Positions 1-64,000 of a stretch of DNA of 64,000 nt are shown in pieces. Under the pieces are notes generated by a model. That model did no database searches and had not been told where the DNA came from. It was given only the letters and a program-made list of their open reading frames with translations. The DNA is from Bacteroidota bacterium. GTDB taxonomy: Bacteria; Bacteroidota; Bacteroidia; Chitinophagales; Chitinophagaceae. Numbering within the stretch: the first letter of the stretch is position 1; each line of letters starts with the position of its first letter. Position numbers and translations under genes: made by a program. The DNA lies in contig VGMN01000001.1 of assembly GCA_016866355.1 (NCBI GenBank), forward strand, positions 1-64,000, written 5' to 3'.

Positions 1-18
1 CAATCTTATTTTTGTAAA

Positions 19-46
19 AGACACCTCGCAGTAGGTGTCTTTTTTT
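19..46. terminator. Intrinsic terminator hairpin, probably the old tRNA-Ser terminator
   Basis: An 8-bp perfect stem (AGACACCT at 19-26, AGGTGTCT at 33-40) with a 6-nt loop is followed by a T run on the + strand and by TTTT on the - strand, so it could work in both directions. Read on the - strand it lies about 65 nt beyond the tRNA fragment at 113-127. If the region 113-39746 is an insertion, this hairpin was the original terminator of the tRNA-Ser gene now at 39733. Confidence 0.7.
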
Positions 47-112
47 ATGTGGGCGTATGGATTTAGTTATTCAAGCAATTTCATCGTAATTCTTGTGAGT
101 ACATTCTTAAAG

Positions 113-127
113 GCGGAGACTGAGGGA
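113..127. repeat. Distal attachment-site repeat (15 bp copy of tRNA-Ser 3' end)
   Basis: GCGGAGACTGAGGGA is identical to 39732-39746, which is the 3' end of tRNA-Ser(GGA) plus one flanking base. The two copies have the same orientation. No intact tRNA is present here, only the terminal fragment. This is the layout left by a tyrosine-recombinase element that integrated into the 3' end of a tRNA gene, so I read it as the distal att site of a 39.6-kb island. The identity stops after 15 bp on both sides. Confidence 0.75.
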
Positions 128-501
128 ATAAACTTTTTCTTTATTGACACTTAGTCTCTTTCAATCGTGAATTTTATTTTCCTTTTTTAATAAGTGTCCT
201 GAAGCTTACCTCGCATCGAGAATTTGAGCTTGATTTTAATCAATGCGTGTAAAACGTTCAATCATGCTCAGACCAAGTCAAAAAAAGTCTAATATAAAAC
301 CCTAACCTTGTTTCGGCTGTATCCTCATATTTTCGTAACAGAGTATTCAAAAAGTGAATATAAAGCTATCCTATAATGGGATGACAGGAAACAAAAAATA
401 AAAGATTTTTATTCTTGAGCTCAGTTCCTCTCAACGGAAAGAAAAATAGTAAGTAAAACAATAAAAACGCCTCAAATTAACCGCCGATTTTTGATGAAAA
501 C
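128..501. other. Non-coding left flank of the island
   Basis: AT-rich sequence between the att-like repeat and the first operator. I see no plausible coding frame, RNA gene or integrase remnant. It presumably holds the promoter of the 526-8368 operon, but I could not assign a convincing -33/-7 pair. Confidence 0.5.
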
Positions 502-520
502 TAGTTAACTTCATTAACTA
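502..520. promoter_or_regulatory. Operator 1 (MarR-type palindrome)
   Basis: Perfect 7-5-7 palindrome TAGTTAA-CTTCA-TTAACTA, ending 5 bp before the ATG at 526. The same arms occur at 11508, 13846, 20910 and 21146, always immediately before a transcription unit of the same cluster. Binding here would cover the start region of the 526-8368 operon, whose last gene encodes a MarR regulator. The regulator-site link is inference. Confidence 0.8.
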
Positions 521-525
521 AATAT

Positions 526-1416
526 ATGATATCCGATTCCATCATAATTGAGGAGCAGGGGCTGCGGGATGGTCTTCAGAATTTACCCCGTATTTTACCA
601 TTGAAAATGAAGCTGGATTTCATTTATCGGTTGGTTGATTCAGGAATTCGAAGGATTCAAGTTACGAGTTTTGTACATCCTAAACGGGTGCCTGCCATGG
701 CAGACGCTGAAGAACTATGCGCGGCGCTCCCTCAAGATAAAGATGTGGAGTTTAGCGCACTTGTATTGAACAATAAAGGGCTTGAGCGTGCAGTCGATGC
801 AGGCATTCGTTATGTGGCTGCTTCTATTTCAGCTAGTGATACCCACAGTCGGAAAAATGCCAATAAATCGCTGAGGGATGCCCAAAAAGAATTTAGGGAG
901 GTGACAGCCCTTGCCAGACAACATCATTTAGTAGTAAGGGGGGGATTGCAATGTGTTTTTGGCTGTCGGTATGAAGGAGCAGTTGAGGAAGATTTAATTT
1001 ATAATATTACAAAGTACCAACTGGATTGCGGTGTACAGGAAATGGCATTTGCTGACTCAACTGGTATGGGCAATCCGTTTCAGATGAGGAGAATACTTCC
1101 TCGTCTTCAGGAGATATGCGGCGATGTACCCATTACTCTTCATTTGCACAACACGGAAAACAAAGGATACGCAAATGTTGTGGCAGCTCTTGAGACCGGC
1201 ATTAAACAATTTGATACTGCATATGGTGGTTTAGGGGGATGTCCTTTTATTCAGGGAGCCACCGGAAACATTGCTACAGAGGATACCGTTCACCTGCTTC
1301 ATCAAATGGGGTATACCACAGGAATTGATATTCAAAAAGTGGCAAGCATCAGCCGTGATATGCAAGAATGGCTGGGATCGCCTCTTCCTGGATTGATGCA
1401 CTCTCTTTTAATGTAA
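526..1416 (+). CDS. HMG-CoA lyase-like enzyme (DRE-TIM metallolyase)
   Basis: A 296-aa TIM-barrel lyase of the hydroxymethylglutaryl-CoA lyase family, which cleaves 3-hydroxyacyl-CoA substrates into a CoA thioester and a keto acid. The catalytic RDGLQ motif is at residues 14-18, metal-binding HLH at 206-208 and the signature cysteine loop GGLGGCP around C239, followed by GNIATED. The start is fixed because the RDGLQ motif sits only 13 residues in, as in the family. First gene of an eight-gene operon, 5 bp behind operator 1, with no visible ribosome-binding site. Next to a CoA-transferase and hydratase genes, it more likely cleaves a substituted malyl-CoA or citramalyl-CoA than HMG-CoA; that assignment is inferred. 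Confidence 0.85.
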   Translation: MISDSIIIEEQGLRDGLQNLPRILPLKMKLDFIYRLVDSGIRRIQVTSFVHPKRVPAMADAEELCAALPQDKDVEFSALVLNNKGLERAVDAGIRYVAASISASDTHSRKNANKSLRDAQKEFREVTALARQHHLVVRGGLQCVFGCRYEGAVEEDLIYNITKYQLDCGVQEMAFADSTGMGNPFQMRRILPRLQEICGDVPITLHLHNTENKGYANVVAALETGIKQFDTAYGGLGGCPFIQGATGNIATEDTVHLLHQMGYTTGIDIQKVASISRDMQEWLGSPLPGLMHSLLM

Positions 1417-1443
1417 AATAATTTCTGAATGAATTAATTAATC

Positions 1444-2682
1444 ATGCTACCTCAGACCATTGCAGAAAAAATATTATCAAAACATGTTGGTAAACCGGTC
1501 TATGCTGGAGAGTTATGCGTGGTACCTGTTGATGGTGCAATGGCTACTGATACCACTGGACCACTGGCCATAAAAGCCTTTCGTGAAATGGGTGGAGAAC
1601 GGTTGGCCAACCCTGAGCGATTTCATCTAATCATTGATCACGCAGCTCCGGCTCCCAACGAGCGGATTGCCAACCTTCATCGTATGATGCGAAGTTTTGC
1701 TGAAGAAACTGGGTGTCATTTTTATGATATAGGAAGCGGAATCTGTCACCAGGTTATGGTGGATCATCATCGGGTAAACCCTGGAGAAGTATTTATGGGA
1801 GCAGACAGCCATACACCTACTTATGGGGCGGTCAATGCCTTAGCTTGTGGTGTGGGAAGTACTGATTTAGCAGCTGTTATGTTGACCGGGAAAATCTGGT
1901 TGAAAGTTCCTTCCAGTATACGTGTGAATTTACATGGCCATCATTTGAGGGAGGGTGTAAGCGCAAAGGATATCGTGTTAGAAGTTGTGAAGCATATAAC
2001 TATCAGCGGTGCTAATTATCAATCTGTTGAGTACCACGGAGAGCTATTGCATTATTTAAGTCTTTCTGATCGAATGGTTCTTTGTAATATGGTGGCAGAA
2101 ATGGGGGCAAAAACAGGTATTGTCTCCCCGGAGGGACTTCAACTGCCCTTTAATTTTGAGCCTGTCTTTGCAGATAAGGAAGCTGTATATACTCGTGTGC
2201 TTGATATAGAGGCTGAAACAATTCATCCACGCCTTGCAATTCCCCACTCGCCTGATAATATCCATGATGTGAGTGCTTATGCCGGTACACCTATAACTTA
2301 TGGGTTCATTGGAACATGCACTAATGGGAGGTTACAGGATCTGCAGTCTGCAGCAGCTATACTAAAAAACAAAAAAATCCCTTCAGGAGTAAGACTTGTT
2401 ATTGCACCTGCAAGCCGCCAAGTACTTTTGGATGCTATGAAGGATGGGACCCTGCAAATTCTAATTGAGGCGGGTGCTTCCATCATCAATAGTGGTTGTG
2501 GCCCCTGTGTAGGAACACACGATGGGGTGCCCGGTGACGGAGAAGTTGTGATTAGTGCTGCCAACAGAAATTTCAAAGGACGCATGGGCAATCCTCGTAG
2601 TGATATCTATTTGGCAAGTCCGGCCACGGTTGCAGCCAGTGTTTTATACGGACGAATTACTGTACCAAATCAATCAAACTGA
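1444..2682 (+). CDS. Aconitase/isopropylmalate-isomerase family hydratase, large subunit (first set)
   Basis: A 412-aa LeuC-type large subunit, the length of the two-subunit family that includes 3-isopropylmalate isomerase, homoaconitase, maleate hydratase and dimethylmaleate hydratase. The three 4Fe-4S ligands are present: C292 in GTCTNGR, and C352 and C355 in SGCGPC. The substrate-loop sequence after the CxxC motif (THDGVPGDGE) is intact. The small-subunit gene starts one base after its stop codon. No leucine biosynthesis genes are nearby; the neighbours are a CoA-transferase and an HMGL-like lyase, so hydration of a maleate-type diacid is a better guess than leucine synthesis. Confidence 0.85.
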   Translation: MLPQTIAEKILSKHVGKPVYAGELCVVPVDGAMATDTTGPLAIKAFREMGGERLANPERFHLIIDHAAPAPNERIANLHRMMRSFAEETGCHFYDIGSGICHQVMVDHHRVNPGEVFMGADSHTPTYGAVNALACGVGSTDLAAVMLTGKIWLKVPSSIRVNLHGHHLREGVSAKDIVLEVVKHITISGANYQSVEYHGELLHYLSLSDRMVLCNMVAEMGAKTGIVSPEGLQLPFNFEPVFADKEAVYTRVLDIEAETIHPRLAIPHSPDNIHDVSAYAGTPITYGFIGTCTNGRLQDLQSAAAILKNKKIPSGVRLVIAPASRQVLLDAMKDGTLQILIEAGASIINSGCGPCVGTHDGVPGDGEVVISAANRNFKGRMGNPRSDIYLASPATVAASVLYGRITVPNQSN

Positions 2683-2683
2683 T

Positions 2684-3169
2684 ATGGCAAAGGCACATGT
2701 GTATGGTGACAACATCGATACGGATCGAATCATACCCGGAAAATATACTAAGACACTGGACTTGTCAATGCTTGCGGCTCATGTTATGGAGGACGTAGAT
2801 CCTGCATTTGCTTCACGCTTTCAAGAGGGAGACCTTATTGTTGCAGGAGATAATTTTGGCTGCGGTTCATCCAGAGAGCAGGCACCGCTTGCATTGAAAA
2901 CCGCACAAGTATCATTGGTTATTGCTCGTTTTTTCGCCCGTATTTTTTTTCGTAATGCTATCAACATCGGACTCCCGGTTTTAGAGGTACCGCATCATTC
3001 TATACAAATGGGTGATGAGATCTCATTTAATCTTGCTGAAGGTAAGGTGGTGAACCATACCCGACAGGAAGTTTATCAGGCAACTCCCTTGCCTCCCGTC
3101 ATGTTGAATATCATGCAGGAGGGTGGGTTGGTACCTTATCTTAAAAAATATAAAGATTTCATTCTCTAA
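2684..3169 (+). CDS. Aconitase/isopropylmalate-isomerase family hydratase, small subunit (first set)
   Basis: A 161-aa LeuD-type swivel domain that pairs with the 1444-2682 large subunit. It retains the NIDTD motif near the N terminus and the [12 protein letters not shown] loop that closes the active site. An in-frame open stretch reaches back to 2555, but it lies inside the preceding gene. ATG 2684 gives the usual start ([14 protein letters not shown]). The stop overlaps the ATG of the CoA-transferase by one base, which suggests coupled translation. Confidence 0.85.
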
Positions 3170-4344
3170 TGAGTTTACCACTACAAGATATACTTGTATT
3201 AGAATTTACACATGCCGTGATGGGGCCATCGGCCGGATTAATTTTGGCTGACCTAGGTGCGGAGGTAATACACATTGAACCGGTTGGGGGAGATAGCACC
3301 CGTTTGCTAAAAGGATTTGGACAAGGATTCTTTTCCTTCTACAATCGAAATAAGAAGAGTCTTGCCATTGACATCAAATCTCCTGAAGGCAAAGAAATAA
3401 TTTATCAATTAGTAGCGAAGGCCGATGTACTTATAGAAAATTTTGGACCGGGAACTATGGATCGTTTGGCTTTTGGATATAAAGAATTGAAGAAATTGAA
3501 TCCACTTCTCATATATAACTCACTCAAAGGATTTATGCCAGGCCCGTATGAGAAACGACATGCCATGGATGAAGTAGTGCAGATGATGGGTGGGTTGGCT
3601 TATATGACTGGCAGGCCCGGTGATCCCTTGCGGGCGGGAACCTCCATTGTTGATATTACCGGTGGTATGTTTGGTTGTATGGGAATATTACTAGCTCTCT
3701 ATGAAAGGGGAAAAACAGGAAATGGGAAAATGGTTCGGGCAGGACTCTTTGAAACAACTGCCTTTGTGATGGGACAGCACATGGCGTTAAGTGCACTGAC
3801 ACAGCAGCCCGTTCCTCCAATGCCGGCCCGGTTGAGCCCGTGGAGTATTTATCGTATTTATAAAACCTCCGATCTCCAGCAAGTCTTTATAGGAATCATT
3901 AGTGAAAAACACTGGAAAAGATTTTGTGATGTTTTTCAGCGACAGGACTGGTTATTAGATGACAGACTCCAGACCAATAATCAAAGGGTGGAAGCCAAAA
4001 AGTGGTTTCAACCTGAGGTAGAGAAAATGATAGCCACTTATTCTTTGCAGCAAGTAGTATACAAATGTGATCAGGCTGAAATTACCTATGCACCCATAGC
4101 AAAGACTGAAGATTTATTTACAGATGAACACCTAAATAAAAGTGGTGCCCTGCTAGATATTCAATTAACTAACGGGAAGAATGCGCTTTTGCCCAAGACA
4201 CCCATTGGGTATGAAGGCTCCGACATTAAGCTTCGTACACAGCCACCACGTGTAGGTGAACATACAGAGGAGATACTGGCTGGTTTGGGATTTAGCTCTT
4301 CTGAGATTGATCAATTAAAAGCAAACAATATCATCGCTACATAA
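3169..4344 (+). CDS. Family III CoA-transferase (CaiB/BaiF/Frc type)
   Basis: A 391-aa class III CoA-transferase, which moves CoA from a donor thioester (often succinyl-CoA) to a carboxylic acid through an aspartyl-CoA intermediate. The probable catalytic residue is D134 in HAMDEVVQ. The N-terminal Rossmann-like half (VLEFTHAVMGPSAG, LGAEVIHIEP) and the DITGGMFGCMGILLAL stretch are typical. It sits after the hydratase subunits and before a cyclic amidase. With the HMGL-like lyase at 526 it resembles the activate-then-cleave logic of citramalate or itaconate breakdown. The acid it activates is not known. Confidence 0.88.
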   Translation: MSLPLQDILVLEFTHAVMGPSAGLILADLGAEVIHIEPVGGDSTRLLKGFGQGFFSFYNRNKKSLAIDIKSPEGKEIIYQLVAKADVLIENFGPGTMDRLAFGYKELKKLNPLLIYNSLKGFMPGPYEKRHAMDEVVQMMGGLAYMTGRPGDPLRAGTSIVDITGGMFGCMGILLALYERGKTGNGKMVRAGLFETTAFVMGQHMALSALTQQPVPPMPARLSPWSIYRIYKTSDLQQVFIGIISEKHWKRFCDVFQRQDWLLDDRLQTNNQRVEAKKWFQPEVEKMIATYSLQQVVYKCDQAEITYAPIAKTEDLFTDEHLNKSGALLDIQLTNGKNALLPKTPIGYEGSDIKLRTQPPRVGEHTEEILAGLGFSSSEIDQLKANNIIAT

Positions 4345-4354
4345 ATTATAAACT

Positions 4355-5812
4355 ATGTACGACCTCATCATAAAAAATGTTTTTGTAGTGCAGCCAGGGA
4401 ATGAAGGTTCATTTCATGCTGACATAGCCATCAGTAATGGGAAAATTGAAGCGATTACTCCTTTCATACCAGCTGATCAGGCTCGGCAATTATATGACGG
4501 AAACGGTCAGCTTGCTTTTCCCGGACTGGTAGATGCACATATGCATACGGGGATTTATAATCCGCTTGCTGAGGATGCCTTGACAGAAAGCCGTGCAGCA
4601 GCATCAGGTGGAGTTACCAGCTCTCTGAACTACATGCGAACCGGAAAGTATTACTTGAATAAAACTGGCTCTTATGCGAATTTTTATCCCGAGGTACTAG
4701 ATATATCCAGCAATCGATTTTATGTGGACTATACCTACCATATTGCACCCATCCAGTATAGCCACATTGAAGAGATAGAGCTGCTGCTGGAAAAGTGGGG
4801 TGTGACTAGCTTTAAAATCTTTATGTTTTATGGAAACTACGGACTCCATGGGAACAGTGCTGCACAAAAAGATTTTTTGATGACTCCGGAAGGAGAATTT
4901 TATGATTATGCTCATTTTGAATTTATCATGCGTGGTGTAACAAGGGTTATGGAAAAATATCCAGAGAAAGCTGATAGCATAAGTCTTGGCTTGCATTGTG
5001 AAACAGCAGAGATTATGCGTGCTTACACCCGACTGGTTCAGGAAGAGGGTAAGCTAACTGGACTCAGAGCCTACTCAGCTGCAAGACCTCCCCACAGTGA
5101 AGGGCTGGCTATATTTATTGCCTCCTATCTAGCCAATGAAACGGCGTGTAAAAATATCAACCTATTGCACCTAACCTCTGCCAAAGCCGTTGATGCAGCC
5201 ATGATGATGCAACACGTTTTTCCTCATATCAATTTCAAGCGGGAAGTTACACTTGCACATCTTATACTTGATTATGATTGTGCGTGTGGTGTGCATGCAA
5301 AAGTTAATCCCCCTATTCGTTGCAGGGGGGATGTAGAATATCTCTGGAAGCATCTACTTGCTGGCAATATTGATTGGGTTTGCAGTGACCATGCTTGCTG
5401 CAAGGCGGAAATTAAAACAGATTTAGCTGACAAAAAAAATGTATGGTTAGCTAAAAGCGGTTTTGGAGGAACAGAGTTGTTATTGAGTGGTTTATATACA
5501 GAGGGAATACGCAGAGGTTTATCGGTGAACCGGATAGCTGAATTGTTATCTACGAATCCCGCAAAACGTTTCGGATTGCATTCTAAAGGACAATTATCAG
5601 AAAAGTATGACGGCGATGTGGTATTATTCGATCCTACGCAAATCTTTACTGTTGATTCAAAAGATTCAGAGAGTACACAGGGCTATTCTGTTTTTGAGGG
5701 ACATACGTTTCAGGGAAAAGTTACTGCTACTTTTTTGAGAGGGCAACTAATTTTTGAAAATGGGAAGGTGTTGGGTGAGCCAAAAGGTAATTACTTACAC
5801 AGGCCTTATTAA
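4355..5812 (+). CDS. Dihydropyrimidinase/hydantoinase-type cyclic amidohydrolase
   Basis: A 485-aa amidohydrolase-superfamily enzyme, the size of dihydropyrimidinases. All binuclear metal ligands are visible: H62 and H64 (HMH), a probable carboxylated lysine K154 (SFKIF), H214, H272 and D345 (SDH). Such enzymes open cyclic amides or imides such as dihydropyrimidines, hydantoins, succinimide and maleimide, giving a ring-opened amide. No pyrimidine-degradation partners are nearby. In this operon an imide or lactam that yields a dicarboxylic half-amide is the natural reading. It starts 10 bp after the CoA-transferase. Confidence 0.87.
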   Translation: MYDLIIKNVFVVQPGNEGSFHADIAISNGKIEAITPFIPADQARQLYDGNGQLAFPGLVDAHMHTGIYNPLAEDALTESRAAASGGVTSSLNYMRTGKYYLNKTGSYANFYPEVLDISSNRFYVDYTYHIAPIQYSHIEEIELLLEKWGVTSFKIFMFYGNYGLHGNSAAQKDFLMTPEGEFYDYAHFEFIMRGVTRVMEKYPEKADSISLGLHCETAEIMRAYTRLVQEEGKLTGLRAYSAARPPHSEGLAIFIASYLANETACKNINLLHLTSAKAVDAAMMMQHVFPHINFKREVTLAHLILDYDCACGVHAKVNPPIRCRGDVEYLWKHLLAGNIDWVCSDHACCKAEIKTDLADKKNVWLAKSGFGGTELLLSGLYTEGIRRGLSVNRIAELLSTNPAKRFGLHSKGQLSEKYDGDVVLFDPTQIFTVDSKDSESTQGYSVFEGHTFQGKVTATFLRGQLIFENGKVLGEPKGNYLHRPY

Positions 5813-5825
5813 TTTGTAAAAAATT

Positions 5826-6602
5826 ATGGAATTACATCTCAAGGATCAACTATTTATTGTCAGTGGTGCTACATCAGGTTTTGGAAAAGCGATAACCGAA
5901 CAATTACTAAAGGAAGGAGCCAACATCATTGCAATAGCCAGAGGAAAGGAAAAATTAGAAGCCTTGCAAAAGGTTGCTCCGGATAAAGTGACCATTGTAT
6001 GTGGAGATATTTCTTCCGACGAGTGTCGCCAGCAATTGATGGATGTTAAGCAGGACAAAGTGGTACATGGACTTGTTATCAATGCCGGTGGCCCTCCGGC
6101 AAAGACTGTAATGGAAACTTCTGCTTCCGATTGGGATGATGCCTACCGACTGCTTTTACGATGGAAAGTATTGCTGGTACAGCAATTTGTACCGGGTATG
6201 ATAAAAAACAAGTATGGAAGAATTCTTTTTATTGAGAGTGCTGCGGTAAAGCAACCTTTAGAGAATTTGGTATTAAGTAATTCGTTGCGGGCCGGTGTAG
6301 TGGGTATGGTAAAAACTCTTTCACAGGAGATAGCATCCACTGGCGTGACATTAAATGTAATGGCCCCCGGTTCTCACAGCACGCCTGCTATTGATAGAAT
6401 TTATAAAAAGAAAAGCGAACAAACGGGAATACCATTTGAACAAGTAAGAGACACCGCTATACAGCAAATTCCAGTTGGGTTTTTAGGAGAGGCTTGTGAC
6501 TTCGCATCACTGGCTGTCTGGTTGTTGAGCCCATCCAGCAGATTTATTACGGGACAAACTATTTCTGTTGATGGTGGTGCAGTTAAGGGTATTATGGGAT
6601 AA
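5826..6602 (+). CDS. Short-chain dehydrogenase/reductase with altered active site
   Basis: A 258-aa classical-fold SDR. It keeps the nucleotide-binding TGxxxGxG equivalent (SGATSGFG, 13-20), the NAG motif (86-88) and the C-terminal SVDGG. The catalytic YxxxK is missing: after S138 the expected Tyr/Lys positions read S151 and R155 (SNSLR). Members with this substitution form a divergent SDR group whose chemistry I cannot name. It may be a reductase with a different acid/base, or a non-redox family member. It lies between the cyclic amidase and the transporter. Confidence 0.75.
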   Translation: MELHLKDQLFIVSGATSGFGKAITEQLLKEGANIIAIARGKEKLEALQKVAPDKVTIVCGDISSDECRQQLMDVKQDKVVHGLVINAGGPPAKTVMETSASDWDDAYRLLLRWKVLLVQQFVPGMIKNKYGRILFIESAAVKQPLENLVLSNSLRAGVVGMVKTLSQEIASTGVTLNVMAPGSHSTPAIDRIYKKKSEQTGIPFEQVRDTAIQQIPVGFLGEACDFASLAVWLLSPSSRFITGQTISVDGGAVKGIMG

Positions 6603-6653
6603 ATTAAAGATCCTCTGTATTAATTATTTTGATGAACGATTAATTTAGTATCT

Positions 6654-7889
6654 ATGAGAAAATATTATTGTTGGGTGGTACTTGCCTGTCTTTTTTTGAT
6701 GTACATGGCAAGCAATGGAATTGTACTCAATACATTTAATCTCTATCTGCCTGAATTTGCAAAAGAATTCAATGTTGATATAGGAAAGGTAACTGGTTTA
6801 GCCGCTACACTATATTTAGTATTAGCCCTGCCACTTCCATTTGTAGGGAACCTGCTTGAGAAATTTTCTACTAAAAAGATAATTTTAGTTGGTGCTTTTG
6901 GTGTTGCTTACGGATTATACTATTTGTCAACTGCGACCAGTTTCAAAATGATTCAGCTCTTTGTTATTATTTATCCTCTTTTTCTCTGTTTAGTTGGCTT
7001 GCTTACCAGTATGTATGTAATCAATAACTGGTTTGTGAAATATAGGGGTATTGCCACTGGAATTTTATTGATGGCAAGTAGTGTAGGACCTGCCATTTTT
7101 GCCCCTATAGTGGGGAAATGGATTAAGACACTCGGTTGGCAGGCTGCTTTACAAAACCAATATATCTTGTGTAGTGGCTTGATTGTATTACCGGCTTTAT
7201 TGATTTATAGTCACCCATCCCTTATCAATAGTTCTGCGGATGGTATTCCAGGTACAGTAGGCAGGCAGCCTGTAATTGATAAAATATCCAGCAAGATTTT
7301 ATTAAAGAAAGCCCTGTTATCATTGGATTTTTATATGGTCGCCTTGATTACTGCTGCACTCTGGTTTTGTATCGGCGGATTCATTCAAAATCAGCGCAAT
7401 TATCAGGCGGACCTTTATTTAGATGTGGCAGAAAGCGGAAGACTCCAGGGTATTTTTTTTCTTTTCGGTCTGTTGGGAAAATTGATATTTGGTTATCTGG
7501 GAGATAAATTCAGCGTAAGGAAAATAATGTTGCTAAGCGTATTCAATATGTTACTGGGATGTTTACTTCTATACTGGAGTTTACAAGATTCCCGTTGGAT
7601 CATTCCCTGTGCGATAATTTTTGGATTAGGTTATAGTGGTACTTTTACAATGATACAATTATACATCATTGATCTGTTTGGTGGTGCAGCTTATGGAACC
7701 ATATTGGGTTTGTTATCTTTTATAGATACGCTTTGTGCGTCGATCGGAGTAGCCATGTTGGGTTCGATGCGAAAGATGAATGGAAACTATGAAAAAGCAT
7801 TTCTTTTAATGATAGTACTGACAGTTTTTTCACTACTGGCAACTTTTTATATTAATCGGCGTGCTCAAAAAGAAGCCATGTCACTTTAA
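6654..7889 (+). CDS. Major facilitator superfamily transporter (first)
   Basis: A 411-aa polytopic protein with about twelve hydrophobic segments and an MFS-type cytoplasmic loop after the second segment (EKFSTKKIILVG). The general appearance is that of the oxalate/formate or monocarboxylate-type MFS group. It is in the MarR-terminated operon, so it is probably the inner-membrane permease for the substrate or an intermediate, or an exporter of an end product. It is unlike the second MFS protein at 31738. Confidence 0.8.
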   Translation: MRKYYCWVVLACLFLMYMASNGIVLNTFNLYLPEFAKEFNVDIGKVTGLAATLYLVLALPLPFVGNLLEKFSTKKIILVGAFGVAYGLYYLSTATSFKMIQLFVIIYPLFLCLVGLLTSMYVINNWFVKYRGIATGILLMASSVGPAIFAPIVGKWIKTLGWQAALQNQYILCSGLIVLPALLIYSHPSLINSSADGIPGTVGRQPVIDKISSKILLKKALLSLDFYMVALITAALWFCIGGFIQNQRNYQADLYLDVAESGRLQGIFFLFGLLGKLIFGYLGDKFSVRKIMLLSVFNMLLGCLLLYWSLQDSRWIIPCAIIFGLGYSGTFTMIQLYIIDLFGGAAYGTILGLLSFIDTLCASIGVAMLGSMRKMNGNYEKAFLLMIVLTVFSLLATFYINRRAQKEAMSL

Positions 7890-7900
7890 AAAATGCTTGT

Positions 7901-8368
7901 ATGCTTAAAAAAAATTTAAACGCATCGGTAGTGCTTCACGCTATTAAGTTTTCTGAAACTTGGAAAAAAAATGGTGATCTGATCATCCAGCAATTTGGTA
8001 TCACCATACAACAGTGGTTCATTTTATTGTTATTAGCAAAAGATCCTAATATTTTATATTTCAAACTCCATCCACATATCAAGCCGCTAATGGCGAAGGA
8101 GCTAGCTGATGCCATGAACGTAAGCCGAGCCAATATTACCAACATGTTGAATGTGCTGATCAGGAAAAAACTGGTAGTAGCAATCAGTGATAAGGTTGAC
8201 AAAAGGCGGAAACGATTATCACTTACCTCACAAGGCATGCTGCTGGTAGAGAAACTGGAAAAGCTTCGGTATGCCTACAATAATCAGATATTATCTCAGT
8301 TTTCAATTGAGGAGAAGAGGCAGTTCATTCGATTTGTTGATGTTTGCCTGCATATCATGCATGCCTGA
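7901..8368 (+). CDS. MarR-family transcriptional regulator
   Basis: A 155-aa winged-helix regulator. The recognition region MNVSRANITNMLNVLIRKKL is followed by the wing DKRRKRLSLTSQG, both typical of MarR. MarR proteins bind short palindromes as dimers and usually release them when a small aromatic or acidic ligand binds. It is the last gene of the operon that starts at operator 1, so it would regulate itself. As the only regulator within 526-32961 it is the best candidate to bind the five TAGTTAA-N5-TTAACTA sites. Its stop is 15 bp from the converging gene at 8384. Confidence 0.88.
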   Translation: MLKKNLNASVVLHAIKFSETWKKNGDLIIQQFGITIQQWFILLLLAKDPNILYFKLHPHIKPLMAKELADAMNVSRANITNMLNVLIRKKLVVAISDKVDKRRKRLSLTSQGMLLVEKLEKLRYAYNNQILSQFSIEEKRQFIRFVDVCLHIMHA

Positions 8369-8383
8369 TGCTTTAGGATGCCT

Positions 8384-9022
8384 TTATTTTCTCACATAAA
8401 CTATGGGAGTATCATAGGAGGTTAGTCGTTTTCCGTTTTTTTCTAGGAGCTCCATTACTTGTAGCGTTGTTGAAGTGAAAATTTCACTTAATGTAAACTT
8501 CATTCCATTACCCAGCTCATTCACTGATACCGTTGAAAAAGTTTTCTTCTTTGGATCCCAAGTGTAATCTGCACCTTGGAAAGATGGGGAGGGGATGAGT
8601 GACTGATAATCAAAACGAAGACTAGTATTATCATTCCTTAATTCCTCCTTCTTATAATTTGTTAGCTGGTAAGTGGTTAGGTGAATGATGTTGCCCGGGT
8701 GCAAAGAAAAGAGAAATAGGTAGGGTTTACTTTCCATCAGTTTACCATCATATAGGTAATAGCTCTCTTCCAGTAAAAAAAAACCATTCAAATTGCTTGG
8801 CCTATTCAAAACTTTATTATCTGCCACTCTGTTCACATGCACGGCGAAAGGATGTATTATTTTCCCAGCCTTCATTTGCTCAAAAACCTGACTTGAATTA
8901 TCAAAATCTCCTGAAATATATTCCCGAAACCTTTTCAAAAGAATTTTTCCAGCTTTTGATTCTTGTGCAATTAAATTCATTGACGATAAAAAAAATATTA
9001 CAAATAATAATTTCGCTTTCAT
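8384..9022 (-). CDS. Exported CpcT/CpeT-like protein (first)
   Basis: A 212-aa protein with a clear N-terminal signal peptide (about residues 1-20, ending near AQES). The mature part matches the CpcT/CpeT family pattern: an SGDFDNSSQ motif near the start, an aromatic FFLLEESYYLYDG strand, and PYLFLFSLHPG. In cyanobacteria this beta-barrel family attaches bilins to phycobiliproteins. No phycobiliproteins are expected here, so a bilin- or pigment-binding or processing role in the periplasm is inferred. Last gene of the nitrilase-ALDH operon under operator 2. A second family member is at 16911. The family match is by eye. Confidence 0.65.
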   Translation of the reverse strand: MKAKLLFVIFFLSSMNLIAQESKAGKILLKRFREYISGDFDNSSQVFEQMKAGKIIHPFAVHVNRVADNKVLNRPSNLNGFFLLEESYYLYDGKLMESKPYLFLFSLHPGNIIHLTTYQLTNYKKEELRNDNTSLRFDYQSLIPSPSFQGADYTWDPKKKTFSTVSVNELGNGMKFTLSEIFTSTTLQVMELLEKNGKRLTSYDTPIVYVRK

Positions 9023-9028
9023 ATTTCT

Positions 9029-10450
9029 TTAATCTTTTCTTTGTTGTTGTGTAGTCCAGGGAGATGGTTCTTTACTTTCATTTATAATATATACTTTCTG
9101 TCTTAGAAATCTCTTGATGGCTGCTGCGCCCATTCGAGTCCCGCCAATTCCACTTAATTTAAATGATGCTTTTTCTCCTTCATGCATAATGGCAGTCAGC
9201 GCTGCATCATTGATACTGATGGCTCCACCTGTAATTTGGCTGCCAACTTCTATTGCCTCTTCGGTACTTCCTGCAAAAACGGCACCACTTAGGCCATAAA
9301 TGCTATCATTTGCCAAACGAATTGCCTCCTCTTTGTTGTCGAAGGTCATAATAGGTAATATCGGTGCAAAAGTTTCATCTTGCATGATTTTCATTGTGTG
9401 ATTTACATTGATAAGTATAGTGGGGTGACAATAATATCCACCATTGATTAGCTCACAACATTGGCCTCCTGCTATAATTTTTGCTCCTTTTTTTAGCGCA
9501 TCCTCCAACTGTTCATTTATTATTTGAACTTGTTTCTCGAAGATAATCGGACCTATTTCCCCTTCGTCAATTTTCTTGTCATTCAGCCTCAGTTGAGAAA
9601 CTAAATGTGTTAGTTTGGTGATGAATTCCTCGGCAATTACTTCATGCACATAAACTCTTTCGATGCTGAGGCAGCTTTGTCCTGCATTGGCCGTGCCCCC
9701 CCAGCAAATAGATGCTGCTGCAACATCTAGATCAGCAGATGATAAAACAATCGCTGGATCTTTTCCGCCAAGTTCAAGGAATACTGGTATCATGCGCGCT
9801 GCTGCTGCAGCATTTACTTTTCTTCCTGTTTCAGTACTCCCGGTAAAACAAACCAGATCTACCTCCCCTATAAGGGCAGATCCGGTTGTGCCATCTCCCG
9901 CAATATAGCGAAGCACTTTCCTTAGTTCAGGCACTTTCGCAATGCTCCGGTTCATTACTTCTATGAAGCGCGGCGTCACCTCGCTGGGTTTTACGATAAC
10001 GGAACAACCTGTCAGTAGCGCCGGGATGGTATCTATCAGGGATAGGAGCAGAGGAAAATTCCATGGCGATATGACGCCCACCAGCGCAAACGGAACCCAG
10101 TCTTGCTGTAGCTGAATAAATGGAATCTGCGTTTTCTTTTTTGAAGTTGGATAAAAAAAATCTTCTGCTTGTTTGCACCAACGATCTATGCTGCTGAAAA
10201 ATAGATCAATCTCGAGTTTGGTTTCCCAGCTTCTTCCTGTATCATTTTGAAGTGCTTTCAGAAGTGCAGGTTTTTCATCTTCTATTAGCTTTTTCCATTC
10301 CTGTAAAGCTTCGATTCTTGCTGCTAATCCATTCTCATTCCAGCTTATTTGGGCAACTTTAAGCTGCTGACATAAAGTAGAGAGCTCATCCGCAGTCACG
10401 GCGGAAAAGAAATAGTCTTTTTGTCCGTTCCTTGGATTTCTGGTATTCAA
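9029..10450 (-). CDS. Aldehyde dehydrogenase
   Basis: A 473-aa NAD(P)-dependent aldehyde dehydrogenase that oxidises an aldehyde to an acid. N131 in SPWNFP, K154, E226 in LELGGK and the nucleophile C260 in NAGQSC are all present. The sequence looks like the short coniferyl/long-chain aldehyde dehydrogenase group. Its start overlaps the stop of the nitrilase-like gene by four bases (ATGA), so the two are co-translated. It could oxidise an aldehyde released by the HpcH/HpaI aldolase encoded at 23559. Confidence 0.9.
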   Translation of the reverse strand: MNTRNPRNGQKDYFFSAVTADELSTLCQQLKVAQISWNENGLAARIEALQEWKKLIEDEKPALLKALQNDTGRSWETKLEIDLFFSSIDRWCKQAEDFFYPTSKKKTQIPFIQLQQDWVPFALVGVISPWNFPLLLSLIDTIPALLTGCSVIVKPSEVTPRFIEVMNRSIAKVPELRKVLRYIAGDGTTGSALIGEVDLVCFTGSTETGRKVNAAAAARMIPVFLELGGKDPAIVLSSADLDVAAASICWGGTANAGQSCLSIERVYVHEVIAEEFITKLTHLVSQLRLNDKKIDEGEIGPIIFEKQVQIINEQLEDALKKGAKIIAGGQCCELINGGYYCHPTILINVNHTMKIMQDETFAPILPIMTFDNKEEAIRLANDSIYGLSGAVFAGSTEEAIEVGSQITGGAISINDAALTAIMHEGEKASFKLSGIGGTRMGAAAIKRFLRQKVYIINESKEPSPWTTQQQRKD

Positions 10451-11493
10451 CTGCTTATTGATTGAATGATCTTTTTTTCTCTCAGCATGTCTATAACAAG
10501 TTGCTGTTGCTGAGCGTAGTGACTTCGTGAGGGATTCGTTCCCACCAGAGAGTTCGCTGGATAAATTGATTGAGCATAGGTTGGAGCAAACAATTCAAAT
10601 CGTTGACGCGAAAGGTAATTGCTCATGCCTGGGCGAAGGCGGTGTTCTCGCAGAGCACCGATATGGATTGTAGCATGCGCCACCATGCTCTCACCAAATC
10701 CTGCCTCACATAATACCATGCCTTCATATTGCACTATTTGTGAGTGACCATCTGTGGAATGAGCCGGGATTGCATAACCTGTGATACCTGCACTGTTAGC
10801 GCTAATTACGTAAGCCATATTTTCAATGGCACGGGCTTGTTTTGCAATATTTTTAGGTGTGGGGGATAGGGCACCCACCTCTGAGGTGTTGTGGAGAAAT
10901 ATCTCTGCTCCTTTAAGTGCAAGACAGCGTGCTATTTCAGGATAAAGAATTTCCTCTGAGGCTAGGCATGCAAAATTTCCTAAAGGTGTGCGCGCAACGG
11001 GAAATAAACTATCTACTCCATACACAGAGATATATTCATCCAAAACATCATGCGGTGTGGCTGCATACATTGAATTCAACCGTCGATAGCGGAGCAGCAA
11101 AGTCCCAGAAGGACAAATGATGAAGGAAGTTTGAAAGAAGAGATGCTGAAAGTGGTCATCGAGTTCATACACACTGCCGCTTAAATAGATATTACAATCC
11201 TCTGCAAGGTGCCTCAATGCTCCATAGACTTCGTCATTGGGATGAATGCATCCCTTCTCCTGCCATTCTGCAGTTGTTTCACCTATGGGAAACCCGGTTA
11301 AAAAATACTCAGGCAATACAACCAATTGTAGGTCACTGCCAATAAAGGCTTTCGATGCTTTAATTTGAGTATGAATCCGGCTGACTGAATCCAACATTTG
11401 GTTTCGTGATATACGGCCAGAAGTACAAGAATTCACGGAAGCCGTTGATAATTGCAGTGCAAGTGCCCTATAAGAGTTTAAATGGGTTGCCAT
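10447..11493 (-). CDS. Nitrilase-superfamily carbon-nitrogen hydrolase
   Basis: A 348-aa nitrilase-fold hydrolase of amides or nitriles. The catalytic E62 (LPEYFLTG) and C176 (NFACLASEE) are recognisable. The position normally held by the catalytic lysine in the YRKxH motif reads R138 (RYRRLN), which is unusual and may alter activity. First gene of a three-gene operon starting 14 bp from operator 2. With a cyclic amidase in the cluster it is a natural candidate for removing the amide nitrogen from a ring-opened half-amide, which is inference. Confidence 0.82.
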   Translation of the reverse strand: MATHLNSYRALALQLSTASVNSCTSGRISRNQMLDSVSRIHTQIKASKAFIGSDLQLVVLPEYFLTGFPIGETTAEWQEKGCIHPNDEVYGALRHLAEDCNIYLSGSVYELDDHFQHLFFQTSFIICPSGTLLLRYRRLNSMYAATPHDVLDEYISVYGVDSLFPVARTPLGNFACLASEEILYPEIARCLALKGAEIFLHNTSEVGALSPTPKNIAKQARAIENMAYVISANSAGITGYAIPAHSTDGHSQIVQYEGMVLCEAGFGESMVAHATIHIGALREHRLRPGMSNYLSRQRFELFAPTYAQSIYPANSLVGTNPSRSHYAQQQQLVIDMLREKKIIQSISS

Positions 11494-11507
11494 GAGTTTC
11501 TAAAAAT

Positions 11508-11526
11508 TAGTTAATTTCATTAACTA
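11508..11526. promoter_or_regulatory. Operator 2 (divergent promoter region)
   Basis: Core TAGTTAA-TTTCA-TTAACTA; one further flanking pair matches, giving 8-5-8. It lies in the 64-bp gap between the divergent starts at 11493 (-) and 11558 (+), so one site can control both units. Confidence 0.8.
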
Positions 11527-11557
11527 AATAGGTTTTCATAACTCTAATTTACTGTTT

Positions 11558-12988
11558 GTGTATGATATTCTCATCATAGGAGCTGGTGCGGCAGGATTGA
11601 CATCGGCTATCAGGGCTGCTCAAAGAGGCAAAAAAGTTTTGGTAATTGAAAAAATGGACAGGGTTGGTGGTACTTTGGCAATTACCGCTGGTCATTTGAG
11701 CGGTGCTTCAACACAAAGACAATTTAATGCTGGTATCCAGGATACACCCGATAGTCATTACGATGATATTGTACGAATTTGTCGGAATACTATGGATCCA
11801 ATCATAACAAGAAAGGCGGTAGATCTTGCTTCCTCTACCATAGACTGGTTGACAGAACTAGGATATTCTTTTCACGATAGATCTCCTGCTATCATTCACG
11901 GGCACGAACCATATTCAACAGCACGAACCTATTTTGGTAAAGGGGATGTTCATCCCCGAATCCAAGAGGCTGGACAAACCATTTTACATTTATTATTGCC
12001 TTTGTGGAATGAGCAAGTTAAAAGTGGCAACATTCGTTTGTTCACAAGATGTAAACTGAAGCAGATCATGGTAAATAAGAATTCAGTAGTGGGGGTTGTT
12101 GCTGAACAAGGTGACCATGAGTTCACTTTTACCGCTCAGCATTATTTACTCACTACCGGTGGTTATGCTTCCAGTCCTTCCTTTTTTGAGAACTTCACTC
12201 CTGGAATCTCGAGGTTGATGTCTGCAGCCAATCCCGCCTCTACAGGTGATGGGATCAAGGCTGCACTTCAAATAGGTGCTATGTTCCATGGTGCAGATAA
12301 GCAGATGTATACGCTTGGCGGAATTGAGCTTCAGCCTGGAAGTGGCAGAATCAATTTTTGGGAAGCATGGGCTAGGATGAGCAACAGCATTGATAGAAAG
12401 CAGCGGGAAATTTATGTAAACATCCGTGGAGAGCGTTTCATGAATGAATATGATTGGTCAGTTGATCAACGAGAGCGTGCCATGATGGCGCAGCCCCAAA
12501 AAAAATGCTGGATTTTATTTGACCATCGCTCCTTGTGTGATGGGGATTCCTTGGTGCCTCAATGGACAACCGATCAAATGGTGCAAGAAAGTTATCGGGA
12601 GCAGGCAGTTTGGCAGGCAGCATCTATTCGAGAGCTTGCAGCCAAAACAGGCTTGCCGCAAGAAGTTTTGGAGGTCACAGTCGCCAAATACAATGAATCT
12701 TGTGCCGTTGGATTTGATTCTTTGTGGGGAAGGACCTACCTAGAACACCCACTTGCTAGTCCTCCTTTTTTTGCTGTATTAGTATATGCCTATGCCCTAA
12801 TAAGCTTTGGTGGATTACAAGTTAATGGTGAGTTACAAGTTGTGATGAAAGGAGGGCAAACAATTGATAATTTGTATGCGGCTGGAGAAATTTTGGGAGC
12901 TGCAGCAACCAGTGGTCAGGCATTTTGTGGTGGAATGTTATTAACTCCAGCAATTAGTTTTGGTAAATGGCTTGGCGATAACCTGTAA
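11558..12988 (+). CDS. FAD-dependent oxidoreductase (fumarate reductase/KstD-like)
   Basis: A 476-aa flavoprotein of the FAD_binding_2 group, which includes fumarate and urocanate reductases, tricarballylate dehydrogenase and 3-ketosteroid dehydrogenase. The dinucleotide motif GAGAAG is at residues 8-13 and the C-terminal LYAAGE...AFCGGMLLTPAISFG closes the FAD site. There is no signal peptide or heme domain, so it is cytoplasmic. These enzymes add or remove hydrogens across an activated C-C bond. The start is a GTG at 11558, because the GxGxxG motif must lie close to the N terminus and no ATG fits. It converges on the hydrolase gene with 7 bp between stops. Confidence 0.85.
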   Translation: MYDILIIGAGAAGLTSAIRAAQRGKKVLVIEKMDRVGGTLAITAGHLSGASTQRQFNAGIQDTPDSHYDDIVRICRNTMDPIITRKAVDLASSTIDWLTELGYSFHDRSPAIIHGHEPYSTARTYFGKGDVHPRIQEAGQTILHLLLPLWNEQVKSGNIRLFTRCKLKQIMVNKNSVVGVVAEQGDHEFTFTAQHYLLTTGGYASSPSFFENFTPGISRLMSAANPASTGDGIKAALQIGAMFHGADKQMYTLGGIELQPGSGRINFWEAWARMSNSIDRKQREIYVNIRGERFMNEYDWSVDQRERAMMAQPQKKCWILFDHRSLCDGDSLVPQWTTDQMVQESYREQAVWQAASIRELAAKTGLPQEVLEVTVAKYNESCAVGFDSLWGRTYLEHPLASPPFFAVLVYAYALISFGGLQVNGELQVVMKGGQTIDNLYAAGEILGAAATSGQAFCGGMLLTPAISFGKWLGDNL

Positions 12989-12995
12989 GCGAAGA

Positions 12996-13832
12996 CTATT
13001 TTGTAGAATTAAGTGTGGAGACAATCGTCTGTTGCATCTCCTGGTATCTTGCTTTTGGTTCTGCAGGTGTTGTAACGACCCTAACTTGCTCAGGTAATGG
13101 GTGCTGAATTAGCTGATCAATATAGGGTAGTAGTGGGCTTCCCAGCCATCTGAATACAATAGCTGGCATGGTGAGTTTTTGAACATGCTCTGCTCTCTCG
13201 TGTTGAAAAGCAGCACGATAGGCCCTGGCATAATCGGGTCCTGCTAAAATGTAATCCTGCATCATTTTTTCTATGATTTCAACTGGGGGAAGTTTGTCGG
13301 AAAAACGATGTTTTTCATCGGTACTAAACCAGGGAAAGAACAAAAAACTTTTTTCTACCATCTCGCGCAGTCGGATTAGTTCAGAGCCATCTTTTTTCGG
13401 TTGTAGTGATATGAAATAGTGCTGTAAAATTTGCTTTCTCATGTCCTCCTCGAAATGGGCGGCATTGTCCAGAAACAAGTGCTCAACCCTTTGAGGGTGG
13501 GCGAGTGCATAGGCAATTGCTATCTGAGAGCCTGTGGCAGTTCCATACAAGTAAAATGTAGTGCTTTTCAAATGCTCACGGATAGCTTCGACAAAGGGAC
13601 AATAATCACTTATTTGCTCCGCAGCTGGGTTTAATGGTTCTGAATATCCATACCCGGGTGTATCGGGCGCCACTACTTGAAAATGTTCTGATAGCAAAGA
13701 AATCAATCCCTCCAACCTTTCCGAATGTTGGGGCGAGGAGTGCAAGAGCATTAGTAAGGGTCCCGTGCCGCAACTTCTGAAAAATAGCTGCCCATTCTTA
13801 AAGTTTATATGATTTTTTTGGATGGTATTCAC
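12996..13832 (-). CDS. Alpha/beta-hydrolase-fold protein lacking the nucleophile serine
   Basis: A 278-aa alpha/beta-hydrolase fold protein. The oxyanion region (LMLLHSSPQHS, about 27-37) and the DTPGYGYSEP segment are typical of the haloperoxidase/C-C hydrolase branch. The nucleophile elbow reads G97-T-A99-T-G101 instead of GxSxG, so the usual serine is alanine. Either it is catalytically different (for example a lyase or cofactor-free enzyme) or inactive as an esterase. It is transcribed away from the enoyl reductase gene across a 43-bp gap that contains operator 3. Confidence 0.75.
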   Translation of the reverse strand: MNTIQKNHINFKNGQLFFRSCGTGPLLMLLHSSPQHSERLEGLISLLSEHFQVVAPDTPGYGYSEPLNPAAEQISDYCPFVEAIREHLKSTTFYLYGTATGSQIAIAYALAHPQRVEHLFLDNAAHFEEDMRKQILQHYFISLQPKKDGSELIRLREMVEKSFLFFPWFSTDEKHRFSDKLPPVEIIEKMMQDYILAGPDYARAYRAAFQHERAEHVQKLTMPAIVFRWLGSPLLPYIDQLIQHPLPEQVRVVTTPAEPKARYQEMQQTIVSTLNSTK

Positions 13833-13845
13833 TCTACTATAAAAT

Positions 13846-13864
13846 TAGTTAACTTTATTAACTA
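13846..13864. promoter_or_regulatory. Operator 3 (bidirectional)
   Basis: Core TAGTTAA-CTTTA-TTAACTA; two further flanking pairs match, giving 9-5-9 (13844-13866), the most extended copy. It fills more than half of the 43 bp between the divergent start codons at 13832 and 13876, leaving no room for ordinary untranslated leaders. Confidence 0.85.
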
Positions 13865-13875
13865 ATCACCATTGA

Positions 13876-14880
13876 ATGTGGAACACCTCTTATGTGCTGG
13901 TTTCCCGACCTTTGGGGCTGGCCACTGAAGCTAATTTTAGGAGGGAAGAACTCCCTCTTGCTGAGCCAGGCGAGGGGGAAGTATTAGTCAGGATTGATTA
14001 CATCTCTCTTGATCCAGCTATGCGGGGCTGGATGAATGCAGGTACTAGCTATGTGCCTGGTGTTGAACTGGGTGATGTTATGCGGGCATTTGCGGCTGGG
14101 GAAGTAATCTCTTCTCGCCACCAAAATTGGAAGGTCGGTCAGACGGTAACGGGTCTGTTGGGGGTTCAGACTTATGCAATGGTTAAGGGTGAGCTTTTGA
14201 CGGCAGTTGATACTAATTCAGCACCGCTCAGTTGGTACCTAGGTATTTTGGGTATGCCTGGCTTAACGGCTTATTTTGGTTTGCTTGATAAAGGAAATCC
14301 GAAACCAGGTGAAACAGTTTTGGTCAGCGGTGCTGCAGGGATGGTGGGGTCATTGGTAGGCCAAATTGCACGTATCAAAGGATGTAGGGTGGCAGGAATT
14401 GCTGGAGGAGAGGACAAATGTGCTTTTCTCAAAAACGAGTTGAACTGGGATGAGGTGATAAATTATAAATCAATAGCTGACCTACCTGCTGCTTTGAAAG
14501 AACGATTGCCGAATGGGATTGATATTTTTTTTGACAATGTAGGAGGAAATATTCTAGATGCAGCACTTACTAACCTTGCACGTGGTTGCCGCATCATTAT
14601 TTGTGGTGCCATTAGTCAGTATAATCAACTGACTACCCAGGGACCTTCCAATTATATGAAGATTGTCACTGCACGTGGTACTTTGACAGGGGTCATAGTA
14701 TTGGACTATTTTGACAAAGCGGCGGAAGCTTTGAATGATTTATCCAGATGGTTGAGGGAGGGAAAAATTATTTATAACGAACATATTATCCCGGGTATTG
14801 ATCAGTTCCCATTTGCTTTGAACCTTTTATTTAGTGGTGGCAACACCGGAAAATTATTACTACAAAATAAATTCGAATGA
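13876..14880 (+). CDS. NADP-dependent enoyl/alkenal reductase (CurA/LTB4DH-type MDR)
   Basis: A 334-aa zinc-free medium-chain reductase of the leukotriene B4 dehydrogenase/curcumin reductase type, which reduces an activated C=C double bond using NADPH. The dinucleotide motif is GAAGMVGSLVGQIA (about residues 152-165), followed by the usual FFDNVGGNILDAAL. The N-terminal LDPAMRGWM motif is characteristic. First gene of a four-gene unit whose other members are all exported proteins. Reduction of a conjugated methine-type bridge would fit the pathway hypothesis but is unproven. Confidence 0.87.
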   Translation: MWNTSYVLVSRPLGLATEANFRREELPLAEPGEGEVLVRIDYISLDPAMRGWMNAGTSYVPGVELGDVMRAFAAGEVISSRHQNWKVGQTVTGLLGVQTYAMVKGELLTAVDTNSAPLSWYLGILGMPGLTAYFGLLDKGNPKPGETVLVSGAAGMVGSLVGQIARIKGCRVAGIAGGEDKCAFLKNELNWDEVINYKSIADLPAALKERLPNGIDIFFDNVGGNILDAALTNLARGCRIIICGAISQYNQLTTQGPSNYMKIVTARGTLTGVIVLDYFDKAAEALNDLSRWLREGKIIYNEHIIPGIDQFPFALNLLFSGGNTGKLLLQNKFE

Positions 14881-15995
14881 AAATGAGAAAAGCTTTCTTG
14901 AGTAGCTTATTGTTTGGTCTTGTAATCACCTTAGACGCACAAGATAGCATACCGGCTACAGGAATCAGTGGGGTATATGAAGTTGTAGTTGGAACCAGTG
15001 AGGCATCTACAGCGATACAGTACTTTGGGGAATTTGGTTTTAAGGTGGTAGATAGTGCCCGATTAACTGCAGCACAAGCAGCATCACTCTACCAAGTGCC
15101 GGTAGGTGCCAGAGTGTATCGGCTGCAGAATGGTAAAATTGACTCACACGGTTTACTGCGCATCATTGAATGGGATCGTCTATTGGGTCAGGGGGTAGGG
15201 TACACTGTTCCTGAAACAGTAGGGCAACGTCTAAGTGTCATGCTGACAAAAGATATTATGAGGCTGACTGATATTTATCAATTGTTACGTTCTAAGCAGG
15301 AGAAATGGTTGCCAACTTTTCCTGTTTTTGATGACCCGTTGCGCATTAATTCCGGTGCAGAGACTGGATTTTATAGGCGTCCTGTGGGTGTGAGGGAAAA
15401 TGCGGTGTATGGGGAATTTTTTAATCATGTATTTTTTCAACGATATGGATATACCATTCCTGGTTATGGAACAATTGACCCGTCAAGCCCCCTGCAGACT
15501 AGTGAATTTACCCATCATGATTTCTGTATTAAAGTAGACAGCATGCGGCAGTTGATGTATTTGCAGACAGCCTTCGGATTAAAGGCCGAGCGACCCCCAG
15601 TTATAGACGGGGATAACAACAAAGGACCCAAAGCAATTTTTTTAATGCCTGACGGATATACTCATTTTTATCAGGGTTTTGTTAGCCCGAATAACATCTG
15701 CGGTAAACTCAAGTTTTTTATGGCAGTAAATGGTGATAAGCCCGATGCTTCATCAAAACAAAGATTGGGAGAACCTGGTATCACAATGCATACTTTCTAT
15801 ACTCCCCGCCTGCAGTTTGTCTATGATCTAGTAAAACGACATGGACTGCAATCCTCCGCAATAACTAAAAATGAATTCGGCGAACTTAGCTTTGTTGTCC
15901 GGGGACCCGAGGGGGCAACCTGGCAACTAATTGATAAAAAGAACACCAATCATCAGCCTCTAACAATATTATCTACCCAATTCACCAAAGATTAA
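14877..15995 (+). CDS. Exported two-module VOC (glyoxalase/dioxygenase-fold) protein
   Basis: A 372-aa protein with a signal peptide ending near DAQDS (about residue 22). Two regions look like vicinal-oxygen-chelate modules: one starting at GVYEVVVGTSEASTAIQYF, and one around FTHHDFCIKVDSMRQLMYLQ with C-terminal HTFYTPRLQFVYDLVKRHG. VOC proteins include ring-cleaving dioxygenases, glyoxalases and binding proteins. The metal ligands cannot be assigned by eye. The ATG overlaps the preceding stop by four bases. Export to the periplasm alongside CpeT-like and DUF1838 proteins is notable. Confidence 0.6.
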   Translation: MKMRKAFLSSLLFGLVITLDAQDSIPATGISGVYEVVVGTSEASTAIQYFGEFGFKVVDSARLTAAQAASLYQVPVGARVYRLQNGKIDSHGLLRIIEWDRLLGQGVGYTVPETVGQRLSVMLTKDIMRLTDIYQLLRSKQEKWLPTFPVFDDPLRINSGAETGFYRRPVGVRENAVYGEFFNHVFFQRYGYTIPGYGTIDPSSPLQTSEFTHHDFCIKVDSMRQLMYLQTAFGLKAERPPVIDGDNNKGPKAIFLMPDGYTHFYQGFVSPNNICGKLKFFMAVNGDKPDASSKQRLGEPGITMHTFYTPRLQFVYDLVKRHGLQSSAITKNEFGELSFVVRGPEGATWQLIDKKNTNHQPLTILSTQFTKD

Positions 15996-16004
15996 AACCT
16001 AACC

Positions 16005-16871
16005 ATGAACCATTTGATTGCTTGCTTCTGCTCTTTTTTACTATTCAATAATGCAATTTGGGCACAGAATAAATCAAGTTATAATTTAGAGAATGCCCGG
16101 GATAATATGGATGCATATATGAAAGTGAGAGGTTCACTCTCCCCTGCAGATGAAGTTGTATTTTATGCAAAGGGCTCTATATATGCCTACGATCCTGAAA
16201 AACCTTGGAAGCATCTTTTCAATTTTGAAATGTTTAATATTGCTCGCAGTGAGCGACTTCCGGGTGATAGTGGTTGGAAGTTGATAACCCGCGAGATGCT
16301 GGTTTACCAGGACCCCAAGACAAATGAAATACTTTCCTCCTGGAAAAATCCCTGGACCAAAGAAGAGGTGGAGGTAATGCATGTTTGGAACGACCCCGTG
16401 AATCAGCAATTCAGGTATGGTGCTTTCAAGGTGCCATATCAGCGTATGGGAAACGATAGGCTGGGCATTTTCAATGATGTTCCTCTTTCGTATCCTTCTC
16501 CTTTAACAAAAAATGAATGGCCTGAGCATTCTCGAAGTGATGTGTATCAGGGTGCTGAGCTTTTCAACTTTTTTTGTAGTGAAAAGGAGCTTAACAATAA
16601 AAAAATTGTAAATGCAACTGCAGATGTTTCCTGGACACGCTTCAGTGATTTTCTTCCCTGGATGAAAATGAGCAGCCTGCCTGGAAATTTATTGTACCAG
16701 GGCAGAGGTTATAAGTTGAAGAATGGTTATGCTGATCTTCCAGCAGTCATCAAAACTTTTGTAGAAAATAATTTTCCAGAATATGCCCATGCTCCCGCCA
16801 CTTACACTACTCCAAATATGACCAGTTGGAGGTATTTTAAAAAGGTAATGGAGGAGAGAAAGAGGAGATAA
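16005..16871 (+). CDS. Exported DUF1838-like protein
   Basis: A 288-aa protein with a signal peptide (about residues 1-20, ending WAQ). The mature sequence, with NMDAYMKVRGSL, a VFYAKGSIYAY segment, and later SWTRFSDFLPWMKMSSLPGNLLYQGRGYK, looks like the DUF1838 family, whose function is not known to me. Ten bases separate it from the VOC gene. Its consistent place among exported pigment-lyase-like proteins suggests a periplasmic step on the same substrate. Confidence 0.6.
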   Translation: MNHLIACFCSFLLFNNAIWAQNKSSYNLENARDNMDAYMKVRGSLSPADEVVFYAKGSIYAYDPEKPWKHLFNFEMFNIARSERLPGDSGWKLITREMLVYQDPKTNEILSSWKNPWTKEEVEVMHVWNDPVNQQFRYGAFKVPYQRMGNDRLGIFNDVPLSYPSPLTKNEWPEHSRSDVYQGAELFNFFCSEKELNNKKIVNATADVSWTRFSDFLPWMKMSSLPGNLLYQGRGYKLKNGYADLPAVIKTFVENNFPEYAHAPATYTTPNMTSWRYFKKVMEERKRR

Positions 16872-16910
16872 TTACTTAAAATTCGTCTTAAATAAACTGC
16901 CCCAAGTAAT

Positions 16911-17873
16911 ATGAAAAAATGGATCATCTTGATGCTGCTCTTGTCAGGAATCACGCTGCACGCGCAGAAAACAAAGAATGCCATGGGTCCTAATGACATA
17001 CAGGAAATGTTAAACCTATTCGCCGGCGAGTTTGATAACTACCGGCAGGTGCATAGAGAACGGGAAGAGGGAGTCAAGGATGTGCACGAGCATATCCATT
17101 CTGTATTCCATCCTGTAAGACTACCAGAGATAGGTCCACAAGTGTTTTACGTCTACCAATACATGGACGGTGACGAGAAAAAAGTGTACAGACAGCGCAT
17201 GTATTCTTTCTCGCTAGACAAAGCTGAAAACGCAATCCGTCTCGATATTTTCTCCTTTAAGGTGGACTCTCTGTACTTTTTCTCTCATAAGGACACCTCT
17301 AAGCTGAGGAACCTCACCATGGCGGACCTGGTATCCACTGATGGATGTGAGGTTTACTGGAAGAGGCAAGGAGAGGCCTTCATTGGGTACATGAAAGAAA
17401 GGGCTTGCAACTTCGTTTCCAAGCGTAGCGGGAAACGCATATTTATCACCGACAGTCTTCGGCTGACAAAAGATGGCATCTGGATTCGCGACGAGGCCGA
17501 AGATGAAAACGGAAATTATGTATTTGGACATAAGGCAAAGATTCCTCATATGCTAGACCGCTGCAGGTGGTATACAGGGTGGACAGCCCTCCAGAAACCG
17601 GAGGGTGCGGAGGGCTACGAAGTGCAGCGCAGCCTCCGTGTGCACGACAAAGGAGGAAGAACACGCCTGCTAACCAACGACGGCAAGCAGACTCCTTACA
17701 CCCTTGAACTGGCCGAGGTGATTTACGGAAATGGCGTCAGCGTGCTAAAACTAGCAGTATACGAGGAAGGCAAGTCAAAGTCAGTTGCATACACCTGGGC
17801 GACTCCTGGCAGCGAAAGGATTGGCATCAACCTGCGCTGGCTAGAAACTGGGTTCACATTGTCTAAACAGTAA
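16911..17873 (+). CDS. Exported CpcT/CpeT-like protein (second), GC-rich gene
   Basis: A 320-aa protein with a signal peptide (about residues 1-19, ending LHAQ). It matches CpcT/CpeT strongly: AGEFDNYRQ near the N terminus, FYVYQYMDG, YRQRMYSFSL, then GCEVYWKRQGEAFIGYMKERAC and a following GIWIRDEAEDENG segment. The family carries out bilin attachment in cyanobacteria. The C-terminal third (after about 215) is extra and repeats a strand pattern. Sampled 60-base lines here are 53-68 percent G+C, against 40 percent in a sampled line of the gene before it, so this gene may have a separate origin. It ends the unit and faces the receptor gene across a bidirectional terminator. Confidence 0.72.
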   Translation: MKKWIILMLLLSGITLHAQKTKNAMGPNDIQEMLNLFAGEFDNYRQVHREREEGVKDVHEHIHSVFHPVRLPEIGPQVFYVYQYMDGDEKKVYRQRMYSFSLDKAENAIRLDIFSFKVDSLYFFSHKDTSKLRNLTMADLVSTDGCEVYWKRQGEAFIGYMKERACNFVSKRSGKRIFITDSLRLTKDGIWIRDEAEDENGNYVFGHKAKIPHMLDRCRWYTGWTALQKPEGAEGYEVQRSLRVHDKGGRTRLLTNDGKQTPYTLELAEVIYGNGVSVLKLAVYEEGKSKSVAYTWATPGSERIGINLRWLETGFTLSKQ

Positions 17874-17935
17874 AATAAAAATATGCTCTATGATTTGCAT
17901 ATCTGAAAATCAGCTCATGCTTCCGTAATAAAAAA

Positions 17936-17958
17936 CCCCGGTTTACCCGGGGTTTTTT
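17936..17958. terminator. Bidirectional intrinsic terminator
   Basis: Stem CCCCGG (17936-17941) and CCGGGG (17947-17952) with a 5-nt loop, A run before and T run after. It lies between the converging ends of the 13876-17873 unit and the TonB receptor gene, and can stop both. Confidence 0.9.
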
Positions 17959-17973
17959 ATTTGGGATGTAATA

Positions 17974-20883
17974 TTAAAAGTCAAACGAGATATAAGCAAT
18001 CCATCTTCTGGGCAATTGTAAGTAACCTTGAGACCAGATAGGTACCCCATTATTAACAAAGTTCGGGGTAGTTTGTAACTGACCCATCGCTGTGGTGTTT
18101 TCCTGCAAGCCGGCAATTGACTGAACACCCTGGCGGTTGCCGATATTTTTACACTGAAGGCCAACTCTGAACTCTTTTCTGCTATTGGATTCTTTCTTAC
18201 CATTGATGCCAACGCGGGCAAAACCACCTCCATTCAATACAGTCATTTTACCTAGGTCAATGAGGTTGGTAGCATCAGCATAACGTGCACCCACGGCATT
18301 AGCAGAGAAGTCAAACCCGAACCACTTTCCCTGATAAAGAGCTACCGTATTCCAGATATAATCAGGCACATTTGGTAAACGATTGCCAATTACATCTATG
18401 GAGGTTTGCCCATTAGCCTCAGCAATTACTTTCAATCCGAACAGATTGCCTGTAATGCCTGTTAAATCGATATTGACGTCGGGCAGGTTGGATCGCTTAC
18501 CTATAATACCTCCTGATGTTGAATTGGATATTTTGAAATTAGTGAAAGTGGCTCTCTGAAGTGTAACACTGCTCCTAACACTGAGTCCACGTAAGAAACC
18601 GGAAGGAGCCCATGACAGCGATATTTCAGAGCCCATGATTCTGTTGGACCCGAAAGGTTTAGAAACCAACAAGCCATTTTCAAAAATGGAAGCCAGCCTA
18701 TTATCAATGGTATTGTGGTAGAGTGAAAAGTCAAAACCGAAGTCTTTTACCTGACCTTTAAATCCTCCTTCAAATGAATTTATAATCTCATTAGCGGATA
18801 ATCCATCTGGCAAGCGCAACAACCTGTTGGCACTGGCGTTGTTGGCAGTTGCACTAACATACTCCAGTGATGTGAAGGCTGAATAGTCTGGCATACGGTA
18901 TGCTCGGTTCACATTTGCGTAGACGGCAGCGTTTCTGTTGAACATATAATTCAGGCCAACGGATAAGGAGTAATCACCAAATTCCAGCTTGCGCGTGATA
19001 GCGCTATCGAATGGCGCTTTGGTCTCTCTTAAATCCATGTTCAACCAATCGTAACGTGCACCAATTGTAACTGTGAGTTTATCATTGAATTTAATTTCAT
19101 GACCGGCAAAGAGTGCATTCACCTGCTCAATGTAATTGCCACGGCGAGTAATAGATCCTCTCTGTGGGTTAGCGTCTTTGTTGAAAATGGTAATATTCAA
19201 AGGAATGGTGGCAACAGGAGAGATCGCCAGTCTGCCAGGTATGATACCATTGATCAACATCAGATTCTTAGGATCCGAGGGATTGACAAAATGTGAATAG
19301 CTATAAGTAGTTGGCCTCAGGTGGGTGTTGGACAAATAATAACCAATCTGGAGGGTTTGACGTTTGCCATTCCCTTTGTTCCAGGTTTTCTTCAATCTCA
19401 ACTCATTCATAAAATCTTCATCATCGGCATCTCCATCCAGCATTAGCCTGAATGCACCTCCGGCGGAAGAGTAAACGGTATTAGGTGTAAGAGTGGAGGG
19501 CAGCACAGCGGTAGAGTACAAGCCATTACTATTATAAAAGGAGGGGATAGAGAATGGATATTTAGTTCCGCTTTGCAGGCGCTGGTAGCGGAACTTATTT
19601 TCGATTGTCCAGTTTCTACCAAGGTTTCTATCAAAGGAAAAATTCAGCTGAAGATTTTTAGATATGTTGTTATCATTCAGCTCTTGGCCAATCTTGCGGG
19701 CAATTTGAATGCCGGTAGCCGGGTTAGTCACGGCTATTCCATTTGGACGGGGCAATGAAGTATTGCTGCGCACACCGAAAATTGAATAATTCTGTTTAAT
19801 GAATTCGGGAAACATAAAAGTGTGAATGTTCTCCCAGTTAGGGGGTAGTTTTTTTGTGACCGGATCAAGAGGCACGTCGGTTAGGTTCTGGAAACTATAA
19901 TTGGCATGAATAAATCCAACACGAATTTTTCCTTTTCCGCCTTTATTGAGAAAATCAAAGTTTCCTCTAAACTGATAGCCATAGTCATTATAGCCAGTTT
20001 TTCTAAATCCGCGATCATCTAAAGTCCAGCCGCCAATGTTGTAACGAACCTTTTTATCTTTTGACAATGCACCATTTACGTTCCAGTCGAAGCGATAGTT
20101 GAGGTAGTCGTTATCTGTGTGAATGTTATCATACAGGCTGAGTTTAAAGGAACCATGTGTTTTCTCACCTCCAGTTTTACTGATTATGTTTATAACACCT
20201 GCCGCAGCGGAACGACCGTAAACAGTTGCGGTACTACCACGAACGACCTCCACTTTTTCAACATTGGCATCAAATCCAAACCCAGCATCAGGCAGACGGC
20301 CGGCACTACCGAAGGCAGGCAGACCATCGATAAGTATGCTGGTATATACCAAACCACCTAATGGGTTTCCATCGGGAAATCCTCTGATAATAACTCCTCC
20401 TCTTCTACCTTGTGAGTTATTAGCAAATACCCCGGGAGTGAGGGTTACAGCTTCGGCAAAGCTCTCCGGCTTGATTGATTTCAGTATTTTATTGTTGATA
20501 ATATCAACTGCCTGAGTCGCCTCAATCTTTCTTACAGGTTGTCGTCCTGCAGTAACACTGACTTCATCCAGTTGGTTAATCTGCTCTTCCAGCCAAACCT
20601 CAATCGATGTACGGTTATTAAGGTCTATTTGCTGGGAAATGTGATTCACCGCGCTGAATACAAGGCGAGCGTTGGCGGAGGAGACACGAATGGAGAACTT
20701 TCCGTTCTTGTCTGTAGTAACACCATTTTTGGTACCTTTTTCCAAAATGGAAGCGCCATCTAGAGCTATAGAATCTTTGTCCAATACTTTCCCTGATACA
20801 GTCACTTGGGCGTTTGCAGTAGAGAATAACGCCAGGAAAAGGATCAATGAACCCAGGGCTCTTTTCAGCATGTTCATATGCAT
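17974..20883 (-). CDS. TonB-dependent outer-membrane receptor of the catabolic cluster
   Basis: A 969-aa receptor: signal peptide (about 1-25), carboxypeptidase-regulatory-like domain (about 27-110, TVSGKVLDKDS), plug domain (from about 118, KIEATQAVDIINN) with the VEVVRGSTATVYGRSAAAGVINI motif, then a long beta barrel ending in a C-terminal aromatic (ISFDF). It moves a ligand too large for porins across the outer membrane. No SusD partner is encoded, so a glycan is less likely than a medium-sized molecule such as a pigment, cofactor or siderophore. It stands alone under operator 4. Several Met codons (1, 3, 5) could be the start. Confidence 0.9.
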   Translation of the reverse strand: MHMNMLKRALGSLILFLALFSTANAQVTVSGKVLDKDSIALDGASILEKGTKNGVTTDKNGKFSIRVSSANARLVFSAVNHISQQIDLNNRTSIEVWLEEQINQLDEVSVTAGRQPVRKIEATQAVDIINNKILKSIKPESFAEAVTLTPGVFANNSQGRRGGVIIRGFPDGNPLGGLVYTSILIDGLPAFGSAGRLPDAGFGFDANVEKVEVVRGSTATVYGRSAAAGVINIISKTGGEKTHGSFKLSLYDNIHTDNDYLNYRFDWNVNGALSKDKKVRYNIGGWTLDDRGFRKTGYNDYGYQFRGNFDFLNKGGKGKIRVGFIHANYSFQNLTDVPLDPVTKKLPPNWENIHTFMFPEFIKQNYSIFGVRSNTSLPRPNGIAVTNPATGIQIARKIGQELNDNNISKNLQLNFSFDRNLGRNWTIENKFRYQRLQSGTKYPFSIPSFYNSNGLYSTAVLPSTLTPNTVYSSAGGAFRLMLDGDADDEDFMNELRLKKTWNKGNGKRQTLQIGYYLSNTHLRPTTYSYSHFVNPSDPKNLMLINGIIPGRLAISPVATIPLNITIFNKDANPQRGSITRRGNYIEQVNALFAGHEIKFNDKLTVTIGARYDWLNMDLRETKAPFDSAITRKLEFGDYSLSVGLNYMFNRNAAVYANVNRAYRMPDYSAFTSLEYVSATANNASANRLLRLPDGLSANEIINSFEGGFKGQVKDFGFDFSLYHNTIDNRLASIFENGLLVSKPFGSNRIMGSEISLSWAPSGFLRGLSVRSSVTLQRATFTNFKISNSTSGGIIGKRSNLPDVNIDLTGITGNLFGLKVIAEANGQTSIDVIGNRLPNVPDYIWNTVALYQGKWFGFDFSANAVGARYADATNLIDLGKMTVLNGGGFARVGINGKKESNSRKEFRVGLQCKNIGNRQGVQSIAGLQENTTAMGQLQTTPNFVNNGVPIWSQGYLQLPRRWIAYISFDF

Positions 20884-20909
20884 AAAAATAGTTTTGGTGA
20901 AGGAATAAA

Positions 20910-20928
20910 TAGTTAACTATATTAACTA
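20910..20928. promoter_or_regulatory. Operator 4 (TonB receptor promoter)
   Basis: TAGTTAA-CTATA-TTAACTA, 7-5-7, located 26 bp upstream of the receptor start at 20883. The arms are identical to the other four copies and only the spacer differs slightly. Confidence 0.8.
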
Positions 20929-21145
20929 ATCGGTAAGCTAATAAATATTCACGTGTAAAACAATTATTTGACTGGTTTTTCCGAAATTCAGACCCAAAAT
21001 CACTATTTTACCACCAATTTAAGCTTTTCAATAGGTTTTTTCGATACCACAGGTGCGTATTTCATAACTTTTTGATTGCTCTTTTTAATGAACCCTGCCT
21101 GTTAGGTGATTAAATAGGTGGATTGAATAGTGGACGTAAAAAAAA

Positions 21146-21164
21146 TAGTTAACTTTATTAACTA
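21146..21164. promoter_or_regulatory. Operator 5 (21182-32961 unit)
   Basis: TAGTTAA-CTTTA-TTAACTA, 7-5-7, located 17 bp upstream of the ATG at 21182. The roughly 215 bp between operators 4 and 5 hold no gene that I can see and would contain the two divergent promoters. Confidence 0.8.
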
Positions 21165-21181
21165 ATTTTAAAAATTTTGAT

Positions 21182-21670
21182 ATGGTATCATTGCTCTTAT
21201 TCCCTGACATGACAGGTATTTGGGAAGGAACTTACAGCCGCATCAATGAGAAAGATGAATTACTTTTTCGACATAAAAGTAAACTGACCCTACATCTTAA
21301 GGGTAACGAGTGGCGTCAATCAAATCTCTATATGTTCGAAAACGGTCGCGAGGAATTTCACAACTTTGGTTTGTCACTATTTTCTGAGGATGGAGTCATG
21401 AAATACGACAACCCACGCATCACAGGGGAAGCTTGGGAAGCGAACGGAGGAAAGAATATTCTGCTATGGTGGACCTACAAACAGATCCCGGGTTCAATGT
21501 TGTATGAAATGATAACGCCTATTTCACCCACCCATCGTATGCGTGTTTGGCAGCATTCAATGAATGGAAAATTTGAGGGAATAACCATGATTGAGGAGCA
21601 TAAAAAAGCTGATCAATCAGCCATCTCATTGTCACATTATGACCAGTCAAGTTACATAAAAGAAACCTGA
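21182..21670 (+). CDS. Probable lipocalin/calycin-like protein (DUF3598-like)
   Basis: A 162-aa protein without a convincing signal peptide. The pattern GIWEGTYSRINEKDELLFRH, SKLTL, then QSNLYMFENGREEFHNFG resembles the first strands of DUF3598 and other cyanobacterial lipocalin-like proteins related to the CpcS bilin lyases. The similarity is by eye and weak. First gene of the longest unit of the cluster, directly ahead of a hydratase pair. If the fold assignment is right it would be the third bilin-binder-like barrel in the cluster. Confidence 0.45.
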   Translation: MVSLLLFPDMTGIWEGTYSRINEKDELLFRHKSKLTLHLKGNEWRQSNLYMFENGREEFHNFGLSLFSEDGVMKYDNPRITGEAWEANGGKNILLWWTYKQIPGSMLYEMITPISPTHRMRVWQHSMNGKFEGITMIEEHKKADQSAISLSHYDQSSYIKET

Positions 21671-21704
21671 CGGACTTATAACTACTAAAATCAAGAAGCT
21701 TAAA

Positions 21705-22973
21705 ATGGGGATGACAATTACAGAAAAGATAATGGCTTTTAACAGTGGACGCTCTTCCGTTGTGCCAGGGCAGTTGGTTTGGGCAAATGTTCACACAGTA
21801 ATGACAATGGACTACTTGGGGAAGCAATGCTTCTCAGCTTTCGAAAGTCTTTCGCCTGAAAAGAAATTATTTGATAAGGACAGAGTGATATGTGTCAGCG
21901 ACCATCTGATTCCCCCGCCTTCTGAACAGTTTGCCACTATGTTGAATGAGTGGCGGGAAACTGTAAGAAAGTATGACATACCTTATTTCTATGACCTAGG
22001 TCGTCAAGGCATTGCCCATCAGTTGATGGTAGAACAGGGACATGTCCTACCGGGAAAAGTATCCATCGGCACAGACTCCCATGCCAACACATATGGGGCG
22101 GTAGGAGCCATCGGTAATGCTATTGGGGTTACTGATGCAGCTATTGCCATGGCTACAGGTAAATGCTGGTTCCGGGTTCCAGAATCAGTCAAGTTTATTG
22201 TGACAGGAGAATGGCAACCTTGGGTTATGGCAAAAGATTTGAGCCTTCACATCATGGGTATGATGCACTGGAATGGTCACCTAATATATAAAGCACTTGA
22301 ATTTGCCGGCCCTGCTATCGAATCTTTGGGTATCGCTGGTCGCATGACACTCTGCAATATGACAGTTGACCTTGGAGCAAAAAATGGCATTATAGCCCCA
22401 GATGATACCACTATTGAATTCCTTCGTCCAGTGCAAAAAGGAGAATGGGCAATGTTGAAAAGTGATGCTGATGCTAACTACGATGCCATTTATGAGGTGG
22501 ATGTCACCAATCTCGGTCCTACTATTTCCTTACCGGATAAACTTGATGATGTTGTTCCTGTAGAAAAAGTAATCGGTACAAAATTCAATAAAGCATTTGT
22601 GGGTACTTGCACCAATGGTAGGACAGAAGATTTTGCTATCATGGCAAGCATTTTGAGAGACAAGCAAATTCACCGAAATGTTAATATGGTTTGTATTCCT
22701 GCCAGCCAATCCGTGTACCTTGAATGCATTCAGAAAGGATATTTTGAAATACTGATCAAGGCGGGCGCTGCCATCGAGACGCCTAGTTGTGGACCTTGTG
22801 CGGGAATACATACTGGTGTTGCCGGTGACGGTGATATCATTTTAAGTGCCGGCAATAGAAATATGAAAGGTAGAATGGGTAGTAAAAATGCGAAAATATA
22901 CCTGACATCACCCGCAGTAGTTGCTGCCAGTGCTATTCGTGGAGAAATCACCGACCCCCGATTTGAGAACTAG
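21705..22973 (+). CDS. Aconitase/isopropylmalate-isomerase family hydratase, large subunit (second set)
   Basis: A 422-aa LeuC-type subunit. Cluster ligands C302 (GTCTNGR), C362 and C365 (SCGPC) are present. It is clearly diverged from the first-set subunit at 1444: DSHANTYGAV replaces DSHTPTYGAV, and the middle region differs. Having two hydratases in one regulon points to two related substrates or two sequential hydrations. Its partner follows 17 bp later. Confidence 0.83.
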   Translation: MGMTITEKIMAFNSGRSSVVPGQLVWANVHTVMTMDYLGKQCFSAFESLSPEKKLFDKDRVICVSDHLIPPPSEQFATMLNEWRETVRKYDIPYFYDLGRQGIAHQLMVEQGHVLPGKVSIGTDSHANTYGAVGAIGNAIGVTDAAIAMATGKCWFRVPESVKFIVTGEWQPWVMAKDLSLHIMGMMHWNGHLIYKALEFAGPAIESLGIAGRMTLCNMTVDLGAKNGIIAPDDTTIEFLRPVQKGEWAMLKSDADANYDAIYEVDVTNLGPTISLPDKLDDVVPVEKVIGTKFNKAFVGTCTNGRTEDFAIMASILRDKQIHRNVNMVCIPASQSVYLECIQKGYFEILIKAGAAIETPSCGPCAGIHTGVAGDGDIILSAGNRNMKGRMGSKNAKIYLTSPAVVAASAIRGEITDPRFEN

Positions 22974-22990
22974 TAAATAATTATAAAACT

Positions 22991-23527
22991 ATGGCAATCA
23001 TTAAAGGAAAAGCGTGGGTAGCAAAAAACTACGTGATGAGTTTTGATATGGTTCTTCAGAAATACTGGACCTCTCCCATTAATCCCGCAGAAAATGCGAA
23101 ATGGGTAATGGCAGGAGTGTCAGAAGAATTTAATAGTGAAAACGCCTTCGTCAGAGCAGCATTTACCTTCATTGTTGCCGGACATAATTTTGCAGGCGGT
23201 GGAAAAAGTATTGAACACTGTGTGACCGGACTGGTTGGCGCAGGTATTCAGGCTGTTTTTGCCACCAGCTTTGCACGCCTTCAGTTCAGAAATGCAATCA
23301 ATTACGGACTGCCCTTCATCACTAGTAAAGACATCAATCTATCCTGTGAAACAGGCGATATTCTCGAGTACGATTCCGACAACGGGTTTATCAAAAACCT
23401 CACAAACGGAAAAGTTTTTTCCAGTGTTCCCGTAGCACCTTTTGTCGCTGAAGTGGCTGCTAGTGGCGGACTGATGAATTTTGTTCGTCAAAAAATGGCA
23501 GACGGAACCATTCATGAATTACACTGA
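22991..23527 (+). CDS. Divergent aconitase-family small subunit (second set)
   Basis: A 178-aa LeuD-like swivel protein, recognisable from the FARLQFRNAINYGLP stretch and its position next to a LeuC-like gene. It lacks two hallmark motifs. The N-terminal NIDTD is replaced by a region reading VMSFDMVLQKYW. The active-site loop [11 protein letters not shown] reads NFAGGGKSIEH, which loses the Ser-Ser-Arg that normally handles the substrate carboxylate. The enzyme may accept an unusual substrate or a different substituent. This is the clearest active-site novelty in the cluster. Confidence 0.75.
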   Translation: MAIIKGKAWVAKNYVMSFDMVLQKYWTSPINPAENAKWVMAGVSEEFNSENAFVRAAFTFIVAGHNFAGGGKSIEHCVTGLVGAGIQAVFATSFARLQFRNAINYGLPFITSKDINLSCETGDILEYDSDNGFIKNLTNGKVFSSVPVAPFVAEVAASGGLMNFVRQKMADGTIHELH

Positions 23528-23558
23528 TAAAAATTAAGACCACTTTTTTAATAACACC

Positions 23559-24320
23559 ATGATAAATTCTTTGAAAAAGAGACTAACGGAAGACAAGACC
23601 TGCTATGGAGTAATATCCCCCACGACAGACCCGACCATTTGTGAGTACTTGGGTTGGTTGGGAATGGATTTTTACATTATTGATGGAGAACATGGTCCAA
23701 TCACACTTACAGAAACATCGCATCTGGTTCGGGCCATGGAATGTGCAGGCATAACTCCACTAGCAAGAGTACGTAGTCTGGAGGAAAAACTCATACTGCA
23801 ATTTTTAGATGCGGGTGTTATGGGCATCATGATGCCCGGAACATCCACAGCAGCCGATTGTGAGCGGCTTGTTCAGGCTGTTAAATACTATCCTATGGGT
23901 GATCGCGGCTTGGGTCCAGTGAGGTCGGCTCGATATATGTCGGGTGGTGTTACACAACATCAATACATTGAAATGGCTAATGCCACAACACTTGTCTTTC
24001 CCATGATTGAATCAATTCAGGCAGTGGAACAACTGGAGGCAATGTGCCAGATTCCTGGTGTTGATGGATTCATCATTGGTCCGCGTGATTTAGCACTCAG
24101 CATGGGTTTTACAGATGGGCCGCAGCATTCGGAAGTAAAGGAGCTCATCGATAAGGCGATTGCTATAATGTTGAAGTACGGAAAAATTGCGGGAACCGTG
24201 GCAGCCAATGCAGAACAAGCTAATCAATTGTCTGCAAAAGGTGTTCGGTTGCTTTTAAATAGTGTACAGGGCTTACTTTCAACAGGGGTGGCCGCTTTCA
24301 TGAAAGAAAGAATTAATTAA
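23559..24320 (+). CDS. HpcH/HpaI-family class II aldolase
   Basis: A 253-aa aldolase of the 4-hydroxy-2-oxoheptanedioate/2-dehydro-3-deoxyglucarate type, which cleaves a 4-hydroxy-2-oxoacid into pyruvate and an aldehyde using a divalent metal. The catalytic H45 (DGEHGP), R70 (LARV) and the loop MMPGTSTAAD are present, as is MGDRGLGP. It follows the second hydratase, so it may cleave that branch's product. The aldehyde could then go to the dehydrogenase at 9029. Confidence 0.87.
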   Translation: MINSLKKRLTEDKTCYGVISPTTDPTICEYLGWLGMDFYIIDGEHGPITLTETSHLVRAMECAGITPLARVRSLEEKLILQFLDAGVMGIMMPGTSTAADCERLVQAVKYYPMGDRGLGPVRSARYMSGGVTQHQYIEMANATTLVFPMIESIQAVEQLEAMCQIPGVDGFIIGPRDLALSMGFTDGPQHSEVKELIDKAIAIMLKYGKIAGTVAANAEQANQLSAKGVRLLLNSVQGLLSTGVAAFMKERIN

Positions 24321-24342
24321 CTTGATACATAAACTTTTCATC

Positions 24343-24651
24343 ATGCCAACAATTGTTGTCTTGTTCAACTTAAAAGAAGGTACATCTGTTGCCGATTACG
24401 AGAATTGGGCACGTGCCAAAGATCTCCCAGTGGTGAATTCTCTTCCCTCTGTAGAAAAATTTCGCATCTTAAAAATGGGAAATCTTCTCGGTAGCGACGC
24501 AAAAGGACCCTATCAATTTTGTGAACTCATTGAAGTTCCCAATTTGAATACTTTTTTTAGTGACCTCTCCCGAGATGATGTTCAGGCGGGAGCCAAACAA
24601 TTCAATGAATTTGCTAACGAACCCCTTTTTATTATAGCAGATGATCTGTAA
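24343..24651 (+). CDS. RedY/HapK-like small protein
   Basis: A 102-aa protein from ATG 24343; the upstream TTG at 24322 adds only seven residues of unlike sequence. The sequence IVVLFNLKEGTSVADYENWARAKDLPVVNSLPSV, with a later ANEPLFIIAD, is what I recognise as the RedY-like HapK family, a dimeric ferredoxin-like fold. RedY and HapK are encoded in prodiginine (tripyrrole pigment) gene clusters. Its presence here is a second independent hint of pyrrole chemistry. The match is from memory of the family pattern. Confidence 0.6.
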   Translation: MPTIVVLFNLKEGTSVADYENWARAKDLPVVNSLPSVEKFRILKMGNLLGSDAKGPYQFCELIEVPNLNTFFSDLSRDDVQAGAKQFNEFANEPLFIIADDL

Positions 24652-24656
24652 AATGA

Positions 24657-25496
24657 ATGGACATGTATCAGTTAAACAACAAAGTAGCCATTGTTACTGG
24701 CTCTGGGAGACGCAAAGGAATCGGAGAGGCCATAGTTCTGCGTTTGGCGGCTGAAGGTTGTCGGTTGGTAGTCAGTGACCTTGGGCAACCAAAGGGAAAT
24801 GAATTTGCTGCTGAGCACATTGGTGTGAGTGAGGAAGTGCAGGATATTGCCAACTCATGTCGGGCACTGGGTGCAGAGGTACTCACCATTTCCTGTGATG
24901 TCAGAGACGATATTGAATGTCAGCGATTAATTTTTGCAACAGTAGAAAAATTTGGGCGGGTAGATATTTTGGTAAATAATGCTGGTGTGGGTTATTTGAT
25001 GGAACCCTTTACTGAATTCAAAGAATCTAGTTGGGATGCTGTTCTGGATGTTAATCTCAAGGGTGCCTTTCTTTGCAGTAAATACGCGGCCAATCAAATG
25101 ATTCAGCAAGGCACGGGCGGATCTATCGTGAACATTGCATCACAAGCAGCCAAGAGTGGGTTCCCATTTGCTGCTGCTTACACTGCCAGCAAACATGGCT
25201 TGGTTGGACTTACACGCAGCAATGCTGTAGAGCTGGGAAAGCATAAAATTCGTGTCAATGCTGTTTGTCCGAATCACATTACTACTGGACTCGGGCATTG
25301 GCAAAATATTTTTTTTAGCGAAAAAATGGGTATGGATTATGCGACCTATATGCAATCCATCGTCAAAAAAAATCCTTTGGGCAGAACTGGTTTGACGGAA
25401 GATATTGCCAAGGCTGTTGCCTTCCTTTGTAGTGAAGAGGCCGCCTACATAACAGGTGAGGCCATGAACGTAAGCGGAGGAGAGGAATATCATTGA
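24657..25496 (+). CDS. Short-chain dehydrogenase/reductase (second)
   Basis: A 279-aa SDR with complete motifs: the nucleotide-binding TGSGRRKGIG, NNAG (107-110), S162, and YxxxK (Y175, K179). It should be an active NAD(P)-dependent alcohol dehydrogenase or ketoreductase, in contrast to the altered SDR at 5826. It begins five bases after the RedY-like gene. A second in-frame ATG two codons on is an alternative start. The substrate is unknown; oxidation of a hydroxy acid formed by the hydratases is possible. Confidence 0.87.
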   Translation: MDMYQLNNKVAIVTGSGRRKGIGEAIVLRLAAEGCRLVVSDLGQPKGNEFAAEHIGVSEEVQDIANSCRALGAEVLTISCDVRDDIECQRLIFATVEKFGRVDILVNNAGVGYLMEPFTEFKESSWDAVLDVNLKGAFLCSKYAANQMIQQGTGGSIVNIASQAAKSGFPFAAAYTASKHGLVGLTRSNAVELGKHKIRVNAVCPNHITTGLGHWQNIFFSEKMGMDYATYMQSIVKKNPLGRTGLTEDIAKAVAFLCSEEAAYITGEAMNVSGGEEYH

Positions 25497-25499
25497 TGT

Positions 25500-27563
25500 A
25501 TGAAATTAGGAATTGATATTGGCGGAACATTTACTGACCTAGTTTTGCTGGAGCCCAGTTCCGGCCAATTATTTTTTGGAAAAACACTTACTACTTACCC
25601 TGATCCGACACTTGGTATTCTGAATGGTTTAAAGGAACTCATGTCTTTGCATGGGAAATCAGTGGCAGAAGTAAATACCATAATTCACGGAACCACACTT
25701 GTCACAAATGCCATAATAGAGCGTAAGGGGGCACTAACTGCATTATTAACTACGGCAGGATTTGAGGATGTGTTAGAAATAGGGCGTGAGATGCGGTATG
25801 ATATCTATGATATTTTTATTCGCATGCCCTCACCGCTTGTTCCCGCAGCATTGCGAAAAGGAATCAAAGAGCGGGTAGATGCTTCAGGAAGAATTTTAGA
25901 TTCACTAAACGAGGTCGAAGTGATTGAGACTTTAAAAGCGTTGGTAAAAAAAGGAGTGCGTGCGGTGGCTATTTCACTTTTGCATTCATATGCAAATCCC
26001 TCCCATGAAAAAAAAATCGGTAAAATCATACGATCGCAATTTCCAACTCTTTCCTTCTCGCTGAGCTCAGAAATAATGCCCGAAATCAGAGAATATGAAC
26101 GCACCAGCGCAACTGTAATGAATGCCTATGTTCAACCACTTACCGGCCACTATCTTTCTCAGCTGAAAGCTATTTTATTTGACACTGGCTTTAAAGGGCA
26201 ACTGCACATCATGAATTCCGCCGGACGACTTACCACTGTTCAGGGAGCCTGTAAAGCCCCCATTCAGTTACTGGAGAGCGGACCTGCCGGTGGAACCATG
26301 GCCGGTGTTTTTTACGGAGAATTATTGAAGAAAAAAAATCTGTTGGCATTTGATATGGGTGGTACCACTGCCAAGGCATCAATCATTCGCAACGGGCAAC
26401 CCGAGATCACCAACCATTTTGAGGCGGCCAGAGAAAAGAGGTTTAAAAAGGGCAGCGGTCTTCCTGTTCGTATACCGGTTATTGATATGATTGAAATTGG
26501 TGCAGGCGGAGGTAGTATAACTAGCGTCAATCACCTCGGGTTGCTTACAGTTGGGCCTAAGAGTGCTGCTTCTGAACCCGGCCCCGCCTGTTACAACAGG
26601 GGTGGGGAGCTGCCAACTGTTACTGATGCCGACTTGGTACTTGGCTTTCTAAACGAAAGTTATTTTTTAGGAGGCACCATGCAACTTAAACGTGAAAAAG
26701 CACGAGCAGCCATCAAAAAACATATTGCCTCCCCGCTGGGTATTTCTATTGAGGAAGCCGCCTGGGGGATACATCGGTTGGTGAATGATAACATGGCCAA
26801 TGCAGCACGTGTCCACATCATCGAAAAAGGGCTTGATCCCCGTTTGTTCTCCATGATGGCTTTTGGTGGTGCAGGACCGGTACACGCCTACCATGTTGCC
26901 CAGCAACTGAACGCCCCCCAGCTAATCATTCCCGCTGGTGCGGGGGTGCTCAGTGCTATGGGCTTTTTAGTGAGTCCTATCGCAACTGAGGAAATTACCA
27001 GTTATATCAGCACCCTACAACAAATTAATTGGACACACCTGCAAAAGAAACTAGATGGTATGAATAAAAAAGGCAGACAGTTTCTCAAAAAGGCTGGGAT
27101 ACCAAACACCCGAATGAGTATGAAGGTACTGGCTGATATGCGGTATGCAGGGCAGGGGCATGAGATCAGCGTTTCTCTACCTGGCATTAAATTATCCGAA
27201 GCCTCAATTCCTACAATTACCCGTGCTTTCAAAGAGGAATATCGATTGCGTTATGGAAGAGATATGGAAGGAATACCCATAGAGGCAGTTACCTGGAGGG
27301 TGCTTGTAAGTGGACCTCTTACAACACTTCACCCTAAACAGTCAGTTGTTGGGAAGCATACGCTTCCCTTGAAAGGGAAAAGAAAGGTATTTTGGGGTAA
27401 GAAGTATGTTGACACGCCTATATATGATCGTTATTTGTTAAAGCCTGGACAACGAATTCAGGGTCCGTGTATAATTGAAGAGTTTGAAAGTACAACCATC
27501 GTGGGCGAAAAAGGTATCGTTTCCTGCGATAAGTACAATAACCTAATTATGGAGCTATTATGA
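25500..27563 (+). CDS. hyuA: Hydantoinase/oxoprolinase alpha subunit (HyuA-like)
   Basis: A 687-aa protein with the actin-like ATPase motif DIGGTFTD at residues 5-12, a second phosphate motif LAFDMGGTTAK, and the C-terminal ESTTIVGEKG region. HyuA works with HyuB in ATP-driven opening of cyclic amides (5-oxoproline, N-methylhydantoin) and in acetone/acetophenone carboxylation. The partner hyuB is at 27976, separated by a small exported protein. ATP-dependent lactam opening would suit a pyrrolinone ring; that choice among family reactions is inference. Confidence 0.88.
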   Translation: MKLGIDIGGTFTDLVLLEPSSGQLFFGKTLTTYPDPTLGILNGLKELMSLHGKSVAEVNTIIHGTTLVTNAIIERKGALTALLTTAGFEDVLEIGREMRYDIYDIFIRMPSPLVPAALRKGIKERVDASGRILDSLNEVEVIETLKALVKKGVRAVAISLLHSYANPSHEKKIGKIIRSQFPTLSFSLSSEIMPEIREYERTSATVMNAYVQPLTGHYLSQLKAILFDTGFKGQLHIMNSAGRLTTVQGACKAPIQLLESGPAGGTMAGVFYGELLKKKNLLAFDMGGTTAKASIIRNGQPEITNHFEAAREKRFKKGSGLPVRIPVIDMIEIGAGGGSITSVNHLGLLTVGPKSAASEPGPACYNRGGELPTVTDADLVLGFLNESYFLGGTMQLKREKARAAIKKHIASPLGISIEEAAWGIHRLVNDNMANAARVHIIEKGLDPRLFSMMAFGGAGPVHAYHVAQQLNAPQLIIPAGAGVLSAMGFLVSPIATEEITSYISTLQQINWTHLQKKLDGMNKKGRQFLKKAGIPNTRMSMKVLADMRYAGQGHEISVSLPGIKLSEASIPTITRAFKEEYRLRYGRDMEGIPIEAVTWRVLVSGPLTTLHPKQSVVGKHTLPLKGKRKVFWGKKYVDTPIYDRYLLKPGQRIQGPCIIEEFESTTIVGEKGIVSCDKYNNLIMELL

Positions 27564-27976
27564 AAAAAAATCTAATTTTTTTGATAATATATTTTCTTCC
27601 AGGAATAGTTTTTTCACAGTCCGCCAGGGAAATTTTGCAGTTGACGGTAGCTGCATCCGGTGGAAGTCTATGGCAACAACCGAAAACATTGGAGCTACAT
27701 GGTACGGCTTTATTTACACCATATGGAAAGTATGACTATGGCAGCCAAAAGCAATTAGATACTTATTCAATGTACCGCATATTTCCAGGTGATAACAAAG
27801 CTGCACACCAGGCAAATGGAAAAATCAGGTTTGATGCCGCAATTGGCGAACAGGTTTTCATGCAACCGCGGAGGGTGAGATTATTTTTTGATGGTGTACG
27901 GTGGATGGAAATTCATTGGGAGAAGAATTCCGTTAATCAGCCTATTGCTGATGAAGTTTTTTCACTGGCAAAGTAA
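27560..27976 (+). CDS. Small exported protein of unknown function
   Basis: A 138-aa protein with a signal peptide (about residues 1-20, ending VFSQS). I do not recognise the family. The mature part, QLTVAASGGSLWQQPKTLELHGTALF then IRFDAAIGEQVFMQPRRVRLFFDG, has the alternating pattern of beta strands and looks like the N-terminal half of a larger LolA-like exported protein, so it may be a shortened version. It overlaps hyuA by four bases and touches hyuB by one, so it is translationally coupled between the two subunits. Confidence 0.6.
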   Translation: MKKNLIFLIIYFLPGIVFSQSAREILQLTVAASGGSLWQQPKTLELHGTALFTPYGKYDYGSQKQLDTYSMYRIFPGDNKAAHQANGKIRFDAAIGEQVFMQPRRVRLFFDGVRWMEIHWEKNSVNQPIADEVFSLAK

Positions 27977-29574
27977 TGACAATGAGAAGGAAAAAATCAC
28001 TGAAACGTTTTGATGCCATTGAATTGAGTATTCTCTGGAGCCGCCTCATTTCATTGGTGGATGAAGCAGGAACTACATTACAAAGAACAGCCTTTTCGTC
28101 AGTAACACGCGAGAGTGCGGATTTTGCTGTAGTGTTAATGGATTCTGGAGGTCAGTCTATTGCTCAAAGTAGCGTAAGCGTACCTTCCTTTCTAGGTGTG
28201 ATGCCTTTTTTGGTCAAGGCACTGATTAAGGATTATTTTCCTTTGTCTGTATGGAAGGAGGGAGATGTAGTTATTACAAATGACCCCTGGTTATGTGCGG
28301 GGCATAAGCCTGACATCGGGATTGTTACCCCCATCTTTCGAAAGAAACGGCTCATCGGATTTATAGGTTCCATTGCACATTCTCCGGACATCGGTGGAAC
28401 TCTTTGGGGTGCTGGAGCTAAAGATTTTTATGAGGAAGGTTTATACATCCCGCCAATGAGACTTTTTGATAAGGGGGTAAAAAATGAAACAATTTTTTCA
28501 CTGATCGCTTCAAATGTGAGGGCACCAGGGCAAACCATCGGTGATATTTTGGCACAGGTGGCTGCCAACGACCAAGGTATTCGGGGATTACACAGAGTGA
28601 TGGATGAAAGCTTGCTTGATGAAATTGATGAGTTGGGCGAAAGCATTATACAATCCTCTGAAAAAGCCATGCGCGATGCAATTCGCAAAGCACCCGATGG
28701 AATTTACAAGTCAGTTTATCAGGCAGATGGTGATGGAATCAAGGAACCTATTCAGTTCGTTTGTACTTTAACCATTCAGGGGGATGAGATTGAAGTGGAT
28801 TATGCAGGCACATCTCCCGCGCATTCACTGGCAATTAATGCGGTATTGAACTATGTTTTTGCCTACACAGCTTACCCTATAAAATGTATTTTTAGTCCGG
28901 AGGTTCCCAATAACGAGGGCAGTTTTAGACCCATTCGTGTTTCGGCCCCCGAAGGTTGCCTGCTTAATGCAAAAAAGCCTTCCCCGTTAGGAGCGCGAAA
29001 TGTGACAGGAAACTTATTGCATGGACCAGTGGTCAAAGCCTTGTCACTAGCGGTTCCCGATCAGGTGCAGGCTGATTGCGGAGCAGCTGTATGGGTAATG
29101 GTATTAAGTGGCAAAAGAGAAGATGGTTCGGAATACGTAGAATATCTCTTCCTTGCAGGAGGCTATGGAGGAAGAAAAGGATTAGCGGGTCCCCCCACAC
29201 TGTGCTATCCGACAAATGTGGCGAATGTGCCTGTGGAAGTTTTCGAGCACGATGCACCCGTATTGGTGACTGAAAAAAGTCTCATAAGGGGAAGCGGAGG
29301 TAATGGTGAATACCCCGGGGGGGAGGGTCAACGATTTGCCTATAGGAATATAGGTGCTCTCCCCATTCATATAAGTAATGTAACGGAAAAAATCAATCAT
29401 CAGGCCTATGGATTATTAGGGGGTTTTCAAGGTAAGAAAGGAAATTTATATGTACGAACAGCCGCAGGTGAAAAACGATTTACTCCACCAAAAGGTCATG
29501 ACTACCTCCAACCGGGCGAAGAACTGGTTATGGAATTACCTGGTGGAGGTGGTTATGGAAGGCCAAAAGGATAA
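27976..29574 (+). CDS. hyuB: Hydantoinase/oxoprolinase beta subunit (HyuB-like)
   Basis: A 532-aa HyuB-type subunit: an N-terminal DEAGTTLQRTAFSSVTRESADFAVVL, VVITNDPWLCAGHKPDIGIVTPIF, and a C-terminal ELPGGGGYGRP. It forms the catalytic partner of HyuA at 25500. Both subunits are full length, so the complex should be functional. Alternative starts are the two Met codons at positions 1 and 3. Confidence 0.88.
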   Translation: MTMRRKKSLKRFDAIELSILWSRLISLVDEAGTTLQRTAFSSVTRESADFAVVLMDSGGQSIAQSSVSVPSFLGVMPFLVKALIKDYFPLSVWKEGDVVITNDPWLCAGHKPDIGIVTPIFRKKRLIGFIGSIAHSPDIGGTLWGAGAKDFYEEGLYIPPMRLFDKGVKNETIFSLIASNVRAPGQTIGDILAQVAANDQGIRGLHRVMDESLLDEIDELGESIIQSSEKAMRDAIRKAPDGIYKSVYQADGDGIKEPIQFVCTLTIQGDEIEVDYAGTSPAHSLAINAVLNYVFAYTAYPIKCIFSPEVPNNEGSFRPIRVSAPEGCLLNAKKPSPLGARNVTGNLLHGPVVKALSLAVPDQVQADCGAAVWVMVLSGKREDGSEYVEYLFLAGGYGGRKGLAGPPTLCYPTNVANVPVEVFEHDAPVLVTEKSLIRGSGGNGEYPGGEGQRFAYRNIGALPIHISNVTEKINHQAYGLLGGFQGKKGNLYVRTAAGEKRFTPPKGHDYLQPGEELVMELPGGGGYGRPKG

Positions 29575-29604
29575 TTTTGATTATTTTTCAAAAAAAAAGA
29601 ACTT

Positions 29605-30804
29605 ATGTCTTATCAGCTCCCTCCTGTATGGACAAAATTGCAGCAACATGCTGTATTTCCTGAATTTAATCATGATGAAAGAGCCAGATACAATTTTCTT
29701 GCTAATCTAAATCGATATGTGAGCACCGTGATTGCTCCGGGTAATAAACTGGCTTACGATAGAAGAGTAGAGCCCAACTTTGTGAAAGAGCATGACCGAA
29801 GTTTTAAAGATAGGTTTGAACTTGGTGAAGCCATGAAGCAAGATTCCATTTATCAGATGTGGGCAGCACTCCGCAGGAGTACTATGGAAATGCGACAACA
29901 AAATGGCAGAGCGGTGGTATTAAGGCAGGCGGAACAACTTGCTTCGAAAGTAGCAGAACTACTCAAGGGCAATGATAGCTTACAACTAAAGGATGATTTC
30001 ATGGTTCCACCGTACCTCACTCATGTTGATAACCATTTGATGCCTGGAAGTTATCATACAGAATATTTTTCGGGTGATGTTTCCAACGCAGCAAATTATG
30101 ACAGTGGTTTGTTTGTTACTAGCGGTGGTATGTTGGGAAGTCTTACCGATGGAGGAGGTCGAGCCATTGCAGCATGGGTAAAAGAAACTTATCCGAATTT
30201 CCATCCTAAAAGAATTATGGATGTTGGTTGCGGGTTGGGACATAATACACTTCCAATTGCGCAGGCTTTTCCCAACGCGGTAGTGATTGGAATTGATGCT
30301 GGGACTCCTATGTTGAGGTACGGAGCTGCCAGAGCTCACTCACTGGGTGTACATAACGTAAAATTTATCCAGGCTGATGCTGCCGACATGAAAGAGTTTA
30401 CCGATGAAAGCTTTGATTGGGTACAGACTACCATGTTTCTTCACGAGACGGGCGGAAAATCTATACATGCCATTTTTAATGAGATCAAACGGATCTTAAA
30501 AAATGGCGGACTCAATCTCCATATTGAACAACCTCAGTATACCTCTGACATGAGTATGTATGAGCAATTCATGCGCGACTGGGATGCTTATTATAATGCA
30601 GAGCCATTCTGGGGGCATATGCATGATCTAGCTCCTGTAGATCTGATGGAGGAGGCAGGTGTACCCAGAGATAAGTTTATGCAGGTAGGGGTGAAGGCTA
30701 TCAATGACCTGGATAAAAATAAACGAGATGGTAAGGTCACGGAGGACTACGGTCGGAGTCCAATATGGAATGTTTTTGGTGGATGGAAATCTGCTACTAA
30801 TTAA
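29605..30804 (+). CDS. Class I SAM-dependent methyltransferase
   Basis: A 399-aa protein whose second half is a Rossmann-fold methyltransferase, with SAM motif I at about 206-213 (DVGCGLGH), an acidic motif II (VIGIDAGTPML), and FDWVQTTMFLHETGG as motif IV. The first 200 residues are an extra domain that I do not recognise. Methylation would be odd in a pure catabolic route, so it may modify the substrate, act on a toxic intermediate, or be repurposed. Nothing identifies the acceptor. Confidence 0.82.
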   Translation: MSYQLPPVWTKLQQHAVFPEFNHDERARYNFLANLNRYVSTVIAPGNKLAYDRRVEPNFVKEHDRSFKDRFELGEAMKQDSIYQMWAALRRSTMEMRQQNGRAVVLRQAEQLASKVAELLKGNDSLQLKDDFMVPPYLTHVDNHLMPGSYHTEYFSGDVSNAANYDSGLFVTSGGMLGSLTDGGGRAIAAWVKETYPNFHPKRIMDVGCGLGHNTLPIAQAFPNAVVIGIDAGTPMLRYGAARAHSLGVHNVKFIQADAADMKEFTDESFDWVQTTMFLHETGGKSIHAIFNEIKRILKNGGLNLHIEQPQYTSDMSMYEQFMRDWDAYYNAEPFWGHMHDLAPVDLMEEAGVPRDKFMQVGVKAINDLDKNKRDGKVTEDYGRSPIWNVFGGWKSATN

Positions 30805-30831
30805 GAATTGACTTTTTTAAAATTAGATGAT

Positions 30832-31251
30832 ATGAAAACAGAGTTAAGTGGATCCCATGCGGGTGCTTCCATTTCTGAAACCTCACCAGTAGATACAATG
30901 AATGATATTGTGATGGCAGGAAATAAAAGTAAGGGGGGGCGCCCTTATTTTTTAGAAGATCCTGCTGTTGAGCGTGTACTTAATATTTCCATGGCTATTG
31001 CTGCCGACCTTGCTGTCTTGCATGAAAGACTTGATACGATTGAAAGATTGTTAGAGGCAAGGGGTCACCTAAGCAGAAAAGATATTGAGGCATTTGTACC
31101 CGATGATTCTGTTGCTGAGGAAAGACAAACCTGGCATGCTCGCTTCAGTGCCCGCATTCTGCGGATTATACAACAAGAAGTTGAAGCAGTAGCCAAGCCA
31201 GAAAATAATGTGCCTATGCGCACCATCGCAGATGAGATTAATGAAATGTAA
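30832..31251 (+). CDS. Hypothetical protein, cytoplasmic
   Basis: About 139 aa from ATG 30832; an in-frame TTG at 30808 is less likely. No signal peptide or membrane segment. The middle is rich in helical heptads (ERVLNISMAIAADLAVLHERLDTIERLLEARG), which suggests a coiled coil. I do not recognise it. Its position between a methyltransferase and a SnoaL-like gene suggests a small accessory or scaffold protein. Confidence 0.6.
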   Translation: MKTELSGSHAGASISETSPVDTMNDIVMAGNKSKGGRPYFLEDPAVERVLNISMAIAADLAVLHERLDTIERLLEARGHLSRKDIEAFVPDDSVAEERQTWHARFSARILRIIQQEVEAVAKPENNVPMRTIADEINEM

Positions 31252-31282
31252 TAAATTTTCACCTTGCTGTAATCTTTGAAAA

Positions 31283-31729
31283 ATGATGCAATCTCCTGTT
31301 GCTGCCATTAACGATCATTATAGGGTAATAATTGAAAAAGACCTAAGTGGAATTTTATCCAAATATGTTGCTGATGAACAAACCTATGTTGTGTTGGAAG
31401 GTCCAAGGCTTACCTCAAAGGGATACACTAAAGTAAGTAAGGGTTGGAGTGATTTTTGTCTTTCTCCCATTCAGCTTAATTGTGTTGATTGGGTTGAAGG
31501 TCCTTATGCTGAGCAGTCAGCTGAAATGTCATGGGTGAGTGGGGTCATTCGTTTACAAGTTCAAATAAGTAATCAAACTTTTTATAACATTTTCAGGGCA
31601 AGTTTTGTGTTGGTACGTAAAGCAGATCAGTGGCTGATTCACCATGAACACATATCCATCGTACATCCTGACCCCTATGGTATAGGTGATTGGCTAAAGC
31701 AGTCCACACCTCTCCCCGAAACATCTTAG
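31283..31729 (+). CDS. SnoaL/NTF2-like fold protein
   Basis: A 148-aa protein with the cone-shaped NTF2-like pattern: an N-terminal helix (INDHYRVIIEKDLSGILSKYV), strands, then VRKADQWLIHHEHIS. Family members include polyketide cyclases, dehydratases and isomerases, and many have no known activity. There is no signal peptide. It lies eight bases before the MFS gene. Confidence 0.7.
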   Translation: MMQSPVAAINDHYRVIIEKDLSGILSKYVADEQTYVVLEGPRLTSKGYTKVSKGWSDFCLSPIQLNCVDWVEGPYAEQSAEMSWVSGVIRLQVQISNQTFYNIFRASFVLVRKADQWLIHHEHISIVHPDPYGIGDWLKQSTPLPETS

Positions 31730-31737
31730 AAAAAAAT

Positions 31738-32961
31738 ATGAACGAAAAGGTAGGTAGAAAGGCAATCGTCGGAGTAATAGTTTCTGCACTTGGTTTTTTT
31801 GTGGATTTGTATGATATCATCATTTTCAGTGCGGAGAGAGTAGACAGCTTCAGCTCTTTATCAATTCCGGAGTCAGACTGGCCTACTCATACTAGAGATA
31901 TTTTAAATGCCCAAATGCTCGGCATGCTGATTGGTGGTTTTCTTTGGGGAACTATCGGAGACAAAATGGGACGATTGAAAGTTTTATTTGGCTCGATATT
32001 GGTGTATAGCATTTTTACACTTTTGAATGCTTTCGTAAAAGACGTAGACAGTTATATGTGGTGTAGATTTTTGGCCGGTCTTGGGTTAGCGGGAGAGTTG
32101 GGAGCAGGCATTACGTTAGTTAGTGAGCAAATGCCTGGAAAATTTAGAGGAATGGCAGTTGCGTTGGTAGGTGGAATAGGTATGCTTGGAGCTGTAACTG
32201 CGGGTATTATCGCTACATTTTTTAGTTGGCAAACTAGTTTCATAATTGGTGGTTTACTAGGGATCGTGTTGTTGCTGCTGCGTTTCAGCGTAGTGGAGAG
32301 TGGACTTTTTACGGGAATGGGATCAAAGCAAGTAGCAAAAGGTGATTTCAGTATTATATTGAGAAGCCGAAATAGATCTTGGAAATTTCTTTGTGTTTTA
32401 CTTGTTGGTATGCCCGGTTGGTTTGCTACCGGAGTTCTAATCACCTTTACCAGAGAAATTGCAGGCAGTATGGGAATGACAACATTGCCAGTAGCAGCTA
32501 CAGTAATAACATTCAATTTTCTCGGCTTCGCATTCGGAGATCCACTCTGTGGTTTTTTGAGTCAATACTTAAAAAGTAGAAAGAAGGCTATATTTATATT
32601 TCTTGCCTCTTATAGTTTTTTTATTGCTTTATTTTTTCTTTTTGCAAGTCAATCAATTTTCCTATACTATCTTTTATTTGCGTTTATGGGTCTCAGTGTC
32701 GGCTTTACTATCATGTTACTTACACTTACCGCAGAGCAATTTGGTACCAATATTAGGACTTTGGTAACCAGTTCTGCTCTTAATCTCATTAGAGGTTGGG
32801 TCATCCCCTTGAGTTTCGCCTTTCAATGGGGGGCAGTCTGGTTCAATGGGAATTATTATTACAGTGCAATCTTGATTGCGACCGCAGCCTTGGCTATTGC
32901 ATTTTTTGCCCTCTCGCAATTAGAGGAAACCTATCACAAGAATCTCGATTTTTATGAGTAG
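31738..32961 (+). CDS. Major facilitator superfamily transporter (second)
   Basis: A 407-aa MFS permease from ATG 31738; the upstream TTG at 31690 lies inside the preceding gene. The motif GTIGDKMGRLKVL after the second segment and GLGLAGELGAGITLVSEQMP in the fourth to fifth segments resemble the metabolite:H+ symporter branch that carries aromatic acids and organic acids. Last gene of the cluster, followed by an IS remnant. With the other MFS protein at 6654 the cluster has two inner-membrane routes. Confidence 0.82.
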   Translation: MNEKVGRKAIVGVIVSALGFFVDLYDIIIFSAERVDSFSSLSIPESDWPTHTRDILNAQMLGMLIGGFLWGTIGDKMGRLKVLFGSILVYSIFTLLNAFVKDVDSYMWCRFLAGLGLAGELGAGITLVSEQMPGKFRGMAVALVGGIGMLGAVTAGIIATFFSWQTSFIIGGLLGIVLLLLRFSVVESGLFTGMGSKQVAKGDFSIILRSRNRSWKFLCVLLVGMPGWFATGVLITFTREIAGSMGMTTLPVAATVITFNFLGFAFGDPLCGFLSQYLKSRKKAIFIFLASYSFFIALFFLFASQSIFLYYLLFAFMGLSVGFTIMLLTLTAEQFGTNIRTLVTSSALNLIRGWVIPLSFAFQWGAVWFNGNYYYSAILIATAALAIAFFALSQLEETYHKNLDFYE

Positions 32962-32971
32962 ATCAGAATCT

Positions 32972-33178
32972 TCATTTTTGAAGTATACTGGTAAGGGCAG
33001 AGTTGCCACATCTCGTGTACAAACATGGTTTTCTTTTCCAAAGCTCTGCAATGGAGTATTCCCCTCGCTGGGCCTCCATTACGATTACTAACTTTTGTTC
33101 TGAAGAAAAAAGACGCCTTGTCTTGCGGCGGATCTCTTTGATGAAGTTCTCTGTAGATTGTTTAGGCCGCTGTTCCAT
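32972..33178 (-). pseudogene. IS3-family transposase OrfA remnant
   Basis: A 68-codon frame whose first 45 residues (RRKTRRLFSSEQKLVIVMEA, then RGEYSIAEL) are the helix-turn-helix start of IS3-type OrfA proteins. The frame then leaves the family pattern and stops. No OrfB is present. It marks an old IS insertion or recombination scar exactly where the catabolic cluster ends and the AT-rich metal module begins. Confidence 0.7.
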
Positions 33179-33214
33179 GTCATTATTGGTTTAATTGTTA
33201 ATGATGGGAACTCT

Positions 33215-33240
33215 CTACTAATTTAGACTATATTTAGTAG
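33215..33240. repeat. Imperfect palindrome
   Basis: Arms CTACTAA (33215-33221) and TTAGTAG (33234-33240) separated by 12 bp, in the gap between the IS remnant and the PepSY gene. It differs from the MarR-type operators. It could be part of a degraded IS end or an operator; nothing decides. Confidence 0.35.
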
Positions 33241-33349
33241 TTTGGAAGGAGAATTCGACAAATACAGCTCTGGTAAATACCAGAATAATGAAAGTATTCA
33301 ACCAAGTTTATTGTATAAGGATTTTGAAAAATAACTTATTAATTTCAGT

Positions 33350-34840
33350 TCATTTTCTTATTCGAAATAGTTTTTTATAGGTCAAAATTGCTCCGGTAAT
33401 ACTCAATAGTGTAACACCAACTAGGAATAGAATAACAACAATATCCCATAAAGGTCGTTTATCTCTTAAAATTGCAAAATCAAAACTATGAAGTCCATGA
33501 TAAATCCATCGCTCCAATCTATTTTTTTGGTCTATTTTCATCAACACTTGATGACTTACTGGGTCAACATATAAGGCTGTTTTTTCAGGATTATCTAATT
33601 CAAATTTGTAAACAGGTAATATTGATTTATTTGTTCTAGAATAATAATAATCATCGTAAGTATGCATAACTTCCCGATTAACAATTGTACATTGAGGAAA
33701 AATTACTTTAATTTTCTGCTCATAAATTTTGAATTTTTCAGAATCTTGGGTAATTCTCAATTTTTTACCAAAAATAATAGAGTTAGAAAAAGAAGCACTT
33801 TTTACTACTGCTACAACATTTCTATTAAATTCCTTAAAATCAATTTCTAAACAGTTTTTTGTATTCTTTATTTTATCCTTAAACGTTATAAAATTTGTTT
33901 GATTAAAAGCCGTTTTCAAAGTATTATTTCCCGTCCAAATTTTCATTTGATCTTCAGAAAGATTATCTTCAGGACTCCACTTTATGGGGTTCATAGAAAA
34001 TAAACCACTTAAAACCCACGTAAAAGTGAATAGACCAAAGGTAAAACCTAAATAATGATGCCATTTGAACCACTTTTTCTTATAGGGTGTTATGAGTTGA
34101 TTTCTTTTTCGGGCAATTAAAAACCGATTAATCCCTAACACAATACCTGCAATAGATAGAAGTACACCAATAAATGATAGAGTAATAACAATAAACCGCC
34201 AAAGTGGTGTATTAATTCGAATATCTTTGAAATAAAGCCAATGTGGTATTGCTCCCAACCAAGCCCAGACTTTATCAGAAAAATCTAACTTTTGTAAAAC
34301 CTCACCCGTTTTTGATGAAACATACCAAACAGTCCCTTCATTATCATTAATATCAACACGAAAAATAGGCATATGTGGCAAATAACGTGTTCTAGGAATC
34401 CATTGGTCTAATTCAGTAATCGTTTCTATTTTACAATCTACAGTTTCTGTTTTATAATAATCATATAAAATTGATCTTACATCATTTTCATCGTATGTTA
34501 GCTTTTCTCCTATTTTATTTGCCGTGAAATTGAAAACGCTTTCATCCAAGGTTTCAATGTTAAAAACAGCTTGTTTGTTGATATGAATCAATTTGAGTGC
34601 CTTAATCGAATCCATATCAATAAAAGATTCAATATTTGAAGGGTAGGAAACCATTGACAAATCAATTGATTTATTTAGTTTAGCTCTGTCTTCTTCTGAA
34701 ACTGAGGGGAAACTTTTGTACATCATTACAAAGCCGGAGAGACACCAAATCACAAAAAGTAAGCAAAGGAAAAAGCCAAGAAGGCGGTGTATTTTAACCA
34801 CCGCCTTCAAAAGATTTTTACTATTCACTCTATACTGCAT
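33350..34840 (-). CDS. PepSY-associated membrane protein (reductase-like)
   Basis: A 496-aa protein with four predicted membrane segments (about 15-37, 200-225, 260-280, 465-487) and periplasmic PepSY-type domains between them (for example TRYLPHMPIFRVDINDNEGTV). In Bacteroidota and Proteobacteria such proteins often follow TonB receptors and are thought to reduce or release metal from imported chelates. The start overlaps the receptor's stop by one base (TAATG), so the pair is co-translated. AT-rich like the rest of this module. Confidence 0.8.
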   Translation of the reverse strand: MQYRVNSKNLLKAVVKIHRLLGFFLCLLFVIWCLSGFVMMYKSFPSVSEEDRAKLNKSIDLSMVSYPSNIESFIDMDSIKALKLIHINKQAVFNIETLDESVFNFTANKIGEKLTYDENDVRSILYDYYKTETVDCKIETITELDQWIPRTRYLPHMPIFRVDINDNEGTVWYVSSKTGEVLQKLDFSDKVWAWLGAIPHWLYFKDIRINTPLWRFIVITLSFIGVLLSIAGIVLGINRFLIARKRNQLITPYKKKWFKWHHYLGFTFGLFTFTWVLSGLFSMNPIKWSPEDNLSEDQMKIWTGNNTLKTAFNQTNFITFKDKIKNTKNCLEIDFKEFNRNVVAVVKSASFSNSIIFGKKLRITQDSEKFKIYEQKIKVIFPQCTIVNREVMHTYDDYYYSRTNKSILPVYKFELDNPEKTALYVDPVSHQVLMKIDQKNRLERWIYHGLHSFDFAILRDKRPLWDIVVILFLVGVTLLSITGAILTYKKLFRIRK

Positions 34841-37176
34841 TAAAAATCAGCTTTGAAAGTAACCATAAAGTTTCTGGAAGGCCCAATAAACACTTGGTTT
34901 CCAAAAATGGCATCTCTATAGTAAAACTGATCGGTTAAATTGTTAAGATTGAATTTAAGTTCATACTTATTAAATCTGTACCAAAGTGCAGCATCCAAAA
35001 GATAATAAGCATCTAACTTAATGGTATTTGCATTGGTTGTGTAGTTGTCTGATGTATAATTAACTCCTAGTCCAACACCCAAACCTTTTAATTTAGTTGC
35101 AGAGGCATCATAAGACAACCAAGAATGAACAAGATGTTGTGGTGCAAAAGGTAGTCTGTTTCCTGCATTTGGGTTAGGGGCAATATCTCCTTTATTTTCT
35201 TGAATTTCAGTATGAGCAAAAGAGTAACCTGTTCTAACTGATAAGTCTTTAATTGGGTTGTAATTTACTTCGAGTTCAAATCCATTTGACGTTCCGGTAC
35301 CGATATTCTCAAATCCACCACCGGGTATTCCTTGTAATATATTGGTTCTTGCCAACGAAAAACCGGCAATATTAACAGAAATTTTATCGTCTTTCTCATA
35401 ACGAACACCCAATTCTCCTTGATACCCTGTTTCAGGGTCAAACATATCTCCATTTGGGGCAACGGTTCTAGTTGGTTTGAAGTAAGTATTATAAGAAGAA
35501 TAAATAGACACTGATTTTATTGGTTGATATACCAGTCCTCCGCGATATGTTGGAGCAACAATATTGAGCTTACTTACATCCCCCTTAGATGTAATATCTC
35601 TATCCTTATCCAATTGATTGGTGAAATAATCTCCATTAAATACATCAACTCTTACTGCAACTAAAGCCTTGAATTTTTCACCAAAATTAAACCAGTTTTG
35701 CCCAAAAAATCCATTAACGGTTTCCATTCTTGCAATGTATCTGTTATCTTCAATAAACATTGCACCTTGGTTCAAAACAGGATTTACAACAGACACTGTT
35801 GTGTTTTTTCCTGGTCCAGTAATATTCCCTCTAAATGTTTTTCTATCTAAAACACTAATCGAATGTCCTACAACAAATTTGTTTTGTATAGAACCTATTT
35901 TGTATTCTCCGCTTAATTCTAATTGGTTTTGTATAGGTTTGGTTTGGTGATTAAAATAGAAAGGAAAAGAACGAACCAATGAATCTTGAGTTGCATTAAA
36001 GGTCAATTCTTCAGTGGAGAAATAATTGATGTCATCTATAAAATAAGAAGTTAGGTTTGTAAGTTTCAACTTATCGCTAATTTGATATTGATAGTTTAGC
36101 TGCAGGTCAGTACGCTTATTTTTCAGAAAATCTTGAGGATCATTATATCTTGTTTGTGGGTTCATCCCTTGCACCATAGTCCCATCCGCCAACAAAGGAA
36201 TACCGGTATCTGTACTATAAAAATCATCGTTCGCTTGCACGTTAAATTGTATGGTATGTTTTTTAGCTGGCTTATACTTTAAAGATAAATAAGCATTTGT
36301 GTAATTATATCCAAGCCCCCTAAATCCGTCTGAGTTCCCAACACCAAAATCTGCTCTGAAGCTCAGTTTATCAGTAATTGCTCCACCGGCACCAGCCATA
36401 ATATTTCGTGTATTAAACGAACCATAACTTGATTGAAAATTAGCTTTAAACACCTGTGTTGGCTGCCTTCTTCTAACATTAATAATACCTCCTAGTGCTG
36501 AGTGACCAAACATAACCGAAGATGGACCTTTTAATACATCAATACCTTCTACAGCTGCTAAGTTTGTAGATGGAGCACTTTGTGAAATATTGTGTCTTTC
36601 GTCACGAACACCATCGACTAATAAGACAAATTGCTCCATACCTCTAATATGAAAATGTTGAAAGCCTCCATAAGTATTACGGGTACGAACACCTGTAACA
36701 TTTTTCATCGCATCTTCTAAGGCAATTGCACCTTTTTGGTCGATAACTTTACGGTCTATACTATGAACTGTAACCGGTAAGTCTTTTAAATCAACATCTA
36801 TTTTATTGATGGTTTGTAGTTCCTCTCTTTTTCTGTTGGATGATATCGTAGCCTCTCCTAGTGTTTTAGTATCAGACTTCAATGTTATTGTTAAATCATT
36901 TACGGATTGATTGTTTATGGCTACATCAATTTGAGTTTTAGAATACCCAACAAAAGAGACTTCAAGAGTGTAGTTTCCGTTACTTAAATTCTTTAATTCA
37001 AACTGACCATCGTTATCAGTGATGGCTCCATCAGTTGTTTGAAGGATTTTAACTGTTGCTCTGGTTATAGGTTGGCGATCTTCGTCAAATACAGCTCCCT
37101 TAATGAAATAGCCACTTTGGGCAGAGCTAATGATTGGAACAAATACCAAAAGCCATAATAAAATTTTTTGTGTCAT
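34840..37176 (-). CDS. TonB-dependent metal/siderophore-type receptor
   Basis: A 778-aa outer-membrane receptor: signal peptide (about 1-19), carboxypeptidase-regulatory-like domain (about 23-108), plug (from about 130; LPVTVHSIDRKVIDQKGAIALEDAMKNVTGV) and barrel ending MVTFKADF. The plug and barrel look like the siderophore receptor branch. It is transcribed divergently from a Fur-family operon across a region with two palindromes, so metal control is likely. The ligand could be a ferric or zinc chelate; the neighbouring hisI and folE copies favour zinc limitation. Confidence 0.85.
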   Translation of the reverse strand: MTQKILLWLLVFVPIISSAQSGYFIKGAVFDEDRQPITRATVKILQTTDGAITDNDGQFELKNLSNGNYTLEVSFVGYSKTQIDVAINNQSVNDLTITLKSDTKTLGEATISSNRKREELQTINKIDVDLKDLPVTVHSIDRKVIDQKGAIALEDAMKNVTGVRTRNTYGGFQHFHIRGMEQFVLLVDGVRDERHNISQSAPSTNLAAVEGIDVLKGPSSVMFGHSALGGIINVRRRQPTQVFKANFQSSYGSFNTRNIMAGAGGAITDKLSFRADFGVGNSDGFRGLGYNYTNAYLSLKYKPAKKHTIQFNVQANDDFYSTDTGIPLLADGTMVQGMNPQTRYNDPQDFLKNKRTDLQLNYQYQISDKLKLTNLTSYFIDDINYFSTEELTFNATQDSLVRSFPFYFNHQTKPIQNQLELSGEYKIGSIQNKFVVGHSISVLDRKTFRGNITGPGKNTTVSVVNPVLNQGAMFIEDNRYIARMETVNGFFGQNWFNFGEKFKALVAVRVDVFNGDYFTNQLDKDRDITSKGDVSKLNIVAPTYRGGLVYQPIKSVSIYSSYNTYFKPTRTVAPNGDMFDPETGYQGELGVRYEKDDKISVNIAGFSLARTNILQGIPGGGFENIGTGTSNGFELEVNYNPIKDLSVRTGYSFAHTEIQENKGDIAPNPNAGNRLPFAPQHLVHSWLSYDASATKLKGLGVGLGVNYTSDNYTTNANTIKLDAYYLLDAALWYRFNKYELKFNLNNLTDQFYYRDAIFGNQVFIGPSRNFMVTFKADF

Positions 37177-37215
37177 GAGATGTTTTTTAAATTTAATGCT
37201 TAAAAATTGCTAAAT

Positions 37216-37228
37216 GCAACTTTGTTGC
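37216..37228. promoter_or_regulatory. Fur/Zur-type palindrome 1
   Basis: GCAAC-TTT-GTTGC, with flanking AAA and TTT pairs. It lies 40 bp upstream of the receptor start at 37176. The copy at 37260 is centred 44 bp away, about four helical turns. It is a plausible binding site for the Fur-family protein encoded at 38603. Confidence 0.7.
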
Positions 37229-37259
37229 GTTTGCAAATGTAGCTATTTTTTTTACTTAT

Positions 37260-37272
37260 GCAACATTGTTGC
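37260..37272. promoter_or_regulatory. Fur/Zur-type palindrome 2
   Basis: GCAAC-ATT-GTTGC, identical in arms to the copy at 37216. It ends 10 bp before a perfect Bacteroidota -7 element, so a bound repressor would block that promoter. Confidence 0.7.
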
Positions 37273-37282
37273 GTTTATTTTT

Positions 37283-37290
37283 TATCTTTG
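37283..37290 (+). promoter_or_regulatory. Promoter -7 element of the yidD-hisI-folE-fur operon
   Basis: TATCTTTG fits the Bacteroidota -7 consensus TAnnTTTG exactly and lies 22 bp before the yidD start. No clear -33 TTTG is visible at the usual spacing. Confidence 0.55.
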
Positions 37291-37312
37291 CAGATGAATT
37301 TGGTCTGAATCT

Positions 37313-37540
37313 ATGATAAAGCGTTTAGTTACTCTGCCCATAAAAATCTATCAATGGTGCATTTCGCCTATGCTTGGGCAAAATTGCAGACATACACCCA
37401 CTTGCTCTCAATATACCATTGAGGCCATCAACGAATGGGGTGCTGCAAAAGGGATTTATCTTGGAATGAAACGATTGAGCAAATGCCATCCGTGGGGAAC
37501 ACACGGTTATGATCCGGTACCAAAAAAAGAAACAAAATGA
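37313..37540 (+). CDS. yidD: Membrane protein insertion efficiency factor YidD
   Basis: A 75-aa protein with the family signature: an amphipathic N-terminal helix ([32 protein letters not shown]) and a C-terminal [14 protein letters not shown]. YidD assists YidC-dependent membrane insertion. It is normally next to rnpA and yidC; here it leads a metal-regulated operon, so it is probably an extra copy. The last four bases overlap hisI. Confidence 0.92.
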
Positions 37541-37935
37541 ATGTAAAGGAATTAGAAGAAACAACTGAAATAATGCCCCAATTTGAAAAACGTGGAGGGG
37601 TTTTACCTGTGGCTGTGCAAGAAACATCAACCGGGCAAATATTGATGTTGGCATCGGTAAATAAAGAAGCATTTGAATACACTATTCAAAACAAGGTAGC
37701 TGCATTTTTTAGCACTACACGAAACACGCTTTGGATAAAGGGAGAAAGTTCAGGAAATTATTTGCAGTTAGATGAAGTGCTGATAGACTGCGATCAAGAC
37801 GCATTAGTTTATAAAGTAACGCTAAAAAAAGGTGGTGTTTGCCATACTTTCAATGAAAATGGAGAAAACAGAAAGGCTTGTTTTTACAGGTCATTAGATA
37901 ATGATTTACAGACCTTAAAATTCTTAGAAAAATGA
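37537..37935 (+). CDS. hisI: Phosphoribosyl-AMP cyclohydrolase
   Basis: A 132-aa single-domain HisI, the zinc- and magnesium-dependent third enzyme of histidine synthesis. The DCDQD motif (D84, C85, D86, D88) and the zinc ligands C85, C102 and C115 (VCHTF, ACFYR) are present. No other his genes are nearby. A stand-alone hisI next to folE and a Fur-family gene is a known signature of zinc-limitation paralogues. Start and stop overlap both neighbours by four bases. Confidence 0.88.
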
Positions 37936-38597
37936 ACGATAAACTTATAGAAGAGATAGAATTACTAGGCGATTCGCATGCAATGACATCTCCTGAAACG
38001 CCATTGCGTGATGATGCTTTTGTAAAATCTGATGAGGCAAAGATTGAAGCTATTCAAGGGTACTTCCAAAAAATAATGGAAGAACTGGGTTTGGATTTAG
38101 AAGATGACAGCTTACAAGGAACACCTTATCGTGTAGCCAAGATGTATGTTAAAGAAATGTTTGCTGGACTGAACCCAAAAAACAAACCCAAACTTTCTGT
38201 TTTTGATAACAAGTATGAGTATAATAAAATGTTGATTGAAAGCGATATTACGTTTAACTCTGCTTGCGAACATCATTTTCTACCTATCATTGGAAAAGCT
38301 CATGTAGGCTATATTTCGAGCGGTAAAGTAATTGGGCTTTCTAAAATTAATCGCATTGTAGATTATTATGCTAGAAGGCCGCAAGTGCAAGAGCGTATGA
38401 GTATGCAAATATTTAATGAATTAAAAAATGCCCTACAAACAGATAATGTAATTGTGGTAGTTGAAGCAGAACACATGTGCGTATCAACAAGAGGAATAAA
38501 CGATAAATCTTCAAAAACAACCACCATTGAATATGCAGGTGTTTTTGATAATGATACTGTTCGTAGTGACTTTTTTAAATTGATTAATTCTAAATAA
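37932..38597 (+). CDS. folE: GTP cyclohydrolase I
   Basis: A 221-aa type IA GTP cyclohydrolase I, first step of tetrahydrofolate and pterin synthesis. The zinc ligands are visible as C112 and H115 in SACEHHFLP, and C183 in HMCVSTRGI. The core PYRVAKMYVKEMFAG and the QERM region are intact. It is another zinc enzyme in an operon with hisI and a Fur-family regulator, probably a paralogue used under metal stress. Confidence 0.9.
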   Translation: MNDKLIEEIELLGDSHAMTSPETPLRDDAFVKSDEAKIEAIQGYFQKIMEELGLDLEDDSLQGTPYRVAKMYVKEMFAGLNPKNKPKLSVFDNKYEYNKMLIESDITFNSACEHHFLPIIGKAHVGYISSGKVIGLSKINRIVDYYARRPQVQERMSMQIFNELKNALQTDNVIVVVEAEHMCVSTRGINDKSSKTTTIEYAGVFDNDTVRSDFFKLINSK

Positions 38598-38602
38598 ATT
38601 TT

Positions 38603-39019
38603 ATGGAAGCCAGTGTAATTTTAAAAATGAATGCTTGTAGAGTTACGCAACATCGACTAGATGTGTTAAACTATTTTATGCAATCTAAAATAGCATTAAC
38701 CCAAGGCGATTTGGAGGATAAATTTAAAAATAAGATAGATCGTGTGAGTTTATATAGAATGTTACATTCTTTTTCGGAAAAGAAAATTCTATGCAAGTTA
38801 GTAGATTCTAAAGGTACATTGAGTTATGTTTTTGACAAACATTCATTGGATAATAAAGACCACTTTCATCCGCACTATAAATGTAAATCCTGTAACGATG
38901 TTATTGAGTTACCAGAGTTACCGGAATCATACATGAAACAGTTGAAAAAATTAAACATTGATGAACTCAACATTTTAGTTGAAGGCACCTGCGATGAATG
39001 TCAAAATAAGAATGAATAA
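38603..39019 (+). CDS. Fur-family regulator, probably Zur-like
   Basis: A 138-aa Fur-family protein: a winged helix (LTQGDLEDKFKNKIDRVSLYRMLHSFSEKKIL) and a C-terminal domain with two CxxC pairs (KCKSC about residues 93-96, CDEC near the end) and the HFHPHYKC metal site. Last gene of its operon, five bases after folE. The operon content suggests it senses zinc rather than iron. It probably binds the two GCAAC-N3-GTTGC palindromes upstream and so controls itself and the divergent receptor. Confidence 0.85.
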   Translation: MEASVILKMNACRVTQHRLDVLNYFMQSKIALTQGDLEDKFKNKIDRVSLYRMLHSFSEKKILCKLVDSKGTLSYVFDKHSLDNKDHFHPHYKCKSCNDVIELPELPESYMKQLKKLNIDELNILVEGTCDECQNKNE

Positions 39020-39163
39020 CATGGAATTAAAAGTCCACTTTATGCTGACGATTTACAATGATTTTGCCAGAAGTGTGTGAGCTGTGCAAATCCATCATTT
39101 AGGTGCTTATCTACATTTATTTTTAGATCGCTTTTTATTTTGCTGTATGTAGCCATTCTGATA

Positions 39164-39568
39164 TTATAAATTATCCTCTATCTGCGTAACGCAATTTGCT
39201 AAATTATTTCGTAAATACTTGCTCCAGAAGCGTAAAACTTTCCACCCCCTTGACTTAAGTTCTTTGTTTACCAATTCGTCTCTCTTTATATTACTTTCAA
39301 TTTTTCGCCACCAAAACTCTTGGTTGGTTTTAATTCTGTTTTTCTGAATATCCCAGTTGTAACCGTGAAAATATTCGCTGTCAATAAAAATTGCCATTTT
39401 TTTTCGTTTAAAAGTCAAATCTGGTTTTCCAAAAACACTTTTGTCATTTTTTCTATAGCGCAGACCTTTATTCCAAAGAGTTTTTGCTAAAAGAACTTCA
39501 TCTTTTGAGCCTTTACTTTTTATAGCCTGCATATTTCTCCTTCTCTGATCTTTGCTCAACACATCCAT
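39164..39568 (-). CDS. Vsr-like very-short-patch-repair endonuclease
   Basis: A 134-aa protein of the Vsr family: an N-terminal DVLSKDQRRRNMQAIKSKGSKDE, the strand FGKPDLTFKRKKMAIFIDSEYFHGY, and a C-terminal RDELVNKELKSRGWKVLRFWS. The acidic residue of KPDLTF corresponds to the nuclease aspartate. The zinc-binding cysteine pattern of E. coli Vsr is absent. No cytosine methyltransferase is nearby, so it is an orphan or a relic of a lost modification system. Last island gene before the tRNA. Confidence 0.82.
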   Translation of the reverse strand: MDVLSKDQRRRNMQAIKSKGSKDEVLLAKTLWNKGLRYRKNDKSVFGKPDLTFKRKKMAIFIDSEYFHGYNWDIQKNRIKTNQEFWWRKIESNIKRDELVNKELKSRGWKVLRFWSKYLRNNLANCVTQIEDNL

Positions 39569-39655
39569 TATCAGCCCTTTTTTCTTTTATCTAAAGTTAT
39601 TGCTGTCTTTTCCGGGTTTGTCTTTTTAAATCATTTTCCGAAGAAATTTCGATTT

Positions 39656-39676
39656 GGTGGACTAACGGTGGACTAA
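39656..39676. repeat. Two tandem GGTGGACTAA repeats near the att site
   Basis: GGTGGACTAA occurs at 39656-39665 and 39667-39676, an 11-bp period close to one helical turn. The pair lies 56 bp inside the island end at 39732. Tandem short repeats in this position can be integrase arm-binding sites; they could also be chance. Confidence 0.4.
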
Positions 39677-39731
39677 AATCCAACAAAAAAAGCGCAACTA
39701 ACAGATTATCAGTTAATTACGCTTCATTTTA

Positions 39732-39746
39732 GCGGAGACTGAGGGA
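39732..39746. repeat. Proximal attachment-site repeat within tRNA-Ser
   Basis: GCGGAGACTGAGGGA, identical to 113-127. It covers the discriminator base, the 3' acceptor strand and the 3' T-stem strand of tRNA-Ser plus one flanking base, leaving the tRNA intact. The 3' end of the tRNA faces the island. Confidence 0.75.
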
Positions 39747-39820
39747 TTCGAACCCTCGATACCCTTTAGGGGTATACACACTTTCCAGGCGTGCTCCTTC
39801 AACCACTCGGACAAGTCTCC
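39733..39820 (-). tRNA. tRNA-Ser (anticodon GGA)
   Basis: An 88-nt class II tRNA. The 5' acceptor strand GGAGACT pairs with AGTCTCC before discriminator G. The anticodon loop CTGGAAA gives anticodon GGA, which reads UCC and UCU. A long variable arm (ATACCCC/GGGTAT region) and the T-loop GGTTCGAATCC are present. CCA is not encoded. The long variable arm and anticodon agree on serine. Confidence 0.95.
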
Positions 39821-39938
39821 AAAGGGGTGCAAAAATAAGGAAAACGGAAGCATGCCAGTAATTAGGTTACGACCAGCACAGCAATTCAAAATAATATTGC
39901 AAGGATTCTTTAAACTAGTATAACAAAATCTAACTTGA

Positions 39939-40646
39939 TTATAGGTCAAAACTCGCATTAACAAAAAGCTGATGTCGAGAAATTGAAAAAGGGTTTACAT
40001 TATGACTGCTCCACTGGTATCCTACACTGATTTCCTGTGGCCCCCATTTCAGTTGCAAGCCGTTAAAAAGTCGATTGTGGTCAAATTGTATTAATTCTCT
40101 TCTTTGACTAATAAAAAATTCATTAGTGAAATTATAATTAAGTCTGGTCTGTTTGTTGATGGTAGCCAGGGGCAATAGCCAGGTGTTTTGGATGCGAACT
40201 CTTGTTTGAAAAAAGTATGTAGCTTGATTCACATTTGTAAACCGTAATTCATACCAGGCTCTGTTTCTACTGATCAAATTTTTTACAGGAAAAGTTCTTT
40301 GAATACCATAGGTAGAACGCAGCTCCAAAAAATCTTTTATATCACCTTGACTATTCAATATTTCACGAGATCCGTGGTAGGAGAGTGGGCTGGTACTTAA
40401 AATCCATTTGGAAGGTAGTTTTAAATAAATCCAGGGTCTGACTATGGTCAGCATCGATTCCTCCAGCATATTTTTATCAGATGTCCAATAATTAGCTTGT
40501 CGTCGATGATGCAATTCCAGGCCCACTCCTAATTTAGGTTGGAACCAGTGATTTAGATTCAAACGAACCCAGCCTTCGTGACGATCTTGCGTAAAGCCAA
40601 GTTCGGATAGTAGCAGCAAAAAAGCTAACAATCCATATTTCCGCAT
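39939..40646 (-). CDS. DUF2490 outer-membrane beta-barrel-like protein
   Basis: A 235-aa protein with a signal peptide (about 1-19, ending GFTQ) and alternating strands ending in an aromatic C terminus (QLFVNASFDL), typical of the DUF2490 family of small Bacteroidota barrels. Function unknown. Its start overlaps the stop of the rhodanese gene by one base. It ends the murF-led operon. Confidence 0.75.
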   Translation of the reverse strand: MRKYGLLAFLLLLSELGFTQDRHEGWVRLNLNHWFQPKLGVGLELHHRRQANYWTSDKNMLEESMLTIVRPWIYLKLPSKWILSTSPLSYHGSREILNSQGDIKDFLELRSTYGIQRTFPVKNLISRNRAWYELRFTNVNQATYFFQTRVRIQNTWLLPLATINKQTRLNYNFTNEFFISQRRELIQFDHNRLFNGLQLKWGPQEISVGYQWSSHNVNPFSISRHQLFVNASFDL

Positions 40647-40939
40647 CAGACTAATTTGAGCATGTCTTCTAACCCACCACCATTATGCAGATTTTCGAAT
40701 CCTTGTTGTTTCAAAAATTGTAGGGCCATGCCACTTCTGTTACCACTTCGACAATACAATACAATGGGTCCTTCAAATGACTCAAACTCACTCACTCGTT
40801 GCGGTAATTCCTCCAGTGGAATATTGATGGCGCCTGGATATTGCCCCATTTCAACTTCCCAAGTACTTCTTACATCAACAACAGTAGTTCCCGCTTGTTT
40901 TACGATTTCTTTTAAGGTAGACATAGGATATAGGTTCAA
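40646..40939 (-). CDS. Single-domain rhodanese
   Basis: A 97-aa rhodanese domain with active-site loop YCRSGNRSG carrying the persulfide cysteine. It transfers sulfane sulfur. It is cytoplasmic. It lies three bases after the MBL-rhodanese gene, so it probably hands over or receives sulfur from that enzyme. Confidence 0.9.
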   Translation of the reverse strand: MNLYPMSTLKEIVKQAGTTVVDVRSTWEVEMGQYPGAINIPLEELPQRVSEFESFEGPIVLYCRSGNRSGMALQFLKQQGFENLHNGGGLEDMLKLV

Positions 40940-40942
40940 TTT

Positions 40943-42361
40943 TTATAATGGGGTGGAGGGGCACACATAGTCACTGATCTTAAATTTTCCGCTATCCTTG
41001 ATAGCCTTGAATCCACCCTTGACATCAATGAGTTTATCATAACCCCTTGCACGTAAAATGGAGGTAAAGATCATGGAGCGATAGCCTCCTGCACAGTGTA
41101 CATAATAAGTTTTATCTTTATCTATTTGTGCCATGCTTTCATTAATCACATCTAAGGGTGCATTTTCTGCGTCTAGAATATGCTCACTACCATATTCGCT
41201 TTTCTTACGCACATCCAAAATAGCAACCGATTGTTTTTCCAGAATAGCTGCCAATAAATCGGCATCTACTGATTGAATTTGATCCATTTCTTTACCAGCT
41301 TGTTTCCAAGCAGCAAACCCACCTTTCAAAAAACCTATTGTGTGGTCATAACCAACGCGTGCTAATCGAGTTATCACCTCTTCCTCTCTTCCTTCCTCAC
41401 AAACTAATAAAATTTCTTGTTTGATAGCAGGAATCATAGTACCCACCCATGGGGCAAACTGTCCGTCAATGCCAATATTAATTGAATTAGGAACAAACCC
41501 AGCAGCAAATGTCTGTGGAGCACGGGTATCTAAAATCAACGCACCCGTTTCATTGGCAGCTGCTTCAAAGGCCTCGGGACTCATTGCCTGTTGCCCACGA
41601 GCTAATACCTTATCAAGGCTTTCATAACCTTGGATATTCATCATCACATTCAATGGAAAGTAGGAGGGTGGTGCGGCTAAACCATTGGTGACTTCGTTGA
41701 TAAACTCTTCTTGGGTCATATCGGCACGGAGCGCGTAATTATTTTTCTTTTGATTGCCTAATGTATCTGTTGTTTCCTTACTCATATTTTTTCCGCAGGC
41801 ACTCCCAGCTCCATGTGCAGGGTAAACAATAACGCTATCAGGCAATGGCATGATTTTATTTCGAAGCGAATCAAAAAGATAGCCGGCTAATTTTTCTTGT
41901 GTTAAATCGCTGGCTACTTTTTGTGCCAAATCAGGACGTCCTACATCACCTATAAAAAGTGTATCACCAGAGAATAAGCTAGTCGGTGTGCCTTGTTGAT
42001 CCAATAATAAATAACAGGTACTCTCCATGGTATGCCCGGGTGTGTGTAATACTTTTAATGTGAGGGCGCCAACTTTAAACTCCTGTCCGTCCGTAGCAAT
42101 AATGGCATCAAAAGCGGGGTAAGCATTTGGCCCGTATACAATAGGGGCACCTGTTTTTTTACTGAGGTCCAAATGGCCTGAGACAAAGTCTGCGTGAAAA
42201 TGTGTTTCTAATACGTATTTGATAGTGGCGCCATTACGTTCGGCTTTTTGGATGTAAGGAGCTACCTCACGAAGCGGATCAATCACAACGGCCTCGCCAT
42301 TACTTTCTATGTAGTAGGCACCTTGTGCTAAACAACCGGTATAAATCTGTTCAACTTTCAT
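40943..42361 (-). CDS. MBL-fold persulfide dioxygenase-like protein with two rhodanese domains
   Basis: A 472-aa protein: a metallo-beta-lactamase domain (about 1-230) of the ETHE1/persulfide dioxygenase type, then two rhodanese domains (about 260-355 and 370-465). The metal motif reads H54-F-H56-A-D58-F59, with Phe in the place of the third histidine of HxHxDH, as expected for the mononuclear iron group. Both rhodanese domains have cysteines (CEEGRE, CAGGYRS). The architecture matches CstB-like sulfide/persulfide detoxification proteins. It is followed by a rhodanese and preceded by a TauE/SafE exporter. Confidence 0.87.
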   Translation of the reverse strand: MKVEQIYTGCLAQGAYYIESNGEAVVIDPLREVAPYIQKAERNGATIKYVLETHFHADFVSGHLDLSKKTGAPIVYGPNAYPAFDAIIATDGQEFKVGALTLKVLHTPGHTMESTCYLLLDQQGTPTSLFSGDTLFIGDVGRPDLAQKVASDLTQEKLAGYLFDSLRNKIMPLPDSVIVYPAHGAGSACGKNMSKETTDTLGNQKKNNYALRADMTQEEFINEVTNGLAAPPSYFPLNVMMNIQGYESLDKVLARGQQAMSPEAFEAAANETGALILDTRAPQTFAAGFVPNSINIGIDGQFAPWVGTMIPAIKQEILLVCEEGREEEVITRLARVGYDHTIGFLKGGFAAWKQAGKEMDQIQSVDADLLAAILEKQSVAILDVRKKSEYGSEHILDAENAPLDVINESMAQIDKDKTYYVHCAGGYRSMIFTSILRARGYDKLIDVKGGFKAIKDSGKFKISDYVCPSTPL

Positions 42362-42434
42362 GCTTATATGTTTATCTATTCAGTTGCAAATTTCGGAATT
42401 TCATTTACTGCTAACGTGATTATTGTCACATCTT

Positions 42435-43274
42435 TCAATGGCCAGCTCCCCATCCTTCTTTTATCAATATATAAAGACCCATCACCAACACAAACCAGCC
42501 AAATCCCTTTTTGAGTTTATTTCCATCTATCTTTTTACTCAGCTGATTGCCGACCATGATACCCACTATTGCCATAGCAGTAACAAATCCCAATAACACC
42601 CAATCAATTGCCTGTTCCGTTACATCGCCTGTAAAGCCAATCAACGATTTTGCAGCAATGATCAACAGCGATGTCCCAACCGCTTGTTTCATGGGTAGTC
42701 CTGTGAGTATTACCAATGCAGGTATTATTAAAAAGCCTCCTCCAGCGCCAACCAGTCCTGTCAATAGTCCTACAAAGGCTCCTTCTATCAATATTAAGGG
42801 GTAATTAAAAAACTGCGATTTTTTTTCAACAACACCCAACAATTTTTGCGTGCTGATCATCGAAAAGGAAGCAGCAACCATCAATAAGGCAAAGAGGAGC
42901 ATCAACAACACATTTTTGGTCAGCACAAATTCACCCCATTGTCCTATTTGCGTAGGAATAGCGGGCACAACCCATTTGCGCGTAGCATATACTGCAATGA
43001 TGGAAGGTGCGCCAAAGATCAACGCCGTTTTGAGATTTACCTGTCCTTCTTTGTACTTGGGGAATGCACCAATGGCACTAGTGGCTCCAACTATAAAAAG
43101 AGAATAGGCGGTTGCTTGTAAGGGGTCTACATTAAATAAATAAACCAGCACAGGTACTGTGAGTATAGAACCTCCGCCTCCAATTAACCCCAAAGAGAGG
43201 CCAATTAGCAATGAGGCGATAGCACCAACTATTGAGCTGCTATCAAGCGATATGGATAATAAAATTGTTGTCAT
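42435..43274 (-). CDS. TauE/SafE-family sulfite exporter
   Basis: A 279-aa membrane protein with about eight hydrophobic segments and the duplicated GLSLGLIGGGGSILTVPVLVYL and GLVGAGGGFLIIPALVIL motifs of the TauE/SafE family. It probably exports sulfite or a related anion made by the persulfide dioxygenase. The ORF can be read from 43301, but that overlaps murF; Met at 43274 avoids the overlap and puts the hydrophobic segment in the usual place. Confidence 0.85.
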   Translation of the reverse strand: MTTILLSISLDSSSIVGAIASLLIGLSLGLIGGGGSILTVPVLVYLFNVDPLQATAYSLFIVGATSAIGAFPKYKEGQVNLKTALIFGAPSIIAVYATRKWVVPAIPTQIGQWGEFVLTKNVLLMLLFALLMVAASFSMISTQKLLGVVEKKSQFFNYPLILIEGAFVGLLTGLVGAGGGFLIIPALVILTGLPMKQAVGTSLLIIAAKSLIGFTGDVTEQAIDWVLLGFVTAMAIVGIMVGNQLSKKIDGNKLKKGFGWFVLVMGLYILIKEGWGAGH

Positions 43275-43287
43275 TGTGCTATTCCCT

Positions 43288-44583
43288 TCATGCCGGTTCA
43301 ATTAAGATGGTTTCCATTTTTATACTTCTGCTTCCTTTAATCAAGAAGTGGGTATTGGTGAATTGTCCTGCACGAAACCATTCGGCTGCTTCACTTGAAT
43401 TTTTAAACTGGTTATAGGGGTGCGCAATTTCGCTAAAACCATCTCCCACCAGCACTACAGCTTTCCAGGGATATGACTGAATCAGCTTTACCAATTGCTG
43501 ATGCTCTTCTTGACTTTGTTCTCCTAATTCAGCCATTGAACCGAGAAGCAATACTTTTTGTGCTGCTTCGAGTTTGCTAAAATTCTCAATAGCTACTAGC
43601 ATACTGCTTGGGTTAGCATTGTAGGCATCTAAAATGATTGTGTTGGTGCCTCGCTTAATTAATTGCGAACGGCTATTGGTGGGTTGATAATTTTCAATAG
43701 CGGATTTAATTTTTGCTGCATCAATTGCAAAGTGTCTGCCTACACTAACAGCCAGTAAAACATTGGCTAAATTATACTCTCCTACTAGTTGTGTCTGTAT
43801 GGTAAAATTGTCCGAAAGCCGCTCTGTTGATTGAATGGCTACTTCCAGGAAGGGGGCGGCTGACTTTATAGTTCCCATAGTTTCCGCCGCTGTTGTTCCA
43901 TACGTTACTACGTTGGAAATTCCCTTGGACATTGGTAGCAAGTAGTCTAAATCTTGATTTAAAAAAATAGTTCCTTGATTAGCGCGAATAAAGTCAAATA
44001 ATTCGCCCTTACCTTTTCTGACACCCTCCACACCACCAAATCCTTCAAGATGGGCCTTCCCGCAGTTAGTAATAATGCCATGTGTGGGTAAGGTATAGGT
44101 GCAATAGCCTGCAATTTCTTTTTGGTGATTGGCTCCCATCTCAATTACAGCAATCGCTGCATCCTTTTGAATACGCAGTATTGTAAGGGGTATACCAATA
44201 TGATTGTTCAAATTACCTTGTGTGGTGTAGGTGCGATAGGTACTGGAAAGAACCGCATGTACTAATTCTTTGGAAGTGGTTTTCCCATTGCTACCCGTGA
44301 TGGCAATAAAGGGTATATTGAATTGTTGCCGATGAAATTTTGCCAATTGCTGTAGCGTAGCAAGTGTATTTTCAACTACAATTGTTCGTTGGTCAATATA
44401 GGCGCTCGCATCATCTATAATTGCTGCCGCTGCCCCTGCTGCTAATGCTTGTTTTGCAAATTGATTGCCATTGAAATGTTCTCCACGTAGTGCAAAAAAC
44501 AGACAGCCAGGCTTTAGTTGCCGGGTGTCCGTTTCTACAAGTGGATATTGCTGAAAGAGGGTATAAAGCGATTCAATTGACAT
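43288..44583 (-). CDS. murF: UDP-MurNAc-tripeptide--D-Ala-D-Ala ligase
   Basis: A 431-aa Mur ligase that adds D-Ala-D-Ala in peptidoglycan precursor synthesis. The P-loop ITGSNGKTTSKEL is at about 95-107, the NLNNHIG motif follows, and the C-terminal domain has DAYNANPSSM. It is downstream of gldJ, a neighbour pair seen in other Bacteroidota, with a terminator between them. Head of an operon with the sulfur genes. Confidence 0.93.
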   Translation of the reverse strand: MSIESLYTLFQQYPLVETDTRQLKPGCLFFALRGEHFNGNQFAKQALAAGAAAAIIDDASAYIDQRTIVVENTLATLQQLAKFHRQQFNIPFIAITGSNGKTTSKELVHAVLSSTYRTYTTQGNLNNHIGIPLTILRIQKDAAIAVIEMGANHQKEIAGYCTYTLPTHGIITNCGKAHLEGFGGVEGVRKGKGELFDFIRANQGTIFLNQDLDYLLPMSKGISNVVTYGTTAAETMGTIKSAAPFLEVAIQSTERLSDNFTIQTQLVGEYNLANVLLAVSVGRHFAIDAAKIKSAIENYQPTNSRSQLIKRGTNTIILDAYNANPSSMLVAIENFSKLEAAQKVLLLGSMAELGEQSQEEHQQLVKLIQSYPWKAVVLVGDGFSEIAHPYNQFKNSSEAAEWFRAGQFTNTHFLIKGSRSIKMETILIEPA

Positions 44584-44615
44584 AATGCAAAGGTACTTGG
44601 ACGCGTATAAAAAAA

Positions 44616-44632
44616 CCCTCCGATGGGGAGGG
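44616..44632 (-). terminator. Intrinsic terminator after gldJ
   Basis: Stem CCCTCC (44616-44621) and GGAGGG (44627-44632). Read on the - strand it is followed by a T run, 26 bp beyond the gldJ stop and before the murF start. Confidence 0.85.
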
Positions 44633-44657
44633 TTTTAAATAGTCTTTGGTTCGATAT

Positions 44658-46223
44658 TTATCGTTTTTGTCTTTTTGTAGGAAAGTATAGTCCGGTTTTG
44701 CGTTTGTTACCCAGCTCAGGACTGCCTACTCGATTCATTGCGCAACGGAAACCGATAGTGGCAGCGGAGAGATCTTCCTCCAAGAATCTACGTGCACCTG
44801 GGCTCAACCAATAAGCGCGGTCATTCCAACTTCCTCCTTTGAATACTTTAGAGCGTTGCGGATCTAACAACGTAGATGTGCCATAGGCATAAGCAGCAGC
44901 AGAAAGCGAATCTCCATCAAGATAGTCAACTACATTTCCCTTCTGATAATTTCTTCTGTTGCGTGCATCGGCTTCAGTAACCTCTAACATTTTTACACGT
45001 CCTAATGAATCTCGCTCATAACGCGCGGAAGGATCCAGTGTCGTGGAATCTGCCACATATAATTTCATGAACTTGTTACCACGGAATGGGGCAGGTTGAT
45101 CATCAAAATCTAATGTAGATAATGGGCGATAGGTATCTTCTACCCACTCACTCACGTTACCGGCCATGTTATATAAGCCAAATGCATTGGGATAATAGGA
45201 TTCAACGGGAGCTGTGTAGAACGAACGGTCATTTAAACCACCTGCCACACCAGCATTATCTCCATTACCTCTTTTAAAGTTGGCAAAGAACTGTCCTTGT
45301 AAACTACCTCTGCGATTTTCACGAAGGCCATTTACATTCTGTGCCCAGGGATATACTTGTTTGTTTGATTGTAATTCTTCTCCACGCTTTCCTTCTTTTA
45401 TACTAGTGCGGGGGTTCTGTCCAATCAAACCATAGGCTGCGTATTCCCACTCTGCTTCAAAAGGAAGGCGATACTCAGGGCTAACAATACCTGATTCTAA
45501 GGATGGTTGCTGCGGTGCACGCCCACGGCTAGCGCGCATTGCCTTACCCGGAGGGGCAGTATAGAGTCCTAGTAAATAAGAGCGTGTGTTAAAGTTGTTA
45601 TCTCCTTGCTGTGCTCCTGGTTTTAAATTATTCTTGTTGATAAAACCCTTGTCCACTAGCACAGATTCATTGTAACGATCAGTTCTCCATAGACAAAAAT
45701 CTTTGGCTTGTTTCCAGCTTACGCCCACTACTGGATAGTAATTGAAGGCGGGGTGACGGAAATACAATTCAACTGACGGTTCGTTATAACTTAATTCACT
45801 TCTCCAAACTAAAGTATCGGGAAGTGCACCTTCAACAATTTTTACATTCTCAGGGTCTGAAGGGTCAAATATTTTTGCCAACCAAAAAATGTACTCACGG
45901 TAGTGTACATTGGCTACCTCTGTGCGATCCATATAAAAGGAGGGTACGGAAACTCGGCGGGGAACATTGTTCCAGTCTCCCATGACATCTTCCTCGGTTT
46001 GTCCCATTGTGAAGGTTCCACCTTCTACAAAAACTAACCCGGGACCAGTGGCCTGATCCTTGGCCTGTGATACTTGAAAACCACCTTTTTCATTGTAGTT
46101 CCATCCGGTAACACTGGATTTAGGAGACTTTTTTGCAAAAATTCCTTTTCCCTTACAGGAGTTCAACAGCACAAGACCTGACAGAGCCAGGAGAATAAAA
46201 ATTGGACGTTGCATTTGTAGCAT
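44658..46223 (-). CDS. gldJ: Gliding motility/type IX secretion lipoprotein GldJ
   Basis: A 521-aa lipoprotein with lipobox LLNSC (C23) and a formylglycine-generating-enzyme-like fold without its usual context. GldJ rather than GldK is indicated by TGWNYNEKGGF, then GPGLVFVEGGTFTMGQTEEDV and DWNNVPRRVSVPSFYMDRTEV, and by the absence of gldLMN and the presence of murF and porV next door. It is needed for type IX secretion assembly in gliding relatives. Confidence 0.85.
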   Translation of the reverse strand: MLQMQRPIFILLALSGLVLLNSCKGKGIFAKKSPKSSVTGWNYNEKGGFQVSQAKDQATGPGLVFVEGGTFTMGQTEEDVMGDWNNVPRRVSVPSFYMDRTEVANVHYREYIFWLAKIFDPSDPENVKIVEGALPDTLVWRSELSYNEPSVELYFRHPAFNYYPVVGVSWKQAKDFCLWRTDRYNESVLVDKGFINKNNLKPGAQQGDNNFNTRSYLLGLYTAPPGKAMRASRGRAPQQPSLESGIVSPEYRLPFEAEWEYAAYGLIGQNPRTSIKEGKRGEELQSNKQVYPWAQNVNGLRENRRGSLQGQFFANFKRGNGDNAGVAGGLNDRSFYTAPVESYYPNAFGLYNMAGNVSEWVEDTYRPLSTLDFDDQPAPFRGNKFMKLYVADSTTLDPSARYERDSLGRVKMLEVTEADARNRRNYQKGNVVDYLDGDSLSAAAYAYGTSTLLDPQRSKVFKGGSWNDRAYWLSPGARRFLEEDLSAATIGFRCAMNRVGSPELGNKRKTGLYFPTKRQKR

Positions 46224-46605
46224 AAAGCTTCGATTGGTATTGTCTAACGCAGGTTTAATCCGGGTTATTGCCCGGGATTCTTCCCTTGATCTACAGGGCT
46301 TGCGAATTTAAGCAGTTTGAGGCAAATACAATTCCAGACCCCTATTATTTTTTAAGAATCTAATTTGTTTTATGTCAATGAGTTATACGGAAACCGGGTT
46401 AAAGAAGAAATTTTAAAAAAAAGGTAAATTTTAACAATATAATTGAAATAGAGGCGTTTATCCTCTGTCGGAGTCTTCTAATTAGGAAGAAAATCTATAC
46501 GGAAGTTGCTCATTATGACTGATTTCCCGAAGTTTGAAAAAAATTCCTTTCTGGAGGGCTTTTTGATCAAAAACGCTATATTTACACACTATTAAAAATT
46601 TTCTA
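46224..46605. other. Intergenic region between gldJ and porV
   Basis: About 380 bp with divergent genes on both sides and no coding frame that I accept. TATATTTA at 46577-46584, 21 bp before porV, is close to the TAnnTTTG -7 element. No further structure is convincing. Confidence 0.5.
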
Positions 46606-47754
46606 ATGAGACTAACTGCCTTAAAACTGACTGCCAGCATCCTGCTATTATGTGGTCTGACTGCAAATGTTAATGCGCAGACTGACCCAATCAATGTGGT
46701 TACAACTGCCGTTCCTTTTCTTCGTATTTCTCCTGACGCTCGTTCAGGTGGTATGGGTGAAATGGGAGTAGCTACTTCTCCAGACACTTATTCAGCTATC
46801 TGGAACGTTGCAAAAGTTGCTTTTAATACAACTGACGCACGTATCTCTGCTACTTACACTCCTTGGATGAAGGACCTTGTAAACGATGTTTACCTGGCTT
46901 CTGTAACAGGATTCAAGAAATTAGACGACAATCAGGCTTTATCTGCCTCTGTTCGTTATTTCAGCCTTGGCAACATTCAGTTCACTGATTTCACAGGTGC
47001 TCCTCTTGGAACAGAACACAGACCTCGTGAGTTTGGTGTAGATCTTGGTTATTCTCGTAAACTGTCTGATAAAAGTGGTGTTGGTATCACTTTAAAATAC
47101 ATTAATTCTGATTTGACTGGCGGGTTGACCAATGGTAGCACTACTTACAAGACTGGTTCCTCTGTGGCTGCTGACCTTGCTTACTACCATGATGGTAAAA
47201 AGAATGGTACTGGCCTTGCTTGGGGTGCTGTTCTTTCTAACTTGGGTGCTAAGATTGCCTATACCAGCAATGCTGATGCAAAAGATTTCATTCCCGCAAA
47301 CCTTGGTTTAGGTTTGAACTACACAAAAAAATACAACAACACCAACACTCTTTCTTTTGGTGCTGAATTCAACAAATTGCTTGTTCCAACTCCTCCCGGT
47401 GCTGGTGCAACTGCTGCTGACCTTGCTGCATACAGAAACAAAAGTGTTGTTGGTAGCTGGTTCAGTTCATTAGGAGATGCTCCTGGTGGATTTGGTGAAG
47501 AAGTGAAAGAAGTTTCTGTAGGAGCCGGAGCTGAGTGGAACTACAATGGTCAGTTCTTCTTTCGTGGCGGTTATTTCTACGAGAACAAGACAAAAGGAGA
47601 TCGTCGTTATTTCACAACAGGTTTGGGTGTGAAGTACAATGTTTTCCATTTCAACTTTGCTTATTTGATTCCTTCTGGCAGTGGTGTTAATCGTAACCCA
47701 CTTTCAAATACACTTCGTTTCCAAGTTTCATTTGACTTGGGTGGTAAAAAGTAA
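46606..47754 (+). CDS. porV: Type IX secretion outer-membrane protein PorV
   Basis: A 382-aa FadL-like barrel with a signal peptide (about 1-24, ending VNAQ). It shows the PorV pattern AVPFLRISPDARSGGMGEMG, then SAIWNVAKVAF, and a C-terminal LRFQVSFDLGGKK. PorV shuttles secreted cargo to the PorU sortase. The gene is rich in common codons, as expected of a highly expressed protein. porU is not adjacent in this window. Confidence 0.9.
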   Translation: MRLTALKLTASILLLCGLTANVNAQTDPINVVTTAVPFLRISPDARSGGMGEMGVATSPDTYSAIWNVAKVAFNTTDARISATYTPWMKDLVNDVYLASVTGFKKLDDNQALSASVRYFSLGNIQFTDFTGAPLGTEHRPREFGVDLGYSRKLSDKSGVGITLKYINSDLTGGLTNGSTTYKTGSSVAADLAYYHDGKKNGTGLAWGAVLSNLGAKIAYTSNADAKDFIPANLGLGLNYTKKYNNTNTLSFGAEFNKLLVPTPPGAGATAADLAAYRNKSVVGSWFSSLGDAPGGFGEEVKEVSVGAGAEWNYNGQFFFRGGYFYENKTKGDRRYFTTGLGVKYNVFHFNFAYLIPSGSGVNRNPLSNTLRFQVSFDLGGKK

Positions 47755-47775
47755 TTATAGCGAATTACAATTCAA

Positions 47776-47804
47776 AAAGGCCTCGGATTCCCGGGGCCTT
47801 TTTG
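47776..47804 (+). terminator. Intrinsic terminator after porV
   Basis: Stem GGCCTCGG and CCGGGGCC (one G-T wobble) with an ATTC loop, A run before and T run after, about 25 bp beyond the porV stop. Confidence 0.88.
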
Positions 47805-47827
47805 TTTATTTGCACTAAATACAACAC

Positions 47828-48307
47828 ATGTCTTTTCGCATTGGTTCCGGAATCGATTTTCATCAATTAGCACCTGGTCCTTCTTTATGGATTGGAGGTG
47901 TTCAAATTCCACATCATAAAGGCGCTGTAGGACATAGCGACGCTGACGTTTTATTACATGCCATCTCTGATGCCTTGTTAGGCGCTTTGGCCTTAGGCGA
48001 TATTGGTAAGCATTTTCCTAATACGGATCCTGCCTATAAAGGAATCGATAGCAAAATCCTTCTTTCAAAATGTGTAGACCTAATCCATGCCAAGGGGTAT
48101 CATGTTGTTAATGTAGATGCTACTTTATGTTTGGAAGCGCCAAAGATTGGTCCTTTTGTTAGCGCTATGCAGGAGGCAATTGCACCTATATTGGCCATTA
48201 CTACTGATGCGGTATCTATCAAAGCTACTACTACAGAAAAAATGGGATTTGCGGGCAGAGAAGAAGGATTGATGGCAATGGCAACCGTTCTCTTACAGCA
48301 ATCCTGA
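47828..48307 (+). CDS. ispF: 2-C-methyl-D-erythritol 2,4-cyclodiphosphate synthase
   Basis: A 159-aa IspF of the MEP isoprenoid pathway. The metal ligands are in GIDFHQL (D and H) and the later [18 protein letters not shown]; the C-terminal [13 protein letters not shown] is conserved. Followed by dut after 23 bp. Confidence 0.95.
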
Positions 48308-48330
48308 TAATCCCAACCTATCTTTGCGCG

Positions 48331-48774
48331 ATGCCTGTTTTGTCTATTAAGATTGTTAATCTTTCGTCCAACCCCATACCCTCATATGCTACCGAGGCTG
48401 CTGCGGGCATGGATATACGGGCAGCACTTCTTGATCCTATTCAATTAGCTCCCGGAGAGAGAAAATTAATTCCAACAGGCCTTTTCATTGAGTTACCCAT
48501 GGGTTATGAAGCGCAGGTTAGACCTCGTAGCGGTTTAGCGCTCAAGCAAGGTATTACTTGTTTGAATGCACCTGGTACAATTGATGCTGATTATCGTGGT
48601 GAAATTGGCGTGATCTTGATTAATCACTCAAATGAAACACAAGTCATACAACCTGGCGATCGAATTGCCCAACTGGTAGTGCAACCTGTGGTACGTTGTA
48701 GTTGGGTTCCTGTAGTTGAATTATCTGATTCCACACGTGGTCAAGGTGGATTTGGCCATACGGGAGTAAAATGA
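48331..48774 (+). CDS. dut: dUTP diphosphatase
   Basis: A 147-aa trimeric dUTPase with all five motifs in order: [35 protein letters not shown] and the C-terminal [10 protein letters not shown]. It removes dUTP and supplies dUMP. The next gene starts nine bases on. Confidence 0.95.
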
Positions 48775-48783
48775 ATCATATCT

Positions 48784-49602
48784 ATGCGAATTGTGGTGAT
48801 ATTATTAACGCTGGGTATATTTTTTACTTCATGTAGAAGTACAAAAAAAATTCAGACAGCCCTGGTAAAAAGGGATACGGTTCAAATGAATGTGCTTTCT
48901 GATTTGGAGCGTGCTCGATTGGATTCAATTTCCTTTATCCAAGAGCAGTATGAGCAATTGCAGGCTAAGCGTATACAGTTTACCACCTTCAATGCAAAAC
49001 TAGATGTGGATTATGAGGATGGTACAGGCCAACAATTAAACTTGAATGCCCAGTTGCGTATGTATAAGGACAGTGTCATTTGGGCTTCGATCACTGCTAT
49101 TTTGGGCATAGAGGGATTACGTGCTTACATAACCCGTGACTCGGTAAAGTTATTGGATAAACAAAATAAAATTTACATAGCGCGTAGTGTGGCGTACTTG
49201 ACTGAGATAACAGCATTACCGCTGGATCTGCGCTCGCTGCAAGATTTATTAATTGGCAATCCTCTTTTTTTAGACTCATCCTTATATGCGTATAGCAGGG
49301 GAAATGGGACTATTTCATTACAAGGAGCTAATTCCTTTTTCCGCCTATTATTTACCATCGCCGAACAGGAAAAGGTATTGCTTAGTACCAAATTGGACGA
49401 TTTGGATTTTACACGTAACCGTACCAGTTTTTTAGGTTACGCAGAATACGATAATCGCACCGGGGTATACTTTTCCCAAAGCAGGAATATTGCTGTATCT
49501 GAGAAAAAGAAATTGAATGTAGAGTTACGCTTCAAGCAGTATGCCTTTAATGAAACGTTAAGTTTTCCATTCAGTATCCCAAAAAATTATCGCCGCGGTT
49601 GA
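48784..49602 (+). CDS. DUF4292 LolA/LolB-like lipoprotein
   Basis: A 272-aa lipoprotein with lipobox FFTSC (C17). The region QFTTFNAKLDVDYEDGTGQQLNLNAQLRMYKDSVIWASI is typical of DUF4292, a Bacteroidota family with a LolA/LolB-like fold. It may carry lipids or lipoproteins. The neighbouring EnvC-like gene follows. Confidence 0.8.
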   Translation: MRIVVILLTLGIFFTSCRSTKKIQTALVKRDTVQMNVLSDLERARLDSISFIQEQYEQLQAKRIQFTTFNAKLDVDYEDGTGQQLNLNAQLRMYKDSVIWASITAILGIEGLRAYITRDSVKLLDKQNKIYIARSVAYLTEITALPLDLRSLQDLLIGNPLFLDSSLYAYSRGNGTISLQGANSFFRLLFTIAEQEKVLLSTKLDDLDFTRNRTSFLGYAEYDNRTGVYFSQSRNIAVSEKKKLNVELRFKQYAFNETLSFPFSIPKNYRRG

Positions 49603-49643
49603 TGGATAAAATTTATTTTGCACGGAATCTTCATACTAAATCC

Positions 49644-50993
49644 ATGCGGCATCGCTTTTTTGTCTTTCTATTGCTCTTGATTACTAGCACTGCACAGGCT
49701 CAGCCTGGTGCAGAGAAGGGGCAATTGGAAAAAGAAAGACAGGAAATACAAAAAGAACTCAAGGAGATTCAAACCTTATATGAATCCGTTAAAGGGCAGA
49801 CTAAGAAAACATTGAGTCAGCTTAATGTATTGAATCGAAAAATATCTTTGCAAGAACGCTATATCAATAGTATCAGCCGCGAAATTCGTTCCATAGATGA
49901 TGATATCTATCTCAGTGAACTTGAAATTTATCGACTAAACAGACAACTTGATACATTGAAAGTGCAGTATGCTCGTTCGGTGTCCTATGGCTATAAGAAT
50001 AGAAGTAATTATGATTATGTCAATTTTATTTTTTCGGCTAGCAGTTTTAATGATGCCGTAAAAAGAATTTCTTATCTCAAGAGTTACCGGGACTATCGCG
50101 AGAAACAAGTGGGTACTATTTATAAAACCCAGGAGTTGATTTTGCAACGACGTAAACAACAACTGGTTCGTAAAGATAAAAAGAATATAGCACTCGAAAA
50201 ACAAACCAAACAAGTGCAAGAGCTGGCCGTACAGAAAAAGGAAAAAAATGCTGTGGTGGCCCAATTGAAGAGTAAGGAAAAAGAGTTATCCAGACAAATT
50301 GCTGAGAAAAAGAAGAAGGACCGTGATCTGCAAAATGCTGTATTAGCTATTGTTCGTCGGGAGATTGAATTGGCTAAAAAAGAAGCGGAAGAGCGTCGAA
50401 AAAAAGAGGATGAGGAAAGAAAACGTGCCAATGCTACCACCGTAACTACCACAACAACTACAAAACCTGCTGTTACTACTCCAGCTCCAACCAGCGAGGA
50501 GCTAGCGGCTGCAGCAAAGCGTACCGAGCCTACCCGTCGTCCAGATAGTTACCTGGATCTTAATGCCAAGGATATTGCACTAAATAGCAGTTTTGAAGCA
50601 AACCGTTATAAACTTCCCTGGCCTGTTGACAATGGAATTGTATTATTGAAATTTGGCGATAATAAAATTGAAAATACTTTCTTAACTATCGATAATCCGG
50701 GTTTAACTATTGCCACTCCCAGTGCCGGATCTAATGTAAAAGCTGTCTTTGAGGGAGAGGTGCGAGGTATTTATAACTTGGGGGATGGCATGGCAATTAC
50801 TATTCGTCACGGTAAATATTTTACTACCTACAGCAACCTATCTGCTGTTACTGTATCCAAGGGGGCCTTGGTAAAAACCGGACAGATAATTGGTAAAACG
50901 GGTAAGGATGACGAAGGAAATGGTGGTCAAATTGATTTTATCATGACCATGGAAACAAAGAAAATAGATCCGCAGGGTTGGTTACGTCGTTAA
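49644..50993 (+). CDS. EnvC-like murein hydrolase activator with degenerate LytM domain
   Basis: A 449-aa protein from ATG 49644, which begins a clean signal peptide (RHRFFVFLLLLITSTAQAQ); an open frame reaches back to 49599. A long coiled coil (about 30-250) precedes a low-complexity Thr/Pro linker and a C-terminal M23/LytM domain. The zinc ligands of M23 are lost: the HGxD position reads NPGLTI and the HxH strand ends YSNL. Like EnvC it should activate an amidase rather than cut peptidoglycan. It ends exactly where the converging bshA ends. Confidence 0.85.
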   Translation: MRHRFFVFLLLLITSTAQAQPGAEKGQLEKERQEIQKELKEIQTLYESVKGQTKKTLSQLNVLNRKISLQERYINSISREIRSIDDDIYLSELEIYRLNRQLDTLKVQYARSVSYGYKNRSNYDYVNFIFSASSFNDAVKRISYLKSYRDYREKQVGTIYKTQELILQRRKQQLVRKDKKNIALEKQTKQVQELAVQKKEKNAVVAQLKSKEKELSRQIAEKKKKDRDLQNAVLAIVRREIELAKKEAEERRKKEDEERKRANATTVTTTTTTKPAVTTPAPTSEELAAAAKRTEPTRRPDSYLDLNAKDIALNSSFEANRYKLPWPVDNGIVLLKFGDNKIENTFLTIDNPGLTIATPSAGSNVKAVFEGEVRGIYNLGDGMAITIRHGKYFTTYSNLSAVTVSKGALVKTGQIIGKTGKDDEGNGGQIDFIMTMETKKIDPQGWLRR

Positions 50994-52118
50994 TCAACTT
51001 TTTACAAAGTTGCCATAGAGTTTTTCATACTGAGGAACAATATGATGAATATCAAACTTACAAGCTTGTTTGAATGCATTGTTGCGAAATGTTTTCAGCG
51101 TGCTTTCACTTTCTAGTAACTTCAGTACTTGTGTACTCATGGAGTCTGTATCTCCAACTTTACTTAAAAAGCCTGTTTCTCCGTGTATGTTGATTTCGGC
51201 AAGACCGCCAGCATCACTGGATACTACTGGCACTTTTGCTGCCATGGCTTCCAGTGCGGCCAGTCCAAAACTTTCGTATTCGGATGTGAGTAAGAATACA
51301 TCAGCAATGGCTAAAATATCTTCCATTTGCTCTTGCTTTCCTACAAATAATACATCGTCACTTACCCCTAATTCACGACTTAAATCTTCCGCCGTACTAC
51401 GCTCTGGTCCATCTCCAACAAACAGCAGTTTACTTGGAATTTTAGAACGCACATTGGCAAAAATTCGAACTACATCGGGTACGCGTTTTATTTTTCTGAA
51501 GTTAGAGGCATGAAGCAGAATGCGTTCGCCCGAAGGGGCAATTGCTTTTCTAAAGGCATCAATTGGTTTGCGATTAAAACGTGCTACATCCACAAAATTC
51601 ATGATTACCTCTATTTCTTTGTTAATCTTGAAGTGTCTGAAGGTCTCCTCTCGGAGGTTGTGAGAGACTGCTGTGATGGCATCGCTCTCATTGATAGAAA
51701 AGGTAACAACCGGTGCATAGGTTTTGTCACGACCTACCAGCGTGATGTCCGTTCCATGTAGGGTTGTGATAAATGGAATCTGAATGCCTTCTTTAGCTAA
51801 AATTTGTTTAGCCAAATAAGAGGCAGAGGCGTGTGGTATGGCATAGTGCACATGCAGCAAATCCACATGGTGGTTTTTGATTACATCTACCAGCGTACTT
51901 GCTAAAGCAGTTTCGTAGGGGGGGAAATCAAATAAAGGGTAGGTGGGTACCTGAACCTCGTGATAAAAAATATTGGGAACAAACCGTTCCAGCCTAACAG
52001 GTTGCTGGTAAGTGATAAAATGAACCTCATGATTTTTTTGCGCCAATGCTTTTCCCAGCTCAGTGGCTAAAACGCCTGAGCCACCAAAAGTTGGATAACA
52101 AACTATACCTATTTTCAT
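50994..52118 (-). CDS. bshA: N-acetyl-alpha-D-glucosaminyl L-malate synthase
   Basis: A 374-aa GT4 glycosyltransferase. The N-terminal GIVCYPTFGGSGVLATELG and the middle VDLLHVHYAIPHA are BshA hallmarks; the donor site is in LLTSEYESFGLAALEAMA. First step of bacillithiol synthesis, which is consistent with Bacteroidota. There is no gap between its stop and the stop of the EnvC-like gene. Confidence 0.92.
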   Translation of the reverse strand: MKIGIVCYPTFGGSGVLATELGKALAQKNHEVHFITYQQPVRLERFVPNIFYHEVQVPTYPLFDFPPYETALASTLVDVIKNHHVDLLHVHYAIPHASASYLAKQILAKEGIQIPFITTLHGTDITLVGRDKTYAPVVTFSINESDAITAVSHNLREETFRHFKINKEIEVIMNFVDVARFNRKPIDAFRKAIAPSGERILLHASNFRKIKRVPDVVRIFANVRSKIPSKLLFVGDGPERSTAEDLSRELGVSDDVLFVGKQEQMEDILAIADVFLLTSEYESFGLAALEAMAAKVPVVSSDAGGLAEINIHGETGFLSKVGDTDSMSTQVLKLLESESTLKTFRNNAFKQACKFDIHHIVPQYEKLYGNFVKS

Positions 52119-52209
52119 ATGCGTTATAGGATCTGTAAAGGTAGGTTATTTGAAAGGAGCGTCTTCCTGCACAGGATTCTTTACCTTCAGGAATCAAAAC
52201 AAGTAAGCT

Positions 52210-53592
52210 ATGTTTCTATTCAATCGACTAGTGCTTTTAGTAAGCCTTTTTTGCATAGGAGTGGTGCAGGCGCAATCTATGGACTCTATTTTTATTCGTC
52301 AATTAGCCGATGAAATTTTCTTACGTTCCAAGGCCTATGAAAATCTTCGTGTATTGACCAAAAATATTGGCCCTCGCTTAGCGGGTTCTTCCGGAATGGT
52401 CAAGGCTGAAAAATGGGGCTTGGCTGCAATGCAATCGGCTGGTGCGGATCAAGCTTGGATGCAAGCATGTATGGTCCCGCATTGGGTGCGGGGTGGAACA
52501 GACAAAGCAACAACGATGGTGAATACGGTTGCTGGAAAGCGAGGAGTTTCCCTGGATGTGGTAGCATTGGGTAATTCATTCGGATCGGGACCAAATGGTA
52601 TTACGGCAGAAGTTGTGGAGGTTAAATCCTTTGAGGAGTTGGAATTGAAAAAGGACCAAGTAAAAGGGAAAATTGTTTTTTACAACTATCCTTTCAATGC
52701 TACCTATGTGAAAACCTTTCAAGCATACGGAGATGCCAGTAAATACCGAGGTCAGGGTCCTTCACAGGCTGCAAAATATGGCGCTGTGGGAACCATTGTA
52801 AGAAGTATGAGTCATGGTGCCAATAATCATCCGCATACTGGCTCAACTCGATACGATAGTTCATATGCTAAAATTCCTGCGGTGGCAATTGGGTTGGAGG
52901 ATGCCGATCAATTAAGTCAGTGGCTTGAAAAACAAACCGTAAAGGTTAAGCTCGAAACACATGGTTATTTTTTACCAGATACCATTGGGCATAATATTAT
53001 TGGAGAATTAAAAGGCGCTGAGTTTCCTGATCAAATTATTACAGTGGGTGGACATTTGGATAGTTGGGATAATTGTGAAGGAGCGCATGATGATGGGGCG
53101 GGTTGTGTACAAACAATTGAGATATTACGCGCCTTTAAGGCAATTGGTTATCAACCAAGACATACGATTCGTTTTGTACTTTTTGCCAATGAGGAAAATG
53201 GATTACGTGGCGGAACCAAATACGCGGAGGAAGCAAAGGAGAAAAATGAAAAGCACATTTTTGCGTTAGAAAGTGATGCGGGTGGTTTCACTCCGAGGGG
53301 TTTTGGATTTTCAGTATCTGATGAACAGTTTCAAAAGATTACGCAGTGGCAATCTTTGATTTCGCCGTATGGTTGCTCGGAGTTTTCTCGGGGCGGAGGC
53401 GGAGCCGACATAGGGCCGCTGAATCGCCTATTCAAAACGCCATTGGCTGGGTTGCAACCCGACTCTCAGCGGTACTTTGATTACCACCACGCTCGCAATG
53501 ATGTTTTTGAGGCAGTCAATAGACGAGAGTTAGAGCTAGGCGCAATAAATATGGCGGCTCTGATATACTTGATAGATCGGTATGCGTTATGA
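52210..53592 (+). CDS. M28-family peptidase with PA domain
   Basis: A 460-aa exported peptidase: signal peptide (about 1-18, ending VQAQ), a PA-like insert (about 120-250) and the M28 zinc domain with GGHLDSWDNCEGAHDDGAG, the catalytic EEN and a C-terminal HHARND. It is probably a periplasmic aminopeptidase or carboxypeptidase. The stop overlaps ctlX by four bases. Confidence 0.88.
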   Translation: MFLFNRLVLLVSLFCIGVVQAQSMDSIFIRQLADEIFLRSKAYENLRVLTKNIGPRLAGSSGMVKAEKWGLAAMQSAGADQAWMQACMVPHWVRGGTDKATTMVNTVAGKRGVSLDVVALGNSFGSGPNGITAEVVEVKSFEELELKKDQVKGKIVFYNYPFNATYVKTFQAYGDASKYRGQGPSQAAKYGAVGTIVRSMSHGANNHPHTGSTRYDSSYAKIPAVAIGLEDADQLSQWLEKQTVKVKLETHGYFLPDTIGHNIIGELKGAEFPDQIITVGGHLDSWDNCEGAHDDGAGCVQTIEILRAFKAIGYQPRHTIRFVLFANEENGLRGGTKYAEEAKEKNEKHIFALESDAGGFTPRGFGFSVSDEQFQKITQWQSLISPYGCSEFSRGGGGADIGPLNRLFKTPLAGLQPDSQRYFDYHHARNDVFEAVNRRELELGAINMAALIYLIDRYAL

Positions 53593-54488
53593 TCAGTAAG
53601 CGTGTTTTTATGGTTAGACCCCACACATTTGGGTATAACCCGCAAACAGCAGTCAATAATCCCTTTCAGTTCAACATTACAAAAGATGCAATTCCAGAGA
53701 GTGCGTTGTATGAATTTGATACACTTGTCAAAGTTTTACAATCCAAAGGGGTAGAGGTTCATGTGGTTCAGGACACTGAAGACCCACATACCCCGGATGC
53801 CCTATTTCCCAATAATTGGATTTCTTTCCATGAAACAGGTCAGTTTTTTTTATACCCGATGTTTGCAGCAAATAGGCGTGCCGAGCGAAAGGCTCCGGTA
53901 CTAAAATATATTACAGAGCAATTATCTTTTTCTAAGAGGTTAGATCTTTCCTTTTATGAGCAACAAAATTTTTTTTTAGAGGGAACGGGTAGTATGGTTC
54001 TTGATCGTGATGCCAAAATTGCCTACGCTTGCCGCAGCCCTAGAACCCACGAAAGAGTACTTAGAGATTTTTGTATGCTTGCCGGTTACACACCTTGTAT
54101 CTTTGACGCCATCGATGCCTCAGGTTACCCCTATTATCATACCAATGTATTGATGACTGTAACAAGGCACCATATAATCATGTGTTTGGAAAGTGTTGTT
54201 AGCGAGGTGCAAAGACAACAATTGAAATCATGTATTCAAAAATCAAAAAAACACTTGTTAACGATTTCACGTATGCAGGTAAATGCGTTTGCGGGTAACA
54301 TGCTCGAACTACAGGGCCATAGTATCTTGCCTTTATTGGTTATGAGTACGCAAGCCTTTCTTTCGTTGACCCCTTTGCAATCTGAGCAACTAAGTTGTTA
54401 TAACGAATTAGTGCACTGTGCACTCTATACGATTGAGAAGGTTGGGGGTGGCAGTGCTCGATGCATGCTCGCTGAGATACCAGGTTAA
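53589..54488 (+). CDS. ctlX: Citrulline utilization hydrolase-type amidinohydrolase CtlX
   Basis: A 299-aa protein of the guanidino-group-modifying (arginine deiminase-like) superfamily. Motifs MVRPHTFGYNPQTAVNNPFQ, DALFPNNWISFH, LEGTGSMVLDR and a C-terminal catalytic cysteine in GGGSARCMLAE match the CtlX group. It probably hydrolyses citrulline or a related ureido or guanidino compound. Confidence 0.85.
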   Translation: MISKRVFMVRPHTFGYNPQTAVNNPFQFNITKDAIPESALYEFDTLVKVLQSKGVEVHVVQDTEDPHTPDALFPNNWISFHETGQFFLYPMFAANRRAERKAPVLKYITEQLSFSKRLDLSFYEQQNFFLEGTGSMVLDRDAKIAYACRSPRTHERVLRDFCMLAGYTPCIFDAIDASGYPYYHTNVLMTVTRHHIIMCLESVVSEVQRQQLKSCIQKSKKHLLTISRMQVNAFAGNMLELQGHSILPLLVMSTQAFLSLTPLQSEQLSCYNELVHCALYTIEKVGGGSARCMLAEIPG

Positions 54489-55184
54489 TCACCCACCGGG
54501 AAGCACTAAAAAAATAGTGGGGCGTTTATGCAGTTTTGGCAGATCTCTTGCCCAATCAGCCACCGTTCGGGTACAAACCCACTCAGTGGGTCCTGTTAGC
54601 TCTACTGCTAAGCAAAGAAGCGTAGACGGCTGCAGATGCTTAAGCAGCGCTCTCAACAATTGGTCATTTCGGTAAGGGGCCTCAATAAATAGTTGTGTTG
54701 TATTTTCATTTTTAGCTGCGAATTCTATACGCCTAATCATTTTCTGTTTTGCATTATCCTCTATCGGTAAATAACCAAGAAACTGAAACTGTTGCCCATT
54801 TCCTCCACTTGCCATTAAAGCAAGTAAGATTGAACTGGGTCCAACGAGCGGTTTGACAGTAGCGCCGTGACGGTGTGCTAGGTCAACCAACTCTTGCCCT
54901 GGATCGGCAACACCCGGACATCCAGCTTCGCTGGCAATACCGATAACATGGTTGGTCTTGAGTGTGTTTATGAAAACAGCTTTGGTAGCAGGCTCACCGA
55001 TTGTATGCCATGTATATTCATCGATGATCATTTCTTTCCAGTACTGTTTGAAATACCGACGGCAGGTTCGTTTATTCTCAACAAAAAACACCTTGCATTC
55101 CTTAATGGCTTGCAAAACATACTCGGGTAGGACTTGAGTGGCCTCGGGATGTAGCGGAGTGGGAATCAGATAAACAGTAGTCAT
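54489..55184 (-). CDS. RsmI-like SAM-dependent methyltransferase
   Basis: A 231-aa tetrapyrrole-methylase-fold protein related to RsmI, which 2'-O-methylates C1402 of 16S rRNA. IASEAGCPGVADPGQELVDLAH and LVGPSSILLALMASG are characteristic. It is shorter than typical RsmI (about 280 aa) and lacks the C-terminal extension, a known Bacteroidota variant. Its start overlaps the EI24 stop. Confidence 0.87.
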   Translation of the reverse strand: MTTVYLIPTPLHPEATQVLPEYVLQAIKECKVFFVENKRTCRRYFKQYWKEMIIDEYTWHTIGEPATKAVFINTLKTNHVIGIASEAGCPGVADPGQELVDLAHRHGATVKPLVGPSSILLALMASGGNGQQFQFLGYLPIEDNAKQKMIRRIEFAAKNENTTQLFIEAPYRNDQLLRALLKHLQPSTLLCLAVELTGPTEWVCTRTVADWARDLPKLHKRPTIFLVLPGG

Positions 55185-55924
55185 ACTTTTTTTACTTGTC
55201 TAACACTTAATGTGGCAGCAATTATTGCGTAAGCAGGTGCTAGCAACACAAATAAATGCATGACAAAAAATAATAGGCCATTACCAACAGCTAATCCTTT
55301 ATGGTGGCTGCAGAAAACAGCACTTTGTTTGGGGGTTAATTGATTACGTGCAAAAGAATAGTCTAGCATGGAGAATCCAAAGTAATAAACTTGCATCAAT
55401 AGCCCAATTAATGGAGTAATCCATCCAACAACAGGAATCAGTGCCAGTACAATCAGTCCCCCAAAATAGAGTGCTTCCAGCCAGGTATTTTTTATAGCAA
55501 ACCGAATACCACGTTGTGCAGCTCTCCAAACTTCTTCCCAACAAAATTGATGATCTTTTTTTTCAAGTAATGCTTCGGTCTTTTCACTCAGGTAAGCAAA
55601 GCCGGGAGCACCTACAATAAGAACTAGGTTTTTAAAAAGTGCAAAATAAAATAGAAGCAGTACTAGTCTCAGCATCATTCCGTTCATCACAAATAAAAAA
55701 CTAAGCCACTCACTTCTTTCTTTTTGTAGCCATTGTTCAATCCCAATAGTTTCACTCATCCAGCTAACGGCATCATTGGAAGAAATCAAAAAGAGTATTA
55801 ATCCAACAACAGAGAGTAGCGTATATAAAATACCCGGCCAAAGAATTCCCCGCAGCAGATTTTGTTGCTGAATAAAATGGCGTGCCTCCTGCCAGGAGCG
55901 AAATGCAATTACAATCTCTTTCAA
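55181..55924 (-). CDS. EI24/CysZ-like membrane protein
   Basis: A 247-aa protein with about five hydrophobic segments and the EI24 pattern, including a long internal hairpin and ALIPVVGWITPLIG. In the related CysZ proteins it forms a sulfate channel; the role here is unknown. It overlaps the RsmI-like gene by four bases. Confidence 0.8.
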   Translation of the reverse strand: MKEIVIAFRSWQEARHFIQQQNLLRGILWPGILYTLLSVVGLILFLISSNDAVSWMSETIGIEQWLQKERSEWLSFLFVMNGMMLRLVLLLFYFALFKNLVLIVGAPGFAYLSEKTEALLEKKDHQFCWEEVWRAAQRGIRFAIKNTWLEALYFGGLIVLALIPVVGWITPLIGLLMQVYYFGFSMLDYSFARNQLTPKQSAVFCSHHKGLAVGNGLLFFVMHLFVLLAPAYAIIAATLSVRQVKKV

Positions 55925-55947
55925 AACTGTATTTTAAAAAGTAACTG

Positions 55948-56961
55948 TTAAAAAGTAGGACAGTTGAGTCTTTTGAGACTGGGGTCAGATGGCTTTTTGA
56001 TATAGATCAGTGATATCTCTAATCCTCCTCTTGCGTTAGAGGCGGGTTTTAAAATGGACGTGTTAGCATCGTAGCTAGCACCCAATCTGAGTCCACTAAA
56101 TTCAAGACCAATGTAAGGAATCACCGCATCATTCAATCTGTACCAGCTACCCAAGTATACATTCACGGGGTTATCCTCATTTCTATTGACGCTATAGGAG
56201 AACGCTGCTCCTACAATGGTGTTTGTTGCTTTTGCTTGCATGCTATGATTAGCGGCCAGGTGAATATAGTGGTAACCACCAACAGGAATCCTACCACCAG
56301 CTTGGAGTGTGGTACGTGTGTTGAGGATATATTGACCACCTTGAAAACTTTCTTTGGGGCGGTTGAGATGATACATAGAAGCTCCCAGATAGAAATTATT
56401 ATATCCATTGGTGGTGCCACTGTATAGTAATCCGGCACTGAGATCAAAGTAACCCAGACTCAATTGACGACTATCAAAAATTTCATTGGTTACTCCTGTG
56501 AATCCAAGTGGTGTTAACTGATCAGCAAAAACTACTTTGCTAACATCTAATCGTTTGTTGACAAAAGCCCCTTGAAAGCCAACACCAATTTGATGAAATC
56601 CATCTTCGTCCAATCCCTTATGGTAAGAAAAAGAAGCCCCAGCGTAGTTGGTAACAAGAATTCCATCCCCTGCCACATCTGTCATCCCCAATAAACCCAC
56701 TCCCATGTTATCAGAACTGATCAAACGATTCCTCATCAATCCAAAATCAACAGATACGGTTTTAGTAACAAAGGCATTTTCAATAGTAGGCCACTGGTTG
56801 CGATAATTTCCGGCTACCCTAACTGCGCCATCAAATTTTCCGGTAAGGGCAGGGTTTAGAGTTAAGGGCGAAGCAAAAAATTGGGAAAAATTAGGATCCT
56901 GTGCCTTGATTATCAAAACATTAGAAATAATGAGGGTCAGGCTAAGGATAATTCTTCGCAT
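55948..56961 (-). CDS. PorP/SprF-family type IX secretion membrane protein
   Basis: A 337-aa barrel protein with a signal peptide from Met at 56961 (RRIILSLTLIISNVLIIKAQ); the TTG at 56982 is less likely. DPNFSQFFASPLTLNPALTGKFDG is the PorP/SprF signature. Such proteins anchor PorE/SprB-like proteins at the outer membrane. No SprB partner is visible here. Confidence 0.9.
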   Translation of the reverse strand: MRRIILSLTLIISNVLIIKAQDPNFSQFFASPLTLNPALTGKFDGAVRVAGNYRNQWPTIENAFVTKTVSVDFGLMRNRLISSDNMGVGLLGMTDVAGDGILVTNYAGASFSYHKGLDEDGFHQIGVGFQGAFVNKRLDVSKVVFADQLTPLGFTGVTNEIFDSRQLSLGYFDLSAGLLYSGTTNGYNNFYLGASMYHLNRPKESFQGGQYILNTRTTLQAGGRIPVGGYHYIHLAANHSMQAKATNTIVGAAFSYSVNRNEDNPVNVYLGSWYRLNDAVIPYIGLEFSGLRLGASYDANTSILKPASNARGGLEISLIYIKKPSDPSLKRLNCPTF

Positions 56962-57031
56962 AGGTCTTAAAAAAACGGTCAAATAGGGCCTTTAATTGTG
57001 AGACAGGCAAGTTACGATTTTTGGTCCAAAA

Positions 57032-57682
57032 TCACTGCTGAAGCTTGGTGCCAAATGCCAGGTCTCCAGCATCCCCTAATCCAGGTACAATATAGCTTTT
57101 AGCCGTAAGTTCCTCATCTATGTCTCCGCACCAGATATGGGCATGTGGGGCATGACGCTGCACATATTCAATACCTGCTGTACAGGCAATGGCAACCACT
57201 AAGTGAATGGTGCTGGGTTTGCCTAGTGCTGCTAACTCATGTATGGTTTTAACCAGCGAAGCACCGGTTGCCAGCATGGGGTCTGCAATAATAAGTGCTC
57301 GATTATTTAAATCTGGACATGAAACATACTCCAGACTAATCTCAAATGTTCCGTCCTTGTGGTGTTTGCGATAGGCGCTGATAAAGGCACTGTCTGCTTT
57401 GTCAAAGTAATTAAGTAATCCTTGATGTAGGGGTAATCCAGCTCTCAAAATAGTTGCCAACACTGGCTGCGATTCCAATACCAGATGCGTAGCAATTCCC
57501 AATGGAGTTTGAACTTCTTTCTTTGTGGTGGGAAGTGTTTTGCTGATTTCATAGGCAGCCACTTCTCCTATTCGTTCTAAATTTCTTCTAAATCGCATTC
57601 GGTCTCCTTGTATGGTGATATCTCTGATTTCACTAATCCAATTACTGACTAAGGAGTGATCTTTACAAAGATTAACTAGCAT
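57032..57682 (-). CDS. upp: Uracil phosphoribosyltransferase
   Basis: A 216-aa UPRTase, which makes UMP from uracil and PRPP. It has the RAGLPLHQG and the PRPP-binding loop ADPMLATGASL. Transcribed divergently from anmK across 55 bp. Confidence 0.93.
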   Translation of the reverse strand: MLVNLCKDHSLVSNWISEIRDITIQGDRMRFRRNLERIGEVAAYEISKTLPTTKKEVQTPLGIATHLVLESQPVLATILRAGLPLHQGLLNYFDKADSAFISAYRKHHKDGTFEISLEYVSCPDLNNRALIIADPMLATGASLVKTIHELAALGKPSTIHLVVAIACTAGIEYVQRHAPHAHIWCGDIDEELTAKSYIVPGLGDAGDLAFGTKLQQ

Positions 57683-57737
57683 GCGATTTGTTTCGGGTGA
57701 ACAGTTTACTTTTACTCGCCGAATTTAATTTGTTTTT

Positions 57738-58832
57738 ATGGTTTATCACGCATTGGGTATCATGAGTGGCAGTTCGTTGGATGGGCTGGACCTTGTTTTT
57801 GCTCATTTTCATGAGCAAGGGGGACAATGGTCGTTTGAAATAGAAGCAACTGCCTGTTACAAGTATACTGCTGAATGGGAGAACCGTCTTAAAGAGGCTG
57901 CTCAATTGAACGCACGTGCCTATTGCCAGCTTCATGTTGATTATGGACATTACCTAGGAAAAGAGGTAAATCATTTTATTGAAGAACATCAGCTTGCTTA
58001 TAAAGTCAGTTTGATTGGGAGTCATGGACACACTGTATTTCATTCTCCCTCTACTGGTTTGACCACGCAAATTGGAGATGGTGCAGCTTTGGCCGCAGCA
58101 ACCGAGTTGCCTGTTGTCACGGACCTGCGCTCAATGGATTTGGCTTGGGGTGGTCAGGGTGCACCCTTGGTTCCCATTGGTGAACAACAGTTATTTCCAG
58201 GCTATTCATTTTTTTTGAACATAGGGGGTATTGCCAATATTACACGTGCCATTGATCCCTACGTAGCTTTTGACTGTTGCCCGGCTAATCGAGTACTCAA
58301 CTTATTAGCTTCAAAAATTGGAAAGCCCTATGATCATGCCGGTCAGCTTGCTGCCAGTGGACAAATCAATACTGCGCTACTTGAGCAATTGAATAGTGAT
58401 CCCTACTATAAAAAGCCCTACCCAAAATCGCTTGCTAATGAAATAGGTACGGACCAACATTTTCCATTATTGCTAGCAAGTGGTTCCTCCATACCTGATT
58501 TGTTGGCAACCTACACACAACATATAGTTGATCAAATTGGTCAGGCTGCAGCGTTACTGACCTCCGCTGCTACAACTACGGAAAATAAATGTTTAGTCAC
58601 TGGTGGAGGCGCATTCAACACCTTTTTAATTGATTGCTTGGATGCGGCATTTCGTAAAAGTGGAATTACACTAGTGGTACCACCCGCTGATTTAGTAAAC
58701 TACAAGGAGGCATTGATCATGGCTTATTTAGCTGTTTTGCGTTGGAGACAAGAATACACGGTAATTCCAACTGTAACAGGTGCGCGTCGAGCCAGCATTG
58801 GCGGGGCGCTTTGGAATGGTCAGGAGGCTTGA
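57738..58832 (+). CDS. anmK: Anhydro-N-acetylmuramic acid kinase
   Basis: A 364-aa kinase with N-terminal GIMSGSSLDGLDL and the later GGIANIT and VTGGGAFNTFLID. It phosphorylates and opens anhydroMurNAc in peptidoglycan recycling. Its 3' end overlaps the converging desaturase gene by 13 bp. Confidence 0.93.
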   Translation: MVYHALGIMSGSSLDGLDLVFAHFHEQGGQWSFEIEATACYKYTAEWENRLKEAAQLNARAYCQLHVDYGHYLGKEVNHFIEEHQLAYKVSLIGSHGHTVFHSPSTGLTTQIGDGAALAAATELPVVTDLRSMDLAWGGQGAPLVPIGEQQLFPGYSFFLNIGGIANITRAIDPYVAFDCCPANRVLNLLASKIGKPYDHAGQLAASGQINTALLEQLNSDPYYKKPYPKSLANEIGTDQHFPLLLASGSSIPDLLATYTQHIVDQIGQAAALLTSAATTTENKCLVTGGGAFNTFLIDCLDAAFRKSGITLVVPPADLVNYKEALIMAYLAVLRWRQEYTVIPTVTGARRASIGGALWNGQEA

Positions 58833-59863
58833 GAAAGTATTGGCTGCGTGCGTGATTGTAATAATGCAATAGCCTCCTCCTTACTAGCGAACATATTATC
58901 AATATTGACTAATCGGTCAGCAAGTTTATCATACCGTTTTGTCATTAACCAAATAAAAATATGCAAGTAGTGGATGCCTTCAAAAGTGAAGATTTTTTTT
59001 TCGGCCAACTTGCTTTTAACACGTAGAAACTCATTAGGCAATTCTGTGTAGTGCATGGCGGGGCGGTCATGATGTATGGCATGATACCCATCGTTCCAAC
59101 AAATATGGTTGTAGTGGGTATTAATACAATTAATTGTATTTTCTTCAAGGTGTTGTGGATCAACAAACGCATGCTGCGCCCAATTACCCAGCATCATTAC
59201 AATGCGTGCAAAGAAAAATGGAATGATGAATATAAATAAGGCTGCTTTTGCATTCAGCAGGTATAATAAAATGCAGGCTATATAAAATGCAATTTCTCCA
59301 GCTGTTAATCGCATGTAGAATCGTTTCCTTTTTCTAGAGAAGAAATAGAGAAAGGTATCTCGGAAGCCCAGGAATAAGAAGCGGGATACATAACAAATAA
59401 AATCCCACAAAGAATCGCGTCGATAGTGTAGCGTACTGCTGGCATCCTCCTCCATGTTATTCTCTACATGATGCATTCCCATGTGATGGGCAAAATATGT
59501 TTCTGGTGTATGACCAAAAAATGGACAAACGGCCCAAATAACCCAGTGCTGTAAAAAAGCTACTTCTTTTTTGAATAGACGACGATGCACAATACAATGC
59601 AGCATTAACCCAAATCTACCTTTAAAATAAAGTTGAGAAATATAGAAGTAGGGTATATAGGCTAGCCACCAATAGAATCCTTGTAAAAGAGGGGTGAAAA
59701 GCAAAATAGCTACTGGTATCACTAAAAGATGTATACCTGTCAACAAATGAATAAAGGGTAGATCTCTTTTATCATTGATAAAGGATAACCAAAATTTTTC
59801 GTAAGCTGTAAAGCGATCGGGTAATTGATAAACAGGGTCGCTGATGAAGGTCAGTGTGCGCAT
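58820..59863 (-). CDS. Membrane fatty-acid desaturase
   Basis: A 347-aa membrane desaturase from Met at 59863 (RTLTFISDPVYQLPDRFTAYEKF). The ORF extends to 59944, but that part would overlap the upstream gene. The three histidine boxes are present: HCIVH, HHMGMHH and HAIHH. There are four to five hydrophobic segments. Function is lipid or carotenoid desaturation. Confidence 0.85.
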   Translation of the reverse strand: MRTLTFISDPVYQLPDRFTAYEKFWLSFINDKRDLPFIHLLTGIHLLVIPVAILLFTPLLQGFYWWLAYIPYFYISQLYFKGRFGLMLHCIVHRRLFKKEVAFLQHWVIWAVCPFFGHTPETYFAHHMGMHHVENNMEEDASSTLHYRRDSLWDFICYVSRFLFLGFRDTFLYFFSRKRKRFYMRLTAGEIAFYIACILLYLLNAKAALFIFIIPFFFARIVMMLGNWAQHAFVDPQHLEENTINCINTHYNHICWNDGYHAIHHDRPAMHYTELPNEFLRVKSKLAEKKIFTFEGIHYLHIFIWLMTKRYDKLADRLVNIDNMFASKEEAIALLQSRTQPILSQAS

Positions 59864-59894
59864 AATAACAATCACCAAAGTTAAATCCTTCTGC

Positions 59895-61334
59895 TTACAT
59901 CTTGAGCGTTGGCTTATTGGAGCGTACTCCCGTGGTGGCACCACCTTCCAGGGTAAGGTTAACCGGCTGGTTTTGTTTCCAATTTCCTCTTGTAAAATCA
60001 GGGATGTCTACGGTTCGGGATCTTTTCTGGGTGGAAAGGACACTGAGGGGAACAATACTACTCCATGATGCTGCATCATAAACATCCTGATCAAGTGGAA
60101 GGCCATTTCTTAAACAATCGATCAATCTCCAATCCATAATAAAGTCCATGCCTCCATGTCCACCCACTTCCTTAGCTATGGCACCAATATGTTTTACAAT
60201 GGGGAGTGTATATTTTTCCTCGAGGGATTTCATTTCCTCCGTCTTTACCCAACTATGCCCAAAAGCAATTCGAGCTGGGCCAGGCCATTTTTGTGCTATG
60301 CCCTTAGTGCCGCTTACAATATGTATACGTGAGTAAGGGCGTGGAGTTGATACATCATGTTGAATTAAAATGGTTCTTCCTTGCACCGTTCGTATCAGGG
60401 TGTTGTTCATATTGCCACGATAACTTTTTCCAACATAGGGCTGAAAAAAAGAATCTTTGGCGGCCATTTCAGTAGCTAATGGAGCCAGGCTAAAATCTCC
60501 GGTACTCATACTTACCAAATGCTCCATCAAATCTCCTCTGTTAATATTCATACATTGGGCTACCGGACCCAGCCCATGGGTAGGATAAAGACTTCCATTT
60601 TTCCCGATATTTTCCTTGATACGCCACATATCTGCGTAAGCTCTTTTATTAAAGAGCCAACCAGTAGAAAGATCATGTACATACGCTCCTTCAGCATGGA
60701 CTATATCTCCAAACAATCCTTGGCGACTCATATTCAAGGTTAGTAATTCAAAAAAATCATAGCAGCAATTCTCAAGCATCATGCAATGCCGCTTTGTTTT
60801 CTCAGAAGTATCTACTAGTTCCCAGCACTGTTCTAGTGTTAGTGCAGCAGGCACCTCAGTGGCTGCATGTTTGCCATTTTTCATTGCATATACAGCAATG
60901 GGGGTATGCAATGACCAAGGGGTGGTTATATATACCAGATCAATTTCGTTTGATTCGCAGAGTGCTTTCCATCCTTCTTCACCGCTGTATTCTTTTGCTT
61001 TTGGTCGATTGACAGCAGCCAAGGATTTTTGGGCTCCAGCCAGTCTATCTGGATATTTATCACAGACGGCCACAATCTCTACTCCATCTATATAAGCTAA
61101 TCTTCCCACTGCATCTGATCCACGCATGCCTATTCCTACAATTCCAATTCTAACTACCTCTAATTTTGGTGCAGCATATCCACACATATTGAAACTGGGC
61201 GGTTGTTTCAGCATCTGTGCGGAGTGGGCCAATGCTTCCTCGGTAGGTGCTGCGGCAAAAACAGGTAAACCCGTGGCTAAGGCAGAACCGCCAATTGTCA
61301 TAGTGCGAATAAAATCTCTTCTGGGTGTGGACAT
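59895..61334 (-). CDS. Gfo/Idh/MocA-family oxidoreductase, GH109-like
   Basis: A 479-aa exported enzyme with a Tat signal (RRDFIRTMTIGGSALATG). The Rossmann start GIVGIGMRGSDAVGRLAYIDG and DKYPDRLAGAQ resemble the NAD-dependent GH109 alpha-N-acetylgalactosaminidase group. EVPAALTLEQCWELVDTSEKTKRHCMMLENCCYD supports this. Substrate specificity cannot be read from the sequence. Confidence 0.85.
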   Translation of the reverse strand: MSTPRRDFIRTMTIGGSALATGLPVFAAAPTEEALAHSAQMLKQPPSFNMCGYAAPKLEVVRIGIVGIGMRGSDAVGRLAYIDGVEIVAVCDKYPDRLAGAQKSLAAVNRPKAKEYSGEEGWKALCESNEIDLVYITTPWSLHTPIAVYAMKNGKHAATEVPAALTLEQCWELVDTSEKTKRHCMMLENCCYDFFELLTLNMSRQGLFGDIVHAEGAYVHDLSTGWLFNKRAYADMWRIKENIGKNGSLYPTHGLGPVAQCMNINRGDLMEHLVSMSTGDFSLAPLATEMAAKDSFFQPYVGKSYRGNMNNTLIRTVQGRTILIQHDVSTPRPYSRIHIVSGTKGIAQKWPGPARIAFGHSWVKTEEMKSLEEKYTLPIVKHIGAIAKEVGGHGGMDFIMDWRLIDCLRNGLPLDQDVYDAASWSSIVPLSVLSTQKRSRTVDIPDFTRGNWKQNQPVNLTLEGGATTGVRSNKPTLKM

Positions 61335-61343
61335 ATTTTTAAT

Positions 61344-62021
61344 TTAATCGTTCAGTAAATCGGGTCTTCTTTCTTTAGTTCTTTTCAGTGCCTCTTCATA
61401 GCGCCATTCTTCAATATTTTTATGATTACCGCTTAATAAAATAGAAGGTACGCTCCAGCCTCTGAACTCCTCTGGTCGAGTATAAACGGGAGGAGAAAGT
61501 AGATTATCTTGAAAGGAATCGGTTAATGCTGAGGTTTCATCATTTAATACACCCGGAATCAATCTTCCAATGGCGTCTACTAAAATAGCAGCGGGCAATT
61601 CCCCTCCGCTTAGCACGTAATCTCCAATTGAGATTTCGCATGTGACATACTGGGCTCTGATTCTTTCGTCAATTCCTTTATAATGTCCGCAGATCAATAA
61701 AAGATTTTCTTGTAATGAAAGTTGATTGACACGGGATTGTGTCAATCGTTCACCATCGGGTGTTAAGTAAATGACTTCATCGTATTTTCTCTTAGCTGCC
61801 AGTGCATCAATGGCATTCGCTAATGGTTCACACATCATGACCATGCCAGCACCTCCACCATATTGATAATCGTCTACCTGGCCATATTCATTCACCGCCC
61901 ATTTCCGCAGCGAGTGCACTTCAATAGTAAGTAAGCCTTTTTCCTGTGCCCGTTTCATCATGCTATGTTGAAAAGGGCTTTCCAACAGACCAGGCAATAC
62001 AGTTAGTATATCGATGTGCAT
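61344..62021 (-). CDS. trmD: tRNA (guanine-N1)-methyltransferase
   Basis: A 225-aa SPOUT methyltransferase that makes m1G37. The knot motifs [23 protein letters not shown] and [12 protein letters not shown] are all present. Confidence 0.95.
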
Positions 62022-62065
62022 ATTACAAATATAACCTACTGCTTTTTTGTAACATACACAAAAAA

Positions 62066-62088
62066 CCCCTGCCCACTTGGACAGGGGG
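62066..62088 (-). terminator. Probable intrinsic terminator upstream of trmD
   Basis: CCCCTG (62066-62071) pairs with CAGGGG (62082-62087). Read on the - strand it is followed by TTTTTT, so it would end transcripts coming from the dipeptidase gene. Confidence 0.75.
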
Positions 62089-62233
62089 AACCCTCAAGGG
62101 GCCAATGCTGAATGCTTTTTTTCAAGTTCTTTTGTTTCCATACGGTATTTTTTAGCATTTTAAACGATGCTACGAATCTAAACCGCTGGTATCGCTACTT
62201 CAATGATAGCTTACAAACTGTAATTGATCAACA

Positions 62234-63604
62234 TCAGGAAAGTGAAGCAAAATATTGGTGGAAATAGGGAATGGTTTCAATCCCTTTAAAATAGTTTTCA
62301 ATATTATATTTCTCGTTGGGACTATGTAGATTGTCATTATCCAAACCAAAGCCCATAAAAACTATTTTCACACCAAGCTCTTTCTCCAAGATGGAACAGA
62401 TTGGAATACTGCCTCCACCTCGTACAGGAATGGGCGTTTTTCCAAAGGTGGTTTCTATTGCTTTAGCTGCAGCTTGATAACCTTTGCTATCAATAGGAGT
62501 CATGTAAGGTTCACCGCCATGGTGAAGGGATGCTTTCACTTGCACACCTGCCGGCGCAATAGATTGGAAATACTGGATTAATTTTTGTGTTATGGTGGTA
62601 GCGGATTGATTAGGGACCAACCGTGCTGAGATTTTTGCATAAGCTTTTGAGGGCAATACAGTTTTAGCTCCTTCTCCTGTATAGCCACCCCAAATTCCAT
62701 TTACTTCAAGTGTAGGTCTGATGCCGGTGCGTTCATAGGTTGAATAACCCTTTTCACCCCATAATTGGTTAATGCCTAACTCTTCTTTATATGCTTTTTC
62801 ATCAAAGGGTGCTTTATTGATTAGTGCACGTTCTGCAGCGCTGGCTTCTACCACATCATCATAAAATCCGGGTATGGTAATGTGGTTGTTCTCATCGTGA
62901 CAGCTTGCAATCATTTTGGCTAGTATGGTTATGGGATTAGCCACCGCTCCTCCATAGGTACCACTATGTAAATCTCGGTTGGCACCCGTGACTTCTACTT
63001 CAATATAACTTAGTCCTCGTACACCTGTATCCAGCGATGGGGTATCAAAACTTAGCATGGCAGAGTCGCTTATTAAAATGACATCCGCTTTTAGTAGTTC
63101 TTTATGTTTGGCAACAAAGCTGCCCAGGTTGGGGGATCCAACTTCTTCTTCGCCCTCAATTAAAAATTTGATATTAGTACAAAGCGTTTGTGTTTGGTTC
63201 ATCAATTCAAGGGCTTTCACATGCATGTAGAATTGACCTTTGTCATCAGCAGAACCACGGGCAAAAACTTTTCCGTCTTTGATTACGGGTTCAAACGGCC
63301 CGCTATGCCATAACTCTAAGGGATCAGCAGGTTGAACATCGTAATGACCGTACACCAAAACAGTGGGGGCTTTTTCGTTTATTATTTTTTCTCCGTAAAC
63401 AACGGGGTAGCCTTCGGTGGGCATTACGGCTGCTTGTTCACAACCGGCATCTAATAACCTTTTTTTTACGGCTTCTGCGCAACGTAACATGTCTTCTTTG
63501 TGTGCTGATTTTGCACTGATCGATGGTATTTTCAAGAGATCAATCATCTCTTGTAAAAAGCGATCTTTATTTTTTTCCTGATACGATTTCCAGACAGCAG
63601 ACAT
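62234..63604 (-). CDS. M20-family dipeptidase
   Basis: A 456-aa zinc dipeptidase of the M20/CNDP type. Metal and catalytic motifs are VYGHYDVQPAD, ARGSADDKGQ, LIEGEEEVGSPN and a late DNLHSPNEKY. There is no signal peptide. It is probably a general cytoplasmic dipeptidase. Confidence 0.9.
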   Translation of the reverse strand: MSAVWKSYQEKNKDRFLQEMIDLLKIPSISAKSAHKEDMLRCAEAVKKRLLDAGCEQAAVMPTEGYPVVYGEKIINEKAPTVLVYGHYDVQPADPLELWHSGPFEPVIKDGKVFARGSADDKGQFYMHVKALELMNQTQTLCTNIKFLIEGEEEVGSPNLGSFVAKHKELLKADVILISDSAMLSFDTPSLDTGVRGLSYIEVEVTGANRDLHSGTYGGAVANPITILAKMIASCHDENNHITIPGFYDDVVEASAAERALINKAPFDEKAYKEELGINQLWGEKGYSTYERTGIRPTLEVNGIWGGYTGEGAKTVLPSKAYAKISARLVPNQSATTITQKLIQYFQSIAPAGVQVKASLHHGGEPYMTPIDSKGYQAAAKAIETTFGKTPIPVRGGGSIPICSILEKELGVKIVFMGFGLDNDNLHSPNEKYNIENYFKGIETIPYFHQYFASLS

Positions 63605-63639
63605 GGTATTAATTTATTGGTGATTGAAATGCAAAAATA

Positions 63640-64000
63640 CTATTTGTTTGGGGTCTTGCCGGTAGCTGTTTTATCTTCTTGAAGGGGTAGTATACCCGCT
63701 TTGGTGAGGGTGTGTTTACCAAAGCGATTATTCAAGTGATCTACTGCTTGGTAGAGTTGTAATTTTTCTGCAGCTTGGTCAAACAGACTCATCTGTAGCG
63801 TAATAGGAACCAGTTGACTACATCTAACGCCAAGTAATCGAACTTTTCGACCGGCTTGATATAGCTCAGCAAATAATTGTTTTGCTTTTTCGGCAAGTAC
63901 ATCATCTAGCGCGGTATAGTCAAGGGTACCTTGTTTGGAGTTCACTTCAAAGTCCTGATACTTTATTTTTACAGTCAAACATCCCGACATCTTTTCTTCT
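63640..64000 (-). CDS. dinB: DNA polymerase IV, C-terminal part (truncated by window end)
   Basis: The frame stays open to the window edge (EEKMSGCLTV reads across it), so the gene begins beyond 64000. The visible 120 residues are the Y-family little-finger domain: CLTVKIKYQDFEV, then a VRLLGVRCSQLVP segment, and NRFGKHTLTKAG at the end. It belongs to an error-prone translesion polymerase. Confidence 0.85.
   Translation of the reverse strand, partial: EEKMSGCLTVKIKYQDFEVNSKQGTLDYTALDDVLAEKAKQLFAELYQAGRKVRLLGVRCSQLVPITLQMSLFDQAAEKLQLYQAVDHLNNRFGKHTLTKAGILPLQEDKTATGKTPNK

Follow-up and report, generated by a model that had tools for sequence, protein, structure and literature searches.

A 32-kb gene block at positions 526–32961 of the window (the whole 64,000-nt stretch analyzed, from contig VGMN01000001.1 of assembly GCA_016866355.1, a Bacteroidota bacterium of the Chitinophagaceae) is probably an island of catabolic genes that act on a large nitrogen-heterocyclic compound, judging by the families that it encodes. 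The compound would quite probably be worked by a route leading from cyclic imide to half-amide, substituted maleate, substituted malate and CoA ester, followed by a lyase. Every gene named in the initial annotation was intact and in place, with its family confirmed by open frames and family profiles (Table 1). The island also holds HyuA/HyuB, two SDRs, a VOC-fold protein, a DUF1838 protein and a TonB receptor, none of which that annotation had listed. Of its pathway, comparison supported the opening of an imide, the maleate-type hydration, the activation with CoA and the cleavage by a lyase, but not nitrogen removal by the 10447 protein.

Table 1. Features of the island, with coordinates in the window.
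Feature	Coordinates	Strand	Family or similarity
HMGL, HMG-CoA-lyase-family lyase	526..1416	+	PF00682 4.7e-38
AcnL1, homoaconitase/isopropylmalate-isomerase-type hydratase, large subunit	1444..2682	+	PF00330
AcnS1, first hydratase small subunit	2684..3169	+	PF00694
CoA-transferase family III (CaiB-like)	3169..4344	+	PF02515 4.3e-103
CycAmid, allantoinase/hydantoinase-like cyclic amidohydrolase (proposed imidase)	4355..5812	+	PF07969/PF01979
SDR dehydrogenase 1	5826..6602	+	PF13561
MFS transporter 1	6654..7889	+	PF07690
MarR-type regulator	7901..8368	+	PF12802; in 27/35 related loci
hyp8384, possibly distant CpeT-like protein	8384..9022	-	no Pfam family
Aldehyde dehydrogenase	9029..10450	-	PF00171
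Nitrilase-superfamily protein (CN_hydrolase), catalytic residues lost	10447..11493	-	PF00795
FAD flavocytochrome-c-type oxidoreductase	11558..12988	+	PF00890
Alpha/beta-hydrolase fold protein without Ser nucleophile (GxAxG)	12996..13832	-	PF00561
MDR double-bond reductase (curcumin-reductase type)	13876..14880	+	PF16884/PF00107; NF058644 348 bits, cut-off 440
Unk14877, two-domain VOC-fold protein, core marker	14877..15995	+	no sequence family; structure model
DUF1838 beta-barrel protein	16005..16871	+	PF08894 1.8e-70
CpeT-family protein	16911..17873	+	PF06206 95.7 bits, cut-off 21
TonB-dependent receptor	17974..20883	-	PF00593, PF07715
DUF3598-like protein	21182..21670	+	PF12204 2.8e-4, 21.7 bits, just under cut-off 22
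AcnL2, second hydratase large subunit	21705..22973	+	PF00330 2.1e-87
AcnS2, second hydratase small subunit	22991..23527	+	PF00694 6.5e-6
HpcH/HpaI aldolase	23559..24320	+	PF03328 3.6e-26
RedY/HapK-like protein	24322..24651	+	PF11639 28 bits, cut-off 25
SDR dehydrogenase 2	24657..25496	+	PF13561
HyuA, ATP-dependent hydantoinase/oxoprolinase A	25500..27563	+	PF01968, PF05378
u27560, small protein	27560..27976	+	open frame, no family
HyuB, hydantoinase/oxoprolinase B	27976..29574	+	PF02538 2.9e-140
SAM methyltransferase-fold protein	29605..30804	+	PF13649
u30808, small protein after methyltransferase	30808..31251	+	48-57% in three sphingomonad regions
SnoaL-like protein	31283..31729	+	PF13474
MFS transporter 2 (aromatic-acid type)	31690..32961	+	PF07690; TIGR00895 116 bits, below cut-off

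A scan with the 14877–15995 protein found the island, whole or in part, in 35 loci of other genomes (Bacteroidota and Kapabacteria). Most of these loci shared several neighbors, so the island is more than a chance assembly; one (L014) had no neighbors in common within the locus and another (L043) was a 4-kb contig. A rearranged form was found on sphingomonad plasmids, eight of which encoded the methyltransferase-fold protein at 49–50% identity. One Novosphingobium plasmid stretch united an isochorismatase-family protein (ISOCH), PuuE1, PuuE2, SDR2, HapK, the methyltransferase, AcnL/AcnS, HMGL, CaiB and an arylmalonate-decarboxylase-family protein. What is established is that the families are intact and the neighborhoods conserved; every reaction, and the substrate, we infer as follows.

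The TonB receptor and MFS transporters would import the compound or its fragments, and VOC-fold and flavin enzymes with double-bond reductases would break its backbone, the five-membered fragments becoming cyclic imides or lactams with a methyl and another substituent. CycAmid (PuuE1/PuuE2 in relatives) would open the imide to a half-amide, HyuA/HyuB may open a related ring with ATP, and a half-amidase (ISOCH in the PuuE version) would release ammonia to leave a disubstituted maleate. One of the two aconitase-family hydratases would then add water to give a disubstituted malate, the CaiB-like enzyme would form its CoA ester, and HMGL would split the ester into propionyl-CoA and a 2-oxo acid; HpcH would serve a second branch. 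Ring-opened hematinic acid would thereby yield propionyl-CoA and 2-oxoglutarate, and methyl-ethyl-maleimide would yield propionyl-CoA and 2-oxobutyrate.

Our best single guess at the substrate, offered tentatively, would be a linear tetrapyrrole or the products of its oxidation; several lines of evidence agree with this, but none demonstrates it. According to PMC7318184, oxidation of chlorophyll and heme yields hematinic acid and methyl-ethyl/methyl-vinyl maleimide; in leaves, hematinic acid was detected there and the maleimides were not. The guess is strengthened because ring-opened hematinic acid is a methyl-homoaconitate, which would suit a homoaconitase-like hydratase, and because DUF1838 and CpeT-like proteins co-occur with the island. 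The family to which G039 belongs was represented by 299 genomes; multi-copy CpeT, DUF1838 and the core protein (E < 1e-130) coincided on the same 3 of them, while another 19 had one CpeT and lacked the core protein. Multi-copy CpeT occurred only in flavobacterial islands; the window genome had one PF06206 match. Its order had three further core-positive genomes, and two of these likewise had one match. By its PF06206 score the 16911 protein belongs to the CpeT/CpcT family, with a putative bilin-lyase role, and hyp8384 matched the CpeT group in a profile comparison at E = 1.7e-4 (probability 49%). The DUF1838 model (pLDDT 91.9) resembles calycin barrels, CpeS and nitrobindins included: VIA Z was 9.1 to the CpeS lyase 4tq2 and 8.0–9.7 across BFA1, nitrobindins and CpeS, with outer-membrane and designed barrels reaching 8.6 and Foldseek TM-scores low (≤0.44). 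Calycin barrels bind many kinds of ligand. The scan, which covered a subset of the proteins, found none that was a heme oxygenase, a Rieske oxygenase, a chlorophyllase or a bilin reductase.

It is rather unlikely that the same imide and maleate chemistry serves another N-heterocycle (pyridine-, indole- or alkaloid-like) opened by VOC-fold enzymes. The model for such a pathway is 2,5-dihydroxypyridine, which is opened to N-formylmaleamate and maleamate. The VOC-fold proteins are similar to ring-cleaving dioxygenases, ISOCH matched 3ot4/3uao at 1.7e-17 (3uao being maleamate amidohydrolase), and no CpeT match was found in the three sphingomonad stretches compared. Judged on its model (pLDDT 71.4, 81 residues under 50), Unk14877 is a member of the VOC superfamily with the paired beta-alpha-beta fold, at Foldseek 1.8e-10 to 1zsw and VIA Z 17.0 to both 1zsw and the dioxygenase 4huz; H213, H214, H263, H305 and E336 were invariant in 29 rows, and the model did not reveal where a 2-His-1-carboxylate iron site would lie. 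However, another heterocycle does not readily account for the two imidases with HyuAB, for the island's link with DUF1838 and multi-copy CpeT, or for the propionyl-CoA genes.

For the imide step, the proposal that a cyclic amidase opens the ring was backed by comparison across 36 genomes. Hydantoinase-type CycAmid was present in 13 and PuuE1 in 21; both occurred together in none, and ISOCH was present in exactly the 21 PuuE1 genomes. The core protein was present with neither imidase in two genomes, which counts against the proposed working. The metal ligands of this enzyme type (HxH, Lys, two His and Asp) correspond in CycAmid to H62, H64, K154, H214, H272 and D345, which 8 of 8 rows kept. By replacement and neighborhood, CycAmid is a putative cyclic imide hydrolase, its place taken by PuuE-type imidases in relatives. 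ISOCH D41, K135 and C168 were kept in 17 of 17 rows, and this enzyme, confined to those relatives that carry PuuE-type imidases, is likelier than the nitrilase-family protein to be the half-amidase. In the island as the window has it, no half-amidase turned up. HyuA scored 548 bits against the caprolactamase alpha profile (cut-off 1000), and u27560 was 31–51% identical to proteins of related islands. PMC9304392 describes, for HxnM/HxnN, an imide route already established in which an amidase acts after an imidase related to PuuE/HpPgdA.

Allantoinase, PuuE and N-carbamoylsarcosine amidohydrolase were among the best named matches. These families also act on ureides, and in purine breakdown the exchange of AllB for PuuE is well known. 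Ureide or hydantoin catabolism, with CycAmid/PuuE opening a hydantoin- or allantoin-like ring and ISOCH removing a carbamoyl group, would account for such matches. It is nonetheless improbable: the NCBIfam allantoinase and PuuE matches fell under their cut-offs (CycAmid against the AllB equivalog, 4.5e-66 and 223.5 bits, cut-off 357.9), no transaminase was found among the listed recurrent gene clusters, and two hydratases, a CoA-transferase and an HMG-CoA-lyase type would be left unexplained.

The nitrogen removal assigned in the initial annotation to the 10447 protein was not borne out. Aligned with an aliphatic amidase and YLR351C, this protein kept E62 of the Glu-Lys-Cys triad, with Lys replaced by R138 and Cys by S179 in 32 of 32 rows. 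Where GxSxG has its nucleophile, the 12996 protein had Ala (GxAxG) in 31 of 31 Bacteroidota rows and His in the sphingomonad ones (4 of 4); it was rejected as a hydrolase or chlorophyllase, and the core therefore has no serine chlorophyllase. Since both proteins lack catalytic residues, the core is not a simple series of hydrolases.

Comparison also favored the CoA activation of the malate and the lyase cleavage after it. The CaiB-like protein, a family III member by profile, had the conserved Asp (D162) in 22 of 22 rows. HMGL scored 291 bits against the NCBIfam HMG-CoA lyase subfamily (cut-off 246), matched PDB 1ydo at 5.5e-64 and carried the family signature R14, D15, H206, H208 and C239 in 18 of 18 rows; an ortholog was found in 16 of 17 genomes searched. 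Propionyl-CoA as a product is supported by comparison: propionyl-CoA carboxylase genes adjoined the island in six flavobacterial regions (L023, L026, L029, L033, L035 and L092) and methylmalonyl-CoA mutase in all of these except L023 (the Pfam run behind these calls covered L092), as expected if methyl-substituted rings yield propionyl-CoA. Seven wider regions encoded 2-oxoacid dehydrogenase E1 and six encoded E2 (Pfam run on L064). RedY/HapK and CpeT are known from biosynthetic clusters for pigments or tripyrrole-type compounds. Production of a pigment or tripyrrole-like compound, which the HapK and CpeT families and the methyltransferase-fold protein would suit, is nevertheless very improbable: the TonB receptor, MarR, transporters, hydrolases, lyases and propionyl-CoA disposal genes indicate breakdown, and the proteins scanned included none from polyketide, peptide-synthetase or pyrrole-building genes.

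Two hydratase sets acting on substituted maleates likewise gained comparative support, the sets being inherited together: two AcnL-type matches were found in 33 of 36 genomes, none in two and only a fragment in one. AcnL1 scored 511 bits against TIGR01343 and AcnS1 198 bits against TIGR02087 (LeuD/DmdB; cut-off 109). This pair is of the LeuCD/homoaconitase type, with Fe-S cysteines C292, C352 and C355 and the GSSRE motif in 19 of 19 rows, and the loop was YTKT wherever it could be read (18 of 18 rows). AcnL2 was 72–96% identical across 32 of 35 related genomes, with a fragment in one more; it kept C302, C362 and C365 in 13 of 13 rows, and the DUF3598-like protein repeatedly adjoined it. AcnS2 had AGGGKSIEH in place of GSSRE in 11 of 11 rows, scored 91 bits against the LeuD/DmdB profile (cut-off 109) and may have some other activity. 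That the aconitase, HMGL and CoA-transferase genes serve to make amino acids or break down leucine and adjoin unrelated genes by chance is exceedingly improbable; their parent families are LeuC/LeuD and HMG-CoA lyase, and the threshold used showed no separate LeuC in the window genome, but the hydratases scored under the LeuC equivalog cut-offs, 13 of the 16 genomes with an HMGL ortholog had another HMGL-family protein (24–30% identity), one genome (G020) had a separate LeuC-like protein besides both hydratases, and the gene set is kept together across phyla.

Returning to the tetrapyrrole reading, the cluster is possibly, though still doubtfully, one for complete breakdown of tetrapyrrole rings (bilins, chlorophyll or heme remains) in two branches, with new roles for the two degenerate hydrolases. 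If so, a hematinic-acid-type and a methyl-ethyl/vinyl-type maleimide branch would turn ring carbon into propionyl-CoA and 2-oxo acids, ring nitrogen would leave as ammonia, and diverged lipocalin-like proteins would handle the pigment. Tetrapyrrole breakdown would then be spread over Bacteroidota, Kapabacteria and sphingomonad plasmids.

Among known systems, the PuuE version resembles the Pseudomonas putida imidase and the Aspergillus nidulans HxnM/HxnN nicotinate breakdown in having a PuuE/HpPgdA-related imidase and then an amide hydrolase (PMC9304392). It differs in the proposed aconitase-type hydration, CoA activation and HMG-CoA-lyase-type split that would follow, and the window has a hydantoinase-type enzyme instead of the PuuE-related one. 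A precedent for the hydration is nicotinate fermentation via dimethylmaleate, where the LeuCD-like DmdAB, a hydratase of two subunits, adds water to a disubstituted maleate; the island has a lyase of another family (HMGL/HpcH), an added CoA-transferase and two hydratases rather than one. AcnL1S1 shares Fe-S cysteines, GSSRE and the recognition loop with homoaconitase and isopropylmalate isomerase, but the loop is YTKT, scores are under the equivalog cut-offs, the neighbors are different and AcnS2 lacks GSSRE. These organisms are not known to have a phycobiliprotein. The island CpeT is in the family of the CpeT/CpeS bilin lyases by Pfam and the DUF1838 model is similar to CpeS among other barrels, whereas the island copies are diverged, number several per island in flavobacteria and have N-termini that look signal-peptide-like by eye. 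HMGL shares the family score and full catalytic signature of HMG-CoA lyase; it forms a distinct group, and its proposed substrate would be a branched malyl- or homocitryl-CoA.

Each gene named in the initial annotation, which had proposed pyrrole or tetrapyrrole catabolism by imide opening, nitrilase-family amidase action, maleate hydration, CoA activation and lyase cleavage, was present and intact in the window according to open frames and family profiles. The genome (1.76 Mb, 36 contigs) was 96% complete. The region also encoded HyuA/HyuB, a methyltransferase-fold protein (MT), a RedY/HapK-like protein (HapK), two SDRs, a double-bond reductase, a flavocytochrome-c-type flavoprotein, an aldehyde dehydrogenase, DUF1838, CpeT, a DUF3598-like protein, a TonB receptor, two MFS transporters, and a MarR regulator. 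A pattern scan of genome contigs with the family-less core protein yielded 35 loci from Chitinophagales, Saprospiraceae, Flavobacteriaceae (Maribacter, Aquimarina, Croceitalea), and one Kapabacterium; the core protein was in all 35 by construction, as this single-protein query defined the set. Its nearest named relative (88% identity) came from a Chitinophagaceae MAG (L009), and on this ground the window genome was assigned to Bacteroidota. Record titles gave Lake Pavin as the source of L015 and sheep duodenum as that of L012. Of the 35 loci, some of which end at contig edges, 30 carried the reductase, 29 the nitrilase-family protein, 28 the alpha/beta-hydrolase and 27 MarR according to neighbor clustering. 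One locus (L014) had, within its bounds, the query protein alone in common.

Coordinates of features in the window
Feature	Position	Strand	Remark
CycAmid, proposed imidase	4355-5812		hydantoinase/allantoinase-like
Nitrilase-superfamily protein	10447-11493	-	in 29/35 related loci despite lost catalytic Cys and Lys
Alpha/beta-hydrolase fold protein	12996-13832	-	nucleophile Ala in 31/31 Bacteroidota rows, His in 4/4 sphingomonad rows
Core protein (Unk14877)	14877-15995		VOC-fold
AcnS2, hydratase small subunit	22991-23527
HyuA/HyuB, ATP-dependent hydantoinase subunits	25500-29574
Low-GC region	33350-39019		~34-36% GC
Endonuclease-like frame	39164-39568	-	by eye
tRNA-Ser	39732-39820

The wider flanks, mapped as longest frames rather than gene calls, contained two modules. 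Module A comprised HMGL (an HMG-CoA-lyase-family lyase)-AcnL1-AcnS1-(CMD)-CaiB (a family III CoA-transferase)-imidase-transporter, and module B comprised DUF3598-AcnL2-AcnS2-HpcH (an HpcH/HpaI aldolase)-HapK-SDR2-HyuA-HyuB-MT-u30808-SnoaL. In G039, G078 and G267, all from the Flavobacteriaceae-level set, the two modules shared a single stretch of ~65-75 kb. In the flavobacterial islands L089-L093 and L097, DUF1838 and CpeT were present in several copies, alongside formylglycine-generating-enzyme-like proteins and two or three members of the flavin amine-oxidase family whose N-termini looked Tat-like by eye. Beyond the island, the low-GC region of the window held a PepSY-type membrane protein, a TonB receptor, HisI-like and GTP-cyclohydrolase-I-like proteins, and a Fur-family regulator (named by eye from translations), and could be a metal-starvation regulon. 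It was followed, near the tRNA-Ser, by a frame resembling a very-short-patch-repair endonuclease.

The imidase position differed between genomes. Among 36 genomes (35 locus genomes and the window genome), CycAmid matched in 13 (E<=1e-90) and PuuE1, the PuuE-type imidase of relatives, in 21 (E<=1e-60); none carried both and two carried neither (those of L018 and L019). The isochorismatase-family amidase (ISOCH, E<=1e-20) occurred in exactly the 21 PuuE1 genomes. The hypergeometric chance of zero overlap was ~5e-8 without relatedness correction, a value that overstates significance because the split mostly tracks clades. Exceptions were the PuuE1 genomes of L011 (Chitinophagales) and L027 (Saprospiraceae); in the former, one stop interrupts the PuuE1 frame. 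CycAmid matches were partial in two genomes (G041, G051). Cyclic imidases are known among PuuE relatives, and fungal nicotinate breakdown uses a documented imidase/amidase pair (PMC9304392). Given this and the mutual exclusion, two unrelated families with cyclic amide/imide chemistry seem to occupy one slot. No half-amidase was identified in the CycAmid version of the island in the window.

The initial annotation had assigned nitrogen removal to the nitrilase-family protein, an assignment contradicted by replacement of its catalytic Cys with Ser and Lys with Arg in 32/32 rows. The alpha/beta-hydrolase was considered as a chlorophyllase and rejected, as the absence of the nucleophile Ser excludes a serine esterase. 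Both proteins rank among the most conserved members of the island.

Two AcnL-type matches (hydratase large subunits, E<=1e-60) were found in 33/36 genomes, one 72-100% and the other 39-46% identical to AcnL2. Two of the remaining genomes had no AcnL-type match and one had an AcnL2 fragment only. The weaker match adjoined HMGL in the wider regions mapped. On scores, gene neighbors and separate paralogs, leucine or lysine biosynthesis was rejected as a role of the aconitase pairs. A plasmid search with AcnL2 listed 547 records; identity was 38-44% in the top 20, and the annotated ones among these were named isopropylmalate dehydratase. AcnS1 kept the GSSRE motif in 19/19 rows and, at residues that we take to form the recognition loop, YTKT in 18/18 readable rows. 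In homoaconitase, an Arg of this loop recognizes the distal carboxylate; the Lys in the AcnS1 loop would fit a substrate with an additional carboxylate. GSSRE is described as binding substrate and a flexible loop as setting preference (PMC7308503). In AcnS2, AGGGKSIEH replaced the otherwise highly conserved GSSRE in 11/11 rows and may mark a new activity.

HMG-CoA-lyase-type lyases yield an acyl-CoA and a keto acid. HMGL carried the family Cys motif, and an ortholog (54-63% identity) was found in 16/17 genome handles including the window genome, the exception being G045; the 17 handles represent 16 genomes, as G020 and G049 appear identical (same coordinates and scores). Cleavage of a methyl-substituted malyl-CoA would call for outlets for both propionyl-CoA and a 2-oxo acid, which neighboring genes would provide. 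Propionyl-CoA carboxylase genes adjoined the island in L023, L026, L029, L033, L035 and L092, and methylmalonyl-CoA mutase in the same loci except L023 (both by Pfam in L092 only). Seven wider regions carried the E1 component of 2-oxoacid dehydrogenase and six carried E2 (by Pfam in L064 only). An imide-to-propionyl-CoA route is the probable function of the island.

MT homologs (49-50% identical) were found on eight sphingomonad plasmids; four regions were retrieved, three of which were compared. One 31-kb stretch of Novosphingobium humi (L084) contained ISOCH (65%), PuuE1 (48%), PuuE2 (38%), HMGL (39%), CaiB (48%), AcnL/AcnS (31/36%), SDR2, HapK, MT, and u30808, as well as MmgE/PrpD and an arylmalonate-decarboxylase-family protein. 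Maleate isomerases are relatives of the latter family. Sphingomonas JE1 (L082) carried HapK-SDR2-MT-u30808 with distant HyuA/HyuB (36/29%), and in Sphingobium TomTYG65 annotated CoA-transferase, LeuC-type and LeuD-type genes lay ~17 kb from SDR-HapK-MT-like genes. These regions suggest that A and B are parts of one pathway. CpeT, DUF1838 and the core protein had no match in the three stretches compared, and a plasmid search with the core protein gave no match. A 240-aa DUF3108-like protein (41-43% identity) was common to sphingomonad and flavobacterial islands (L084 9128-9853, L082 1-714, L064 14829-15566). In a Novosphingobium exposed to a lignin dimer, expression of a HapK-like gene increased 1.9-fold (PMC4609964), too little to be given weight.

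A tetrapyrrole is a tentative candidate for the substrate. Among 299 genomes from the family of Maribacter vaceletii DSM 25230 (G039), counted without relatedness correction, the three genomes with the core protein (E<1e-130) were also the three with DUF1838 and the three with CpeT in multiple copies (3-4); a fourth had a core match at E=3e-4 only. CpeT occurred in 22/299, 19 of which had a single, higher-scoring CpeT without a core match, and within this set only multi-copy CpeT tracked the island. In the window's order, likewise counted without that correction, all four core-positive genomes (4/248) carried CpeT, with two copies in one and a single copy in three including the window genome, which gives modest support to a CpeT link there. 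With CpeT in 57/248 genomes of the order and 22/299 of the family, its presence alone is too weak an island marker. The protein hyp8384 was rejected as a CpeT, its profile similarity being weak only.

The DUF1838 model (pLDDT 91.9) gave VIA Z scores of 9.7 to BFA1, 9.1 to the phycobiliprotein lyase CpeS, and ~8 to nitrobindins. Only the modeled barrel is firm, because outer-membrane and designed barrels also reach 8.6; Foldseek alone was uninformative on this model. The core protein model (pLDDT 71.4) had a VOC fold and scored Z 17.0 against both 1zsw and 2,6-dichlorohydroquinone dioxygenase. Opened hematinic acid would, we infer, be a methyl-homoaconitate, which would suit a homoaconitase-like hydratase and predicts propionyl-CoA and 2-oxoglutarate. 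Oxidation of chlorophyll and heme is reported to give hematinic acid and methyl-ethyl/methyl-vinyl maleimides; the same study detected hematinic acid, and not the maleimides, in leaves (PMC7318184). The two maleimide types would fit the two hydratase sets.

Chlorophyll alone is made and broken down at a scale of 10^12 kg per year (PMC7318184), and no bacterial genes taking pyrrole rings to central metabolites, nor any description of the island or assembled route, appeared in searches of the open-licence PMC literature. If the tetrapyrrole reading is true, AcnL2/AcnS2 with AGGGKSIEH, the VOC core protein, and DUF1838 would be markers for recyclers of pyrrole carbon and nitrogen. If the substrate differs, a route from imide to propionyl-CoA that uses two hydratases and exchangeable imidases would still be new biochemistry, as would catalytically degenerate hydrolases retained across a phylum. 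The enzyme families are each known; in that same literature, their assembly into one route is apparently undescribed.
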